Positions 1-64,000 of a stretch of 64,000 nucleotides of DNA are shown in pieces. The notes below the pieces were generated by a model that saw only the letters and a program-made list of their open reading frames with translations, did no database searches and was not told where the DNA came from. The translations under genes and the position numbers were made by a program. Source of the stretch: Siphonodentalium dalli (taxonomy: Eukaryota; Mollusca; Scaphopoda; Gadilida; Siphonodentaliidae); assembly GCA_032622095.1 (NCBI GenBank), contig CP136068.1, positions 161,777,465 through 161,841,464 on the forward strand, written 5' to 3'. Each line of letters begins with the position of its first letter. The first letter of the stretch is position 1.

Positions 1-430
1 CGACAGACAAGATTGAAAAAGTTTTTAATAGCGTCATTTATTTGTGTGTGAGCGGGATTTCATGCAACAAACAACGGGGGGAATGGGTCCGTGGGACAGA
101 CCCGCAGCCGGCCTGGCGGAAACCCTGCGTACTGTCTACTGACTTCCGTTACTTGCTCGTTGCTATATAAATTATAATATATACATGTACATGTAATGAT
201 GTATATTACTACATGTATGTTTGCAGGCCTTTAGATTAGGCTAATTTGGGGACATTTTGGGGGACCGAGGTGGTGGGTTTGCGAGGAGGGGGGGGGGAGT
301 ACCCCCTAGTGACTATTGGGGGTACGGGGTTTTCCCCGGGGAGAATTTTTTTTAAAGTGAGCCTAAAATGGGGGCTGTCTGGTTGTTTATGAAGCATATG
401 AAAGGTGGCCCCCATATCATTTCCTGGCAA
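1..430. other. Unannotated AT-rich edge sequence
   Basis: No gene is visible. The stretch contains TACATGTA-type words (about 180-220) and a G-rich run near 285-300. The only open frame (236-430, minus) is a 64-codon stretch rich in proline from the G run and has no recognisable domain. Confidence 0.5.
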
Positions 431-435
431 CTTCC

Positions 436-2345
436 CATACAGAACTTTCTCATGAGAAGTTGTTAGAATCTTATAAGAATCTCATGAGAAGCATATTAGA
501 AAGATATGCAAAGCAGAGAAATCTAACATGAACCTTGTGAGAACATGTTAGAAATCAATTTTCTAACCAAGGGTCTTATGTGAGAAAAATTTATCACGTG
601 AGAAATATGAGATCTCGTAAGAAATGCAGACTTTGAAATATTTCCACTGAACCGATAGTATATTTTTCTAAGTTGCAAATTCTAATTTGAGTTCTCATGA
701 GAAAAATAGACTTTGAAATTATCATCCTTCAAGTAAGTTTTAAAAAAAAATTGGAAATTTGGGGTTAAGAAATTTTCACGTGATTTCTTATGAGGAATGC
801 ACACTTTGAAATTCTCACGTTAGATCTCATAAGAAATACAGACTTTAAATTGTGTGGTCTCCAATTCCAGAAAAGTAAGCCAAGTGTGATTTTCTTACAT
901 GAGAATATGTTAGAAATAGGGTAGATATTTTTAAGTCAGATTTCAATGGTGGGTAAAATGATTTAATCTAGAACATGTGGTCTTGAGAAATCTGATCTGG
1001 TGTATGCTGGAGAATTCAAAATATAAAATGCGCCAAAACAGTTACTGGAGTTAACCTGTACATGTCAGTTGCTGTGCATGATTTAGACTGTAAATTATCT
1101 TTATATCTGTGCTAGAAGCTGAAGTTGTGTTATATTCACGAGAAGGGGAACATGGAGTTATATTTATTGTTTTATTTGTGGATATTCTTTAATGATAAGT
1201 TCCACAACATGGAATACACATTATACTAGGTAAGTGTAATATTTATATAAATGGCAGAGGGCTTTAGGCATCGCGTCATGCATCTGGCATCATGGCAAGA
1301 TTTTATGGCATGTGGTCTCTTGTGTTGCCTTTACTGCAGGTTCTAATATGTAATTTATCAACCAGGTAGACTACATGCAGTATATATGTGTATATATTAA
1401 AGTTGATTTAAATTTTATTTTCAAATATTTTAAATTATATTTCTAGAATAAATAATGATGGCCCATATCACATCAAATAAACTTCTGTTATTGTTAATTG
1501 ATTCTAAGACAGAGTAAATGTTCAAATCTATTTGAACAAAATGAATGAATTTTAGGAAATAAACAATTTATGGCAGTTTTCATTGTTTCATGGAAGTGAT
1601 TTTTACAGTTATTTGGAATATTCCACGAAGAGCAGTTAACATGTTGCAGTGTACACATGCACACATGTTGAACAGCAATTGAAAAATTGGTTGATCAAAT
1701 ATTAAGAAAAGTTAAGTTGAAGTTTAGTGTGAGATTTGTGTGAGAATACAGATCTGTATTTGTACAATATAGATTCATCGCACACACAAATGCCTCTAAG
1801 ATCAGGGACCCCAGAAGCAGAAAATGGCAAGGGGGCAAAAGCAGTCCGAAAGCCTGGAAATTCTCAATGACAGTGTTTGTTATTTTATAACCTTAAAAAG
1901 ATGATAAATGACAGTGTTAAATTGTTAATGATACCAAAATGAATTTGGTAGCACATAGATTTGTTTGAATTAGATAGTCCTTATTTGTTATACTGGTCAT
2001 TATATTTTGAAATATATAGAACAGGAATTTTTTCTTATATGCATGAAAAAAGGATTTTTCTCGCGAGAGAAATGATTCTTTCTCACATGAGAAATGATTC
2101 TTTCTAATGTGAGAAATTATTCTTTCTTACGTGAGAAATGATTCTTTCTTACGTGAGAAAAAATTATTTCTCACGTGAGGTTTTTAATATGCAAATTAGC
2201 AAGATTTTTTCTCACGTGAGAAAAAATTCTTACGTGAGGAAAGATTCTTTCTCATGTGAGAAAAAATTCTTATGAGATCTTGCTAATTTGCATATTAAAA
2301 ACCTCACGTGAGATTCTAACGTGAGATTCTCATGAGAATTATGTT
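436..2345. repeat. Region rich in TCTCAYGTGAGA palindromes, probable decayed foldback element
   Basis: Both ends (about 436-850 and 2040-2335) are dense in short palindromes of the type TTCTCATGAGAA, TTCTCACGTGAGAA and TTCTTACGTGAGAA. Within the right end, the segment at 2170-2205 (CTCACGTGAGGTTTTTAATA...) recurs in inverse orientation at 2276-2312, making a hairpin of about 145 bp. The left end carries the same words next to GTTAGAATCTTATAAGAA. The middle (about 960-2040) is ordinary AT-rich DNA with no gene seen. I infer a decayed inverted-repeat element, but I did not align the outer arms base by base. Confidence 0.45.
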
Positions 2346-2479
2346 AGGACATTTTGGTAAGGGTTGGGCTTGTTTCAGCATTCAGCAAGTTCTATTACCC
2401 TTACATTTTCAAGTTTTGTAGGTCACAATTTATTGAATATTGGGCAATTTTGCATAATTCCAGCACCTTGCACCCCACC

Positions 2480-2775
2480 CCCCCCCCAGTCAGTTGTCCA
2501 ATGAGCACGGTACCGGTCACCAAGCTGTAGGACCTGAGCTAGTGACTGACATGGGTTCGATTCCTATGTGGCGACCTCTGTCCAACTTCTTGCCTGAAGG
2601 AAACTTTCCGATCGGCGGAGTACATATGATATGTGCAGACGGTGCATCGTGACTACATATTGTAGGTGACTAACCATAGATCAGTCATCACATAGTTTCT
2701 ATCAACAACAAATGATCTGGCCTCATTGTTATATCGCCTCAGTTGTGGAAAGCAACAAAACCCCAAAAAATATAC
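2480..2775 (+). mobile_element. Probable tRNA-derived SINE
   Basis: A B-box-like promoter (GGGTTCGATTCC at about 2551-2562) lies about 60 bp downstream of a tRNA-like 5' part (GTCCAATGAGCACGGTACC). It is followed by TGGCGACC, a tRNA-unrelated body, and a tail ending AAAGCAACAAAACCCCAAAA. The size (about 300 bp), internal pol III B box and A-rich 3' end are typical of tRNA-derived SINEs. The A box is weak and I cannot assign the parent tRNA or the SINE family. Confidence 0.5.
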
Positions 2776-2984
2776 TCAATGTTGATACTGCCTTTCATTT
2801 ATTTATTTTATATTTGTGGTTTTACGTGGCTTCCTACAATTAAGCGATATCACAGCTAAGGCAGATTAATTGTTGGTAGAGGAAAACATGTGTGCTACAC
2901 TTAGTTGGGTACAATTCAGTACTTAAAAAAAAATTAAGTGATTTATGCACCATCTGCTCTCATGTTACAAATCACTGACCACTG

Positions 2985-3150
2985 TGAAGGTAGCCCATGT
3001 TTCCTCTGTTAATATTCCCATGTTATTATACTAGTAATTAGATGAAGGTAGCCGGTGTTTCCTGTCCTTCCCATGTTATTATCATTAGATGAAGGTACAC
3101 CGGTAGTCCATGTTCCCTCTGTTCCTCCCATGTTATTATCATATTATGCC
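2985..3150. repeat. Short degenerate tandem repeat, about 3 units of 55-65 bp
   Basis: Three diverged units share GATGAAGGTA, a CCATGTTYCCTCTGTT-like middle and CCATGTTATTAT. They start near 2985, 3040 and 3088. No gene is present. Confidence 0.55.
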
Positions 3151-3710
3151 TATGGGGGTCGGGCAGGGGGGGGGGGTATTTTTTACGGGCACTTATGCGG
3201 GGGTGGGTCACTGGATGGGTGGTTTGGTCGATGGGACTAACAAACAATTTTTTCTGCAACTCAGAACTTTTTTTCCTGCAAGTTTTTTGACTGTTTTTTT
3301 CAATGAATTTGGCTTAAAACACCTTAGAATAAGAGAAATAATGTAATTCTAACTGCTAAACTGACTGCAGGCAGTTATTGTGTTGTATTTTGTTGCAAAT
3401 TTTGAAATCCAAGATGGCCGCTGGCAGCCATGTTTTTTTGGCCGAATGGCCCCAAAATGACCCGTTCCTATTTACATGCCAATGTTAACATCCATGACAA
3501 ATAGTATGCACAGAAATTCATATTCAGCTGTTTACAGTGAATTCCCCCCGCAAATCTGCTTTAGTGTTAAAAGGGGGTGGGTGTCCAAAAATGGTCGGAA
3601 AAATTTGGACGCATGGTGGGTGGGGGTCCCAACAAGGGTCGAAAGTAAAAAATCAGCATACGTGCCTGAAAATGTTTTCTGACCCCCCCCCCCCGGAGGG
3701 CATTTACCAG
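3147..3710. mobile_element. Possible degenerate inverted-repeat element with G-rich ends
   Basis: The left end has a long G run followed by TATTTTTTACGGGCACTTATGC (around 3163-3200). The right end carries a C run near 3683-3696, preceded by GCATACGTGCCTGAAAATG in inverse orientation. The arms look like diverged inverted repeats around a 350-bp core that contains CCAAGATGGCCGCTGGCAGC. Open frames across the G/C-rich ends are low-complexity shadows. Confidence 0.35.
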
Positions 3711-4822
3711 TACAGGTAGTCAAGCGCTCTGTCTGTCCGAGCATATCACCTTGTAACTCGGGTGTTGATTATCAGAGTTTGTTATCTTTTGTCGTGGTGA
3801 AAGCACAGGTTGGTACCTACATTAGTTAGGCTAATTATTCAAGGTACCGGTATGTAACTTTGTTCCAAAATTTTGTTGTACGAGAAATGTCGATTTCATG
3901 ACAATTAGGTGTTGGACATTGATTTTTATCTATAATTGTAGATGTATAGTGCAGACATTTAGCACCTGTGGACCTGGTTGAATTTTTCTGTGGTTCGATG
4001 GATCACAGCCATCCTCAAGCTATTATGTCATTTACTGGCATTTGTTTATAATGTGTAGGGGTAGATCGCTTGAGACCCCACCACAGTTCAATTCACACCA
4101 GGTTCTCAGCTTCAGATTACGTTGGCCATGTAATTTTACGATTAAACTGTAAATTCACATTACGATGATGTTGTAATTTTACGATAGTTTTTCTGTCATA
4201 ATATTACGATCATTTTGTAAATATACGATCAAATTTGTAAATGTCAGATTACGCTGATCTCGTAATTTTACGAGTTACTGATGGTCCAATTCCTGCCAAC
4301 AGTTTCTGTCGTAATATTACAATGAAATTTTTTTGAATGTATGATCATTTACATATACCGGTATGATTTTTGTAATTATGGTTAAATAATCATCAAATCC
4401 TACGAAAGATTAACAAGCGGGCGCAAATTACGTTTACGTATCATCATATTATTACTAGTATATGGCAAAATTAGAATACTGTAACACATCCTAATGTGTG
4501 TATAACGGGACTTGATATGCATACAAATCAGTTAATAATATAGCCCATGTACATGTATTTTGCGTGTGGAAATTCTTATGGCAAATATGTTCTAAGTTTT
4601 GCTTTTCTCATGAGTTGACTTTCCAAAAGGCCTTCGGGTCCACCTACCAGTGCATCACTCTGACTTTATCTCTGTCATTCTGGTGCTAGGTGTGGGATCA
4701 TTTACATTGGCAGTCCTGCTACCTGGTCAGACATCCACTTGCATTACATGGTTACACATAAAACACATTATCCAAAGGTCGCGATGGGGAAATTCTATCG
4801 CTGATTAGGAGTGATTTGGCTT
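3711..4822. other. Gene-free AT-rich stretch with TTACGAT-type microrepeats
   Basis: I see no gene. Between about 4120 and 4330 the words TAATTTTACGA, ATTACGAT and TTGTAAAT recur irregularly every 20-40 bp on both strands, suggesting a very degenerate simple repeat. The rest is unremarkable. Confidence 0.4.
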
Positions 4823-5289
4823 TATATGTGACCCGCCATATCAAATCCAGTCGTAAGTCGGGATTTTGTTTTACCCTGTGCCAATGCATTCTCTTATATA
4901 TGCGAGTCGACCATAGGTCGCCTCGCATATATAAGAGAATGCATTGGCCTAACAATTTTTTACAATTTTAATAATTTTTTCTTGTATTCTTTAACAGTTT
5001 TATAATTTCACCCGTACAGAGCCCCAGACAAACATGAGCAGACGACACTCTTCCATATGGTTCTATATATGTGTGGGGCTCCCTGCAGGGTAATGGATGT
5101 TTTTTATTTGATGTCCTAAAAATTGTAAGAAACATTTATTTAAAAAAATGATAAAAAATTGTTAGGCCAATGCATTCTCTTATATATGCGAGGCGACCTA
5201 TGGTCGACTCGCATATATAAGAGAATGCATTGGCATAGGGTAAAAAAATCCCGACTTACGACTGGATTTGATATGGCGGTTCACATATA
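4823..5289. mobile_element. Palindrome-bearing element, type A (copy 1)
   Basis: The ends are inverted repeats: TATATGTGACCCGCCATATC at the left and its near complement at the right, then a shared subterminal GTCGTAAGTCGGGATTTT. Inside sit two near-perfect 69-bp palindromes (about 4880-4949 and 5164-5233) in mutually inverted orientation. The loop holds a third hairpin around AGCCCCAGACAAACATGAGC and its complement (5020-5090). No ORF of substance is present, so this is non-autonomous. Related copies lie at 28163-28628 and 39995-40460. Confidence 0.85.
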
Positions 5290-5494
5290 CGGAAGCAGGT
5301 CGCGGAGAGCAGTGAGAGGACTATACACAGCGATATATGTCATGTGTGGGTTAGAAGGAACTAAATCTCGAATGCGAGTTAAAAACATTCTAGCGCGCGA
5401 TTGGCGTATAATATGACAAATAAATTTAATAAATATAATATCCATAGCATGTAAAAACGTGGGCGTTTCTTAGTCAGAAAAGCGTTCGTGTCGG

Positions 5495-5925
5495 GACATG
5501 ACAATCTGCGGGATGGGATGGGATATGGGACAAAACGACAATCTGCGGGACAGAATTTCAAATTGCGTGGGACGGCCGATATCTCGAGGAATACAGGGCG
5601 TTGGGGGGCTCATTTTGGTGTCTAACGAAAGGCCCACATTCGCCCTATCCACACATATTAACCCCGCCACTGACCGGACACCAGAAGTTGCATTATTTGA
5701 TCGACAACTGACCTAACATGGGGTGGAATTTGGGATAGCATGACAATCTGCGGGACGGGATTTTCAAATTGCGTGGGACGGCCGATATCTCGAGGAATAC
5801 AGCGCGTAGGGGGCTCCTTTTGGTGTCTCGCGAAAAGTCCACATTCGCCCTATCCACACATATTAACCCCGTCACTGACCGGACACCGGAAGTTACATAA
5901 TTCGGTCGACAACTGACCTAACATA
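5495..5925. repeat. Tandem duplication, two units of about 206 bp
   Basis: Two units share AAATTGCGTGGGACGGCCGA (5560 and 5766), TATCTCGAGGAATACAG, CCCTATCCACACATATTAAC and GACAACTGACCTAACAT. They differ by about 10-15% and by a short internal duplication of GACAATCTGCGGGA at the start of unit 1. Small open frames in both units are not supported as genes. Confidence 0.8.
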
Positions 5926-6066
5926 AAATGCCGCAAACACGAAAAACTGCGTTCGACATTAATGTTTAGAATTTAGATTTCTCGATGAATACGCTAGCAA
6001 ACAACAAGTTTTGGGTATCAAATAACGCAGTGGAATACTGTGCATTCGTTTTTAGCTACAATATGG

Positions 6067-9000
6067 CTGTTTTAGTGCGAATATTGTAATGGCGAACACG
6101 CAAATACGCGCCGATAAAACAGCTAAAAATAGACTCGATGTTTACAATTACAGGATCGATTTCAGCTGGTATATTCAATATAATGGGACGTATGGTATAT
6201 CAAAATGTAGGATTAGACACAGGGAATGTATTTTTTTTAAATGGGTCCCACCAGGTGGTGAAATTGTTGCAGAAATTCGCTCCAAGATATTCGCACTTAT
6301 TTTTATTTCAGTTGTGACTAAAAAGCCCAGATGCCGGAGCCCAGCGACTAAAAGCCAAGTTACAAAATAGATCAACTGGTTTGAACGAATGAATATGTCA
6401 ATGGTAAGACTATTCAAAAGAATATTCAAATCAAATAGTGTTTATAGACTTAAAAACTTATGTGTCCGCCATTCATATGCGATGGAGGTTCTCATACTAT
6501 CTGCCAGTCATACGCGGGGGAGGTTCTCATATGAACATATTATCTGCCGGTCATACGCGGTGGAGGTTCATATTATCCGCCGGTCATACGCGAGGGAAGT
6601 TCTCATTTTATCCTCCGGTCATACGCGGGGGAGGTTCTCATATGAACATATTATCTGCCGGTCATACGCAGTGGAGGTTCATATTATCCGCCGGTCATAC
6701 GTGAGGGAAGTTCTCATTTTATCCTCCGGTCATACGCGGGGGAGGTTCTGATATGAACATATTATCTGCCGGTCATATGCGGTGGAGGTTCATATTATCC
6801 ACCGGTCATACGCGAGGGAGGTTCTCATATTATCCTCTGGTCATACGTTGGGGAGGTCCTCATATGAACATATTATCCGCCGGTCATATCCTCCCTCGGG
6901 TGTGACCGGTGGATAATATGAGAACCTCCCTCGCATATGACCGGCAGATAATATGTTCATATGAGAACCTCCACCGCGTATGACCGGTGGATAATATGAA
7001 CCTCCACCGCGTATGACCGGCAGATAATATGTTCATATCAGAACCTCCCCCACCTATGACCGAAGGATAATATGAGAACTTCCCTCGCGTATGACCGGCG
7101 GATAATATGAACCTCCACCGCGTATGACCGGTGGATAATATGTTCATATGAGAACCTCCACCACGTATGACCGGCGGATAATATGTTCATATGAGAACCT
7201 CCCCAACGTATGACCGGAGGATAATATAAGAACCTCCCTCGCGTATGACCGGTGGATAATATGACAACCTCCCTCGCGTATAACCGGCGGATAATATGAA
7301 CCTCCACCGCGTATGACCGGCGGATAATATGTTCATATCAGAACCTCCCCCACATATGATCGGAGGATAATATGAGAACTTCCCTCGCGTATGACCGGCA
7401 GATAATATGAACCTCCACCGGGTATGACCGGCGGATCATATGTTCATATGAGAACTTCCACCGTGTATGACCGGTGGATAATATGAACCTCCACTGCGTA
7501 TGCCCGGCGAATAATATGTTCATATCAGAACCTCCCCCACGTATGACCGGAGGATAATATGAGAACCTCCCTCGCGTATGACTGGCGGATATTATGAACC
7601 TCCACCGCGTATGACCGGCGGATAATATGTTCATATGAGAACCTCCCCTATGTATGACCGGAGGCTAATATGAGAACCTCCCTCGCGTATAACCGGTGGA
7701 TAATATGAGAACCTCCCTCGCGTATGACCGGCGGATAATATGTTCATATGAGAACCTCCCCATCGTATGACCGGAGGATAATATGAGAACTTCCCTCGCG
7801 TATGACCGGCAGATAATATGTTCATATCAGAACCTCCCCCGCGTATGACTGGAGGATAATATGAAAACTTCCCTCGCGTATGACCGGCGGATAATATGAA
7901 CCTCCACCGCGTATGACCGGCAGATAATATGTTCATATGAGAACCTCCCCTACGTACGAACGGAGAATAATATGAGAACCTCCCTCGCGTATGACCGGTG
8001 GATAATATGAGAACCTCCCTCGCGTATGACCGGCGGATAATATGTTCATATGAGAACCTCCACTGCGTATGACCGGCGGATAATATGTTCATATGAGAAC
8101 CTCCCCTACGTATGACCGGTGGATAATATGAACCTCCACCGTGTATGACCGGCGGATAATATGTTCATATCAGAACCTCCCCCACATATGACCGAAGGAT
8201 AATATGAGAACTTCCCTCGCGTATGATCGGCGGATAATATGAACCTCCACCGCGTATGACCGGCGGTTAATATGTTCATATGAGAACCTCCCCAACGTAT
8301 GACCGGAGGATAATATGAGAACCTCCCTCTCGTATGACCGGTAGATAATATGAGAACCTCCCTCGTGCATGACCGGCGGATAATATGAACCTTCACCGCG
8401 TATGACCGGCGGATAATATGTTCATATCAGAACCTCCCCCACATATGATCGGAGGATAATATGAGAACTTCCCTCGCGTATGACCGGCGGATAATATGAA
8501 CCTCCACCGCGTATGACCGGTGGATAATATGTTCATATGAGAACCTCCACCGTGTATGACCGGTGGATAATATGAACCTCCACCGCGTATGACCGGCGAA
8601 TAATATGTTCATATCAGAACCTCCCCCATGTATGACCGGAGGATAATATGAGAACCTCCCTCGCGTATGACCGGCGGATAATATGAACCCCCACCGCGTA
8701 TGACCGGCAGATAATATGTTCATATGAGAACCTCCCCTATGTATGACCGGATGATAATATGAGAACCTCCCTCACGTATAACCGGTGGATAATATGAGAA
8801 CCTCCCTCGCGTATGACCGGCAGTTAATATGTTCATATGAGAACCTCCCCATCGTATGACCGGAGGATAATATGAGAACCTCCCTCGCGTATGACCGGTG
8901 GATAATATGAACCTCCACCGCATATGACCGGCAGATAATATGTTCATATCAGAACCTTCCCCGCGTATGACTGGAGGATAATAAGAAAACTTCCCTCGCG

Positions 9001-9522
9001 TATGACCGGCGGATAATATGAACCTCCACCGTGTATGACCGGCAGATAATATGTTCATATGAGAACCTCCCCCGCGTATTACTGGGAGATAATATGAGAA
9101 CTTCACCGCATATATGAATGGCGGACACATAAGTTTTTAAGTCTATAAACACTATTTGATTTGAATATTCTTTTGAATAGTCTTTCCATTGACATATTCA
9201 TTCGTTCAAACCAGTTGATCTATTTTGTAACTTGGCTTTTAGTCGCTGGGCTCCGGCATCTGGGCTTTTAGTCACAACTGAAATAAAAATAAGTGCGAAT
9301 ATCTTGGAGCGAATTTCTGCAATAATTTCACCGCCTGGTGGACCCATTTGGAAAAAAATACATTCCCTGTGTCTAATTCTACATTTTGATATACTATACG
9401 CCCCATTATATTGAATATACCGGCTGAAATCGATCCTGTAATTGAAAACATCGAGTCTATTTTTAGCTGTTTTATCGGAGCGTGTTTGCGTGTTCGCTAT
9501 TACAATATTCGCACTAAAACAG
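6067..9522. mobile_element. Foldback transposon-like element with tandem-repeat arms (3.46 kb)
   Basis: The outermost sequence CTGTTTTAGTGCGAATATTG at 6067 is repeated in inverse orientation ending at 9522. About 400 bp of unique arm (6067-6470 and 9115-9522) are inverted copies of each other with few differences. Inside the arms lie tandem repeats in opposite orientations, meeting at about 6895. The left arm has about 420 bp of repeats and the right arm about 2.2 kb. Unequal arms made of short repeats are typical of FB/TU-type foldback elements. No transposase is present and no clear target-site duplication is visible. Confidence 0.85.
6470..9125. repeat. Inverted tandem array of 33-, 35- and 43-bp related units
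   Basis: Units share CGTATGACCGGCGGATAATA followed by GAACCTCC, and differ in whether GAG or GTTCATATGAG is inserted before AACCTCC (33, 35 or 43 bp). Orientation flips at about 6885-6900. The variants follow each other in a recurring order, giving a higher-order period of a few hundred bases. Many 60-150 codon open frames (e.g. 7631-8092 minus) are translations of this repeat, not genes. Confidence 0.9.
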
Positions 9523-11609
9523 ACTGTCAAATTCGTGGGAAAAGTGGGGTAGTGTGGAAAACGTATGTTGATTTTTGAAAAAGGCATGGCTCGAAAGTGT
9601 GCGAACACATACCGAAAGGGTTGATCTTCACGAACGCATGCATCGTGCACTTCGGAACTTGATAATTTAGTGTGGGCGTGGTCAAACGTTAACACTGTGG
9701 CCAATGGAAAACATTTTGTTCCTTCTGACCTGTACAGTGCATTGTATATTAAAGATAGAGTTATTCCGCTTCCATCAGTACACCGACGAATCGTTACAGA
9801 CCGCGGTCATTTTTTATGGGGAATCCCCTGGTTAATATAATAATACCCATACCATTCCAAAGTTTAAAATGCGAACGTCAGAATGATGTGTGAATTTAGA
9901 AAACAAGTTAGATATTTAAAATTTATAAATTTTGCTCCGGATTTCAGACATGGTCCAGAATGTCAATGTCGCCGAGTGTCAAACAGAGTGCGCACGTGAC
10001 CAGATTCACCGCGAAATGGATACCACCTTGCCCATTAGTTTGCAATTAGAGGCATAAAGCACCTAACACCACGGTAATAACAATTCACTATCTTAATATT
10101 GTCTCCGGTTTATTGTGATTTTACTGTGGTTAGTCATTATTGTGTATGTCATGTTTCACCGGAGGGCAGTCTTTATGACAACGGTGTCAAGCTTAATGTG
10201 TGCAAAACAGTTCATTGCCCCTTGATCACGTGCGTTTACGTGACATAGGGTCTGTTGTCAAGTGGAAGGTCATGACTTGCGTGGGATCTGTATGGTCTGT
10301 TTGTCCTCTAACTGTGACGCGGATCTAAGTATGTTATTCGTCTACTGATCGGTCTATACGCTCATAGATCAATCGAAAAACGACGTTGATGGCTTATAAT
10401 TACAACTATAACACTTTATTTTCAACTATCTACTATTAATCCATCTCAGAAAATTAATTGCCAAAACATGATTTTCCGTTGGACGATCTCGGAATTTGGT
10501 TGATGGGCCGAAAATAAATTGGCCGAAATTGTCAACGAGCAACTTCGCCAAGCAAACTTTCAGAAAATAAATATTTACACTTCAACTTCAATTTTCAACA
10601 ATGAACTATCCATGATACAAATAATTACTTGATTGGCTACGATTTACGTTTAAAATGACTCAATAACAACCCAATAATTATCAACACACACAGAGTCGAA
10701 TCCGCGATCTCCGATAAAATTATTAACTCCAGACCAGTCCAGACTCCAGCCCGATGGCCGATGTAATTTGTAAACAAATGCACTGATCATATCTAATGTA
10801 CTCGTGACAAATGTCATGTCATTGTTATAAAGCTGAAAAATTTTAATAGGGTTGTAATCGGGTAATACATTTTATTTATTTCCAATAAAATTTGCCATGT
10901 TGATCAGCCTGATTCATGATAATTTCTGTTCACAGTAACTATACACGTTGTCATAGACGCTCTTTCGAAAATTGGACAAATGAAAAACGCGGCACGAATT
11001 TTGAGTGTTCACTCGAGCGTTACAAAAACCTGAATACGGCTGAAATGAACAGACATACGTATAGTATAGTGTCCATAAGAAGCAGAGACATGCAATATAG
11101 ACAACTACTTGTTCAAATGTTTCTAGCATTGAGTTTTCGAGTTGTTTTTTTTCACTGAAATTCTAATGGAATTCTCATTCCGCGCTTTCGCGTCATCCGG
11201 GGACGTCGTGTTGGGCGACGGCAGTTATAGACTCGCCCATTTTTCTTAAAGTGTCACTACGCAATGTGACTCGTCTACTGCAACGTCTATGCACTGATAG
11301 ATCAGGTCACGGGGTAGCCTCTCGACCAATCAAATGCCCGCATTTCGACCAAAACGAAAGTAGTTGTAATAATATTCTCATAAATTATATACCGAAATAG
11401 CATCAAAAAACATGATTCTTACACACGGAATATAAGTAGTAGCTCACCTTGTCGGAACGGAGTGATTGTCATGTTGTTTATCGCGATTAATCCGTCCCAC
11501 CAATAAAGAACTATTTATTTATTTACAACTGCGTAAACTTCATACGTTATAACATGAACATTAGTACATTAGTTCGCAAAAAAAAACGACAATTGAGTTT
11601 TACGTATAG
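9523..11609. other. Gene-free stretch
   Basis: I see no supported gene or clear repeat in these 2 kb. A minus-strand open frame (9198-9704) crosses the foldback border and its inner part is the mirrored arm sequence, so it is not credible. Two overlapping 70-80 codon frames at 10914-11158 on opposite strands show no recognisable domain. Confidence 0.5.
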
Positions 11610-12175
11610 AGGATCTACAGCGAGTCCCCAGTTTATAGCGAAATTTACAAAACGAGTCCAGTAAATTAGGTCTGGACCGAGCCTTTGGCGAGGTCAAGAC
11701 TTAATTTACCGGGCGAGTTTTGTACATTCCGCTATAAACTGGGGACGTGTTGTAGATTCTATTTATTACATGATCCAAAAACTCTACAAAACATACATAA
11801 TAAATCAACAAATGGGACGATAAACTAACATCTGCTTCTATAAGGCATGCGATGACGTTTCACGTAAGTATGCGTTGTTTGTCCATGTAAAGAAATAGTC
11901 CCAGATAAATAAAGACTCTTTGGCGTATTTTAAGGCGTATATTTAATGACAGAACTTTTCCAACTCTTCATTCATTATTGCTTGTTGGAAAAATATTGGA
12001 AGCCATAGTATTTTGAGACATAGCGTATGTAAAGTAAATAGACGACAAACCGGATGTCAAAGGTTACCTGGCACTATTTCTTGTTATCAAAAGAACGTTT
12101 AATATCAGAATTTATAGAATGGGTTTATAGAATGGAATAAGGGTAGGATCATGTAATAAAGAGACGTATCAATCA
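11610..12175. repeat. Dispersed repeat G, copy 1 (inverted relative to 38395-38990)
   Basis: It begins with an imperfect palindrome (about 11611-11761) with arms GAGTCCCCAGTTTATAGCG and CGCTATAAACTGGGGAC around GTCTGGACCGAGCCTTTGGC. Then come about 400 bp including TCTATTTATTACATGATC, GGCATGCGATGACGTTTC, AAAATATTGGAAGCCATAGT and GACGACAAACCGGATGTC. All of these recur in reverse order and orientation at 38395-38990. No coding potential is apparent. Confidence 0.85.
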
Positions 12176-12557
12176 ATCGAGTGGCTTTGACTAAGATTTT
12201 GAGGACACCTGGTTATCAAATCTCCACGAAGATACAGATACTTTAATGAAATGTCCCAGTGGTCCTCTGTCCATTGTGCTATATACTGGCTAATTATTCT
12301 CAGTTTAAAAGAAATTTTGCTATGCCCCTATATCAGCTGCATCTGCCCGACACAGAATGAGATTTTGAGTTTTTGTTTGTTGGGCGATGAGTCTGTTCTA
12401 AACATGAATGATATCCTCTGTATTTTGGGCAGATATAACATTGTGAGATGTCAGTATTGGAGGATCCTGAAAAGTCATGTGCCACTGACTCCGTTTTCTT
12501 TTATCCCAGACATTATACTCGACGGCACACTGTGACCACAATTGTTGAACAGGCCTT
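12176..12557. other. Gene-free spacer
   Basis: A 94-codon open frame (12251-12535, plus) is present, but it shows no domain and its reading lacks support. Nothing else is seen. Confidence 0.4.
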
Positions 12558-13254
12558 ATAGTCCAGGCACATTAGGTTTCACTACGGCAAAAAATAGGGG
12601 AAAGCTGAATTTTTCTGGGACTACTAAGAAGATGCTTATGGACAATATGGCAAAAGTCCCCTAGAATCCGAGTTGAGCTTTTTGAGATATCATGATTTTT
12701 CGTAACGGTGCAGATTCTGACGAAATTACATCAGACCATACGCGAATGCAGTCATATGTAGGCTAATTTACGGACTCATTCTTCACACATACCCGTCCAC
12801 CGTGGAGCAGGTGTCGCTAGATATGTGTAATTGATACTAGAGCTTACTAACAGTCGATATTCCATAATTGTGATGACATTTATTGCCGAAGAGAGCATAT
12901 AAATCGCATGGTGATTCAACATTTTCCTAATAAAAGAGGGCGAGTAAAGGTATTCAGACGACAATGAGCTAAAATATGAACCATTATATTAGACCAGTGG
13001 TTAATTCAGAAAAGGAAAGTGATAATATATATCGAACTATCACCATCCTTAAGATTTTATAGCCGGAAACTTAACACTACCCCCTAAATTGTACGCCATG
13101 GCTTTGAGTGTATAACAGGCCAAACTACCACATAATAGTCCTGGCGTTTGGCGTAACAATTGTGCAAATGGTGATAACACTATGAAACTTGGCACGTAGG
13201 TTCTCTATACAATGTTAATCATTTTCAGATGTGTAAACATCGCGGCAGGTCTTT

Positions 13255-13800
13255 CCTTAGCAACGGTTGCTGGCAACTGTCCGACATCGAAGAAATACAA
13301 ATATGACTGATATTATGGCAGTTTTAACAATCTAAACTATGTCATGCAGCATTTTTATGGTGAAAATAAAATTAGTTGTTGTTAGAGTGGATCTGGCTGG
13401 AAAATTACCATATTTCTTACTTACTGGGATGGTAACGGTTGCTAGGGACATACCCGAAATAGAAAAATGCCGAACTGACTGATATTATGGAAGTTTCAAA
13501 CTAATATAGACTACGTCATTATCATTTTATGGTGAAACAACTTTAATAGTTGTTGTTAGTGTGGGTTCGACTTAAACAATTACTATATGTTTCTGGTAAC
13601 GGTTGCTAGGGACATACCCAAAATCGAAAATTTCACACATGACTGATATTATGGTAGTTTAAACAAACTAAACTACGCCATGTAACATACATATATTGAA
13701 CACAATTATTATAATTGTTGTATGTGTGAACATGACAGTAAAGTTGCTGCATTCGTTACCTAACGGGTGGTGTAATGGTTGCTATGGACATATCCACCTT
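13255..13800. repeat. Degenerate tandem repeats in the left foldback arm (about 160-190 bp)
   Basis: At least three units carry GACTGATATTATGG, an AAACTAYGYCATG-like segment, TTTATGGTGAAA and GTTGTTGTTAG. Each is followed by a GGTTGCTAGGGAC-type motif (13265, 13437, 13601, 13777). Inverted counterparts lie at 16240-16560. Confidence 0.7.
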
Positions 13801-14931
13801 TAAAAACATACCATATGTATGAGTTTCTGGTAATTTAACTGATATAACTGTTTCATAATATGGTATGCGTTTCGGGCAATTTACATGATATAATTGTTTC
13901 ATAATATGCCACATTATGCTTATATTGACAATAATGCATCACTATAGGTTGTTGTATTGTGTACTGATGTATTCTCATGTGATTCCCATGTGGCAGATTG
14001 GTATTGAGGTTTCAATGTTGCTACGTAACCACCTACCATTGACAAATCTACTTAAAACTGACAGACTATTCAGTTATTTTTATCAAAATGACATACCTGT
14101 GTGGAGTTTATGATTGTATCTTCCATCAATCGATTGTTGGAATGCATTTTAATGAGACATGTAAAACATATTGACCCACATTTATGTCGATACTACCTGA
14201 CCCCCCCCCCCCCCCCCATGGAATCCGACATTCACACTACAATTGACAATGGAATCCATGCAGAACACTATATCATGGTATGCTAGCATACCCACCAGTT
14301 GCTATATGGTAGGAAATATGTGTCTTTCATATCCATGCCATAACTACATATATGTCAATACATTGGCATGTGTCATGTACATGTCTATAGGAGCTCGTAC
14401 ATGAGCATGGCCTATATATTTCAGACTGCGATACCATGAACTACATTTAGGAACCGGTCCCCATTTCCTATTTACATGGGCAGCCATGTGCCCATTATCA
14501 ACCCATAGTTACCATGGTGAATGACCTATATATATGGAACTGCATCAAATGACGTGTCTTAACTACTGTGTCCATGTCATAGAAAGGGGTCTGGACCATT
14601 GTCCATTGCCTACCAGCATACATGTGAATATATGAACTGACTAATAACGTCGGTTCCGTAGCTTATATTTAGGGACCTGTATCCAATGCATACATAATTA
14701 TAGTCACCTGGGTATTAGGACTACTTAAACGTGCCTGGGTCTTTGGTGTAGATATATCACGTATAAGGGGTGGATCCATATCCTACATATAGGCATCCGC
14801 TTATTCCTGGTATAATGCTATATGGCATACATATATCGGCCTTGGTTCATGGTCTACACATATAGGCATGTGTCCATGGCCAACCTACAGTGCCATGTGT
14901 GTGTGCTATTTATAGGCGCCTCCACCCTTAA

Positions 14932-15424
14932 AGGTACGGTTGGCCTTGGCGGTGGGTATCCTGTAAAAATATTTCCACCCGTCAAAAACCGCCACAAACA
15001 GAAAGAACATCAAAAAGTAGACATACTTGTCCGTATACAAATAAGATATATCGCATAAACAGTATGTTATTGTCATTTGTTAGACCATTGTTATGTAAAC
15101 AAAAGCATAAAAAGTTACTTTTCTGGTGTTTGTTTATATTATGATGGTAAACATAAAGAGCGTTCTTTGTTGGTGAATTCCTGATATGGAACAAATAAAG
15201 AGCGTTTATGCCATTTTTGTGTGATTAGCCAGTAGCATTGTGCTGTCTTCTGTAACACAATCAGGCTCTTGCTTGGGTAAAATATAGTAGGTCTTTATGA
15301 TAACATGCTGTTTACGCGATAGTCATGGTATATATGAACGAAAATGTATGCATTTTAATGTTTTTCTGTTTACGGTGATTGGAACAAATATGAATATTTT
15401 CGACAACTAAGGCCTCACGTGCCT
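14932..15424. mobile_element. TTAA-flanked MITE (piggyBac-type target site), 493 bp
   Basis: The element is bounded by TTAA at 14928-14931 and 15425-15428. Its terminal inverted repeats are AGGTACGGTTGGCCTT (left) and the complement of AGGCACGTGAGGCCTT (right), 12 of 16 matching. TTAA target duplication is the hallmark of the piggyBac superfamily. It carries no transposase and is nested inside the centre of the 12558-17284 foldback, so it inserted later. Confidence 0.75.
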
Positions 15425-17639
15425 TTAACCTTCATATATGTGGCATCGGTCCAATATCTATGTATAGGTTGATCTGTCACAAAACTGTCCCATATGTTCA
15501 TACCATATATATGGTCCTGAATCCACGGTGTACTAATGTATTGTGCATCAGACTTGGTATCCGAGTACATGGGCACTTGGGTATTTGAACCATGCAACCG
15601 TGTCATGGTCCTTGAAAATGCAGCTTAGGTATCATACATGTATAATGGGCTGGGTCCATCGCCATAGAGTATACTAATGTATTTATATAACACGGCATCG
15701 CTCCATTGCTGCCCTGGTGACCATGTATAACCCGTCTAACATCGTAGTTAAATGGTGTATGCCCTGTCTATAGATGCTTGGATCCAAGGCCAATATATAA
15801 GGGTTTATATGAAGCGGTCTGGTTCATGGACTATACATATCCTAGTCTATATGTATGGCCATGTGTCCTACGACTACGTATATGTGCCTGGGTCCTAACC
15901 CAACTATTGTAGGCTAGGCCCATGGCTAACATATTGGTGGCTGACCCTTTGTTCTTCATATATAGAAGAGTGGGTCCGTGACTTACATTATACATCTAGC
16001 TGTGTTGGTCTATGGCTTATATAACTATTATGGTCATGCCTCATATAAAATATAAGCAACGACTTTTCAACTCTCACTTTTAATTCCCGATATCTGAATT
16101 GGATAATTGTACCCATATGGAAACTAAATTTGTAGCATATTCTGGTTAGGCCCACATTAACACCATAACAAACGAGTTTAATTAAAACTACCATAATATC
16201 AGTGCATTTTGGGTATTTCCTGTATGACCCTGGCAACAGACACCACTCATATAAGTAAGAATTATATGGTACTATTTTCAGCCAGCTCAACACTAACAAC
16301 AACTATTATCATTGTTTTCAACATAAAAGTGCCATTTGGTGTAGTTTAGTTTGTTAAAGCAAATAAATATCAGTCATATGTGCATTTTTATATTTTGTGT
16401 GTCCCTAGCAACCTTCACCACCACTGTCCTGTAAGTAAAACATATGGCAGTTTGTCAGTCAGGTCAAAACTGACAACAATTATTTTCACCATAAAATGCT
16501 ACACGACGTAATTTAGTTTGTTAGATCTAACATAATATCAGTCATATGCATTAATTCGATGCCGGGTAGTTGCTATCCGTTGCTAAGAAGAGCCTGTTGC
16601 GAATGTCACCACATGTGAAAATGAGCAGTAGTGTATAAGAAACATATGTGCCAAGTGTCATGCTTTTATCGCCTTTTTCACAGTTGTTGTGTTTTCTACA
16701 ACAACCGCATGAACTAGCAGAAGGGCAAAATGTGGCGAGAGTCAGTTTAGGGGGTAGGGTTATGTTTTTACAAGTATTTGCCACTTATCATAGGTATAGT
16801 CGCTAATTCCGCAAGTTATATTGAAGGAGTGGTGTATGTGCAGTTTTTAAAACAAATTGCTCGCGTCTACGTAATGAGTAGCCCGAGAAATTTGACATCG
16901 ACTACGACAGTTTGTCTGAAAAAATCGTCATTTTTTGGGGTCATTAAGTTATTTTTGTCCATAATGTGCGAAATTCATTCAAATCTTCCCGTTCAATTGG
17001 TATATTGGTTCGAGAATTGTGTATTGAACAATATTGAGTACATTTGGTATATGTTTCGGCTGAAAAATTGATATAGCATCCAATTATTCCCATGATTGTG
17101 AAAAATATAAAAGTTAGTTTTTTTTATATGGAAAAAATGGTTTAACTCAAAAAGCTCAACTCGGATTTTAGGGGACTTTTCGTGACGCATCCGCGATGTT
17201 ATGGCCTAAATAATATAAAAAAATAAGCTTTCCCCTATTTATTTCCTTACTTTTCCCCTTTCACGCCTAATGTGCCTGGACTATTATATGCATTTCCATA
17301 TCTCTTGTAACTTTTGTGTGGAAACTATATTGAATGGGGCAGACTCAATTGTGTTATAATATTAACATGAGCTATTCTAATATTTTAACATGCACCATTA
17401 TCTTCCTCGCAAAATGTTACCACAGTTTGAACGCATTGGTGTCACCTCGATTGTACCCCGTGAAGTTATATATAGAACTCATACAGACAGACATATATTT
17501 GCAAATATATCTAGGCACCAAATGTGACATTTTACGTACGATTTGATTCCTCGTATTATTTGAGAAGTACGTGTGTGAATTTGATGTTAATTGGCACTTA
17601 AACATATTTATATCAGTTGTGGTGACTCACCCGTCCCTA

Positions 17640-19430
17640 TTTCGGACTCAAGCGCGCAACATTTGACATCATTAAACCACAAACTTAGACTCATTATGGA
17701 GATGAATATATATAAAATTGTTTAAAATTGGCGAGTATACAAATTCGTATCAGATTTAAGGCCCCGTGCACATCTCTCACTCTCACCCAAACTGTACTAA
17801 TTTGGCGTAGTTAAACCACATGATTAGATTCATCATATCACGGAGAATATGTACCAATCTAGTGGACATCGGCGCTAAATATATTGTTTATCTATTCGTG
17901 TGTCTCTCTCGCCCTCTCGAATGACACCAGTTTTGGCATCTTTAAAGCACACAATTAGACTCCTGATATCATGGAGATAAATATTTATCAAATTAAAAAA
18001 ATAAATATTTTTATCAAATTGAGTGCCAACCCACAACATCTCGCACACAAACAACACCAATATAGCGTCTTTAAATCACATGATTTGATTCCTCGTATCG
18101 TGGATAAGAATGTGTATCAATTTGGTGCAAATTGGCGCTAAAATTATTTTTATCAATGTTGGTGCCCCTCTCCCTTTCAGTGCACCCCTGACTCGAATGA
18201 CGCAACTTTTGACAGCTTCAAGCCTCCCCATTAGCCTCCTGATACCGTGTGGATGATTGGATAAGTTTTTGTATAACATTGGCGAGTGTACAAATTCGTA
18301 TCAAATTTATGGCCCCCATATCTCTCATCCAAACAGCACCAATTTGGCGTATCTAAACCACAAGATTAGTTTCTCGTATCACGGAGAATATGTAGCAATC
18401 TGGTGCAGCGCTAAACATATTGTTCGTCTTTTTTGAGTTCCTCTCACCCCTATGCATCATGACTAGAGTGGTCCCACTTGTGACATCCTTAAACCACACA
18501 ATTAGACTCCTGATAAACCAATTTTGATCAAAGTTAGTGCCCACTAACCCCCATCTCTCACCCAAAAAACAGCACCAACATGGCGTCTTTAAATTAGACG
18601 ATCAGACTCCTCGTATTTTGGATGAGAATGCGTATCACTTTGGTGGAAATTGGTGCTAAAATTATTACGTATCAATGTTGGTGCCCCTCTGCCTTTCAGT
18701 TCAACCCTGACTCGAATGACACCACTGTTGACACATTTAAGCCACACAATTATAGACTCATCATACCATGGGGATGATAGTGTATAAGTGTGGTGGCAAT
18801 CGGCGACTAAACCCATTCTTATCAAATTGATTGAATGCCCCTCCCACAATCTTTCATCAAAACGACAGCAATTTGGAGTCTTTAAATCGCACAATTAGAT
18901 TCCTTGTATCATGGAGAAGAATATTTATCAATTTGGTGGAATTCGTTTTATCAATTTTGGCGCCCCTCTCCCCTTCCGTGCACCCCTGGCGCGAATGGCG
19001 CCACAATTGACACATTTAAACAACACCATTTGATTCCTCATATCATGGGCATTATTATATAAAAGTTTTATGGCAATCGGCGGCAAACATGTTTTCTACC
19101 CCTCCCCTGTTCTGCCCTGACAACGGCGTCACTTTAGAAAATTCTAACCCACACCATTATCCTTCTAGTAAAAAGTTACCCTAGTAGACCGTTGGTGCCA
19201 TCTAGATGGTCCCTCGGCGCTAAACTTAGTTTATACATTTTGGTGCCCATCTCCCCTTCAGTGCATCCCTGACTCGAACGGGTCACTCTTGATATATTTA
19301 AACCACACCATCAGATTCCTTGTATCATGGTGATGGTTATATATAAGTTTCGTGGCAATCGGCGGCAATTTTTTTTTGTCTGCCACTCCCCCTTTTCTGC
19401 ATAGTTTTGTAACTTACTTCAGCCAATGTA
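17640..19430. repeat. Ancient degenerate tandem array, about 12-13 units of 120-150 bp
   Basis: Recurring words appear in fixed order: TTTAAACCACACAATTAGA, CTCCTCGTATCATGGAGA, AATATGTATCAATTTGGTG, GCAATCGGCGCTAAA, GGTGCCCCTCTCCCTTTCAG and GCACCCCTGACTCGAATGAC. Unit landmarks are near 17810, 17940, 18070, 18210, 18350, 18490, 18590, 18735, 18885, 19015, 19150 and 19300. Units are heavily diverged with indels. The open frames of 60-100 codons inside are chance products. Confidence 0.75.
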
Positions 19431-20980
19431 TGATCACTTTTGTATTATATAGATCATGCCATGAATCTCTACTCTGGCTAACGTAGGGCCCTGCGAACCG
19501 TTCGAGGTTCGGTTCGGTTCGAAACCGCTGTGATGATTCGGTCCGGTTCGAAACCTTAGACGGGATTCGTTTATATCGAACCTTTTTTTTAGTCCTGCAA
19601 AATGGGCAAATTTTGCGTACTGGGAATTGTTTATTGATTATATACCGTATATTAATTGGTTTACATACAACTGTGTGATACTATGATTTTATGTTTACAT
19701 TGGACATAATTACTTTGATCATTACTCGGGCGGGGTAACTGGGTGATATTTCATTGAACGGGTCTTTTGGCATAACTTTATTCCGCTCCCGCTAAACGGT
19801 TCAGTCGGACATGTCAAATTCGTGATAATTAATTAGTAAAACTATAACATTTCTATCTCAGTCAAAGTTCTACCTCGTCAAAGTTTGTTTTATTCTCCAT
19901 ATAACTTTACTAATAGACATAATTATACCTAACAAACGAGACAATAAGTTATGATTATTGATGAATACAGATCGAACAAGCTTTTTTGAATTCCGTAAAC
20001 TGGCTGAAAGTGAATAGGTATTTCAGGCAGCCTTCTGTGTCAACAATTGGAGTCAACCAATCACAGTGAGGAGAAGGTGTGGCCATTGTTTATCAGCATA
20101 AATGATTGACATGATTATGTAACCCGATGTGCTTTGTCTTGAGACACTTACTAGTAATTGCTACAACGCGACGTCGGCACGCTTTGATCTTTGTCATGTG
20201 TTGTCGCAGTTACAGATTGACGAGTCTGTTAATAGTTACCGAGTTATGCCACGTGACGCGTTCATGCTGTCAGTGTGTTAGGAGTTCAATGCGTCGTTTA
20301 TCGCGTTGTTTACACTGTACATATGTACGACTGGAAGCTTGACCGATGATTCAATCAGACATCTGTCTCACTTACTGTTAGAATAAGTTATGATTTTTCA
20401 TGAGTGATGCTCAGTGAGCGGACGCGGGTATATTTGTTTTAATCGGGGTTATGTAATATAATGTATGGACATAAATGGAACATAAAATCAACGTTTTATC
20501 GGATTGTCATTCATCTCCAATATAAAATAATTCTTCAACATGTAATTATCTTATATCGTATACGATAAATTTGTATATAACACGTTGATTGTACTATTAT
20601 AATGATTCACATACGTTCTAACTGGCTACTAGTATTATGAGTACGTTGCTTGGACTCTCTTCAATGACACGGTCGGTAATTGGGTTCGAGATTCGGTACA
20701 AGAACAAAACCTTGTAACTTTTTGAAGTTTTTACAGGGAACCTTATACAGTGGAAAAAATAACGCGGGGAATATATTTCTTAGTTATTATGTGTTCAGAT
20801 AATTCCAACAGCGCCCCCCTTGAATCAACCACAAGGTTTTGCATCATTCCATTTGCACCCCCACTATGAATCAAATCAAACCAAACAACCCCCTTGAATC
20901 AGAACAAACGTTTTGCATAATTTCATTCCTCCTTGCACCTAAGCGTTCACGGGCCAAATAGCCTATTTATAAACCATGGT
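19431..20980. other. Gene-free AT-rich stretch
   Basis: Contains a short GGTTCGGTTCGAAACC-type direct repeat (about 19500-19560) and, at 20700-20800, a partial copy of dispersed repeat C (CCTTGTAACTTTTTGAAG ... GAATATATTTCTTAGTTA). A small open frame at 20127-20342 has no recognisable content. Confidence 0.4.
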
Positions 20981-20984
20981 TCTA

Positions 20985-21404
20985 TCTACCCGGTATGATA
21001 ATATTCGTCTATCTACCCGGTATGATAATATTCGTCTATCTACCCGGCCGGTATGATAATATTCGTCTATCTACCCGGTATGATAATATTCGTCTTTCTA
21101 CCCGGTATGATAATATTCATATATTTATAAACCATGGTTCTATCTACCCGGTATGATAATATTCATATATTTATAAAACATGGTTCTATCTACCCGGTAT
21201 GATAATATTCATATATTTATAAAACATGGTTCTATCTACCCGGTATGATAATATTCATATATTTATAAGCCATGGTTCTATCTACCCGGTATGATAATAT
21301 TCATATATTTATAAGCCATGGTTCTATCTACCCGGTATGATAATATTCATATATTTATAATCCATGGTTCTATCTACCCGGTATGATAATATTCATATAT
21401 TTTG
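20985..21404. repeat. Compound minisatellite: 27-bp units then six 46-bp units
   Basis: The first part (20985-21118) repeats a 27-bp unit containing CTATCTACCCGGTATGATAA; one unit carries an extra CCGG. From 21119 a 46-bp unit is repeated six times. It is the same 27-bp segment expanded by ATATATTTATAAACCATGG. The second array therefore looks derived from the first by capture of a 19-bp spacer. Confidence 0.9.
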
Positions 21405-21559
21405 AACCTAAACATCCTAACATCTAGTGGTGTAACTACGGGCAATAAACCAGGACACACCGGGCCGACCATGGTTGGGCCTGGTGTGCGAAATTTTTGA
21501 AATCTGAACAAGAAAATCGCTAAATCCTAGCATCTAGACTAGCCTCAAGCATTCATAGA

Positions 21560-21965
21560 GTTGGAAATTTCAAACCTGACACCCCGACTTAGGTTGGAAA
21601 ATTTCCAACTGATGACAATTCCAGTGACAATTTTGACCAAATGTAGGACAATTTTGTTTTTTTAAATTAACTAGAAGTTTTTTGACTTGACTAGGACCAG
21701 GACACAAGCTTCCCAAGACAGTGTTGGAAATTTCCATCCTGACACTCCCTAAGGTTGGAACATTTCTAACTGATGGCCATTTCAGTTCAAAATTTTCACC
21801 AAAAGAAGGCAAATATTGGTCCAAAAACAATAAATTCCCCCCAATAAATTGTTTGAAAATCAAACGACAAGAACATTTTCAACCTATTGTTGGTGTGAAA
21901 TATTTCCAACTAATGTTGTGTCAGGTATGAAATTTCCAACTGTTGAAAATTTTGACACCCCCCCC
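21560..21965. repeat. Dispersed repeat E (two partial units)
   Basis: Segments containing GTTGGAAATTTCC, CCTGACACYCC, TTAGGTTGGAA, CAACTGATGACCATTTCAGT and TTTTGACCAAATGTAG occur twice here (21560 and 21722). Further copies lie at 35057-35272 (inverse orientation), 57585-57710 and 59770-60010. No coding function is evident. Confidence 0.75.
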
Positions 21966-22008
21966 CCCAAACCGCCCCTGTCGCCACGTCTCTGTATGTG
22001 TTCCTTAA

Positions 22009-22396
22009 CCCTTTACCCAACAAACCGGCCAAAACCGGCCAAATAAAGCTTCAACAGCCTAAAATATCTTCGGTCTGTCTCAATAGAACTATACAAATAT
22101 GGATATCATTGGAACCGGCTCCTTGACCACATTGTGATAGTTACAGTTATGCCCTGTGCCAATGCATTCTCTTATATATGCGAGTCGACCATAGGTCGCC
22201 TCGCATATATAAGAGAATGCATTGGCCTAAAAAAAATCTTTTTTTAACACTTTTTACCATTCTTACATTCTTTAACAATTTTATAATTTTTAATGTGTTA
22301 AGCCAATGCATTCTCTTATATATGCGAGGCGACCTATGGTCGACTCGCATATATAAGAGAATGCATTGGCACAGGGCCCTTCTGTTGGGTAAAGGG
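22009..22396. mobile_element. TTAA/CCCTTT palindrome element, type B (copy 1)
   Basis: It is flanked by TTAA (22005-22008 and 22397-22400) with inverted ends CCCTTTACCCAACA and TGTTGGGTAAAGGG. The CCCTTT terminus plus TTAA duplication fits the piggyBac superfamily, non-autonomous. One side carries a unique subterminal segment (CCGGCCAAAACCGGCCAAAT ... GTGATAGTTACAGTTATG). The core has two 69-bp palindromes (22151-22226 and 22302-22371) flanking an AT-rich loop. Open frames across the palindromes are mirror-image artefacts. Confidence 0.85.
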
Positions 22397-22462
22397 TTAA
22401 TAATGTAATTCACTGTAGGTGAAGCTCCCAACTGGAATGTTCACAATTTAAGTGACATTGTG

Positions 22463-24203
22463 AGCGATTTTGCTAAATACATCTTACAATTATTGATTTC
22501 TCATGGGTAATTAACTCAATGTTTATTGCGATATCGGCTCACAAAAGTCACGGAAAAGCATGCAATTTCGAGTTGGGCCATTCACCTACATCGACGTGCA
22601 TTATTAAGGAACAAATAATAACTAAGAAATATGTTCCCCGCGTTATTTTTTCGACTTTATAAGGTTCCCTGTCAAAACTTAAAATAGTTCCAAGATTTTG
22701 TATACTGGTGGAATATGATCTCTATACGGGCGTTATATCGCAATATTAATATACCACTTCTTTTGACTGGCACTGTAGCAAGAGTAGAGATTCATGGCAT
22801 GATCTGGGTATTATAGTGTAAAATGACCATAATTTCTTAACTGCTACATGAGGTCCCCAGTGGGTGAATTTAGTGATGCTAGCCCGCCATGCGTGATAGC
22901 ATCGCTCTATTCACCCTCTGGGGACCTCAATATTCACCCATATCTGTTAACCCTTTACCCAACAGAACGGCCCTGTGCCAATGCATTCTCTTATATATGC
23001 GAGTCGACCATAGGTCGCCTCGCATATATAAGAGAATGCATTGGCTTAACACATTAAAAATTATAAAATTGTTAAAGAATGTAAGAAAAAATGGTAAAAA
23101 GTGTTAAAAAAAGATTTTTTTTAGGCCAATGCATTCTCTTATATATGCGAGGCGACCTATGGTCGACTCGCATATATAAGAGAATGCATTGGCACAGGGC
23201 ATAACTGTAACTATCACAATGTGGTCAAGGAGCCGGTTCCAATGATATCCATATTTGTATGGTTCTATTGAGACAGACCGAAGATATTTTAGGCTGTTGA
23301 AGCTTTATTTGGCCGGTTTTGGCCGGTTTGTTAGCGATTTTGCTAAATACATCTTACAATTATTGAATTTCTCATGGGTAATTAACTCAATGTTTATTGC
23401 GATATCGGCTCACAAAAGTCACGGAAAAGCATGCAATTTCGAGTTGGGCCATTCACCTACATCGACGTGCATTATTAAGGAACAAATAATAACTAAGAAA
23501 TATGTTCCCCGCGTTATTTTTTCGACTTTATAAGGTTCCCTGTCAAAACTTAAAATAGTTCCAAGATTTTGTATACTGGTGGAATATGATCTCTATACGG
23601 GCGTTATATCGCAATATTAATATACCACTTCTTTTGACTGGCACTGTAGCAAGAGTAGAGATTCATGGCATGATCTGGGTATTATAGTGTAAAATGACCA
23701 TAATTTCTTAACTGCTACATGAGGTCCCCAGTGGGTGAATTTAGTGATGCTAGCCCGCCATGCGTGATAGCATCGCTCTATTCACCCTCTGGGGACCTCA
23801 ATATTCACCCATATCTGTTAACCCTTTACCCAACAGAACGGCCCTGTGCCAATGCATTCTCTTATATATGCGAGTCGACCATAGGTCGCCTCGCATATAT
23901 AAGAGAATGCATTGGCTTAACACATTAAAAATTATAAAATTGTTAAAGAATGTAAGAAAAAATGGTAAAAAGTGTTAAAAAAAAGATTTTTTTTAGGCCA
24001 ATGCATTCTCTTATATATGCGAGGCGACCTATGGTCGACTCGCATATATAAGAGAATGCATTGGCACAGGGCATAACTGTAACTATCACAATGTGGTCAA
24101 GGAGCCGGTTCCAATGATATCCATATTTGTATGGTTCTATTGAGACAGACCGAAGATATTTTAGGCTGTTGAAGCTTTATTTGGCCGGTTTTGGCCGGAT
24201 TGT
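22463..24203. repeat. Direct tandem duplication, unit about 870 bp
   Basis: 22463-23332 and 23333-24203 are nearly identical, differing by a few one-base indels such as TTGATTTC versus TTGAATTTC. Each unit holds part of dispersed repeat C (about 22600-22860) plus a type B palindrome element. The junction cuts the first element just before its right CCCTTT end (GGCCGGTTTGTT/AGCGATTTT), so only the second copy keeps both ends. Confidence 0.95.
22951..23332. mobile_element. Type B palindrome element (copy 2, right end missing)
   Basis: The left TTAA (22947-22950) and CCCTTTACCCAACAG end are present. Both palindromes are intact (about 22976-23044 and 23125-23194). The right terminus is lost at the tandem duplication junction. 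It lies inverted relative to copy 1, with the CCGGCC-rich subterminal on the right. Confidence 0.9.
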
Positions 24204-24214
24204 TGGGTAAAGGG
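23822..24214. mobile_element. Type B palindrome element (copy 3, complete)
   Basis: TTAA flanks both ends (23818-23821 and 24215-24218). The terminal inverted repeats CCCTTTACCCAACA and TGTTGGGTAAAGGG are intact. Palindromes lie at about 23847-23915 and 23996-24065. It is the product of the 870-bp tandem duplication. Confidence 0.9.
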
Positions 24215-24218
24215 TTAA

Positions 24219-24835
24219 CTGATATTCAGGGGGGTATGGGAAAATACACCACCCTAATCCGATATATAGACTGTTTGTGTGAATTTCTTAGTGCACCACG
24301 GTGAGTCAGGCCACGTATGAGGGGACGGGAGAAGCATGGTTATTCCACTCGTCTAGCTGTAGACTGTTTGTGTATAGAGAAGCATGGTTATTCCACTCGT
24401 CTAGCTGTAGACTGTTTGTGTATAGATAAGTTAGCACACTACGATGACTCACCGATCCACGGGCAGACCCCGGACGAGGAAACAGAATTTATCATTTTAA
24501 CATGCCAATACAGTTTGCGTTTCGAATTCATCCCGTATCCACCGATCGATATCTATACTCTCATCGATTTGATCTAACAAACATCTTACTACAGGCCGCG
24601 GCGCGCTGTAAAATCATACCCGCCGAAACAGTATCAAATATTACTCGGGAACCCTCAGTCTCGTATCCTGATTAATTGTCCCGATGTTCTGTGCAAAACA
24701 CAATCACATCGCGTTTCTCAAAGTAAAATATAACCTCGCGGGGAAAAGAGTGGAAAGTATAGTAACCTGCAAGGCAGAGTGCATCGCCCTGCTACGCTGG
24801 TATGGCCACTGCCTCCACGTACACATACTGTGATG
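24219..24835. other. Low-evidence coding-like stretch with 48-bp duplication
   Basis: A 48-bp segment (24330-24377) is repeated exactly at 24378-24425, starting AGAAGCATGGTTATTCC. Because 48 is a multiple of three it duplicates 16 residues (EKHGYSTRLAVDCLCI) inside an 86-codon open frame (24317-24577, plus). The remaining residues include DDSPIHGQTPDEETEF. I recognise no family. It could be a fragment of an exon or chance. Downstream, 24578-24835 shows nothing certain. Confidence 0.3.
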
Positions 24836-25362
24836 CAGGGTTCGCGCTGACACTTGCCAAATTTGCCAATGGCAAACATAATTCACATTTGGCAAAAAAT
24901 ATTTTCATTTGGCAAAAGTTTTGACAAGTCACTTTTTAATTCCTCAAGAAATTTGAAAAATATTGGTCAATCAATACCATTTATTTCAGGAAACTCTTGC
25001 AACATAATTATATTAGTGGTGTTTTATAATGTTTAGAAAAAGTGAACACCTCTATTAAGATGCAGTTAATCTCATAGCAGTAGTACCGATGGTTGGAGGG
25101 ATTACTAGTATTAAGTATGGTGGTGGTGGTGTTTACAGAGCTAATCTCCTGTGATATATCTTTAATACCTCCTCTGTGGAGAGTCAGCTTATAATGATCA
25201 ACTAACTGCTTTTCTATCGATATCAAAAGTCGTTCAAACCGCGAGTGTCGAAACATAAGACTTAAGGTTGCAGAAAATTATGCTATCAGGCAGAGCATTT
25301 GGCAAATGGCAACAAATATTTCCATTTTGGCAAACATAAATTTTCGTCCAGCGCGGACCCTG
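24836..25362. mobile_element. hAT-like MITE with CAGGG ends (527 bp)
   Basis: Ends are CAGGGTTCGCGCTG (left) and CAGCGCGGACCCTG (right), an inverted pair with one mismatch. They are followed inward by inverted TTTGCCAA-rich segments (24858-24920 and 25285-25340). CAGGG termini are typical of hAT elements. Immediately flanking are direct repeats of 17 bp, GTACACATACTGTGATG (24819-24835) and GTACACATACTGTAAGG (25363-25379), longer than the usual 8-bp hAT duplication. The internal ORFs are short and unrecognised. Confidence 0.75.
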
Positions 25363-25379
25363 GTACACATACTGTAAGG

Positions 25380-25878
25380 ACATATCTCATTTGCTTGGTT
25401 ACAATTTATTTTGCATTATTCTGAGAAACAGAAATGTCCATATTCATCTTTAAATAAAACAAGTTAGAGTTAATTACGAAAATATACGTGATGGCAGCGG
25501 TCAGACCAACGTAGCGATGAGACTGAACTAAATCGAGCAGTTTGAGAAAGTAGTAGGGCGGTACGGAACAATTATGAATAATTATTGTTCAGAAGTTCTG
25601 GAGAAAAAACGGCTTATTCTCACTTATCCGGCAGGGATGTGTGAATGCATCTGAGCCGGCAGGTTATAGTCTGTTTTTACAATGCGTGACTAGTGATCGC
25701 ATCGCGGCAAGCAGTGTTTGTTTAAGCAAAGTGTAGCCCAAACTTACCGGCAATGACTGTATATCACGATATGAACTCTTGTCACTGAAAACAACTCAAG
25801 TGAGTGATTTCCAGAGATCATCATGTTCTCATGCTAACATATAAATTACAGAGATTCACAAAGACAGATCATATCAAA
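25380..25878. other. Gene-free spacer upstream of the transposase relic
   Basis: AT-rich sequence with no repeat or promoter motif that I can defend. It could contain the 5' flank of the transposase gene. Confidence 0.4.
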
Positions 25879-26180
25879 ATGGCAAACGCTCAAGTACACA
25901 TCTATTTCATTCCTAATGCTCGCGGTGGTAAATATCTCATCTAAGTATAAGTTCTGTGTTAAGTCTCGAAGAAACGACAGTGTACGTTGGCGATGCTGTT
26001 CGAAGACATGCAGTGCTACTGTAAATACCAAGAACGACATCGTGACATCATACAAAAGCCAGCATAACCACGAATCAGACCAGGCCCAAATTGCTGCTGA
26101 AACCATCATCGCTAAGCTCAAAAACTTAGTTCGACAGACATCCAGACCAGTCACTGCTATTTACCAGGAAGAAATATCTA

Positions 26181-26389
26181 GTATGTATATCTTTGGAAAT
26201 AATAACAATATAGTCTAGTATTAACAATACAATATAGTCTAGTGTTAACAATACACTATAGTCTAGTCTTAATTTTATTCTTATCTATCATATTATAATT
26301 GAAAACGCTCTTTATTATATTTCAACAATCATAAAACAAGGAATACATTAAAAACTAAAACAATTCTTATATATCATAACTCCCACGAG
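26181..26389 (+). other. Probable phase-1 intron in the transposase relic (209 bp)
   Basis: The donor is A/GTATGT at 26181 and the acceptor ACGAG at 26389. Joining the flanks keeps the reading frame: EEIS, one bridging codon, then RNAIQLPERYTKTT leading to the conserved FLLIDDG. The intron includes three copies of an ATATAGTCTAGT-type 26-bp repeat (26207-26270). Splicing is inferred only from frame and motif continuity. Confidence 0.6.
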
Positions 26390-27011
26390 AACGAAATGCC
26401 ATTCAGCTACCAGAACGGTATACAAAGACGACAATGGACAGAGAATTTCTACTCATCGACGATGGTACGACTGACAGACTACTCATCTTCAGCACCGACG
26501 AGAATATGCAGCACTTGTCGAACGCCCAGATGTTCTTCTGCGATGGAACATTCGACAAATGCCCGAAGACATTCCAACAGCTATATTCCATACATGCGTT
26601 TATCGACGGCCAGATGCACCCTCGTCTACGGCCTACTACCGGACAAGAAGAAATCGACCTATGAGATATGTTTTCGACTCCTCAGCCTGAAAGCAGCAGA
26701 ATTTTCAACACCACTAACACCAAATTACTGCTATACGGACTTCGAAATCGGAGCACAGAATGCCATCAGAACAGTATTTCCTGGTGTGATAATGCGAGGA
26801 TGCTATTTCCACTACAGCCAGGCAAGTATGCAACAACAACGGCCAAACTTCCGTACGAAGAAGCTGATTCGAAGGGCAACTGGTTTACCATTCCTGTCGG
26901 TAGGTGATATCAGCGACGCCTGGTTCGAAGTACTTGAAGGGGCACCAGCAGGTAACGACATCGAGAAATTCACGGACCCAGTCACATCGTACTGGGTGGA
27001 AGGCGACCCCG

Positions 27012-27144
27012 AGAGGACTTTAAAAAAGCATTTTGCTTGTTGTCCAATCCTCTTCATAAATCTATATATTTCTACATGTATATTATGTTTATGTCATATG
27101 TTTGATTTTTTGAAATAAATATTGTTTACACCAAGGCGACCCCG
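27012..27144. repeat. 133-bp insert bounded by a 12-bp direct repeat
   Basis: AAGGCGACCCCG occurs at 27000-27011 and again at 27133-27144. Removing one copy and the intervening DNA restores the transposase frame from YWVEGDP to NHFDNDGPRTTN. The insert is AT-rich and has no GT at its left border, so it is not a standard intron. It looks like a small insertion with target duplication, or a filled break. Confidence 0.65.
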
Positions 27145-27257
27145 GTAGACAGACATGAAATCACTTCGACAATGACGGTCCAAGAACAACAAACCATGTC
27201 GAAGGCTGGCATAAGAAACTGCAAAATTATCTGCCGGGGGGCAAGCCGAACCGGTAA

Positions 27258-28162
27258 ATCAGCCCAAATGTTGCTTAAATAAAAAAACTGTAAAACAGTT
27301 AAAAACCTAAGTAACTGCAGATACAGACTATAAGCGGCAACTCTTTCATGTTGAGGATTATCACACATACCTCCGATACAATACTTGCCGGACAAGTGAG
27401 AACATCTCGAAAAAACATAACCTCGCTCGGAGCGGTTCAAACAGTGGATATATACATGTAAGTCTAAATTGTTACACGGCAAACTTCAAACTTGTGTCGC
27501 CTTATAAGAGCTACAAACGATCAGCTTAGTCGTGTGATCGGCAGACGATCCGGTTTTAGATCATTCATAGTTCATGTGATAACTTCTAACTTGTATAGCA
27601 AGCGCATCTAGTCGTACACGTTAAGACTTAATATGACCAGTTTACGTGTGTAACTTTAAGGCTAATAACATACCACTTTGTCCCCACAACATAAGTTCCT
27701 ATATAGTTCAACTCATTTCGTGATGTGAATTAAGTGAACTGTGATAGACACATGTGTGTGAAGTTAGTTTGACGTTGGACATTAGTGGACATTCGGTGTA
27801 AAGTTGGTTGGACGACCGTGGACATTCGCGGTGTGATGTTAGTTTGATATTGGACGTTAGTGGACATTCACAAAATATCTTCGACTCGCACTTGGGGAAA
27901 GGATAAGCCGCTCTATTTTGGTCAAATCGGTTTTTTATGGGAATAATAATTTCTTCATTAAAGATCCCTGTTGAATTCCCAAGCATATTCCTCCACTGGT
28001 TCAGCCTCTATCCTCTACACTCGAAATGTTCACATAATGTTCTAAGTCCGAATGTCCTTTTCCCATTTGATAGACTTTCAAACAGACATTCAAATATATG
28101 TTTGATGCAACTTATAGGGTTCTTAGTCGATATATTTGTTTGTTTGTTGATACCAAATACAT
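27258..28162. other. Gene-free stretch with a short GGACATT repeat
   Basis: Between 27760 and 27870 the words TTAGTTTGACGTTGGACATTAGTGGACATTC recur as about two 75-bp units. Otherwise I see nothing. The minus-strand frame at 27126-27482 is a shadow of the transposase 3' end. Confidence 0.45.
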
Positions 28163-28628
28163 TTATAATAAGTGACCCGCCATATCAAATCCAGTCGTAA
28201 GTCGGGATTTTTTTACCCTGTGCCAATGCATTCTCTTATATATGCGAGTCGACCATAGGTCGCCTCGCATATATAAGAGAATGCATTGGCCTAACAATTT
28301 TTCATTATTTTTTTAAAATAAATGTTTCTTACAATTTTTAGGACATAAAATAAAAAAACATCCATTACCCTGCAGGGAGCCCCACACATATATAGAAGCA
28401 TATAGAAGATTGTCGTCTGCTCATGTTTGTCTGGGGCTCTGTATGGGTGAAATTATAAAATTGTTAAAGAATACAAGACAAAATTATAAAAATTGTAAAA
28501 AAAATTGTTAGGCCAATGCATTCTCTTATATATATGCGAGGCGACCTATGGTCGACTCGCATATATAAGAGAATGCATTGGCACAGTCCCGACTTACGAC
28601 TGGATTTGATATGGCGGGTCACATATAT
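28163..28628. mobile_element. Palindrome-bearing element, type A (copy 2)
   Basis: Ends are AGTGACCCGCCATATCAAAT and its complement, with GTCGTAAGTCGGGATTTT subterminals. Palindromes lie at 28220-28289 and 28512-28583; the second has an extra TA in one arm. The loop hairpin GAGCCCCACACATATATA ... TGTCTGGGGCTC is present. Orientation is opposite to copy 1. Confidence 0.85.
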
Positions 28629-28919
28629 GTGTATGGCATATATAGAGGATCTCAAACAAATTTAACCACAAACATAATTATATGGAATACGAACATCAAG
28701 TATTTGAATTTAACTATCATAGTTGCATTTAACTAGAACAGTTGAATATGGATATTGCAGTTTTGTGATTTTGATAAAATCCAAAACCGCATTTTATATA
28801 AATGGTTGAAAATCAGTGTCACACTAATTAATGCGGTGTTGGTGGTTGTGGAGAACGATTGAGTCCTCGTGGTAATGGCTGCGGTCACACCTATAACACA
28901 GTAGCGAGGGCATTGTAGG

Positions 28920-29355
28920 AGTGGTGTGACATCTTATTATGGTGGAGTTTAATGTCAATTTGTCATCATAATTACTACACCATAGCTAGCCATGTCGCCC
29001 GCTGCGTTTTCACCGAGTCAACTAAGCTCTACCGCGACCCGTTGAATTATCATACGTTGTTGTCCCTTATGAGCCTGGGCACGTTACTTGTGGGAAAACT
29101 GGAATGAACACAAAATGACATATAAACCGTATGAGTGCCGGTCAAAACCAATGATTTCCTCCATACATTCTGATACAGATAAAAAATAAATAAAACGAAT
29201 GTAATGAGTAGAGATCAACCTTGATGAGACGCAATGGGTTAACAGATCCAGTCGACCCATTGTGCGAAAACTCAGCGGGCGACATGGCTAGCTATGGCAT
29301 AGTAATTATGACCAATTGTCACCAAACTCCACCATAATAAGATGTCACACCTTCT
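28920..29355. mobile_element. Inverted-repeat element (about 430 bp)
   Basis: GTGACATCTTATTATGGTGG (28927) through CATAGCTAGCCATGTCGCCC (about 28980-29000) is mirrored by GGGCGACATGGCTAGCTATG and CCACCATAATAAGATGTCAC (29277-29349). The arms are about 90 bp and the loop about 260 bp. No ORF. Likely a MITE. Confidence 0.8.
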
Positions 29356-29411
29356 AATAAGAAAGGCTACTATCGCTACCGCGCGTGGTACGTGTGTCCG
29401 CAGCCAATGTC

Positions 29412-29736
29412 GTTCTCAATAGAACCATACAAATATGGATATCATTGGAACCGGCTCCTTGACCACATTGTGATAGTTACAGTTATGCCCTGTGCCAATG
29501 CATTCTCTTATATATGCGAGTCGACCATAGGTCGCCTCGCATATATAAGAGAATGCATTGGCCTAAAAAAAATCTTTTTTTAACACTTTTTACCATTTTT
29601 TCTTACATTCTTTAACAATTTTATAATTTTTAATGTGTTAAGCCAATGCATTCTCTTATATATGCGAGGCGACCTATGGTCGACTCGCATATATAAGAGA
29701 AAGCATTGGCACAGGGCCGTTCTGTTGGGTAAAGGG
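29412..29736. mobile_element. Type B palindrome element (copy 4, left end truncated)
   Basis: It starts within the subterminal region (TCAATAGAACCATACAAATA) and lacks the left CCCTTT end. The right end TGTTGGGTAAAGGG is followed by TTAA (29737-29740). Palindromes lie at about 29493-29562 and 29641-29710; the latter has an AAGCATT substitution in one arm. Confidence 0.85.
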
Positions 29737-29998
29737 TTAATGTTTCAGTATTTTTAGCTATTATAAGATTAAAATAAGCTGGCGCAAAAGGTTTCAACAC
29801 GAATATTACACAGTCCAATTCAACTATTATAGTTATGCAGGATGTGCCCTGAACTGTTCAAGCCAAGTGGATAGCTTCGCACTGAACGGTGAGGCATATC
29901 CTACATTCAACTATTATAGTTACAGTTAAGGAGGGGGGTCAAGTGACACTTTGTGAATCGGGATTTCCATGTAAATCTCTACAGCAAACGTTCTGGGT

Positions 29999-30236
29999 CG
30001 TTCAGAAACTCGAAATTGCCGACATTCTGGCTCGTTCAGAAACTCGAAATCGCCGGCATTCTGGCTCGTTCAGAAACTCGAAATCGCCGGCATACTGGCT
30101 CGTTCAGAAACTCGAAATTGCCGGCATTCTGGCTCGTTCAGACACTCGAAATCGCCGGCATGCTGGCTCGTTCAGAAACTCGAAATTGCCGGCATTCTGG
30201 CTCGTTCAGACACTCGAAATCGCCGGCATACTGGCT
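29999..30236. repeat. 34-bp minisatellite, 7 copies
   Basis: Perfect spacing of 34 bp. Units begin CGTTCAGAAACTCGAAATYG and vary at CGGCATTCTG/CGGCATACTG. The period is not a multiple of three. Two overlapping frames read through the array on the plus strand, which is why 115- and 138-codon ORFs appear. Confidence 0.95.
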
Positions 30237-30409
30237 CGTTCAGATATACTCTTTTATCACTCCAGTTATGGCTGTCTCCGTCGCTTTCGATTTCCGTTGA
30301 TGTAGATATACTTGTACATATATATGTTCTTAACAACTTAGCAGCGAATACCCATGTAACTATAAACTTGTGAGCAATGCAAATAATGTATCTCCATTCA
30401 GGATGACAA

Positions 30410-30510
30410 AAAAACATGAACAACACACAACAACAACAACCATGAACAACACAAAACAACAACCCAACAACAACAACAACAAACGCAACAACAACGACAG
30501 CAACAATAAC
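30410..30510. repeat. CAA-rich microsatellite
   Basis: Interrupted (CAA)n and AACAACAAC runs. The leucine-rich minus-strand ORFs covering it (30360-30665) are a consequence of this composition. Confidence 0.9.
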
Positions 30511-33500
30511 AAGGTCATAGTTTTCACGGATACATGCATGAATATATAGAAAACCAGAATGATGTCTTCGAAATTCACATTGGGGAGCAAATTTAGTTTA
30601 ATTAAAATTGAACATTTGCTCCAGATTGGTGCAGTTTGAGATGCAATCGCATACTCTATAATCACACAGGCGTATCTAGTTATATTTCTGGCCCACAGGG
30701 ACGCGGTGACAAGGAGTATATGTGTGAGGGAGAGGGTATCTCACCCAAACTTTAACCATCATTTTGAACAGTTTGAGATTTCATGTCTGGCATAAAATTA
30801 GTTTGAAATTTCAGACCACGAATAAGATTAACTTGCTCTTATTTTATAACTAGAATTTTGTCAGTCTGATAAATATCCAGACTCCGTCTCATTAATTTCA
30901 TCTGCGCCTGACGACACCGGCATTCCATCTGATATCAGAGATAACGGGGGAATTCCTTATTTTGTGAAAACTCATTAATATTCATAAGGCAATGTTTATC
31001 ATTGCGATACACCCACATATCAACACACGTGCGCCCGAGGTCATGTAAACATTAACGAGTAGTCACTCTTACTCTATAACCAATTCCCGTGCAATAAAAT
31101 GCTCACTTCAAGGTTTGCTTCACTATACATGCAGAATACAAGTTTCGCCATTCAAATGCTAAAATAAAGAACAATGCAATGAAAATATAGCGATAAGCAC
31201 GCTATAATGCATAGTATTGAGCTGTACCTCGGTAATTGTGCGTCATCTCCTTATCTAGACTACGCGCTTGACATTTACTATACGATTACTCGAAGCTGTA
31301 ATGATCCTTATATGGCACGTGACGTAATATCCATAGGTTAGGAGAAAATACTTTGTTTTGAATATCTTTGCAAATACAATTCTATTATGTATACTTGTTC
31401 TGTCTGATCATTCCCCAATTATGAAAAAACGTACGTTAGTTCCGATTTTGAACATACGACGTTTGGTCAGTTAAGATGCGCGACGCTGACGTGTATAGTT
31501 TATTCGATAACTTCATGAGATTGCAGTCAACTACCGCGGGTGTGGCTTGTATGAATAAGTGAATATTAATTGAATTTGCAGGAAGCTATTCCTTGGTCAA
31601 GCAACGCATCTTCGCTGCGCACTGGCTCGATTTATCCCGTTTGAAATAATGTTAACCATGTTTAGACCGTAAGTTGATTGGAATGAAACACGGTCCAATT
31701 TTTATTTAGACTGGTATTTTGTGTGAATTGTTTTGTTTTTATACCAAAAGTCGAATATATTTTCCAAATTTCCGTCAACATTTTGGACTGAAATAGCCTA
31801 ACGAAATAGCTTATCAAGGAACACGCATAAACACAGGAATATATTCCATCTTTTGTTTGTTCAATATTTTAAAAGTTGCCTGTCAGAACAGGTCCGAAAA
31901 TCCAAAAGCTCCCATTTTTGAACTGTTGGCGTATTTACGCGAATTATATATTCCAAAATATTATTGGGATAATGCGAACCGCAATAAATTTCATGGACTA
32001 CTTTCTCTTGAAAACATGAGCGTTTTGAAAAGACTGAGCATATTTATTAAATTAGCATTGAAAAAGATTACTTAATATATTATTAGCTATAGATGAGAAC
32101 GTATATTTATATATATATATATATATCTAATGCAACACATCCCTAAATTGGAAATTGCATAATTATTCAATGTACTTTTTAATGGATTGTACGTGTTGTG
32201 TCTAGTTATAATATTATTATGAATTTGTTATGGAAATATTATTTGATAATTGTTAACGTATAAACTGCTTGCATATATTGTTTGTATATATGTATATATG
32301 GCTTAAATATCGGCTTCACAAAACATAAACAATCTGCGTATCAAGCGTAGATATTCATGGCATGATATTAGCAAACTCCATGCAGTGTTTACCTCCCTTT
32401 GTGACTCGGTAAGACCGCTGCTACCGGCGACAGTTAACCCACATTGGGTGGACCTCCGCGATATTAAGATACATACTAAGGAACAGAGCAGCATGCTGCC
32501 CATGTTAAGCACACAAAATATCGAGAAAAAAAATTGTGCCAATTTTGAACCTTAAGTTTGAAAAGACCCACTAAAACCGAAGAACTATATTTCGAATCGG
32601 TGTGATTAGGTTCTCCGATTATTTTATCACCACAAAAGTCTAAACGCACGTGTACGACCTTATCACAATTCGCACGGCAAGTCAAACACAAGAATTTTGC
32701 AATTTCGATGAGTAGCTTGCGAAAATCGTCAACAAAACTACCGCTCCGATTTCCCATCCTGTCTTTATGTTTTAGTGCTGGAATTGTTCTCAAAGCATAT
32801 AGAAAATTTTACTTTGGAGCGATCGTGTTTCGCCATTTTTGCTGAAAAATGTAGACACACAGACCAGTACACAGCCGATGGCAGAGTCAGAAAGGAAGTA
32901 TGACTGGTGCGCTCTGGTGGAGATTGTGATATTAGTTTTGGGATGACCCCACACTGCACTGCGCCGTATAACACTGTACCGCGTGACTTCTCCTTTTATT
33001 ATTCGCCGCCGCCGTTTTGTTAGTGCCTCAGAGTCATCCAATATGTAGATATCTTACGCGGAGTTAGATCGCGGCTCACTACGAGATATTAAGTATATGA
33101 AATGACAAGACGCACATTAATTTATATAGGGCCACGACAAATTGGATATTTGAAAAACGTAAATGTCGTACGCCGTGCGATGGAGTCCTACTATCGGTGA
33201 TTGGTATGCGAGAATCGGAGCGTTATCGTCAGACGCTTGTTTATGACGCCAAATTAAAGGGAAGAAACTCGTGTGACTCATCCGTCGGAAGAGGTCATAC
33301 ACTTAAGAGTACACTGATTTATCCAAATGTGGCCGGAATTTCCCCTGATCATACTCGAAGTATGCGGCTCGTGATCGAGTTAGTTCGGTTGCACTATTAT
33401 GTGTGATGTATGGGCTTATAAACTATACCATCAGCACTGGTCATGTGGTCCGGCTGATTTTCTGGGTACTGTTGGTGGGTCGTGCAGCCTGCTGTATAAA

Positions 33501-33940
33501 TATGGTGCTTGTATGTCAAATTAAGCAATGCTGTTAAGGAAAAGTACAGTTGTGTTTTTTTCCAAAGTTGTCATGCTTGTCGTGTTTGGATAATCAGAGC
33601 GATTTGAGCACCAGCGTGGGTATGAATTAACATCCAAGAACATATTGGGTGCGTTTACATTGGTGTAAACAGTATTTATTTAAAAAAATCAAACATATAA
33701 CATAGACACAATATACATGTAGAAATATAGAGATTTGTGACGAGGATCGGACAACAAGCAAAATGCTTTTTTTTACAGTCCTCTCCTCGTGGAATAAATG
33801 TTACCTCGAGTGACAGAAATATCACTTGAGGTAAAGCAGACGGGATATATAATTTTGTTTGATTGGAATATTGTTTGGGATTGAGATACGATATAACATT
33901 GTAATGCGGAAGTTATGGGTGAGAAAGAGAATGGAAGACA
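30511..33940. other. Gene-free stretch of 3.4 kb
   Basis: No convincing exon, RNA gene or element ends. A (TA)n run lies at 32103-32125. The segment near 32380-32460 contains CTCCCTTTGTGACTCGG, a word often seen in invertebrate repeats. Several 60-105 codon frames at 32303-33406 show no domain. A repeated word, AAGAACATAT(T/A)GGG ... CGTTTACATTGGTGTA, occurs at 33640 and again at 34811. Confidence 0.4.
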
Positions 33941-34045
33941 ATGAAAGAGAGAGAGATAGAGATAGAGCGAGAGAGAGATATATATAGAGAGAGCGTGTGT
34001 GAGCGTGAGCGAGTGAGAGAGAGGGAGAGAGAGAGGGGAGAGAGG
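33941..34045. repeat. GA-rich microsatellite
   Basis: Interrupted (GA)n/(GATA)n tract. Serine/leucine-rich minus-strand frames here are low-complexity products. Confidence 0.95.
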
Positions 34046-35050
34046 TTTGACACAACATACATGTGATACAAAATAACACAATAAACATCCGTTCAGTGGG
34101 GGAATCACTTGCACGAGTGCGTCACACACGAAGGAGAAAAAGCGGTTCGTGCGAAGGGAATCTAGCCGCGTCACCTGAAATGATTATGAGAAACGGCCAC
34201 TATGCGTTTACATTAAGTGCCGAAAAGGAATAATATGGTAACCGTTTAGGAAGCCATATAATCAAGCGCTAGCAACTGATGACGCTCTCCGGTGTCATTT
34301 CGAACTTTCCAAAATGTGGGAACCTTATTTAAAGGTTCAAAATTGTCTATTTTGGCTATTTAACTTTACTTTGATACGGTATGTAACTTCCAAATCTCTT
34401 TTCCAAATTTCTGTAAACCGCGCCTGGATCATGTATAATTTTTTTTTTATCACGATGGACGAGGAAACCTGTACCTGTACAAATTGGGCAACAGAACCAT
34501 AAAACATCCCCTTATCTTTAATATGTCTTACAGCTACGTTCCTTTTCCATCGTGATATATGCATACACCTATTTTATAAACATATCACGTGAAAAATTAC
34601 ATGTGTGACGACAGAATGATCAGCCATGTTACTATCCTGTATCCTTGTTTACTTGTAGATAGCCGAGGGGTCACTCTCGGTTACCAGTCGACCCTTCATA
34701 CTAGTATTTTCCTGCTAGTCCTGGGTGGCGGTGTGTTGCTATGCACACAGTTTGAAGTTATTAGGTCTGATATCCACTTTGCCATGCTGGCATAAACCAT
34801 AAAACTTCCAAGAACATATAGGGTTCGTTTACATTGGTGTAGATATGTGTACATTTCTACACACACTAGTGTAAACGGGTACATACAGAACTGCACACAT
34901 AAATCAAACGGTAATCGTTCGTGTGAGAAAAAAAATGGTATCCGTTAAAAGTCACGGTCAACACCGAGGCATTGTGACAGGCAATTCAGATTTGATTAAT
35001 CATTACTGGGGCTTGGCATGTATGTGCTTAACCTGTGTCATGGGGTAGGG
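34046..35050. other. Gene-free stretch with a small TTTACAC hairpin
   Basis: Near 34826-34880 GTTTACATTGGTGTAGATAT is followed by an imperfect inverse (ACACACTAGTGTAAAC). Nothing else is supported. Confidence 0.4.
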
Positions 35051-35056
35051 TTAGGG

Positions 35057-35272
35057 GGTGTACAATTGGAAATTTCCTACCTGACACAACATGTGTTGAA
35101 ATTGTTCTTGTAGTTTGAATTTCCAACAATTTATTAGTGGGGAATTTGTTGTTTTAGACCGACATTTGCAAATATTCCTACTTTTCGTAGAAAAGATTTG
35201 ACTGAAATGACCATCAGTTGGAAATGTTCCAACCTTAGATATGGGTGTCAGGTTGGACATTTCCAACACTTC
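35057..35272. repeat. Dispersed repeat E, further copy
   Basis: Shares GGAAATTTCCTACCTGACAC, TTGTTTTAGACC, TGACCATCAGTTGGAA and GTGTCAGGTTGGACATTTCC with 21722-21960, in inverse orientation. Both ends carry GTTGGAAATTTCC-like palindromes. Confidence 0.75.
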
Positions 35273-35378
35273 AGGCCAAACTTTTGAGAAAGAATTTTGC
35301 GATTTTCATGCTCATGTTTCAAATTTCACACCGGACCGACAGTGGATCTGGAGTTGGTTTAAACATATTTTATTAAGT

Positions 35379-36367
35379 TACCCTCACACCATAGCGTATG
35401 CTGAAACCTATAATATTTGTATACGCACCAAACACAAGCGAAATCAACAATTTTGTCAATTCTGTAACCTATTCGACCTATGGGTTGCGTGTGAGTTGCG
35501 TGTGGGTTGCGTGTGGGTTGTGTGTGGGTTGCGAACTGAACTTATGATCCCCCATTATCTGCGATCGCCGGCATACGAGTTGCGTGCGAGTTGCGTGTGA
35601 GTTGCGTGCAGAACTTACGAGTTGCGTTTGAGTTGCGTTCAAAACTTACAAGTTGCGTTTGACCTGCGTGCTAGTTGCGTGGTATTTGCGACCAGATTAA
35701 ACTGATGTCCAATAACAGCAAGAGGTAGCTCCATGTTGTCACCACGGAGGTCCACCAACAACTGACACGGATCTAGAAAAGGCCCACTATTTATACCATT
35801 TCTCAACACGCATGTAGTACGCAACTAACACGCAACTCACACGCAACTAATATGTTGGATACGCAGGGCATATATTGGGGATACGCTGGGAATAAGCACA
35901 ATAGGTTGGGGTACGCTACACACGCAACAGGATCAGAACAGGCACGCAACACGATCGCAAAATGATCGCAACAGGGACGCAACACGATCGCAAAATGATC
36001 GCAACAGGTAAGCAACACATTCGCAACATGTACGGTACCAAAACCTGGTCAGATACCTCAAATTTGGACCTGCGATCACCTGCGTTCATAACTTATGAGT
36101 TGCGTACCTGTAGCGACCGTGTTGCGTGCTTAGCGTACCTGTTGCTTCCCTGTTGCGTATAAATTGATCGCAGGCATTCGCAGAGAATTATTGAACATGT
36201 TCAAAATTTCGAGCTTACTCTGCGTGTGTCTGCGATCACATGCGTGCTTGTTGCGTACTTCAAACCTATAAAACTTATAGGTTGCGTGTGAGTTGCGTTC
36301 GGAACTTATGACCACTATTTTTTATTCGCAACCATACGCAACTGGTGATCGCTATGGTGTGAGGGTA
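35379..36367. mobile_element. Foldback-like element rich in TTGCGTG words (about 1 kb)
   Basis: TACCCTCACACCATAGCG at 35379-35396 is matched exactly in inverse by 36350-36367. Inside, the left part (35480-35680) is a cluster of GAGTTGCGTGTGGGTTGCG-type words. The right half carries CGCAAC/GATCGCAAC words in both orientations (35815-36030, 36075-36345). No ORF has independent support. Confidence 0.75.
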
Positions 36368-36841
36368 GCTTTTGCAAGAGCTAATGGGATCGAGACACAC
36401 AGTTAAAATAACTCAGAAACGCCTCTCTCGTGGGAGTTAGACCACTAGATCGTAGGGTTCTGGCAATTTCCTGGTTCAGCTATCCAAATTTATTCACACT
36501 GGGCAGATCCCCGGCCTACCAAGTTGATATTGTTCCTCGCTCTGGCTATTGACCACTCGACTACTTATCCAGTCATAATCCAGGATATGGATACCACTCC
36601 CACCCAGGCTTGTGAGTGAAAGGTTGGGAAAAATTGGGGGCAAATGGAATTATGCAAGCTCCCGGGATTGGTCTGGTTCAAAGGGGAGGGGGAGTGCACT
36701 CAGAATTACAAATGTTCCAATGTGGACCCCCCCCCACACGGAGATCTAATAAACACGTCCTTATGCGGCATAGATAAAATTCGCTTTGGCCCGCTGATAG
36801 TGGATTAATTTTTGCCTGGCCTAATTAAACTGACGATAAGG
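36368..36841. other. Gene-free spacer
   Basis: No feature recognised; a C run is present near 36727. Confidence 0.4.
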
Positions 36842-37262
36842 CTACGTTCATACGGTGGCAAGTTTGCACGGTGTGTTGTTGCGGGCATTTCGTCATAGAA
36901 AACCACATTGTGCCGGAATATGATCTGAAACGTGCACATACCATGCATGCATCTTTACCAAAGCGAAAGACATGAGAAGTAACATTAATCTAGTTCCACT
37001 TGTAACAGTGCTACTGGAATTTGTCTTCAAATACCTGCATGAGTTATTCTTGCGAGATAATTGCATGATAATTACAGGCAAATTCAAGTAGAATCGTAAC
37101 AAGTGGAACTACAGAGATTTTACTTCTCACGTAGTTAGTTGTGGCACAGATGCACTTTATGTGCTTGTTGTCGTTCATATTATGGCATCATATCGTTTTC
37201 TACGACAAAATGCCTGCAAACCATACCGTTCAAACTTGGAAGTGTATGAACTAAGTCGTAGT
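36842..37262. mobile_element. Inverted-repeat element (about 420 bp)
   Basis: The left arm has CTACGTTCATAC, GCGGGCATTTCGTCATAGAA and ACATTAATCTAGTTCCACTTG. The right arm has the inverse versions: CAAGTGGAACTACAGAGATT, TCTACGACAAAATGCCTGC and GTATGAACTAAG. The arms have diverged. The loop is centred near 37040-37070. Probably an old MITE. Confidence 0.65.
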
Positions 37263-37559
37263 GAATTAGTCATTATACCATAGTACTGACGAGCGAGACA
37301 CTACCAGTAATCATGTTATGATCACAATAATAATAATGGTGGTGCTGGTGTTTGCAAAATGACAGGGATAGCCTTCTCAATGGAGCTTTCCACAGAGACC
37401 ACGCCCACAGCGTTAACTATAGTACCGCCCGCTGGAGATAAGACTTTACCCATATAAATATTGTCTGTTACGTGAGATCGACTTCTGAGGTGAACACATC
37501 AGAACTTGCACCGGCTGAAACACTCATGTATGATTTGTGCAAATTTTGATCTTTTAAAC

Positions 37560-37830
37560 ATTTAAAACCAAATTTAATTAAATTAAATTAATTTTTTTTT
37601 TTTTAGATTAAACTCTGATCTGCTGTTGGAACAAAAAAATATAACTTTTTTTTATAATTTAAATTTAAAAAAAATAAATTAAACAAATTTTTTTAATTTA
37701 AATTTATAAATTTAAAAAAAATTAATTTAACTTTAAAATTAAAATTAACTTTTTAGATTTTTAGATCGAAACTTCTTAAAAAATAAAAAATTTGAAAAAC
37801 AAATAAAAATTAAATTTGTTTAAAAATGTT
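37560..37830. repeat. AT-only low-complexity tract
   Basis: Runs of AATTTAAATTAAATT with almost no G or C. No gene is possible here. Confidence 0.9.
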
Positions 37831-38394
37831 AATTAAAAGAATACGGCCGTTATAACATTTTTCGGGGTACCCCGAGGCACAACACCAAATTTGGTTGAAA
37901 TCGGTCAAAGGCTCTGGAAGAAAAACCGTGAACAGACCAGAGCAGACAGACAGATCCCTGAACTCTTTAATATATCTAAACCAGAGAACACACATTCGTT
38001 TTGCCATTAAATGTGAATATTATCATGCCAAATGAAAAATATTGTTATAATCACGAATAAATTTATAACATCATGGCGCAAATATAAATCTCAGTATATT
38101 ATGATTTGACAATAAAAAAAGTTGTTTGAAAATAGCCAATTTAACACTGAATGTATGCATGGATATCAAAATTAGGGTGAAGAAAGATGCAGCAGAATTT
38201 TATCTGCAGCCATTGGCCGGCTCAGTCGCTGATTGGTCGAAAATATTCGCTAATAAATATTTGATTGACAGCTGTGGAAAGGTCCATTATGGCCGGTTTG
38301 CATCAACATGATCAAACAACACAACCGTTATTAAAATATGTCACACTATACGTATTTATACGTATTAGTATACATGAAACCCCTATTATAACAT

Positions 38395-38990
38395 TTAAAA
38401 AACCATAACGTATTTCCGTTTATTACATGATCCTACCCATTCAATAAAGTGTGATATTAAACGTTTATTTAATAACAGGAAATAGTGCCAGGTGACCTTT
38501 GACTTCCGGTTTGTCGTCTGTTTAAATCCATACGCTACGTCTCAAAATACTATGGCTTCCAATATTTTTCCAACAAACAATAATGAATGAAGAGTTTGAA
38601 AAGTTATGTCATTAAATATGCGCCATTAAATTCACCAAAGAGTCTTTATTTATCAGGGACTATTTCATTACGCGGGCAAAGAACGCATAGTTACGCGAAA
38701 CGTCATCGCATGCCTTATATAACCCGATATTAATATAGCGTCCCATTTGTTCATTTAAGTATGTTTTGTCGATATTTTCGATCATGTAATAAATAGAATC
38801 TACAACTTGTCCCCAGTTTATAGCATGTGATATATACAGGATCTACAACGAGTCCCCAGTTTATAGCGGAATTTACAAAACTCGACCAGTAAATTAGGTC
38901 TGGACCTCGCCAAAGGCTCGATCCAGACCTAATATACTGGACTAGTTTTGTAAATTCCGCTATAAACTGGGGACTCGTTGTAGATCCTTC
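38395..38990. repeat. Dispersed repeat G, copy 2 (inverted)
   Basis: Reverse-complement counterpart of 11610-12175. It ends in the same imperfect palindrome (about 38838-38985), built from GAGTCCCCAGTTTATAGCGG and its complement around AGGTCTGGACCTCGCC. An extra partial palindrome arm (CTTGTCCCCAGTTTATAGC) lies just before it at about 38805-38825. Confidence 0.85.
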
Positions 38991-39308
38991 ATATATCACA
39001 TAGTGTATATGTCACTAGTGACGAATAAGCGCGTGCTTCCCGCCAAGTTGGCAGCGCGCCAACAAAATTACTTTACATTGATTAGACGGATTAATACGAT
39101 TTTGAAAATCCGCGCATGACACAAAAACCAGACAATGCAAAATGATTGATTTGTTCATTAAAGTGAAATTATTGTCCAACTTCGTTGCACTAACGAAAAT
39201 AGACACACAAACAAAGAGGCAAATTTGGGGACTGTATTTTTCGACGGAAATCTGAGCGCGCAATAATGTCGTGTACGACTGTGAAGCGTCTCAGCCAACT
39301 ATGTAAAT

Positions 39309-39370
39309 GTAAGTCGGGATTTTTTTACCCTGTGCCAATGCATTCTCTTATATATGCGAGTCGACCATAG
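39309..39370. mobile_element. Fragment of a type A palindrome element
   Basis: Sequence from GTAAGTCGGGATTTTTTTAC to the first half of a palindrome (ending GTCGACCATAG) is present. It then breaks off at the palindrome centre, where an unrelated segment begins at 39371. Confidence 0.85.
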
Positions 39371-39992
39371 TTGTTATGTTGGGATATAAGATTTATGAAA
39401 ATTGTTTGATAAATTTGATTCACAACTCGACTACGAGTCGTTCTGAATCAAACTAATCAAACTCGGTTCATAAAATATTATATAATTTATATCCCAACAA
39501 AACTCCTTGGAGATCCTCGATATTCTACATATTATAACTTTTATTATAACTACACACTTTATTATAACTACACACTTTATTGAATGTATTCTCGTGTGGT
39601 CGATCACCGGTGTACCCACCCACCCACACCCCATCCCGACATATAGTCTACATATTATAACTACACACTTTATTGAATGTATTCTCGTGTGGTCGATCAC
39701 CGGTGTACCCACCCACCCACCACGGCACCACCCCATCCCGACATATATTCTACATATTATAACTACACACTTTATTGAATGTATTCTCGTATGGTCGATC
39801 ACCGGTAGTATATGTAAGTACCCACCACCACCCCATCCCGCCACCCATAGTAATATAACTACACACTTTATTGAATGTATTCTCGTTTGATAAATTTGAT
39901 TCACAACTCGTCTATACGACTCGCTGTGAATCAAATTGATCAAACTCGTTTCATAAAATCATATATCCCAACAAAACTCGTTGGAAATCCTC
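39371..39992. repeat. Hairpin element plus four 98-104 bp tandem units
   Basis: A small palindromic element (39373-39504) has GTTATGTTGGGATATAA ends and a hairpin arm TTTGATAAATTTGATTCA. It is followed by four units starting near 39550, 39655, 39755 and 39855. Each contains AACTACACACTTTATTGAAT and, in the first three, GGTCGATCACCGGTGTACCC. A second partial hairpin (39885-39990) closes the region in the same orientation as the first. Confidence 0.8.
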
Positions 39993-39994
39993 TA

Positions 39995-40460
39995 TATATG
40001 ACCCGCCATATCAAATCCAGTCGTGAGTCGGGATTTTTTTACCCTGTGCCAATGCATTCTCTTATATATGCGAGTCGATCATAGGTCGCCTCGCATATAT
40101 AAGAGAATGCATTGGCCTAACAATTTTTTATCATTTTTTTAAATAAATGTTTCTTACAATTTTTAGGACATAAAATAAAAAAACATCCATTACCCTGCAG
40201 GGAGCCCCACACATATATATAAGCATATAGAAGAGTGTCGTCTGCTCATATTTGTCTGTGGCTCTGTATGGGTGAAATTATAAAATTGTTAAAGAATACA
40301 AGAAATGTTTTTTTAAATTGTAAAACATTGTTAGGGCAATGCATTCTCTTATATATGCGAGGCGACCTATGGTCAACTCGCATATATAAGAGAATGCATT
40401 GGCACAGGGTAAAAAAATCCCGACTTACGACTGGATTTGATATGGCGGGTCACATATATG
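39995..40460. mobile_element. Palindrome-bearing element, type A (copy 3)
   Basis: Ends are TATATGACCCGCCATATC and the complement, with GTCGTGAGTCGGGATTTT subterminal. Palindromes are at 40047-40117 and 40335-40403, with a loop hairpin at 40195-40268. Same orientation as the 28163-28628 copy. Confidence 0.85.
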
Positions 40461-40789
40461 CCATACCTGTAACAAGTCTTGCTGCGCGGCGAAAATGTCT
40501 AAATCATCAATATATCATGTTTTCCCGTTATACATGCACATTGTATTTTCAGACCGTGGTGTAAGGCATAGAATTAAAGTCACGGTGGGACGATCAAAAT
40601 CCTTAAAATGAAACGGATAAATTCAAGTATTCCAATGGGCAGTCGGTGTCGTCAGACCCGACGGTGGTGTATGATACCGAAATAAATTCACGGCGGGAAC
40701 AGCTGGCGGGAAGATGAAATGAAATTAATTTTGTGGACATATATTAAAAACATATTAACCATTTCATGGAGGGAGCTTCCTGATTTTTT

Positions 40790-41285
40790 GCGAAAACCCT
40801 GTACCAATGCATTCTCTGATATATGCGAGTCGACCATAGGTCGACTCGCATATATAAGAGAATGCATTGGCCTAACAAATTTGATATTATTTTTTATAAT
40901 TGTTAAATAATGTAAGAAAAAAGTGAACAAAAATGATAAAAATTATTAAATAATGTAAGAATTTTTTTTAAACATCGATAAAGAATGTAAGAAAAAAAGT
41001 TTTAAAAAATGATAAAATTGTTAACAAATATAAGAACAAATTATGAAATTTGTTATAGAATGTAAGAACAAATTATAAAAAATGATAAAAATTGTTAAAG
41101 AATGTAAGAAAACAATATAAAAAACAATAATTTTTAACAATTGATAAAAAAAAGTGATAATAAATTGTTAGGACAATGCATTCTATTATATATGCGAGGC
41201 GGCCTATGGTCGACTCGCATCTACAAGAGAATGCATTGGCACAGGGTCATTAATGTTGCGCCAGCGCAGCTCCCGTCATGAAAGG
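40790..41285. mobile_element. Palindrome-bearing element, type D (copy 1)
   Basis: Begins TTTTTGCGAAAACCCTGTAC with a palindrome at 40803-40871, here symmetric at the usual mismatch (GGTCGACTCGC). The loop is long (about 300 bp) and made of repeated TTGTTAAAGAATGTAAGAAA words. A second, diverged palindrome lies at 41173-41240. The right end reads GCGCCAGCGCAGCTCCCG then TCATGAAAGGGTTAA, so a CCCTTT terminus next to TTAA is again present. It abuts the 24-bp array. Confidence 0.7.
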
Positions 41286-41304
41286 GTTAAAATGTTTAGG
41301 CCTA

Positions 41305-44300
41305 ACACATGGAAAGGCCCTCCCTCTTACACATGGAAAGGCCCTCCCTCTTACACATGGAAAGGCCCTCCCTCTTACACGTGGAAAGGCCCTCCCTCTT
41401 ACACACGGAAAGGCCCTCCCTCTTACACATGGAAAGGCCCTCCCGCTTACACATGGAAAGGCCCCCCCTCTTACACATGTAAAGGCCCTCCCTCTTACAC
41501 ACGGAAAGACCCTCCCTCTTACACACGGAAAGACCCTCCCTCTTACACACGGAAAGGCCCTCCCTCTTACACACAGAAAGGCCCTCCTCTTACACATGGA
41601 AAGGCTCTCCCGCTTACACACGGAAAGGCCCTCCCTCTTACACATGTAAAGGCCCTCCCTCTTACACATGTAAAGGCCCTCCCTCTTACACACGGAAAGA
41701 CCCTCCCTCTTACACACGGAAAGACCCTCCCTCTTACACACGGAAAGGCCCTCCCTCTTACACGTGGAAAGGCCCTCCCTCTTACACATGGAAAGGCCCT
41801 CCCTCTTACACATGGAAAGGCACTCCCTCTTACACATCGAAAGGCCCTCCCTCTTACACATGGAAAGGCCCTCCCTCTTACACATGGAAAGGCCCTCCCT
41901 CTTACACATGGGAAGGCCCTCCCGCTTACACATGTAAAGGCCCTCCCTCTTACACATGGAAAGGCCCTCCCGCTTACACACGGAAAGGCCCTCCCTCTTA
42001 CACACGGAAAGGCCCCCCCTCTTACACATGGAAAGGCCCTCCCGCTTACACACGGAAAGGCCCTCCCTCTTACACACGGAAAGGCCCTCCCTCTTACACA
42101 TGGAAAGGCCCTCCCGCTTACACATGTAAAGGCCCTCCCGCTTACACATGTAAAGGCCCTCCCTCTTACACATGTAAAGGCCCTCCCGCTTACACATGTA
42201 AAGGCCCTCCCTCTTACACATGGAAAGGCCCTCCCGCTTACACACGGAAAGGCCCTCCCTCTTACACACGGAAAGGCCCTCCCTCTTACACACGGAAAGG
42301 CCCTCCCGCTTACACATGTAAAGGCCCTCCCGCTTACACATGTAAAGGCCCTCCCGCTTACACATGTAAAGGCCCTCCCTCTTACACATGGAAAGGCCCT
42401 CCCGCTTACACACGGAAAGGCCCTCCCTCTTACACACGGAAAGGCCCTCCCTCTTACACATGGAAAGGCTCTCCCGCTTACACACGGAAAGGCCCTCCCT
42501 CTTACACATGTAAAGGCCCTCCCTCTTACACATGGAAATGCCCTCCCTCTTACACATGTAAAGATCCTCCCTCTTACACATGTAAAGGCCCTCCCTCTTA
42601 CACACGGAAAGGCCCTCCCTCTTACACACTGAAAGGCCCTCCCTCTTACACATGGAAAGGCCCTCCCTCTTACACACGGAAAGACCCTCCCTCTTACACA
42701 CGGAAAGGCCCTCCCTCTTACACACGGAAAGGCCATCCCTCTTACACACGGAAAGGCCGTCCCTCTTACACACGGAAAGGCCCTCCCTCTTACACATGTA
42801 AAGGCCCTCCCTCTTACACACGGAAAGGCCCTCCCTCTTACACATGTAAAGGCCCTCCCTCTTACACATGGAAAGGCCCTCCCTCTTACACATGTAAAGA
42901 CCCTCCCTCTTACACATGTAAAGGCCCTCCCTCTTACACACGGAAAGGCCCTCCCTCTTACACACGGAAAGGCCCTCCCTCTTACACACGGAAAGACCCT
43001 CCCTCTTACACACGGAAAGGCCCTCCCTCTTACACATGGAAAGGCTCTCCCGCTTACACATGGAAAGGCTCTCCCTCTTACACATGTAAAGACCCTCCCT
43101 CTTACACATGTAAAGGCCCTCCCTCTTACACATGGAAAGGCCCTCCCTCTTACACACGGAAAGGCCCTCCCTCTTACACACGGAAAGGCCCTCCCTCTTA
43201 CACATGTAAAGGCCCTCCCTCTTACACACGGAAAGACCCTCCCTCTTACACACGGAAAGGCCCTCCCTCTTACACACGGAAAGGCCATCCCTCTTACACA
43301 CGGAAAGGCCCTCCCTCTTACACACGGAAAGGCCCTCCCTCTTACACATGTAAAGGCCCTCCCTCTTACACACGGAAAGACCCTCCCTCTTACACACGGA
43401 AAGGCCTTCCCTCTTACACACGGAAAGGCCATCCCTCTTACACATGGAAAGGCCCTCCCTCTTACACACGGAAAGGCCCTCCCTCTTACACATGTAAAGG
43501 CCCTCCCTCTTACACACGGAAAGGCCCTCCCTCTTACACATGTAAAGGCCATCCCTCTAACACACGGAAAGGCCCTCCCTCTTACACACGGAAAGACCCT
43601 CCCTCTTACACACGGAAAGGCCCTCCCTCTTACACATGGAAAGGCTCTCCCGCTTACACACGGAAAGGCCCTCCCTCTTACACATGTAAAGGCCCTCCCT
43701 CTTACACATGGAAAGGCCCTCCCTCTTACACATGTAAAGACCCTCCCTCTTACACATGTAAAGGCCCTCCCTCTTACACACGGAAAGGCCCTCCCTCTTA
43801 CACACGGAAAGGCCCTCCCTCTTACACACGGAAAGGCCCTCCCTCTTACACATGTAAAGGCTTTCCCTCTTACACACGGAAAGGCCCTCCCTCTTACACA
43901 TGTAAAGGCCCTCCCTCTTACACATGTAAAGACCCTCCCTCTTACACATGGGAAGACCCTCCCTCTTACACATGGAAAGGCCCTCCCGCTTACACATGGA
44001 AAGGCCCTCCCTCTTACACATGGGAAGGCCCTCCCTCTTACACATGGGAAGGCCCTCCCTCTTACACATGGAAAGGCCCCCCTCTTACACATGGAAAGAC
44101 CCTCCCTCTTACACATGGAAAGGCCCTCCCTCTTACACATGGAAAGGCCCTCCCTCTTACACATGGGAAGGCCCTCCCTCTTACACATGGAAAGGCCCTT
44201 CCTCTTACACATGGAAAGGCCCTCCCTCTTACACATGTAAAGGCCCTCCCTCTTACACATGGAAAGGCCCTCCCTCTTACACATGGAAAGGCCCTCCCTC

Positions 44301-47300
44301 TTACACATGTAAAGACCCTCCCTCTTACACATGGGAAGACCCTCCCTCTTACACATGGAAAGGCCCTCCCGCTTACACATGGAAAGGCCCTCCCTCTTAC
44401 ACATGGGAAGGCCCTCCCTCTTACACATGGGAAGGCCCTCCCTCTTACACATGGGAAGGCCCTCCCTCTTACACATGGAAAGGCCCTCCCTCTTACACAT
44501 GGAAAGACCCTCCCTCTTACACATGGAAAGGCCCTCCCTCTTACACATGGAAAGGCCCTCCCTCTTACACATGGGAAGGCCCTCCCTATTACACATGGAA
44601 AGGCCCTTCCTCTTACACATGGAAAGGCCCTTCCTCTTACACATGTAAAGGCCCTCCCTCTTACACATGGAAAGGCCCTCCCTCTTACACATGGAAAGGC
44701 CCTCCCTCTTACACATGGGAAGGCCCTCCCTCTAACACATGGAAAGACCCTCCCTCTTACACATGGAAAGGCCCTCACTCTTACACACGGAAAGGCCCTC
44801 CCTCTTACACATGGAAAGACCCTCCCTCTTACACATGGAAAGGCCCTCCCTCTTACACATGGGAAGGCCCTCCCTCTAACACACGGAAAGGCCCTCCCTC
44901 TTACACATGGAAAGGCCCTCCCTCTTACACATGGAAAGGCCCTCCATCTTACACATGGGAAGGCCCTCCCTCTTACACATGGGAAGGCCCTCCCTCTTAC
45001 ACATGGAAAGGCCCTCCCTCTTACACATGGGAAGGCCCTCCCTCTTACACATGGAAAGGCCCTCCCTCTTACACATGGAAAGACCCTCCCTCTTACACAT
45101 GGAAAGGCCCTCCCTCTTACACATGGAAAGGCCCTCCCTCTTACACATGGGAAGGCCCTACCTCTTACACACGGAAAGGCCCTTCCTCTTACACATGAAA
45201 AGGCCCTTCCTCTTACACATGTAAAGGCCCTCCCTCTTACACATGGGAAGGCCATCCCTCTTACACATGGGAAGGCCATCCCTCTTACACATGGGAAGGC
45301 CATCCCTCTTACACATATAAAGACCCTCCCTCTTACACATGGAAAGACCCTTCCTCATACACATTGAAAGGCTATCCCTCTTACACATGGAAAGGCCCTC
45401 CCTCTTACACATGGAAAGACCCTCCCTCTTACACATGGGAAGGCCCTCCCTCTTACACATTGACACGCCCTCCCTCTTACACATTGAAAGGCCATCCCTC
45501 TTACACATGGAAAGGCCCTCACTCTTACACATGGAAAGACCCTCCCTCTTACACATGGAAAGGCCCTCCCTCTTACACATGGAAAGGCCCTCCCTCTTAC
45601 ACATGGGCAGGCCCTCCCTCTTACACATGGAAAGGGCCTCCCTCTTACACATGGAAAGGCACTCCCTCTTACACATGGAAAGGCCCTCCCTCTTACACAT
45701 GGAAAGGCCCTCCCTCTTACACATGGGAAGGCCCTCCCTCTTACACATGGAAAGGGCCTCCCTCTTACACATGGAAAGGCACTCCATCTTACACGTGGGA
45801 AGGCCCTCCCTCTTACACATGGAAAGACCCTCCCTCTTACACATGGAAAGACCCTCCATCTTACACATGTAAAGGCCCTCCCTCTTACACATGGGAAGGC
45901 ACTCCCTCTTACACATGTAAAGGCCCTCCCTCTTACACATGGAAAGACCCTCCCTCTTACACATGGAAAGACCCTCCCTCTTTCACATGGAAAGACCCTC
46001 CCTCTTACACATGGGAAGGCCCTCCCTCTTACACATGGGAAGGCCCTCCCTCTTACACATGGAAAGACCCTCCCTCTTACACATGGGAAGGCCCTCCATC
46101 TTACACATGTAAAGGCCCTCCCTCTTACACATGGAAAGACCCTCCATCTTACACATGTAAAGGCCCTCCCTCTTACACATGGGAAGGCACTCCCTCTTAC
46201 ACATGTAAAGGCCCTCCCTCTTACACATGGAAAGACCCTCCCTCTTACACATGGAAAGACCCTCCCTCTTACACATGGAAAGACCCTCCCTCTTACACAT
46301 GGGAAGGCCCTCCCTCTTACACATGGAAAGACCCTCCCTCTTACACATGGGAAGGCCCTCCCTCTTACACATGGAAAGGGCCTCCCTCTTACACATGGAA
46401 AGGCACTCCCTCTTACATATGGAAAGGCCCTCCCTCTTACACATGGAAAGACCCTCCCTCTTACACATGGAAAGACCCTCCCTCTTACACATGGAAAGAC
46501 CCTCCCTCTTACACATGGAAAGACCCTCCCTCTAACACATGGAAAGGCCCTCCATCTTACACATGGAAAGGCCCTTCCTCTTACACATGGGAAGGCCCTC
46601 CCTCTTACACATGTAAAGGCCCTCCCTCTTACACATGGAAAGGCCCTCCCTCTTACACATGTAAAGGCCCTCCCTCTTACACATGGAAAGACCCTCCCTC
46701 TTACACATGGAAAGACCCTTCCTCATACACATTGAAAGGCCATCCCTCTTACACATGGAAAGGCCCTCCATCTTACACATGTAAAGGCCCTCCCTCTTAC
46801 ACATGGAAAGGCCCTCCCTCTTACACATGTAAAGGCCCTCCCTCTTACACATGGGAAGGCCCTCCCTCTTACACATGTAAAGGCCCTCCCTCTTACACAT
46901 GGAAAGGCCCTCCCTCTTACACATGTAAAGGCCCTCCCTCTTACACATGGAAAGACCCTCCCTCTTACACATGGAAAGGCACTCCCTCTTACACATTGAA
47001 AGGCCCTCCCTCTTACACATGTAAAGGCCCTCCCTCTAACACATGGGAAGGCCCTCCCTCTTACACGTGTAAAGGCCCTCCCTCTTACACATGTAAAGGC
47101 ACCTCTCTTACACATGGAAAGGCCCTCCCTCTTACACATGTAAAGGCCCTCCCTCTTACACATGGAAAGACCCTCCCTCTTACACATGGAATGACCCTCC
47201 CTCTTACACATGGAAAGACCCTCCCTCTTACACATGGAAAGGCACTCCCTCTTACACATTGAAAGGCCCTCCCTCTTACACATGTAAAGGCCCTCCCTCT

Positions 47301-50300
47301 AACACATGGGAAGGCCCTCCCTCTTACACGTGTAAAGGCCCTCCCTCTTACAAAATGTAAAGGCACTCCCTCTTACACATGGAAAGGCCCTCCCTCTTAC
47401 ACATGGAAAGGCCCTCACTCTTACACATGGAAAGGCCCTCCATCTTACACATGGAAAGGCCCTCCATCTTACACATGTAAAGGCCCTCCATCTTACACAT
47501 GGAAAGGACCTCCCTCTTACACATGTAAAGGCCCTCCCTCTTACACGTGGAAAGGCCCCCCCCCTCTTACACGTGGAAAGGCCCTCCCTCTTACACATGT
47601 AAAGGCACTCCCTCTTAAACATGGAAAGGCCCTCCCTCTTACACATGGAAAGGCCCTCCCTCTTACACATGGAAAGGCCCTCCATCTTACACATGGAAAG
47701 GCCCTCCATCTTACACATGTAAAGGCCCTCCATCTTACACATGGAAAGGCCCTCCCTCTTACACATGTAAAGGCCCTCCCTCTTACACGTGGAAAGGCCA
47801 TCCCTCTTACACATGGAAAGGCCCTCCCTCTTACACATGGAAAGGCCCTCCATCTTACACATGGAAAGGCCCTCCATCTTACACATGGAAAGACCCTCCC
47901 TCTTACACATGGAAAGGCCCTCCCTCTTACACATGGAAAGGCACTCCCTCTTACACATGTAAAGGCACTCCCTCTTACACGTGGAAAGGCCCTCCCTCTT
48001 ACACATGGAAAGGCCCTCCCTCTTACACATGGAAAGGCCCTCCATCTTACACATGGAAAGGCCCTCCATCTTACACATGGAAAGGCCCTCCCTCTTACAC
48101 ATGTAAAGGCACTCCCTCTTACACATGTAAAGGCACTCCCTCTTACACATGGCAATGCCCTCCCTCTTACACGTGGAAAGGCCCTCCCTCTTACACATGG
48201 AAAGGCCCTCCCTCTTACACATGGAAAGGCCCTCCCGCTTACACATGGAAAGGCCCCACCTCTTACACATGGAAAGGCCCTCCCTCTTACACATGGAAAG
48301 GCCCTCCCTCTTACACGTGGAAAGGCCCTCCCTCTTACACATGTAAAGGCACTCCCTCTTACACATGGAAAGGCCCTCCCTCTTACACATGGAAAGGCCC
48401 TCCCTCTTACACGTGGAAAGGCCCTCCCTCTTACACATGTAAAGGCACTCCCTCTTACACATGGAAAGGCCCTCCCTCTTACACGTGGAAAGGCCCTCCC
48501 TCTTACACATGGAAAGGCCCTCCCTCTTACACATGGAAAGGCCCTCCATCTTACACATGGAAAGGCCCTCCATCTTACACATGGAAAGGCCCTCCCTCTT
48601 ACACATGGAAAGGCCCTCCCTCTTACACATGGAAAGGCCCTCCCTCTTACACATGAAAAGGCCCTCCCTCTTACACATGGAAAGGCCCTCCCTCTTACAC
48701 GTGGAAAGGCCCTCCCTCTTACACATGGAAAGGCCCTCCCTCTTACACATGGAAAGGCCCTCCATCTTACACATGGAAAGACCCTCCCTCTTACACACGG
48801 AAAGACCCTCCCTCTTACACACGGAAAGGCCCTCCCTCTTACACACGAAAAGGCCCTCCCTCTTACACATGGAAAGGCCCTCCCTCTTACACATGGCAAG
48901 GCCATCCCTCTTACACGTGGAAAGGACCTCCCTCTTACACATGGAAAGGCCCTCCCTCTTACACATGGGAAGGCCCTCCCTCTTACACATGGGAAGGCCC
49001 TCCCTCTTACACATGGAAAGACCCTCCCTCTTACACATGGGAAGGCCCTCCATCTTACACATGTAAAGGCCCTCCCTCTTACACATGGAAAGACCCTCCA
49101 TCTTACACATGTAAAGGCCCTCCCTCTTACACATGGGAAGGCACTCCCTCTTACACATGTAAAGGCCCTCCCTCTTACACATGGAAAGACCCTCCCTCTT
49201 ACACATGGAAAGACCCTCCCTCTTACACATGGAAAGACCCTCCCTCTTACACATGGGAAGGCCCTCCCTCTTACACATGGAAAGACCCTCCCTCTTACAC
49301 ATGGGAAGGCCCTCCCTCTTACACATGGAAAGGGCCTCCCTCTTACACATGGAAAGGCACTCCCTCTTACATATGGAAAGGCCCTCCCTCTTACACATGG
49401 AAAGACCCTCCCTCTTACACATGGAAAGAGCCTCCCTCTTACACATGGAAAGACCCTCCCTCTTACACATGGAAAGACCCTCCCTCTAACACATGGAAAG
49501 GCCCTCCATCTTACACATGGAAAGGCCCTCCCTCTTACACATGGAAAGGCACTCCCTCTTACACATGGAAAGGCCCTCCCTCTTACACATGGAAAGGGCC
49601 TCCCTCTTACACATGGAAAGGCACTCCCTCTTACACATGGAAAGGCCCTCCCTCTTACACATGGAAAGGCCCTCCCTCTTACACATGTAAAGACCCTCCC
49701 TCTTACACATGGAAAGACCCTCCCTCTTACACATGGAAAGGCCCTCCATCTTACACATGGAAAGGCCCTCCCTCTTACACATGGAAAGGCCATCCATCTT
49801 ACACATGGAAAGGCCCTCCCTCTTACACATGGAAAGGCACTCCCTCTTACACATGGAAAGGCCCTCCCTCTTACACATGGAAAGGGCCTCCCTCTTACAC
49901 ATGGAAAGGCCCTCCCTCTTACACGTGGAAAGGCCCTCCCTCTTACACATGGAAAGGCCCTCCCTCTTACACATGGAAAGGCCCTCCATCTTACACATGG
50001 AAAGGCCCTCCATCTTACACATGGAAAGGCCCTCCCTCTTACACATGGAAAGGCCCTCCCTCTTACACATGGAAAGGCCCTCCCTCTTATACATGAAAAG
50101 GCCCTCCCTCTTACACATGGAAAGGCCCTCCCTCTTACACGTGGAAAGGCCCTCCCTCTTACACATGGAAAGGCCCTCCCTCTTACACATGGAAAGGCCC
50201 TCCATCTTACACATGGAAAGACCCTCCCTCTTACACACGGAAAGGCCCTCCCTCTTACACACGAAAAGGCCCTCCCTCTTACACATGAAAAGGCCCTCCC

Positions 50301-53300
50301 TCTTACACATGGCAAGGCCCTCCCTCTTACACGTGGAAAGGCCCTCCCTCTTACACATGGAAAGGCCCTCCCTCTTACACATGGGAAGGCCCTCCCTCTT
50401 ACACACGGAAAGGCCCTCCCTCTTACACATGGAAAGGCCCTCCCTCTTACACATGGAAAGGCCCTCCATCTTACACATGGAAAGGCCCTCCCTCTTACAC
50501 ATGGAAAGGCCCTCCCTCTTACACATGGAAAGGCCCTCCCTCTTACACATGGAAAGGCCCTCCCGCTTTCACATGGAAAGGCCCTCCCTCTTACACATGA
50601 AAAGGCCCTCCCTCTTACACTTGGAAAGGCCCTCCATCTTACACATGGAAAGGCCCTCCCTCTTACACATGGAAAGGCCCTCCCGCTTTCACATGGAAAG
50701 GCCCTCCCTCTTACACATGGGAAGGCCCTCCCTCTTACACATGGAAAGGACCTCCCTCTTACAAATGGAAAGACCCTCCCTCTTACACATGGAAAGGCCC
50801 TCCCTCTTACACATGGAAAGGCCCTCCCTCTTACACATGGAAAGGCCCTCCATCTTACACATGGAAAGGCCCTCCCTCTTACACATGGAAAGGCCCTCCC
50901 TCTTACACATGGAAAGGCCCTCCCTCTTACACATGGAAAGGCCCTCCCTCTTACACATGTAAAGACCCTCCCTCTTACACATGGAAAGACCCTCCCTCTT
51001 ACACATGGAAAGGCCCTCCATCTTACACATGGAAAGGCCCTCCCTCTTACACATGGAAAGGCCATCCCTCTTACACATGGAAAGGCCCTCCCTCTTACAC
51101 TTGGAAAGGCCCTCCATCTTACACATGGAAAGACCCTCCCTCTTACACATGGAAAGGCCCTCCCTCTTACACATGGAAAGGCCCTCCCTCTTAGACATGG
51201 AAAGGCCCTCCATCTTACACATGGAAAGGCCCTCCCTCTTACACATGGAAAGGCCCTCCCTCTTACACTTGGAAAGGCCCTCCCTCTTACACATGGAAAG
51301 GCCCTCCCTCTTACACATGGAAAGGCCCTCCATCTTACACATGGAAAGGCCCTCCCTCTTACACATGGAAAGGCCATCCCTCTTACACATGGAAAGGCCC
51401 TCCCTCTTACACTTGGAAAGGCCCTCCCTCTTACACATGGAAAGGCCCTCCCTCTTACACATGGAAAGGCCCTCCATCTTACACATGGAAAGGCCCTCCC
51501 TCTTACACATGGAAAGGCCCTCCCTCTTACACATGGAAAGGCCCTCCCTCTTACACATGGAAAGGCCCTCCATCTTACACGTGGGAAGGCCCTCCCTCTT
51601 ACACATGGAAAGGCCCTCCATCGTACACATGGAAAGACCCTCCCTCTTACACATGGAAAGGCCCTCCCTCTTACACATGGAAAGGCCCTCCCTCTTACAC
51701 ATGGAAAGGCCCTCCCTCTTACACATGTAAAGACTTTCCCTCTTACACATGGAAAGGCCCTCCCTCTTACACATGGAAAGGCCCTCCCTCTTACACATGG
51801 AAAGGCCCTCCCTCTTACACATGGAAAGGCCCTCCCTCTTACACATGGAAAGGCCCTCCATCTTACACGTGGGAAGGCCCTCCCTCTTACACGTGGAAAG
51901 GCCCTCCATCGTACACATGGAAAGACCCTCCCCCTTACACATGGAAAGGCCCTCCCTCTTACACATGAAAAGGCCCTCCCCTCTTACACATGGAAAGGCC
52001 CTCCCTCTTACACATGTAAAGGCCCTCCCTCTTACACATGGAAAGACCCTCCCTCTTACACATGGAAAGGCCCTCCCTCTTACACATGGAAAGGCCCTCC
52101 CTCTTACACATGGAAAGGCCCTCCCTCTTACACATGGAAAGGCCCCTCCCTCTTACACATGTAAAGGCCCTCCCTCTTACACATGGAAAGACCCTCCCTC
52201 TTACACATGGAAAGGCCCTCCCTCTTACACATGGAAAGGCCCTCCCTCTTACACATGGAAAGGCCCTCCCTCTTACACATGGAAAGGGCCCTCCCTCTTA
52301 CACATGGAAAGGCCCTCCATCTTACACATGGAAAGGCCCTCCATCGTACACATGGAAAGACCCTCCCTCTTACACATGGAAAGGCCCTCCCTCTTACACA
52401 TGGAAAGACCCTCCCTCTTACACATGGAAAGGCCCTCCCTCTTACACACGGAAAGGCCATCCCTCTTACAAATGGAAAGGCCATCCCTCTTACACATGGA
52501 AAAGCCCTCCCTCTTACACATGGAAAGGCTCTCCCTCTTACACATGGAAAGGCCCTCCCTCTTACACATGGGAAGACCCTCCCACTTACACATGGAACGG
52601 CCCTCCCTCTTACACATGGAAAGGCACTCCCTCTTACACATGGGAAGGCCCTCCCTCTTACACATGGAAAGGCCATCCCTCTAACACATGTAAAGGCCCT
52701 CCCTCTTACACATGGAAAGGCCCTCCCTCTTACACATGGAACGGCCCTCCCTCTTACACATGGAAAGGCACTCCCTCTTACACATGGGAAGGCCCTCCCT
52801 CTTACACATGGAAAGGCCATCCCTCTAACACATGTAAAGGCCCTCCCTCTTACACATGGAAAGGCCCTCCCTCTTATATATGGGAAGGCCCTCCCTCTTA
52901 CACGTGGGAAGGCCCTCCCTCTAACACATGGAAAGGCCATCCCTCTAACACATGTAAAGGCCCTCCCTCTTACACATGTAAAGGCCCTCCCTCTTACACA
53001 TGGAAAGGCCCTCCCTCTTACACGTGGGAAGGCCCTCCCTCTTACACATGGAAAGGCCCTCCCTCTAACACATGAAAAGGCCCTCCCTCTTACACATGGA
53101 AAGGCCCTCCCTCTTACACATGGAAAGGCCCGCCCTCTTACACATGTAAAGGCCCTCCCTCTTACACATGGAAAGGCCCTCCCTCTAACACATGGAAAGG
53201 CCCTCCCTCTTACACATGGAAAGGCCCTCCCTCTTACACATGGAAAGGCTCTCCCTCTTACACATGTAAAGACCCTCCCTCTTACACATGTAAAGGCCCT

Positions 53301-54195
53301 CCCTCTTACACACGGAAAGGCCCTCCCTCTTACACATGGAAAGGCCCTCCCTCTTACACATGGAAAGACCCTCCCTCTTACACGTGGGAAGGCCCTCCCT
53401 CTTACACATGGAAAGGCCCTCCCTCTTACACATGGAAAGGCCCTCCCTCTACACATGGAAAGGCCCTCCCTCTTACACATGGAAAGACCCTCCCTCTTAC
53501 ACGTGGGAAGGCCCTCCCTCTTACACATGGAAAGGCCCTCCCTCTACACATGGAAAGGCCCTCCCTCTTACACATGGAAAGGCCCTCCCTCTTACACATG
53601 GAAATGCCCTCCCTCTTACACGTGGGAAGGTCCTCCCTCTAACACATGGCAAGGCCCTCCCTCTTACACATGGCAAGGCCCTCCCTCTTACACATGGAAA
53701 GGCCCTCCCTCTTACACATGGAAAGGCCCTCCCTCTTACACATGTAAAGACCCTCCCTCTTACACATGGAAAGGCCCTCCCTCTTACACATGTAAAGACC
53801 CTCCCTCTTACACATGGAAAGGCCCTCCCTCTTACACGTGGGAAGGCCCTCCATCTTACACATGGAAAGACCCTCCCTCTTACACATGGCAAGGCCCTCC
53901 CTCTTACACATGGAAAGGCCCTCCCTCTAACACATGGCAAGGCCCTCCCTCTTACACATGGCAAGGCCCTCCCTCTTACACATGGAAAGGCCCTCCCTCT
54001 AACACATGGCAAGACCCTCCCTCTTACACATGGGAAGGCCCTCCCTCTTACACATGTAAAGGCCCTCCCTCTTACACATGGAAAGGCCCTCCCTCTTACA
54101 CGTGGGAAGGTCCTCCCTCTTACACGTGGGAAGGTCCTCCCTCTTACACGTGGGAAGGCCCTCCCTCTAACACATGGCACTGCCCTCCCTCCTTC
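41305..54195. repeat. Giant 24-bp minisatellite/satellite array (about 537 units, 12.9 kb)
   Basis: The first full unit is 41305-41328, containing ACACATGGAAAGG then CCCTCCCTC. Variation is concentrated at a few positions: ATGG, ACGG, ATGT or ATGGG after ACAC; GGCCC, GACCC or GGCAC; CCTCT or CCGCT. All three plus frames and two minus frames lack stops in the consensus; the remaining minus frame has TAA in every unit. Period-8 reading frames (MCKREGLS, CVRGRAFP, TWKGPPSY, HMERPSLL, THGKALPL) therefore run for hundreds of codons, up to 1278 (47541-51377, minus). Frames switch at indels with no selection for any one of them. I regard it as non-coding satellite DNA. Confidence 0.97.
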
Positions 54196-55739
54196 ATTTG
54201 TTCTCAACGCTCGCCCTTTTACAACCCAATATCACGGGGACCGTCAACTGCGGATGTCCCCACATAAATGATCATACGTCGATGTGTCTATAGATCATGC
54301 CATGAATCTATACTCTTACTGACGCCGTAGATATCATATTCCACCAGTACAAAACCTTGGAACTTTTTGAAGTTTTGACAGGGAACTTCTTTATAAAGTC
54401 AAAACAATAATGCCAGGAATATATTTCTTAGTTATCATTCTGTTTCTTAATAATGTACTTCACTGTAGGTGAAGCTCCCATATATATATGAAATATATCT
54501 AGCTGAAACAGGCAACCTTTATTCAGCTTCGGAGGGTCCTGCGACAGTTAAATTGTAATTAGATTAAACTCCTTGCTTAATTTAACAACAATTATTGTCC
54601 TTTTTAAATTATTTTTCATCCCCTCAAACCCCCAGCTGGTGTTTTGTCCCTGTGTGTGTAACGTATATCGCATTGTCATATCGTCAGAGAGTGAAGTTTA
54701 AAAATCGATATGTCTTACCCTAGTTGCAAACTGCATATTTGTACAAATACATATAGGTCATGCATTGACCAACATTGTCAACAATGCGGATACTAGCATA
54801 AAAAGGTCCGCGGCAATTTCCAGATTAAATTGCGATTGCGACCTATATATGACACGACCTACACACTATTATAACACAGATGCACACAGATGACTGGCAG
54901 CGGGGCATAGAAGTCAATGACCTGTGGTGCAGGTGTGTGTATGGGCATCTAGTAAATCTAGGCCAATAGCATGTTCAGTATGTCGCGTTATTGAGGTGAT
55001 AGGATAGGATAGGATAGGATAATTTTATTTACAATACACATACATGGAAAGTACAATTACAAATAAATATAATATTAATAGACTATACATGTATATTGCT
55101 AGGGGTGATATAGTCATGGCTGACTGTCTTCCTATCACCCCTGGATGTAGTGACAGATTATATGATGAAGATGGCCGAATTAAGTTGATTGTTTTCAGGT
55201 TACGTTTATCGTGACAACCATATCGCATATTACAACATGGACTGTCAATAAAAAGTTAATAAATATTGCATAGAGAATGATAGTGTACTAATCAGAACGA
55301 GACACGCGAACTATACTCAAGGCTCGAGTTAGTAATACCAAGTAAGCACATACGGGCATACTAACTTTTCAAAAGTACGAAACACTGTGTAGGAACTGTT
55401 ACATCGGTAGTCATTCTATTGCCGGTTTGTGATGGTTCAGGAATGATTTGTTACGGTTCCTTATGGTTACAAATAGAACTTTTCGGTAGTTTTTGACAGG
55501 TAAACATCAATTTTCGAGCGATCAATGTGTTTCCACAACCTCCAAGAATGTGATAATAACTAAAATTCCATTGTGCGATTCGTAATAACGACGAAAACCG
55601 AGAATGTTGGTATCTTGATCGATTCTCGTTCGACCGAGTCGGTTCTCTTCCCAATTAATCGGTTCTATACGGGAAATATTATGACTAATATTAGGAAGAT
55701 GCATGGTTCAAACGTGAAAATAACCAAGTAAATTAAATG
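54196..55739. other. Gene-free flank with dispersed repeat C and a GGATA microsatellite
   Basis: 54285-54480 matches dispersed repeat C: AGATCATGCCATGAATCT, CCTTGGAACTTTTTGAAG, GAATATATTTCTTAGTTAT and TTCACTGTAGGTGAAGCTCC. Inverted copies are at 22600-22860 and 23470-23730. An (ATAGG)n run lies at 54998-55020. No gene seen. Confidence 0.55.
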
Positions 55740-55992
55740 AAATATGCATTAAAAATGATAAAAATGATAAAAATTGTTAAAGAATATAAGAAAAAATGAT
55801 ACAAATTCTTATAGAATGTAACAAAAATGATAATTTTTTTTATGAAAATTGTTGAAGAATGTAAGAAAGAAAATGATAAAAAATTATAAGAAATTGTTAG
55901 ACCAATGCATTCTCGTATGAGAGGCGAACTATGGTAATGCATTGGCACAGAGTCTTTAATGTTTCGCCAGCGCAGCTCCCGCCATGAAGGGG
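55740..55992. mobile_element. Type D palindrome element (copy 2, partial)
   Basis: Contains only the loop words (AAATTGTTAAAGAATATAAG), a badly eroded palindrome (55902-55947) and the right end GCGCCAGCGCAGCTCCCG... followed by GGGGTTAA. It has the same orientation as 40790-41285, so the two type D ends bracket the 24-bp array as direct repeats. Confidence 0.7.
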
Positions 55993-55999
55993 TTAAAAT

Positions 56000-56338
56000 G
56001 GTACTGCTCACTAAATCCGACCATATATGGGACGATGTCCTTTCATACTCAGCAGAATATATGCAACAAAGGAATGACATTGAGCAACAGATGGGTGCAA
56101 AATACACTCGTATGCTCTATAAATTATGTAAGCAACATGGCAATTATAATGATAACGAATTTATGGCTGGAGTAATAAATTCATTTTCATTTAAAATTAC
56201 CATGTTGTTTGTATCATTCAAAGAGCATATGAGTGTATTTCGCACTCATCCATGGCTCAAATTCATTCATTTGTTGAATATATTCTATTGAGATAAAAGG
56301 AGATGGTCCCATAAATGGTCGGATTTATGTACAGTACC
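56000..56338. mobile_element. Small inverted-repeat element containing a 110-codon frame
   Basis: GGTACTG, AAATCCGACCATATATGGGA and a GATGTCCTTTCAT-like segment at 56000-56045 are mirrored at 56290-56338 (ATAAATGGTCGGATTTATGT ... CAGTACC). Between them a plus-strand frame (55959-56291) reads SAEYMQQRNDIEQQMGAKYT and CKQHGNYNDNEFMAG. It has a protein-like composition but matches no family I recognise. Its start lies in the preceding element, so it is probably not a gene. Confidence 0.5.
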
Positions 56339-56529
56339 CATGCAAGTTGATATTTACACTCGGTCAGTTACTTATAAGTATATGCCTTAGATATAGGGCG
56401 GCTAAGTGTCAAATAGTAACCGAATCGTTCATTTTGTTATTCAAGCCTGACATTTGCCATGAGTGGTGAGTGTGAACTGTAAAGACATATTTTTTCTGAC
56501 AAACCGATCACAATGGTCGACATAATTAT

Positions 56530-57520
56530 TCAAAATGATCGCCACTGTTTCGAGAATTTACATGCATGTCCAGAATCATCTCTAGATGGGAGCTATCGAA
56601 GTTGAACAATTTTCGATGAAAGGCATGGCCTCCAGCAGCAATCGTGGATTTTACTCTTTGCGTGACTAAAACGTTTGACGCATCCTTACAAACCACATCC
56701 CCCGTCCTATCGTCACCAAACTTCTCACGAATATTTTGAGGGGCCACTAGATGGGGGCCATCAATATTTTCTGAATTTATCCTTCATCCGATCATCACCA
56801 AACAGCATAGTATGGATTTTCGGGGTGACCTCTAGATGGGAGCCTCATATTTTTACCGAACGTAGATGAAAAACATGGCCGCCAACAGCCACATTGGATT
56901 TCAAATTTGAATCCATCGCAGCCCTCATTTATTGGAGAACAGTTTGTTTTAAAGTTACAGGCATCTTTAGGATAACCTCTAGATGGGAGCCATCGAATTT
57001 TCACAATCTTCGATTAAAAAAACCATGGCCGCCAGCAGCCATATTGGAGTTTACTCTTTCAATGACTAATATCCCCCATCCGATCGTCACCAAACTTAAC
57101 ACGGAACTTTTGAGTGGCCACTAGATTTGTCAGAATTTCGATGAAAAACATGACCGCCAGTGGTCGGATTTTAATCTTTGTATGACTAAATCATTTTACA
57201 CGCCGTACACAGACGACACCCATTGTCCGGTCGTCACTAAACTTCATACTTATCCTCAGGATGACCATTAGGTCAAAGCCATGACTTGTTTTCCGAACTG
57301 CGTTGAGAAATATGGCCACCAGCGGCCATCATGGTTTTACTCTTAGTATGACTAAATCCTTTGGCACAACCTACAGACGACATCCCTTGTCCGATCCTCA
57401 CTAAACTTCATATGGATTTTCAGGATGATCATTAGATGGGAGTTATATATTTGTTTCTGAATTTTGTTAAAAAACAGTGGCCACCAGCAGCTACCTTGGA
57501 TATTAGTTTATAATTATCTC
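56530..57520. repeat. Degenerate tandem repeat, about 6 units of 150-180 bp
   Basis: Each unit has CATGGCCGCCAGCAGCCAT, GGATTTTACTCTTTG, ATGACTAAA, CCCATCCGATCGTCACCAAA and CTCTAGATGGGAGCC. Units are diverged and partly truncated. Small frames on both strands are by-products. A single related word occurs at 3410-3430. Confidence 0.75.
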
Positions 57521-57584
57521 TTCATGTTGAGATATAGAATTACCTAGACATTTAAACTAGTTATCTAGGCTAGCCTCAAGCCTT

Positions 57585-57715
57585 CCCATCGTGTTGGAAA
57601 TTTCAAACATCATACTCCCCCTTAGGTTGGAAATTATCCAACAGATGACCATTTCAGTCCACAGTTTTGACCAAATGTAGTAAAATATTGTTTTCATAAA
57701 CTAATTAGCATTTTT
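57585..57715. repeat. Dispersed repeat E, partial copy
   Basis: Carries GTGTTGGAAATTTCAAACAT, CCCCCTTAGGTTGGAAATT, CAGATGACCATTTCAGTCCA and TTTTGACCAAATGTAGTAAA, as at 21560. Confidence 0.75.
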
Positions 57716-57772
57716 TATTGGCCATCGCTATTTTAGCAACCACCAAGGGTGGTTATACCTAAGGCAGGTGAA

Positions 57773-57859
57773 TGACGTCATATAATTTTTTCTATATCCA
57801 TCAGTGATTATTCAAGATCGCGGGTTTAGATTTTGGAGAAATTGTCACGTGACTTCCGG
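57773..57859 (+). promoter_or_regulatory. Candidate promoter-like motif cluster (CRE, E-box, ETS)
   Basis: TGACGTCA, a perfect CRE palindrome, lies at 57773-57780. GTCACGTGACTTCCGG lies at 57844-57859, combining a USF/MYC-type E-box with an ETS site as in many metazoan core promoters. No gene is recognised downstream, so the functional claim is weak. Confidence 0.25.
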
Positions 57860-58094
57860 CTAGCAACCGTGTGGAGATTGTAAAAAAAACGCGGAATTGG
57901 AAATGAAGCATCGGGATAAAAATGAAAGTAGCTACTTCACAACTTATGAAGAATTCACATGTGATTTAAGTTTATTAATTTCATTTAGACCAATTTCGTT
58001 TGTCATCCTAATGAAAACGATAAAATAAGAAGTCATGACGATAACCCAGACAATATTTTACAATCCACGACACGTCTTGTCAATTTGGCATGTC

Positions 58095-58760
58095 ATCTCC
58101 GGCGTGTCCACTGCATGATGTTACACAAATTATTCTTAGCGTTATGTCGCCGAAAAAAGGCAAATTTGAGGCACATAATGTGTGGTTCCTCCACTACGTG
58201 TCACGTACGATTCATATTAGAGACCTTTCGCAAACATCACTATTACGATTACGGATAGGGTATAGTGTCCTAGTAAGGTTGACACCATCACAATTTACCT
58301 ACGATGGCTAATTGTTGAGACGGCATATGCCCCACTTTATTCAGTTCACATATATTTGATGGAAAAAATAATCTGTGTCTCTTTGAGATCCCAAGTTCTT
58401 ATCCGTGTGTAATACACCAAACGGATAATGTTAGAGCGTCCCCAAGCAGGACCGGTGACACATTCTTGACACATGTGCACATAATTAAACTGCGCGGGGT
58501 ATATTTCGTCTCACGTAAGAACCCCCGTGCGCAAAGATCGAATTTTGGCCGTATACTGGCAGGATATTTCCATATCCGTAATCGTATTCGTGATTTTGCG
58601 AAAGGTCTCTATTATCTACGACATCACGAATATACAACATGGAACGCTCTTGTCTGTTACATGTCATGCACATGGTTGTTGTTTCTTTGAGACCCAAAGA
58701 TCGTGTTAAAAGTTATATTGTTCAGTCTTCCTGTGACATATAATGCCCGTAGAAAGTAGT
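58095..58760. repeat. Inverted repeat around 58212-58262 and 58567-58615
   Basis: TTAGAGACCTTTCGCAAA ... ATTACGATTACGGAT (left) is mirrored by ATCCGTAATCGTATTCGTG and TTTTGCGAAAGGTCTCTA (right). Outer boundaries are uncertain. Likely another old MITE; the 60-74 codon frames inside are not supported. Confidence 0.6.
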
Positions 58761-58964
58761 TCAAGTATTTATCGACCTATTTCAATACCGGGAAAAATTA
58801 AAAAGCGAATATTATTAGGTGTATTTTGGAGCGCTAAACACCATGTGGCTTCAAATTACCTGATTCGATGCAGTTGATTCGCTATGCGCCCCAACGAAGT
58901 GCTTCACATAACTGTAAGTATAACATTCACTGTACACGCAACACGATGTTCTTTAGAAATTCTC

Positions 58965-59270
58965 CGTCAGCGAGCTTATAATATCGTTTTATTTAACGTA
59001 GTCACCCACCGACCAAATTGTCGCCCGCACACAATAATCCTTAATTCGAGTGGCATTGAGTTACCAAATTTAAGGGGGCAGATATCGGGTTCAACGGGTA
59101 AAAAGTCACTACTGACACATATCACGGACAGACTAAGTATGAAAAGGGTCATACGTCTTCGTCAGCGCGGTTATAATTTATATCTGTATAAAATAGGTCG
59201 CCCACTGACCCACATCGCTAAATATGGACTGTGGAGAGGAAGGGAGTTGGCTCGCCCCGCGGTACTCTTT
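58965..59270. repeat. Dispersed repeat F, two units
   Basis: Two diverged units share CGTCAGCG(A/C)G, TTATAAT, a GTCRCCCACYGACC-like block and an ACTCTTTAA or CCTTAATTCGAGTGGC end. A third copy is at 61560-61750 (AACGCGCTTATAATTTCGAT, GGTCACCCACTGACCCACAT). A 168-codon plus frame (58884-59390) runs across both units into the next element and is not credible. Confidence 0.6.
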
Positions 59271-59272
59271 AA

Positions 59273-59752
59273 CCCTTTACCAACAAACCGGCCAAAAACC
59301 GGCCAAATAAAGCTTCAACAGCCTAAAATATCTTCGGTCTGTCTCAATAGAACCATACAAATATGGATATCATTGGAACCGGCTCCTTGACCACATTGTG
59401 ATAGTTACAGTTATGCCCTGTGCCAATGCATTCTCTTATATATGCGAGTCGACCATAGGTCGCCTCGCATATATAAGAGAATGCATTGGCCTAATAAAAA
59501 TCTTTTTTTTAACACTTTTTACCATTTTTTCTTACATTCTTTAACAATTTATAATTTGTAATGTCTTAAGCCAATGCATTCTCTTATATATGCGAGGCGA
59601 CCTACCCTAGAGGTATACACTAATATGTATTCAATGGCTGGGATTCCGTTGAATACATGTGACTCACGTCAATGGGTGTGGAATAAAATGGGATTTATAT
59701 GTGATATGGTCGACTCGCATATATAAGAGAATGCATTGGCACAGGGCCGCCC
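59273..59752. mobile_element. Type B palindrome element (copy 5) with internal insertion
   Basis: Left TTAA (59269-59272) and CCCTTTACCAACA end are present, as is the first palindrome (59421-59490). The second palindrome (starting 59571) is split at its centre by about 102 bp (59605-59706), flanked by TA on both sides. The right CCCTTT terminus is absent: sequence departs after GGCACAGGGCC. Confidence 0.85.
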
Positions 59753-59769
59753 CTCGGATACCTCAAACT

Positions 59770-60010
59770 TTTTTGACATGTCCAACATGACACCCACATA
59801 AGGGTTGGGAAATGTTACCTCATGACCATTTCAGTCCAACAGTTTTATCAAAAGTAGAAAAATATGCTGCTCTTAGTCTAAAATAACATATTTCCCACAA
59901 ATTAATATTACTGATTGAAAATTCAAACAATGAGAACAATTACAACCTATGTTTGGTGTAAATGTATGTAAACTTATGTTGTGTTAGGTATGATATATAT
60001 ATATATTGAC
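59770..60010. repeat. Dispersed repeat E, diverged copy
   Basis: Retains CATGACACCCACATAAGGGTTGG, TGACCATTTCAGTCCAACAG and GTTGTGTTAGGTATG in the order seen at 21722-21930. It is followed by (AT)n and a G run at 60021-60036. Confidence 0.65.
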
Positions 60011-60404
60011 GAAAGTTTGGGTGGGGGGGGGGGGGGAGAGACACCGTCCCGAGCGGACCACGTAACTACCTAAGTGTCCAGATGCATCTTTTTCCAGAAT
60101 TTCCTTTTCTTTGTGAAATTTGGTAAAAGCGATTACTTTCTAAATGAAAATATTCATTAAATTTTACGAATCAATTAATAATTAAGTGTCCTCTCATGAT
60201 CTTGATAATATGATATCAATGGATATATGAATTACACTTTTGAAAAAAATATATTATATTTCTTGTTAACTGAAAACTGAGAAATTTTAAATATTCGTCA
60301 TGCCATAACAGTTAATTAAATGAGGTTATAATATCCAATGGTTTATATATATTGTGTCATTCAAAATGGTTCACTTAACCTCCCTCCTAATCCGTTTGTA
60401 TTGG

Positions 60405-60890
60405 TTTTGGCGAAAACACTGTGCCAATAATTCTCTTATATATGCGAGTCGACATATAGTCGCCTCGAATATATAAGAGAATGCATTGGCCTAACAATTT
60501 TTTTTCATTTCTTATAAATTTTTCTAACATTCTTCAACAATTTTTATAATTTTTTTTATAATGTTATCTTACATTCTACAAACATTTTTATAATTTTGTT
60601 CTTATATTCTTTAACAATTTTATCATTTATTTTTATCATTTTTTTCTTACATGCTTTAACAATTTTATAAATTTTTCTATAAATTTTTCTTACATTCTTT
60701 AACAATTTTTATCATTTTTTAACATTATTTCTTACATTATTTAACAATTTTTTATTATTTGTTTTTCTATTTTCTTACATTTTTTAACAATTATAAAAAA
60801 ATAATATAATATTTTTTTAGGCCAATGCACTTTCGTATATACATGTATGGTGACCCGACTATATAAGGGAATGCACTCGCACAGGGTTTT
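60405..60890. mobile_element. Type D palindrome element (copy 3)
   Basis: Begins TTGGCGAAAACACTGTGCC with a slightly damaged palindrome (60422-60491, lacking TGC in one arm). Then comes a long AT-rich loop of TTCTTACATTCTTTAACAA words and a strongly decayed second palindrome (60822-60886). No CCCTTT end is visible. Confidence 0.7.
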
Positions 60891-60966
60891 AATAGAGACG
60901 GTCGTTTAAATTCGATATCAGACAACTGCGGTATGCTTCATGTTTGACATCACAAACGCAGTCCCA

Positions 60967-61426
60967 TATAGGTTACACTGGTGTAAATAAGGTTCCGAGT
61001 GACATCTAGCGGATGCGGGAGGAATATATAGGAGAGAATAAAATAGACACTGGGCCCTGATTGGTCAATAGCCTTGTGTGCTTTTCACATAAAAAAATCA
61101 TCACACCTCTTCCCTATGATTTCCCATAGGTAAAATAACCATTGGCACAGGAATTAACCCTTTGTAGTGAATTTTGAATTTTTTGGTGTGGTCTAAAATA
61201 TGACTGTATTTTTTTATGCGGTTCTGACACTAGTTACGAAAACATAAGATTTAAAGGCGAATTCCCTGCTAGACAGACATGATTTTTTTGTGTAAAAAGT
61301 TTCCCAAAATGTCAATTTTTCAGATTTAAAGAAAATTTTGGACCCAACATTTATATTGCCAACACTATACGCTAAAACGTTAGCACTGAGGCCTATGGAA
61401 AACATTTACACCAGTGTAACCTATAG
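60967..61426. mobile_element. MITE with perfect 22-bp terminal inverted repeats
   Basis: TATAGGTTACACTGGTGT... at 60967-60988 is perfectly mirrored at 61405-61426. The internal 415 bp have no significant ORF. No clear target duplication beyond a possible TA. Confidence 0.8.
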
Positions 61427-61559
61427 CCACACACCTGGGAGGCCAAACTCCATACAGCGCCCTCTACGTTATCACTGCGTATCTCAGCGAAGCGATGGGA
61501 GATAACTCTGCCTGAAGTTTGCTGGGAGGCAGACCGATTAACTATACCACGCGCTATAT

Positions 61560-62217
61560 CCCGTCTACGATGTTGGAATTCTTTGCCAACGCGCTTATAA
61601 TTTCGATCTGTTCAAATAGGTCACCCACTGACCCACATCGCTACCATTGTAACAATGGGTTGTGACAAGGAAGCGAGTTAGCCCACACACAGTACTCTTT
61701 AATTTCAAGTGGCGCTGAGTGGATTCGAGATAAAGCGGGCCACAGAACCACATGAATGGCGGTCTAACAGATCGCGGTATAGAGCCTTGCAGCGCGATAA
61801 TTTGTCATTGTTGCGCGCTTAATGTGTCACCAGTCACCTCCTTGATGCATCAAGGACACATATAAATATACATAGACTTGAAAAGACTTTGTGTGGCCGA
61901 CATTTAATCTTGGCATATTTTATAGTAGCTGATCAGTGTTGGGAGTTGCTTGATAACGTTAAGGTTGTTCGGGTATATCACCCAAAGGATTTAAGACCAT
62001 TCGTGTATGATATATACGCTCGTGGGAGTTTGTAATCACGGGTCCTTCCAGTCATTGGGTGAGTTTTGATTTCATTTAAACATATTATATTTGTATAATA
62101 TATTACAAAGGATGTGGGCTTGGAAGAGAAGTTCCTCTCACTTACACGAACCTCCACTGCCCACAAGAACAGTATGTATAAATATGTATAACAATGTGTT
62201 GCAACACGAATACTTAA
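61560..62217. other. Dispersed repeat F copy and gene-free sequence
   Basis: 61560-61750 is a third copy of repeat F. From 61750 to 62213 no gene or repeat is identified. Confidence 0.5.
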
Positions 62218-62552
62218 CCCTTTACCCAACAGAAGGGCCCTGTGCCAATGCATTCTCTTATATATGCGAATGCATTGGCTTAACACATTAAAAATTATAA
62301 AATTGTAAAAAGTGTTAAAAAAGATTTTTTTTCGGCCAATGCATTCTCTTATATATGCGAGGCGACCTATGGTCGACTCGCATATATAAGAGAATGCATT
62401 GGCACATGGCATAACTGTAAATATCACAATGTGGTCAAGGAGCCGGTTCCAATGATATCCATATTTGTATGGTTCTATTGAGACAGACCGAATATATTTT
62501 AGGCTGTTGAAGCTTTATTTGGCCGGTTTTGGCCGGTTTGTTGGGTAAAGGG
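62218..62552. mobile_element. Type B palindrome element (copy 6) with a collapsed hairpin
   Basis: TTAA flanks both ends (62214-62217 and 62553-62556), with CCCTTTACCCAACA and TGTTGGGTAAAGGG termini. The first palindrome (62240-62280) has lost its centre, joining TATATATGCG directly to AATGCATTGGC. The second (62335-62404) is intact. The loop is also shortened. Confidence 0.9.
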
Positions 62553-62589
62553 TTAAAGCCACTTGACGGTTTGCGCACCTCAATAATAT

Positions 62590-63008
62590 TGAATTGGTCG
62601 TTGTCGTATAGTTTCGAGCAAAAAAAACCCCAGGATCTCTCAAACGTGCAAAAAGTCACACAGGATGTCCCAAAACGTGCAAAAATCTCAAAGTCTCACA
62701 AAACAACGGGAATTTAGAGCAGTCGTCTGCTATATATGTCATATATTTATTAATATTATTATAATAATTATTTGTTTGTGATCGGAGTGAAATATCAACG
62801 GAATTTAAATGGGCGTATATATCGCCCGCTTTGAGTCTGACTGGCAGCGCATTTCTTATTTAATAAATAGCAGACGACAAATGTAAATTCCCGTTGTTTT
62901 GTGAGACTTTGAGATCCTGAGTGTCTTTTTGCATGTTTGAGAGATCCTGGGTGTCTTTTTGCATATTTGAGAGATTCTGGGTGTCTTTTTGCGACAATAA
63001 CCAATTCA
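62590..63008. mobile_element. Inverted-repeat element with 150-bp arms
   Basis: TGAATTGGTCGTTGTCG (62590) is mirrored by CGACAATAACCAATTCA (ending 63008). Further in, CTCACAAAACAACGGGAATT pairs with its complement at 62888-62907, and GTCGTCTGC with GCAGACGAC. The right arm contains three 30-bp direct units with GAGATCCTGGGTGTCTTTTT; the left arm has two diverged ones. A minus-strand 69-codon frame here is a repeat artefact. Confidence 0.8.
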
Positions 63009-63129
63009 GCCCAAATACTGTCCGCTTTTAAATTGTTTGCGGTATCGAAATAGGTATATACATACTAACTACCTTTCTACGAGCAGTATATGTCCCATCA
63101 AGACGGATTGAAGACATAATACAGTCTGA

Positions 63130-63624
63130 GGGTCAATCCACACCGGGCGCGAGCGCGCGATTTTCACGGCCGTTTTCTGTCGTCCGTAGCGGTTCAAAGC
63201 GCGCGATTTTTGTATTCACACCGAAAGCGACTGGATCGCTTCGTCGTGCGCGATGGTTTGGGTAGATAATCGTTTGAGTGCATCATTTACAGGCTGGTCA
63301 CAAATGCAATGTGTATGGACATTTTATTCAGAATTTGCTAAAGTCCTCCACCACCTTTGTTATCGCGACGGCGAATGAATGTGTCGCCTTCAAATAGAAG
63401 GAATGCGCGCGTACAAATATCCTATTTGACAGCGACCCAACTATCCCGCTCGTTTGTCACAGAGCGAGAAATCGACGAAGCATAACATCACTGCTGTGAC
63501 CGCCTCGACGTGGTCAGCGATTCAGTCGCTTGCGGTGCGAATATAAAAATCGCGCGCTTAGAACTGCTACGGACGACAGAAAACGGCCGTTATAATCACA
63601 CGCTCGCGTCCGGTGTGGATTGAC
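63130..63624. mobile_element. GC-rich inverted-repeat MITE (copy 1, complete)
   Basis: The left end GGGTCAATCCACACCGGGCG continues with AACGGCCGTTTTCTGTCGTC-like and GCGCGCGATTTTT segments. These are mirrored at 63535-63624, ending GGTGTGGATTGAC. Arms are about 110 bp and much richer in CpG than the surroundings. The interior has no ORF. Confidence 0.85.
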
Positions 63625-63629
63625 ATTAA

Positions 63630-63849
63630 GGGTCAATCCACACCGGGCGCGAGCGCGCGAGTTTTACGGCCGTTTGCTGTCGTCCGTAGCGGTTCAAAGC
63701 GCGCGATTTTTATTTTCACACCGAAAGCGACTTGATCGCTTCGTCGCGCGCGATGGTTTGGGTAGATAATCGTTTGAGTGCATAAATTACAGGCAGTTCA
63801 AAAATACTATGTACATGTATATGGACATTTTAATCAGAATTTGCTAAAC
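63630..63849. mobile_element. GC-rich inverted-repeat MITE (copy 2, truncated)
   Basis: Repeats the left half of copy 1 in the same orientation, from GGGTCAATCCACACCGGGCG to TTTAATCAGAATTTGCTAAA. It then switches to unrelated sequence at 63850. The two copies are separated by only about 5 bp (ATTAA). Confidence 0.9.
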
Positions 63850-64000
63850 ATATGTCAAGTGGAATAGTGCACGGGCTTCCTAAATTCTCAAAGAAATTGC
63901 GTTTAATTGAATTTAATTCTATAATTCCGGTTTGTGAGTTTTTTTTTATCGGGGGTGGGGGAATTGTGCGCGAAGTGACTTCACAAGCTTGGAATAGATT
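63850..64000. other. Unannotated right edge
   Basis: Nothing recognised in the last 150 bases. Confidence 0.4.

Follow-up and report, generated by a model that had tools for sequence, protein, structure and literature searches.

A double-hairpin core that seems to be shared by small transposons with two kinds of ends in Siphonodentalium dalli

Results

Elements in the window

The window, i.e., the whole 64,000-nucleotide stretch of Siphonodentalium dalli DNA that was analysed, contains 24 copies or remnants of a 69-bp near-perfect palindrome (seven in type A, 12 in type B, and five in type D elements). This agrees with the original prediction of about 24. The palindromes are mostly in mutually inverted pairs, as had also been claimed, and these pairs flank an AT-rich spacer. 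The resulting core unit has the ends CCCTG...CAGGG and is found in three outer contexts, A, B, and D.

The type A elements have the ends TGTGACCC...GGGTCACA. Their earlier bounds were corrected: the element starts at TGTGACCC, and TATA is present on both sides in two of the three copies (A1 and A3), with AATA/TATA in A2. These flanks sit in AT-rich DNA. A1 (4827..5285, + strand; ends TGTGACCC...GGTTCACA) is flanked by TATA at 4823-4826 and 5286-5289 and has palindromes at 4880-4948 and 5166-5234. A2 (28171..28623, - strand) has palindromes at 28222-28290 and 28512-28582, the second with a 2-bp insertion. The palindromes of A3 (39997..40454, - strand) are at 40048-40116 and 40335-40403. A4 (39309..39370, + strand) is a fragment that ends at the palindrome centre and adjoins another inverted-repeat element. 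The inverted repeats of type A are about 120 bp, palindrome included. An 85-bp spacer segment (5009..5093, + strand) is common to A1, A2, and A3; with the satellite masked, it does not recur in the rest of the window.

The type B elements have piggyBac-type ends, TTAA-CCCTTTACCC. B1 (22005..22400, + strand) is complete, with TTAACCCTTTACCC ends and palindromes at 22158-22226 and 22302-22370. B2 (22947..23332, - strand; palindromes at 22977-23045 and 23125-23193) lacks its long-arm end at a tandem-duplication junction, and B3 (23818..24218, - strand; palindromes at 23848-23916 and 23997-24065) is complete. These two had been taken as independent insertions. They are a single insertion, since the segment 22458-23332 is repeated in tandem at 23328-24204 with 99.5% identity over 877 bp. 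B4 (29414..29740, + strand) is truncated in the long arm and has palindromes at 29494-29562 and 29642-29710. B5 (59269..59748, + strand) has lost the short arm; a 100-bp insertion (59605-59704), flanked on either side by TA, interrupts its second palindrome at the centre. B6 (62214..62556, - strand) retains both ends, one palindrome at 62244 whose centre is lost, and an intact one at 62335-62403.

The ends previously given for type D, GCGAAAACCCTG / AGCTCCCG, were mis-bounded. D1 (TTAACCATTTCATGG...CATGAAAGGGTTAA, - strand) spans TTAA to TTAA at 40755..41290, and type D is therefore a second TTAA element of the piggyBac type. Its palindromes are at 40803-40871 and 41172-41240, and its spacer contains tandem repeats. 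D2 (60375..60890, + strand; palindromes at 60423-60490 and 60822-60880) is old and decayed, and has a D-like spacer and uncertain outer ends; its type is uncertain because its flanks match the D arms weakly (best E 0.06). D3 (55751..55996, - strand) is an old truncated D copy with one palindrome remnant (55899-55946), and its outer arm is 91% identical to that of D1. TTAA is present at both ends in all four B and D copies that kept both ends (B1, B3, B6, and D1). B1, B3, and B6 have the terminal motif CCCT at either end; in D1, one end has CCCT and the other CCAT.

Palindrome asymmetry and folding

In all ten dinucleotide shuffles of the window, the highest palindrome score was 8-10, compared with 18 to 30 for the detected copies, and a chance origin was thus excluded. 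Four palindromes folded as single-stranded DNA gave -34.9 to -37.8 kcal/mol (z -14.2 to -16.0). The top palindrome score in the window, 42, belongs to another inverted repeat near 38.9 kb.

The fixed arm mismatch noted in the original prediction (outer arm GTCGACC, inner arm GGTCGCC) was observed in 19 of the 20 palindromes readable at both positions; B5R was scored by eye, and A4, B6L, D2R, and D3R, which cannot be scored, were left out. The sole exception is D1L, which is fully paired there. Parvovirus-like flip/flop hairpins were dropped because the orientation of the mismatch is constant in these 19 copies. Self-correction between the arms of a palindrome is also disfavoured, because the central mismatch persists and D1L alone is fully paired.

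Core boundary and outer arms

The boundary CCCTG...CAGGG proposed earlier was borne out. Deviations occur at single ends of A1, A2, B6, D1, D2, and D3, and are substitutions or small losses. The same boundary is kept against five neighbours: the B long arm, the B short arm, the A arm, and the two D1 arms. The window has 13 cores or fragments of cores, of which 12 lie next to a recognizable A, B, or D arm; the flanks of D2 match weakly.

In blastn at E 10, the A arm matches none of the B and D arms. The B and D outer arms have their first 10 bp in common and do not align past them. This means that the copies are not one outer sequence at various stages of decay, and a single ancestral outer sequence was rejected. 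The earlier view of a modular core is partly supported by these unalignable arms, with capture or exchange as its putative process. The empty outer elements that had been envisaged were not found in the window: the searched arms occur solely beside a core.

When the window copies were inspected by eye, no consistent target-site duplication was found around the core. A core that inserted by itself and duplicated its own target was rejected on the same inspection: TA/TA would suit type A alone, GC/GC would suit type B provided that the boundary is moved, and no such pair suits D1.

Constancy of the hairpins

Twenty-three of the 24 palindromes were aligned, and the interrupted B5R was read separately by eye. 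Thirteen A and B palindromes show four substitutions in 897 bases; A2R (71 bases), A4, the truncated B6 palindrome, the second B5 palindrome, and B2, a duplicate of B3, are not among these rows. The five D palindromes differ from the A/B consensus at 3/69 to 17/59 bases (4-29% decay). Nevertheless, the palindrome consensus is the same in the old D copies as in the A and B copies: the D plurality goes against it in none of the 69 columns. Three columns are tied, all in the loop, where D2R seems to be shifted by one base in the alignment. A non-consensus base is common to two D copies in 5/69 columns.

Within families, the palindrome columns tend to be less variable. In A, 3/138 palindrome columns are variable versus 24/320 in the rest (p 0.03), and 7/102 in the outer arms alone (p 0.10). 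In B, the values are 1/138 versus 16/263 for five copies, with B5 cut at 59604 (p 0.009), and 1/138 versus 7/262 for four copies (p 0.27); against the spacer alone, p is 0.06. B2 and the second B5 palindrome were left out of these counts, and the truncated B6 palindrome was left out of the outer-arm and spacer tests.

Searches for related sequences

Of the 89 ORFs in the window (at least 75 aa, outside tandem arrays), 34 were scanned with Pfam, and no piggyBac or Ginger transposase was matched among them. Rfam families gave no match at the gathering score, and a tRNA search with the bacterial code found none. Three exact 20-24-base patterns had no match in viral contigs, two exact 21-base patterns had none in bacterial and archaeal genome contigs, and the B1 core had none among plasmids. 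Since the collections consist of viral, bacterial, archaeal, and plasmid sequences, such nulls tell little about a eukaryote. The literal end and core strings were not found in the literature.

Discussion

Comparison with known elements

The closest precedent found is the CMITEs of Acropora corals, in which one internal region is conserved across families with different TIRs (Wang et al. 2010, PMC2872659). As described there, CMITEs measure about 100 bp, their internal region is 75 bases long, and every family belongs to the TTAA kind (PMC2872659). The present elements are similar in being MITEs with differing TIRs, a common internal region, a TTAA target, piggyBac-type ends, and tandem copies. 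They differ in that the core consists of two 69-bp hairpins around a spacer and that one carrier has TATA-type ends; relative to CMITEs, both this paired-hairpin structure and a carrier whose ends are not of the TTAA type are novel. A published 60-bp CMITE query searched against the window (blastn, word size 7) gave a best match of 12 bp (E 0.36), outside the cores.

The piggyBac hallmark is given as CC[C/T]T plus TTAA (PMC2872659). Types B and D resemble piggyBac-type MITEs in their TTAA sites, CCCTTT-like ends, and the lack of visible coding capacity, but contain an internal double-hairpin core that is also present in type A. B and D have TTAACCCTTT in common and hence may be one old piggyBac lineage, in which case two acquisitions of the core would be enough.

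A few piggyBac elements are reported to have target duplications other than TTAA (PMC10813416), and the ends of type A are not CCC. Ginger2 elements are described with TGTNR ends, a 4-bp AT-rich duplication, and the target RTATAY (PMC2836005). The type A ends resemble these published ends: four of six agree exactly with TGTNR...YNACA (A1 left, and A1, A2, and A3 right, on the + strand), the left ends of A2 and A3 each deviate by a single substitution, and 4-bp TATA flanks are present in two of three copies. The inverted repeats of about 120 bp, palindrome included, are a further resemblance. The Y of RTATAY agrees in three of three copies but the R in none of three, and no transposase was seen. 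Type A is assigned to Ginger2 tentatively, from its ends. Since B and D have TTAA ends and A has Ginger2-resembling ends, one core seems to be common to two kinds of transposon ends.

Repeated hairpin units are also known from the mitochondrial double-hairpin elements (RHE), for which PMC2800124 cites a spread in Allomyces that left no flanking duplications; those are mitochondrial, whereas the cores here lie inside DNA transposons. REPINs likewise combine two inverted palindromes in one unit, but they are bacterial and associated with RAYT transposases (PMC3116915), and no such enzyme was seen here.

Origin of the shared core

We consider it somewhat more probable than not that small non-autonomous DNA transposon (MITE) families separately acquired one passenger and that each family was moved whole by the transposase of its outer ends. 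The passenger would comprise an AT-rich spacer and the inverted 69-bp hairpin on each side of it, bounded exactly by CCCTG...CAGGG. It might have entered the outer elements in one piece, on no fewer than two occasions and perhaps on three. B and D would have been moved as wholes by a piggyBac-like transposase at TTAA sites, and A probably by a Ginger2-like transposase at TATA sites. The hairpins might have been kept for aiding transposition of their carriers; their likeliest role would be that of a subterminal site that is bound by protein or forms a hairpin.

A less probable but possible reading is that the core is a subterminal cis-acting site of one lineage. Selection for transposition would have kept the hairpins, while the outer ends would have been replaced in the course of time, or swapped when nested elements recombined and underwent gene conversion. 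The equal palindrome consensus in old and young copies is consistent with this, as is the transposition role that the CMITE authors suspect for their conserved internal region (PMC2872659). The GCGAAAAC stretch of D2, which lies on the side of the spacer opposite to that in D1, points weakly in the same direction, being an expected product of recombination between inverted hairpins. On the other hand, the type A ends differ in kind from the TTAA ends, and the core boundary is sharp. The old D copies are not homogenized either, so that conversion does not act on dead copies. Decay of a single ancestral element, or an assembly artefact, is hardly credible: the old age of the D copies and the 10 bp common to B and D fit decay, but young A and B copies have unalignable arms and separate flanking contexts.

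It is unlikely that the core moves on its own as a hairpin-ended element, behaving like a double-hairpin element or REPIN and inserting into transposons without target duplication. Its defined ends, paired inverted hairpins, conserved asymmetric mismatch, and several contexts would suit such an element, and so would the lack of a consistent target duplication; D2 might even be a core outside any recognizable outer element. However, a recognizable arm lies beside the other 12 of 13 cores or core fragments, and we know of no enzyme for such movement. REPINs, moreover, are described from bacteria (PMC3116915). There seems similarly little chance that a double-hairpin element with its own mode of movement, possibly through a hairpin DNA intermediate, parasitizes cut-and-paste transposons of different superfamilies, with the asymmetric hairpin as a conserved recognition signal. 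Maintenance of the hairpins as a transcribed hairpin RNA (a small-RNA precursor) is very improbable; the stem is long and nearly perfect, as folded with DNA parameters, but no Rfam match was obtained at the gathering score.

Implications

The classification of MITE families is based mainly on their ends. In the present case, elements with ends of apparently two superfamilies have one hairpin cassette in common, and this internal cassette is more constant than the ends of its carriers. The question raised by the CMITE paper (PMC2872659), whether an internal region can help elements to spread that depend on different transposases for their movement, is thereby made testable.

Structure and Carriers of the Double-Hairpin Core

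The 69-bp palindrome was found as 24 copies or remnants in the window (seven in type A, 12 in type B, and five in type D outer elements), in agreement with the original prediction of about 24. The alignment took in 23 of the 24; the interrupted right palindrome of the B5 copy (B5R) was read separately. All counts are based on 64 kb and 13 cores or core fragments (12 with B2 and B3 taken as one). The majority of the palindromes are paired in inverted orientation around an AT-rich spacer, with CCCTG and CAGGG as the limits of the core. Three of the four folded copies showed stems of 27 bp and 5 bp separated by one mismatch and closed by a 3-base loop, and the fourth, the left palindrome of D1 (D1L), has its mismatch at another position. 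The predicted fixed mismatch that marks the orientation (GTCGACC in the outer and GGTCGCC in the inner arm of the palindrome) was observed in 19 of the 20 readable palindromes, the exception being D1L.

The palindrome copies detected in the window scan scored 18 to 30. The best score in the window, 42 versus 8–10 in 10 dinucleotide shuffles of the window, belongs to a different, longer inverted repeat near 38.9 kb. Apart from the core palindrome, an inverted-repeat family that includes a long palindromic segment has two copies about 82% alike (11605–12124 and 38435–39001). In addition, a 225-bp self-inverted repeat (85%) lies at 63516–63740, with a partial repeat at 63129–63342, and tandem repeats of 35/111 bp form two inverted blocks at 6465–9101, with the junction near 6889.

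The arms, the carrier sequences on either side of the core, were compared by pairwise blastn (five arms, word 7, E up to 10). The type A arm matched no other arm in this comparison, and the B and D arms have only TTAACCCTTT, a piggyBac-type terminus, in common. A recognisable arm lies beside 12 of the 13 cores or core fragments (D2 is the exception), and every A, B, or D arm match in the window adjoins a core. Because the arms differ and each match is adjacent to a core, the window shows common cores in distinct carriers, as had been proposed, and no empty carrier was seen in it; at most one free core, a doubtful one, is present. A motif like the core end (CATTGGCACAGGAATTAACCCTTTG, 61140–61165) next to TTAACCCTTT may be due to chance; by eye, it sits within another apparent inverted-repeat element (60973–61421).

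The type B ends are TTAACCCTTTACCCAACA, and both are preserved in B1, B3, and B6. The type B arms are unequal, the longer being 147 bp (including TTAA) and the shorter 24 bp. B2 and B3 are a single insertion doubled by a tandem duplication of about 870 bp (22458–24204; 99.5% identity across 877 bp), which also contains a separate 81-bp inverted repeat (22849 and 23720). The boundaries first drawn for type D were too short: D1 begins with TTAACCATTTCATGG at 40755 and ends with CATGAAAGGGTTAA at 41290. D3 has one outer arm in common with D1 (91% of 44 bp). Piggy­Bac-type MITEs are defined by ends of the TTAA/CCCT kind (PMC2872659), and B and D1 are of this kind. A 24-bp satellite of about 537 copies (ACACATGGAAAGGCCCTCCCTCTT; 41305–54191) with strong GC skew starts 15 bp past the TTAA end of D1.

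The flanks of D2 (60375–60890) resemble the D arms only weakly (best E 0.06); therefore, it is the spacer and a short GCGAAAAC stretch, not the arms, that provisionally place D2 in type D. This stretch is on the opposite side of the spacer relative to D1, which would fit a flip of the core via recombination between the inverted hairpins, although the D2 ends have decayed.

Type A ends are TGTGACCC...GGGTCACA, flanked by TATA/TATA in A1 (4827–5285) and A3 (39997–40454) and by AATA/TATA in A2. Ginger2 elements are described (PMC2836005) as having TGTNR ends and TIRs of about 50–180 bp, as preferring RTATAY targets, and as generating 4-bp target duplications. The type A ends agree exactly with those of Ginger2 in four of six cases; the Y of the target is present in 3/3 copies and the R in 0/3. 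Type A is termed Ginger2-like by its ends only.

Conservation and Disruption of the Hairpins

The A and B palindromes have an identical consensus, with four substitutions in 897 bases of 13 full-length palindromes. The five D palindromes, which are older, differ from it at 3/69, 5/69, 7/68, 17/59, and 7/46 aligned bases. The D plurality is against the consensus in 0 of 69 columns; three columns are tied, all at the loop, where one copy is seemingly misaligned. Two D copies agree on a non-consensus base in 5 of 69 columns. From the old D to the young B insertions the propagating palindrome seems to have stayed unchanged, and decay is seen in dead copies. Inferring from these few copies, we take this pattern to favour constraint in the active lineage over a repair of dead copies. 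The palindrome columns were less variable than the remaining columns in type A (p 0.03) and type B (p 0.009 with five copies, 0.27 with four), and the p values were 0.10 (A) and 0.009 (B) against the outer arms alone and 0.01 (A) and 0.06 (B) against the spacer alone. The copies are few and related, so the values should be read as no more than a guide.

Large disruptions are present in five palindromes, each of them affecting or bordering the centre: a 100-bp insertion in B5R (59605–59704, within B5 at 59269–59748), a central 34-bp deletion in the left palindrome of B6, the breaking-off of A4 at 39370, next to another inverted-repeat element, and gaps in the right palindromes of D2 and D3. Unstable cruciforms or hairpins are expected to leave disruptions at palindrome centres, and we regard these as signs of hairpin instability. 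The B5R insertion contains an internal inverted repeat (by eye), and with the satellite masked, the window yielded no second copy of it. A reservation is that this insertion is flanked on each side by TA, as a TA-specific transposon would be, which may be why it struck the TA of the loop.

Comparison with Known Elements and Possible Mechanism

The closest published case found is that of the coral CMITEs (PMC2872659). Their six families differ in their piggyBac-type TIRs and have in common a 75-base internal region, which is conserved more than the TIRs, is of unknown origin, and is suspected by the authors of that study to matter in transposition. In contrast to the CMITEs, the elements in the window have a double-hairpin core, and one of the carriers is outside the TTAA kind; a published CMITE query gave no match to the window cores. 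The likeness to mitochondrial double-hairpin elements (PMC2800124) and REPINs (PMC3116915) is limited to core anatomy. The present elements may belong to an already named family.

Of the 89 ORFs with 75 aa or more that lie outside the tandem arrays, 34 were scanned, and none of these showed a piggyBac or Ginger domain. Two of the scanned ORFs, in 25838–27118, matched FLYWCH zinc-finger and MULE transposase domains, possibly from a decayed MULE element; nothing connects them with the A, B, or D elements.

The best reading is that of a passenger double-hairpin unit, for which we infer the direction of acquisition, the enzymes, and the benefit. Different non-autonomous transposons would have taken up such a unit on at least two occasions, and their transposases would amplify it; the hairpins would be retained because they help the carrier.
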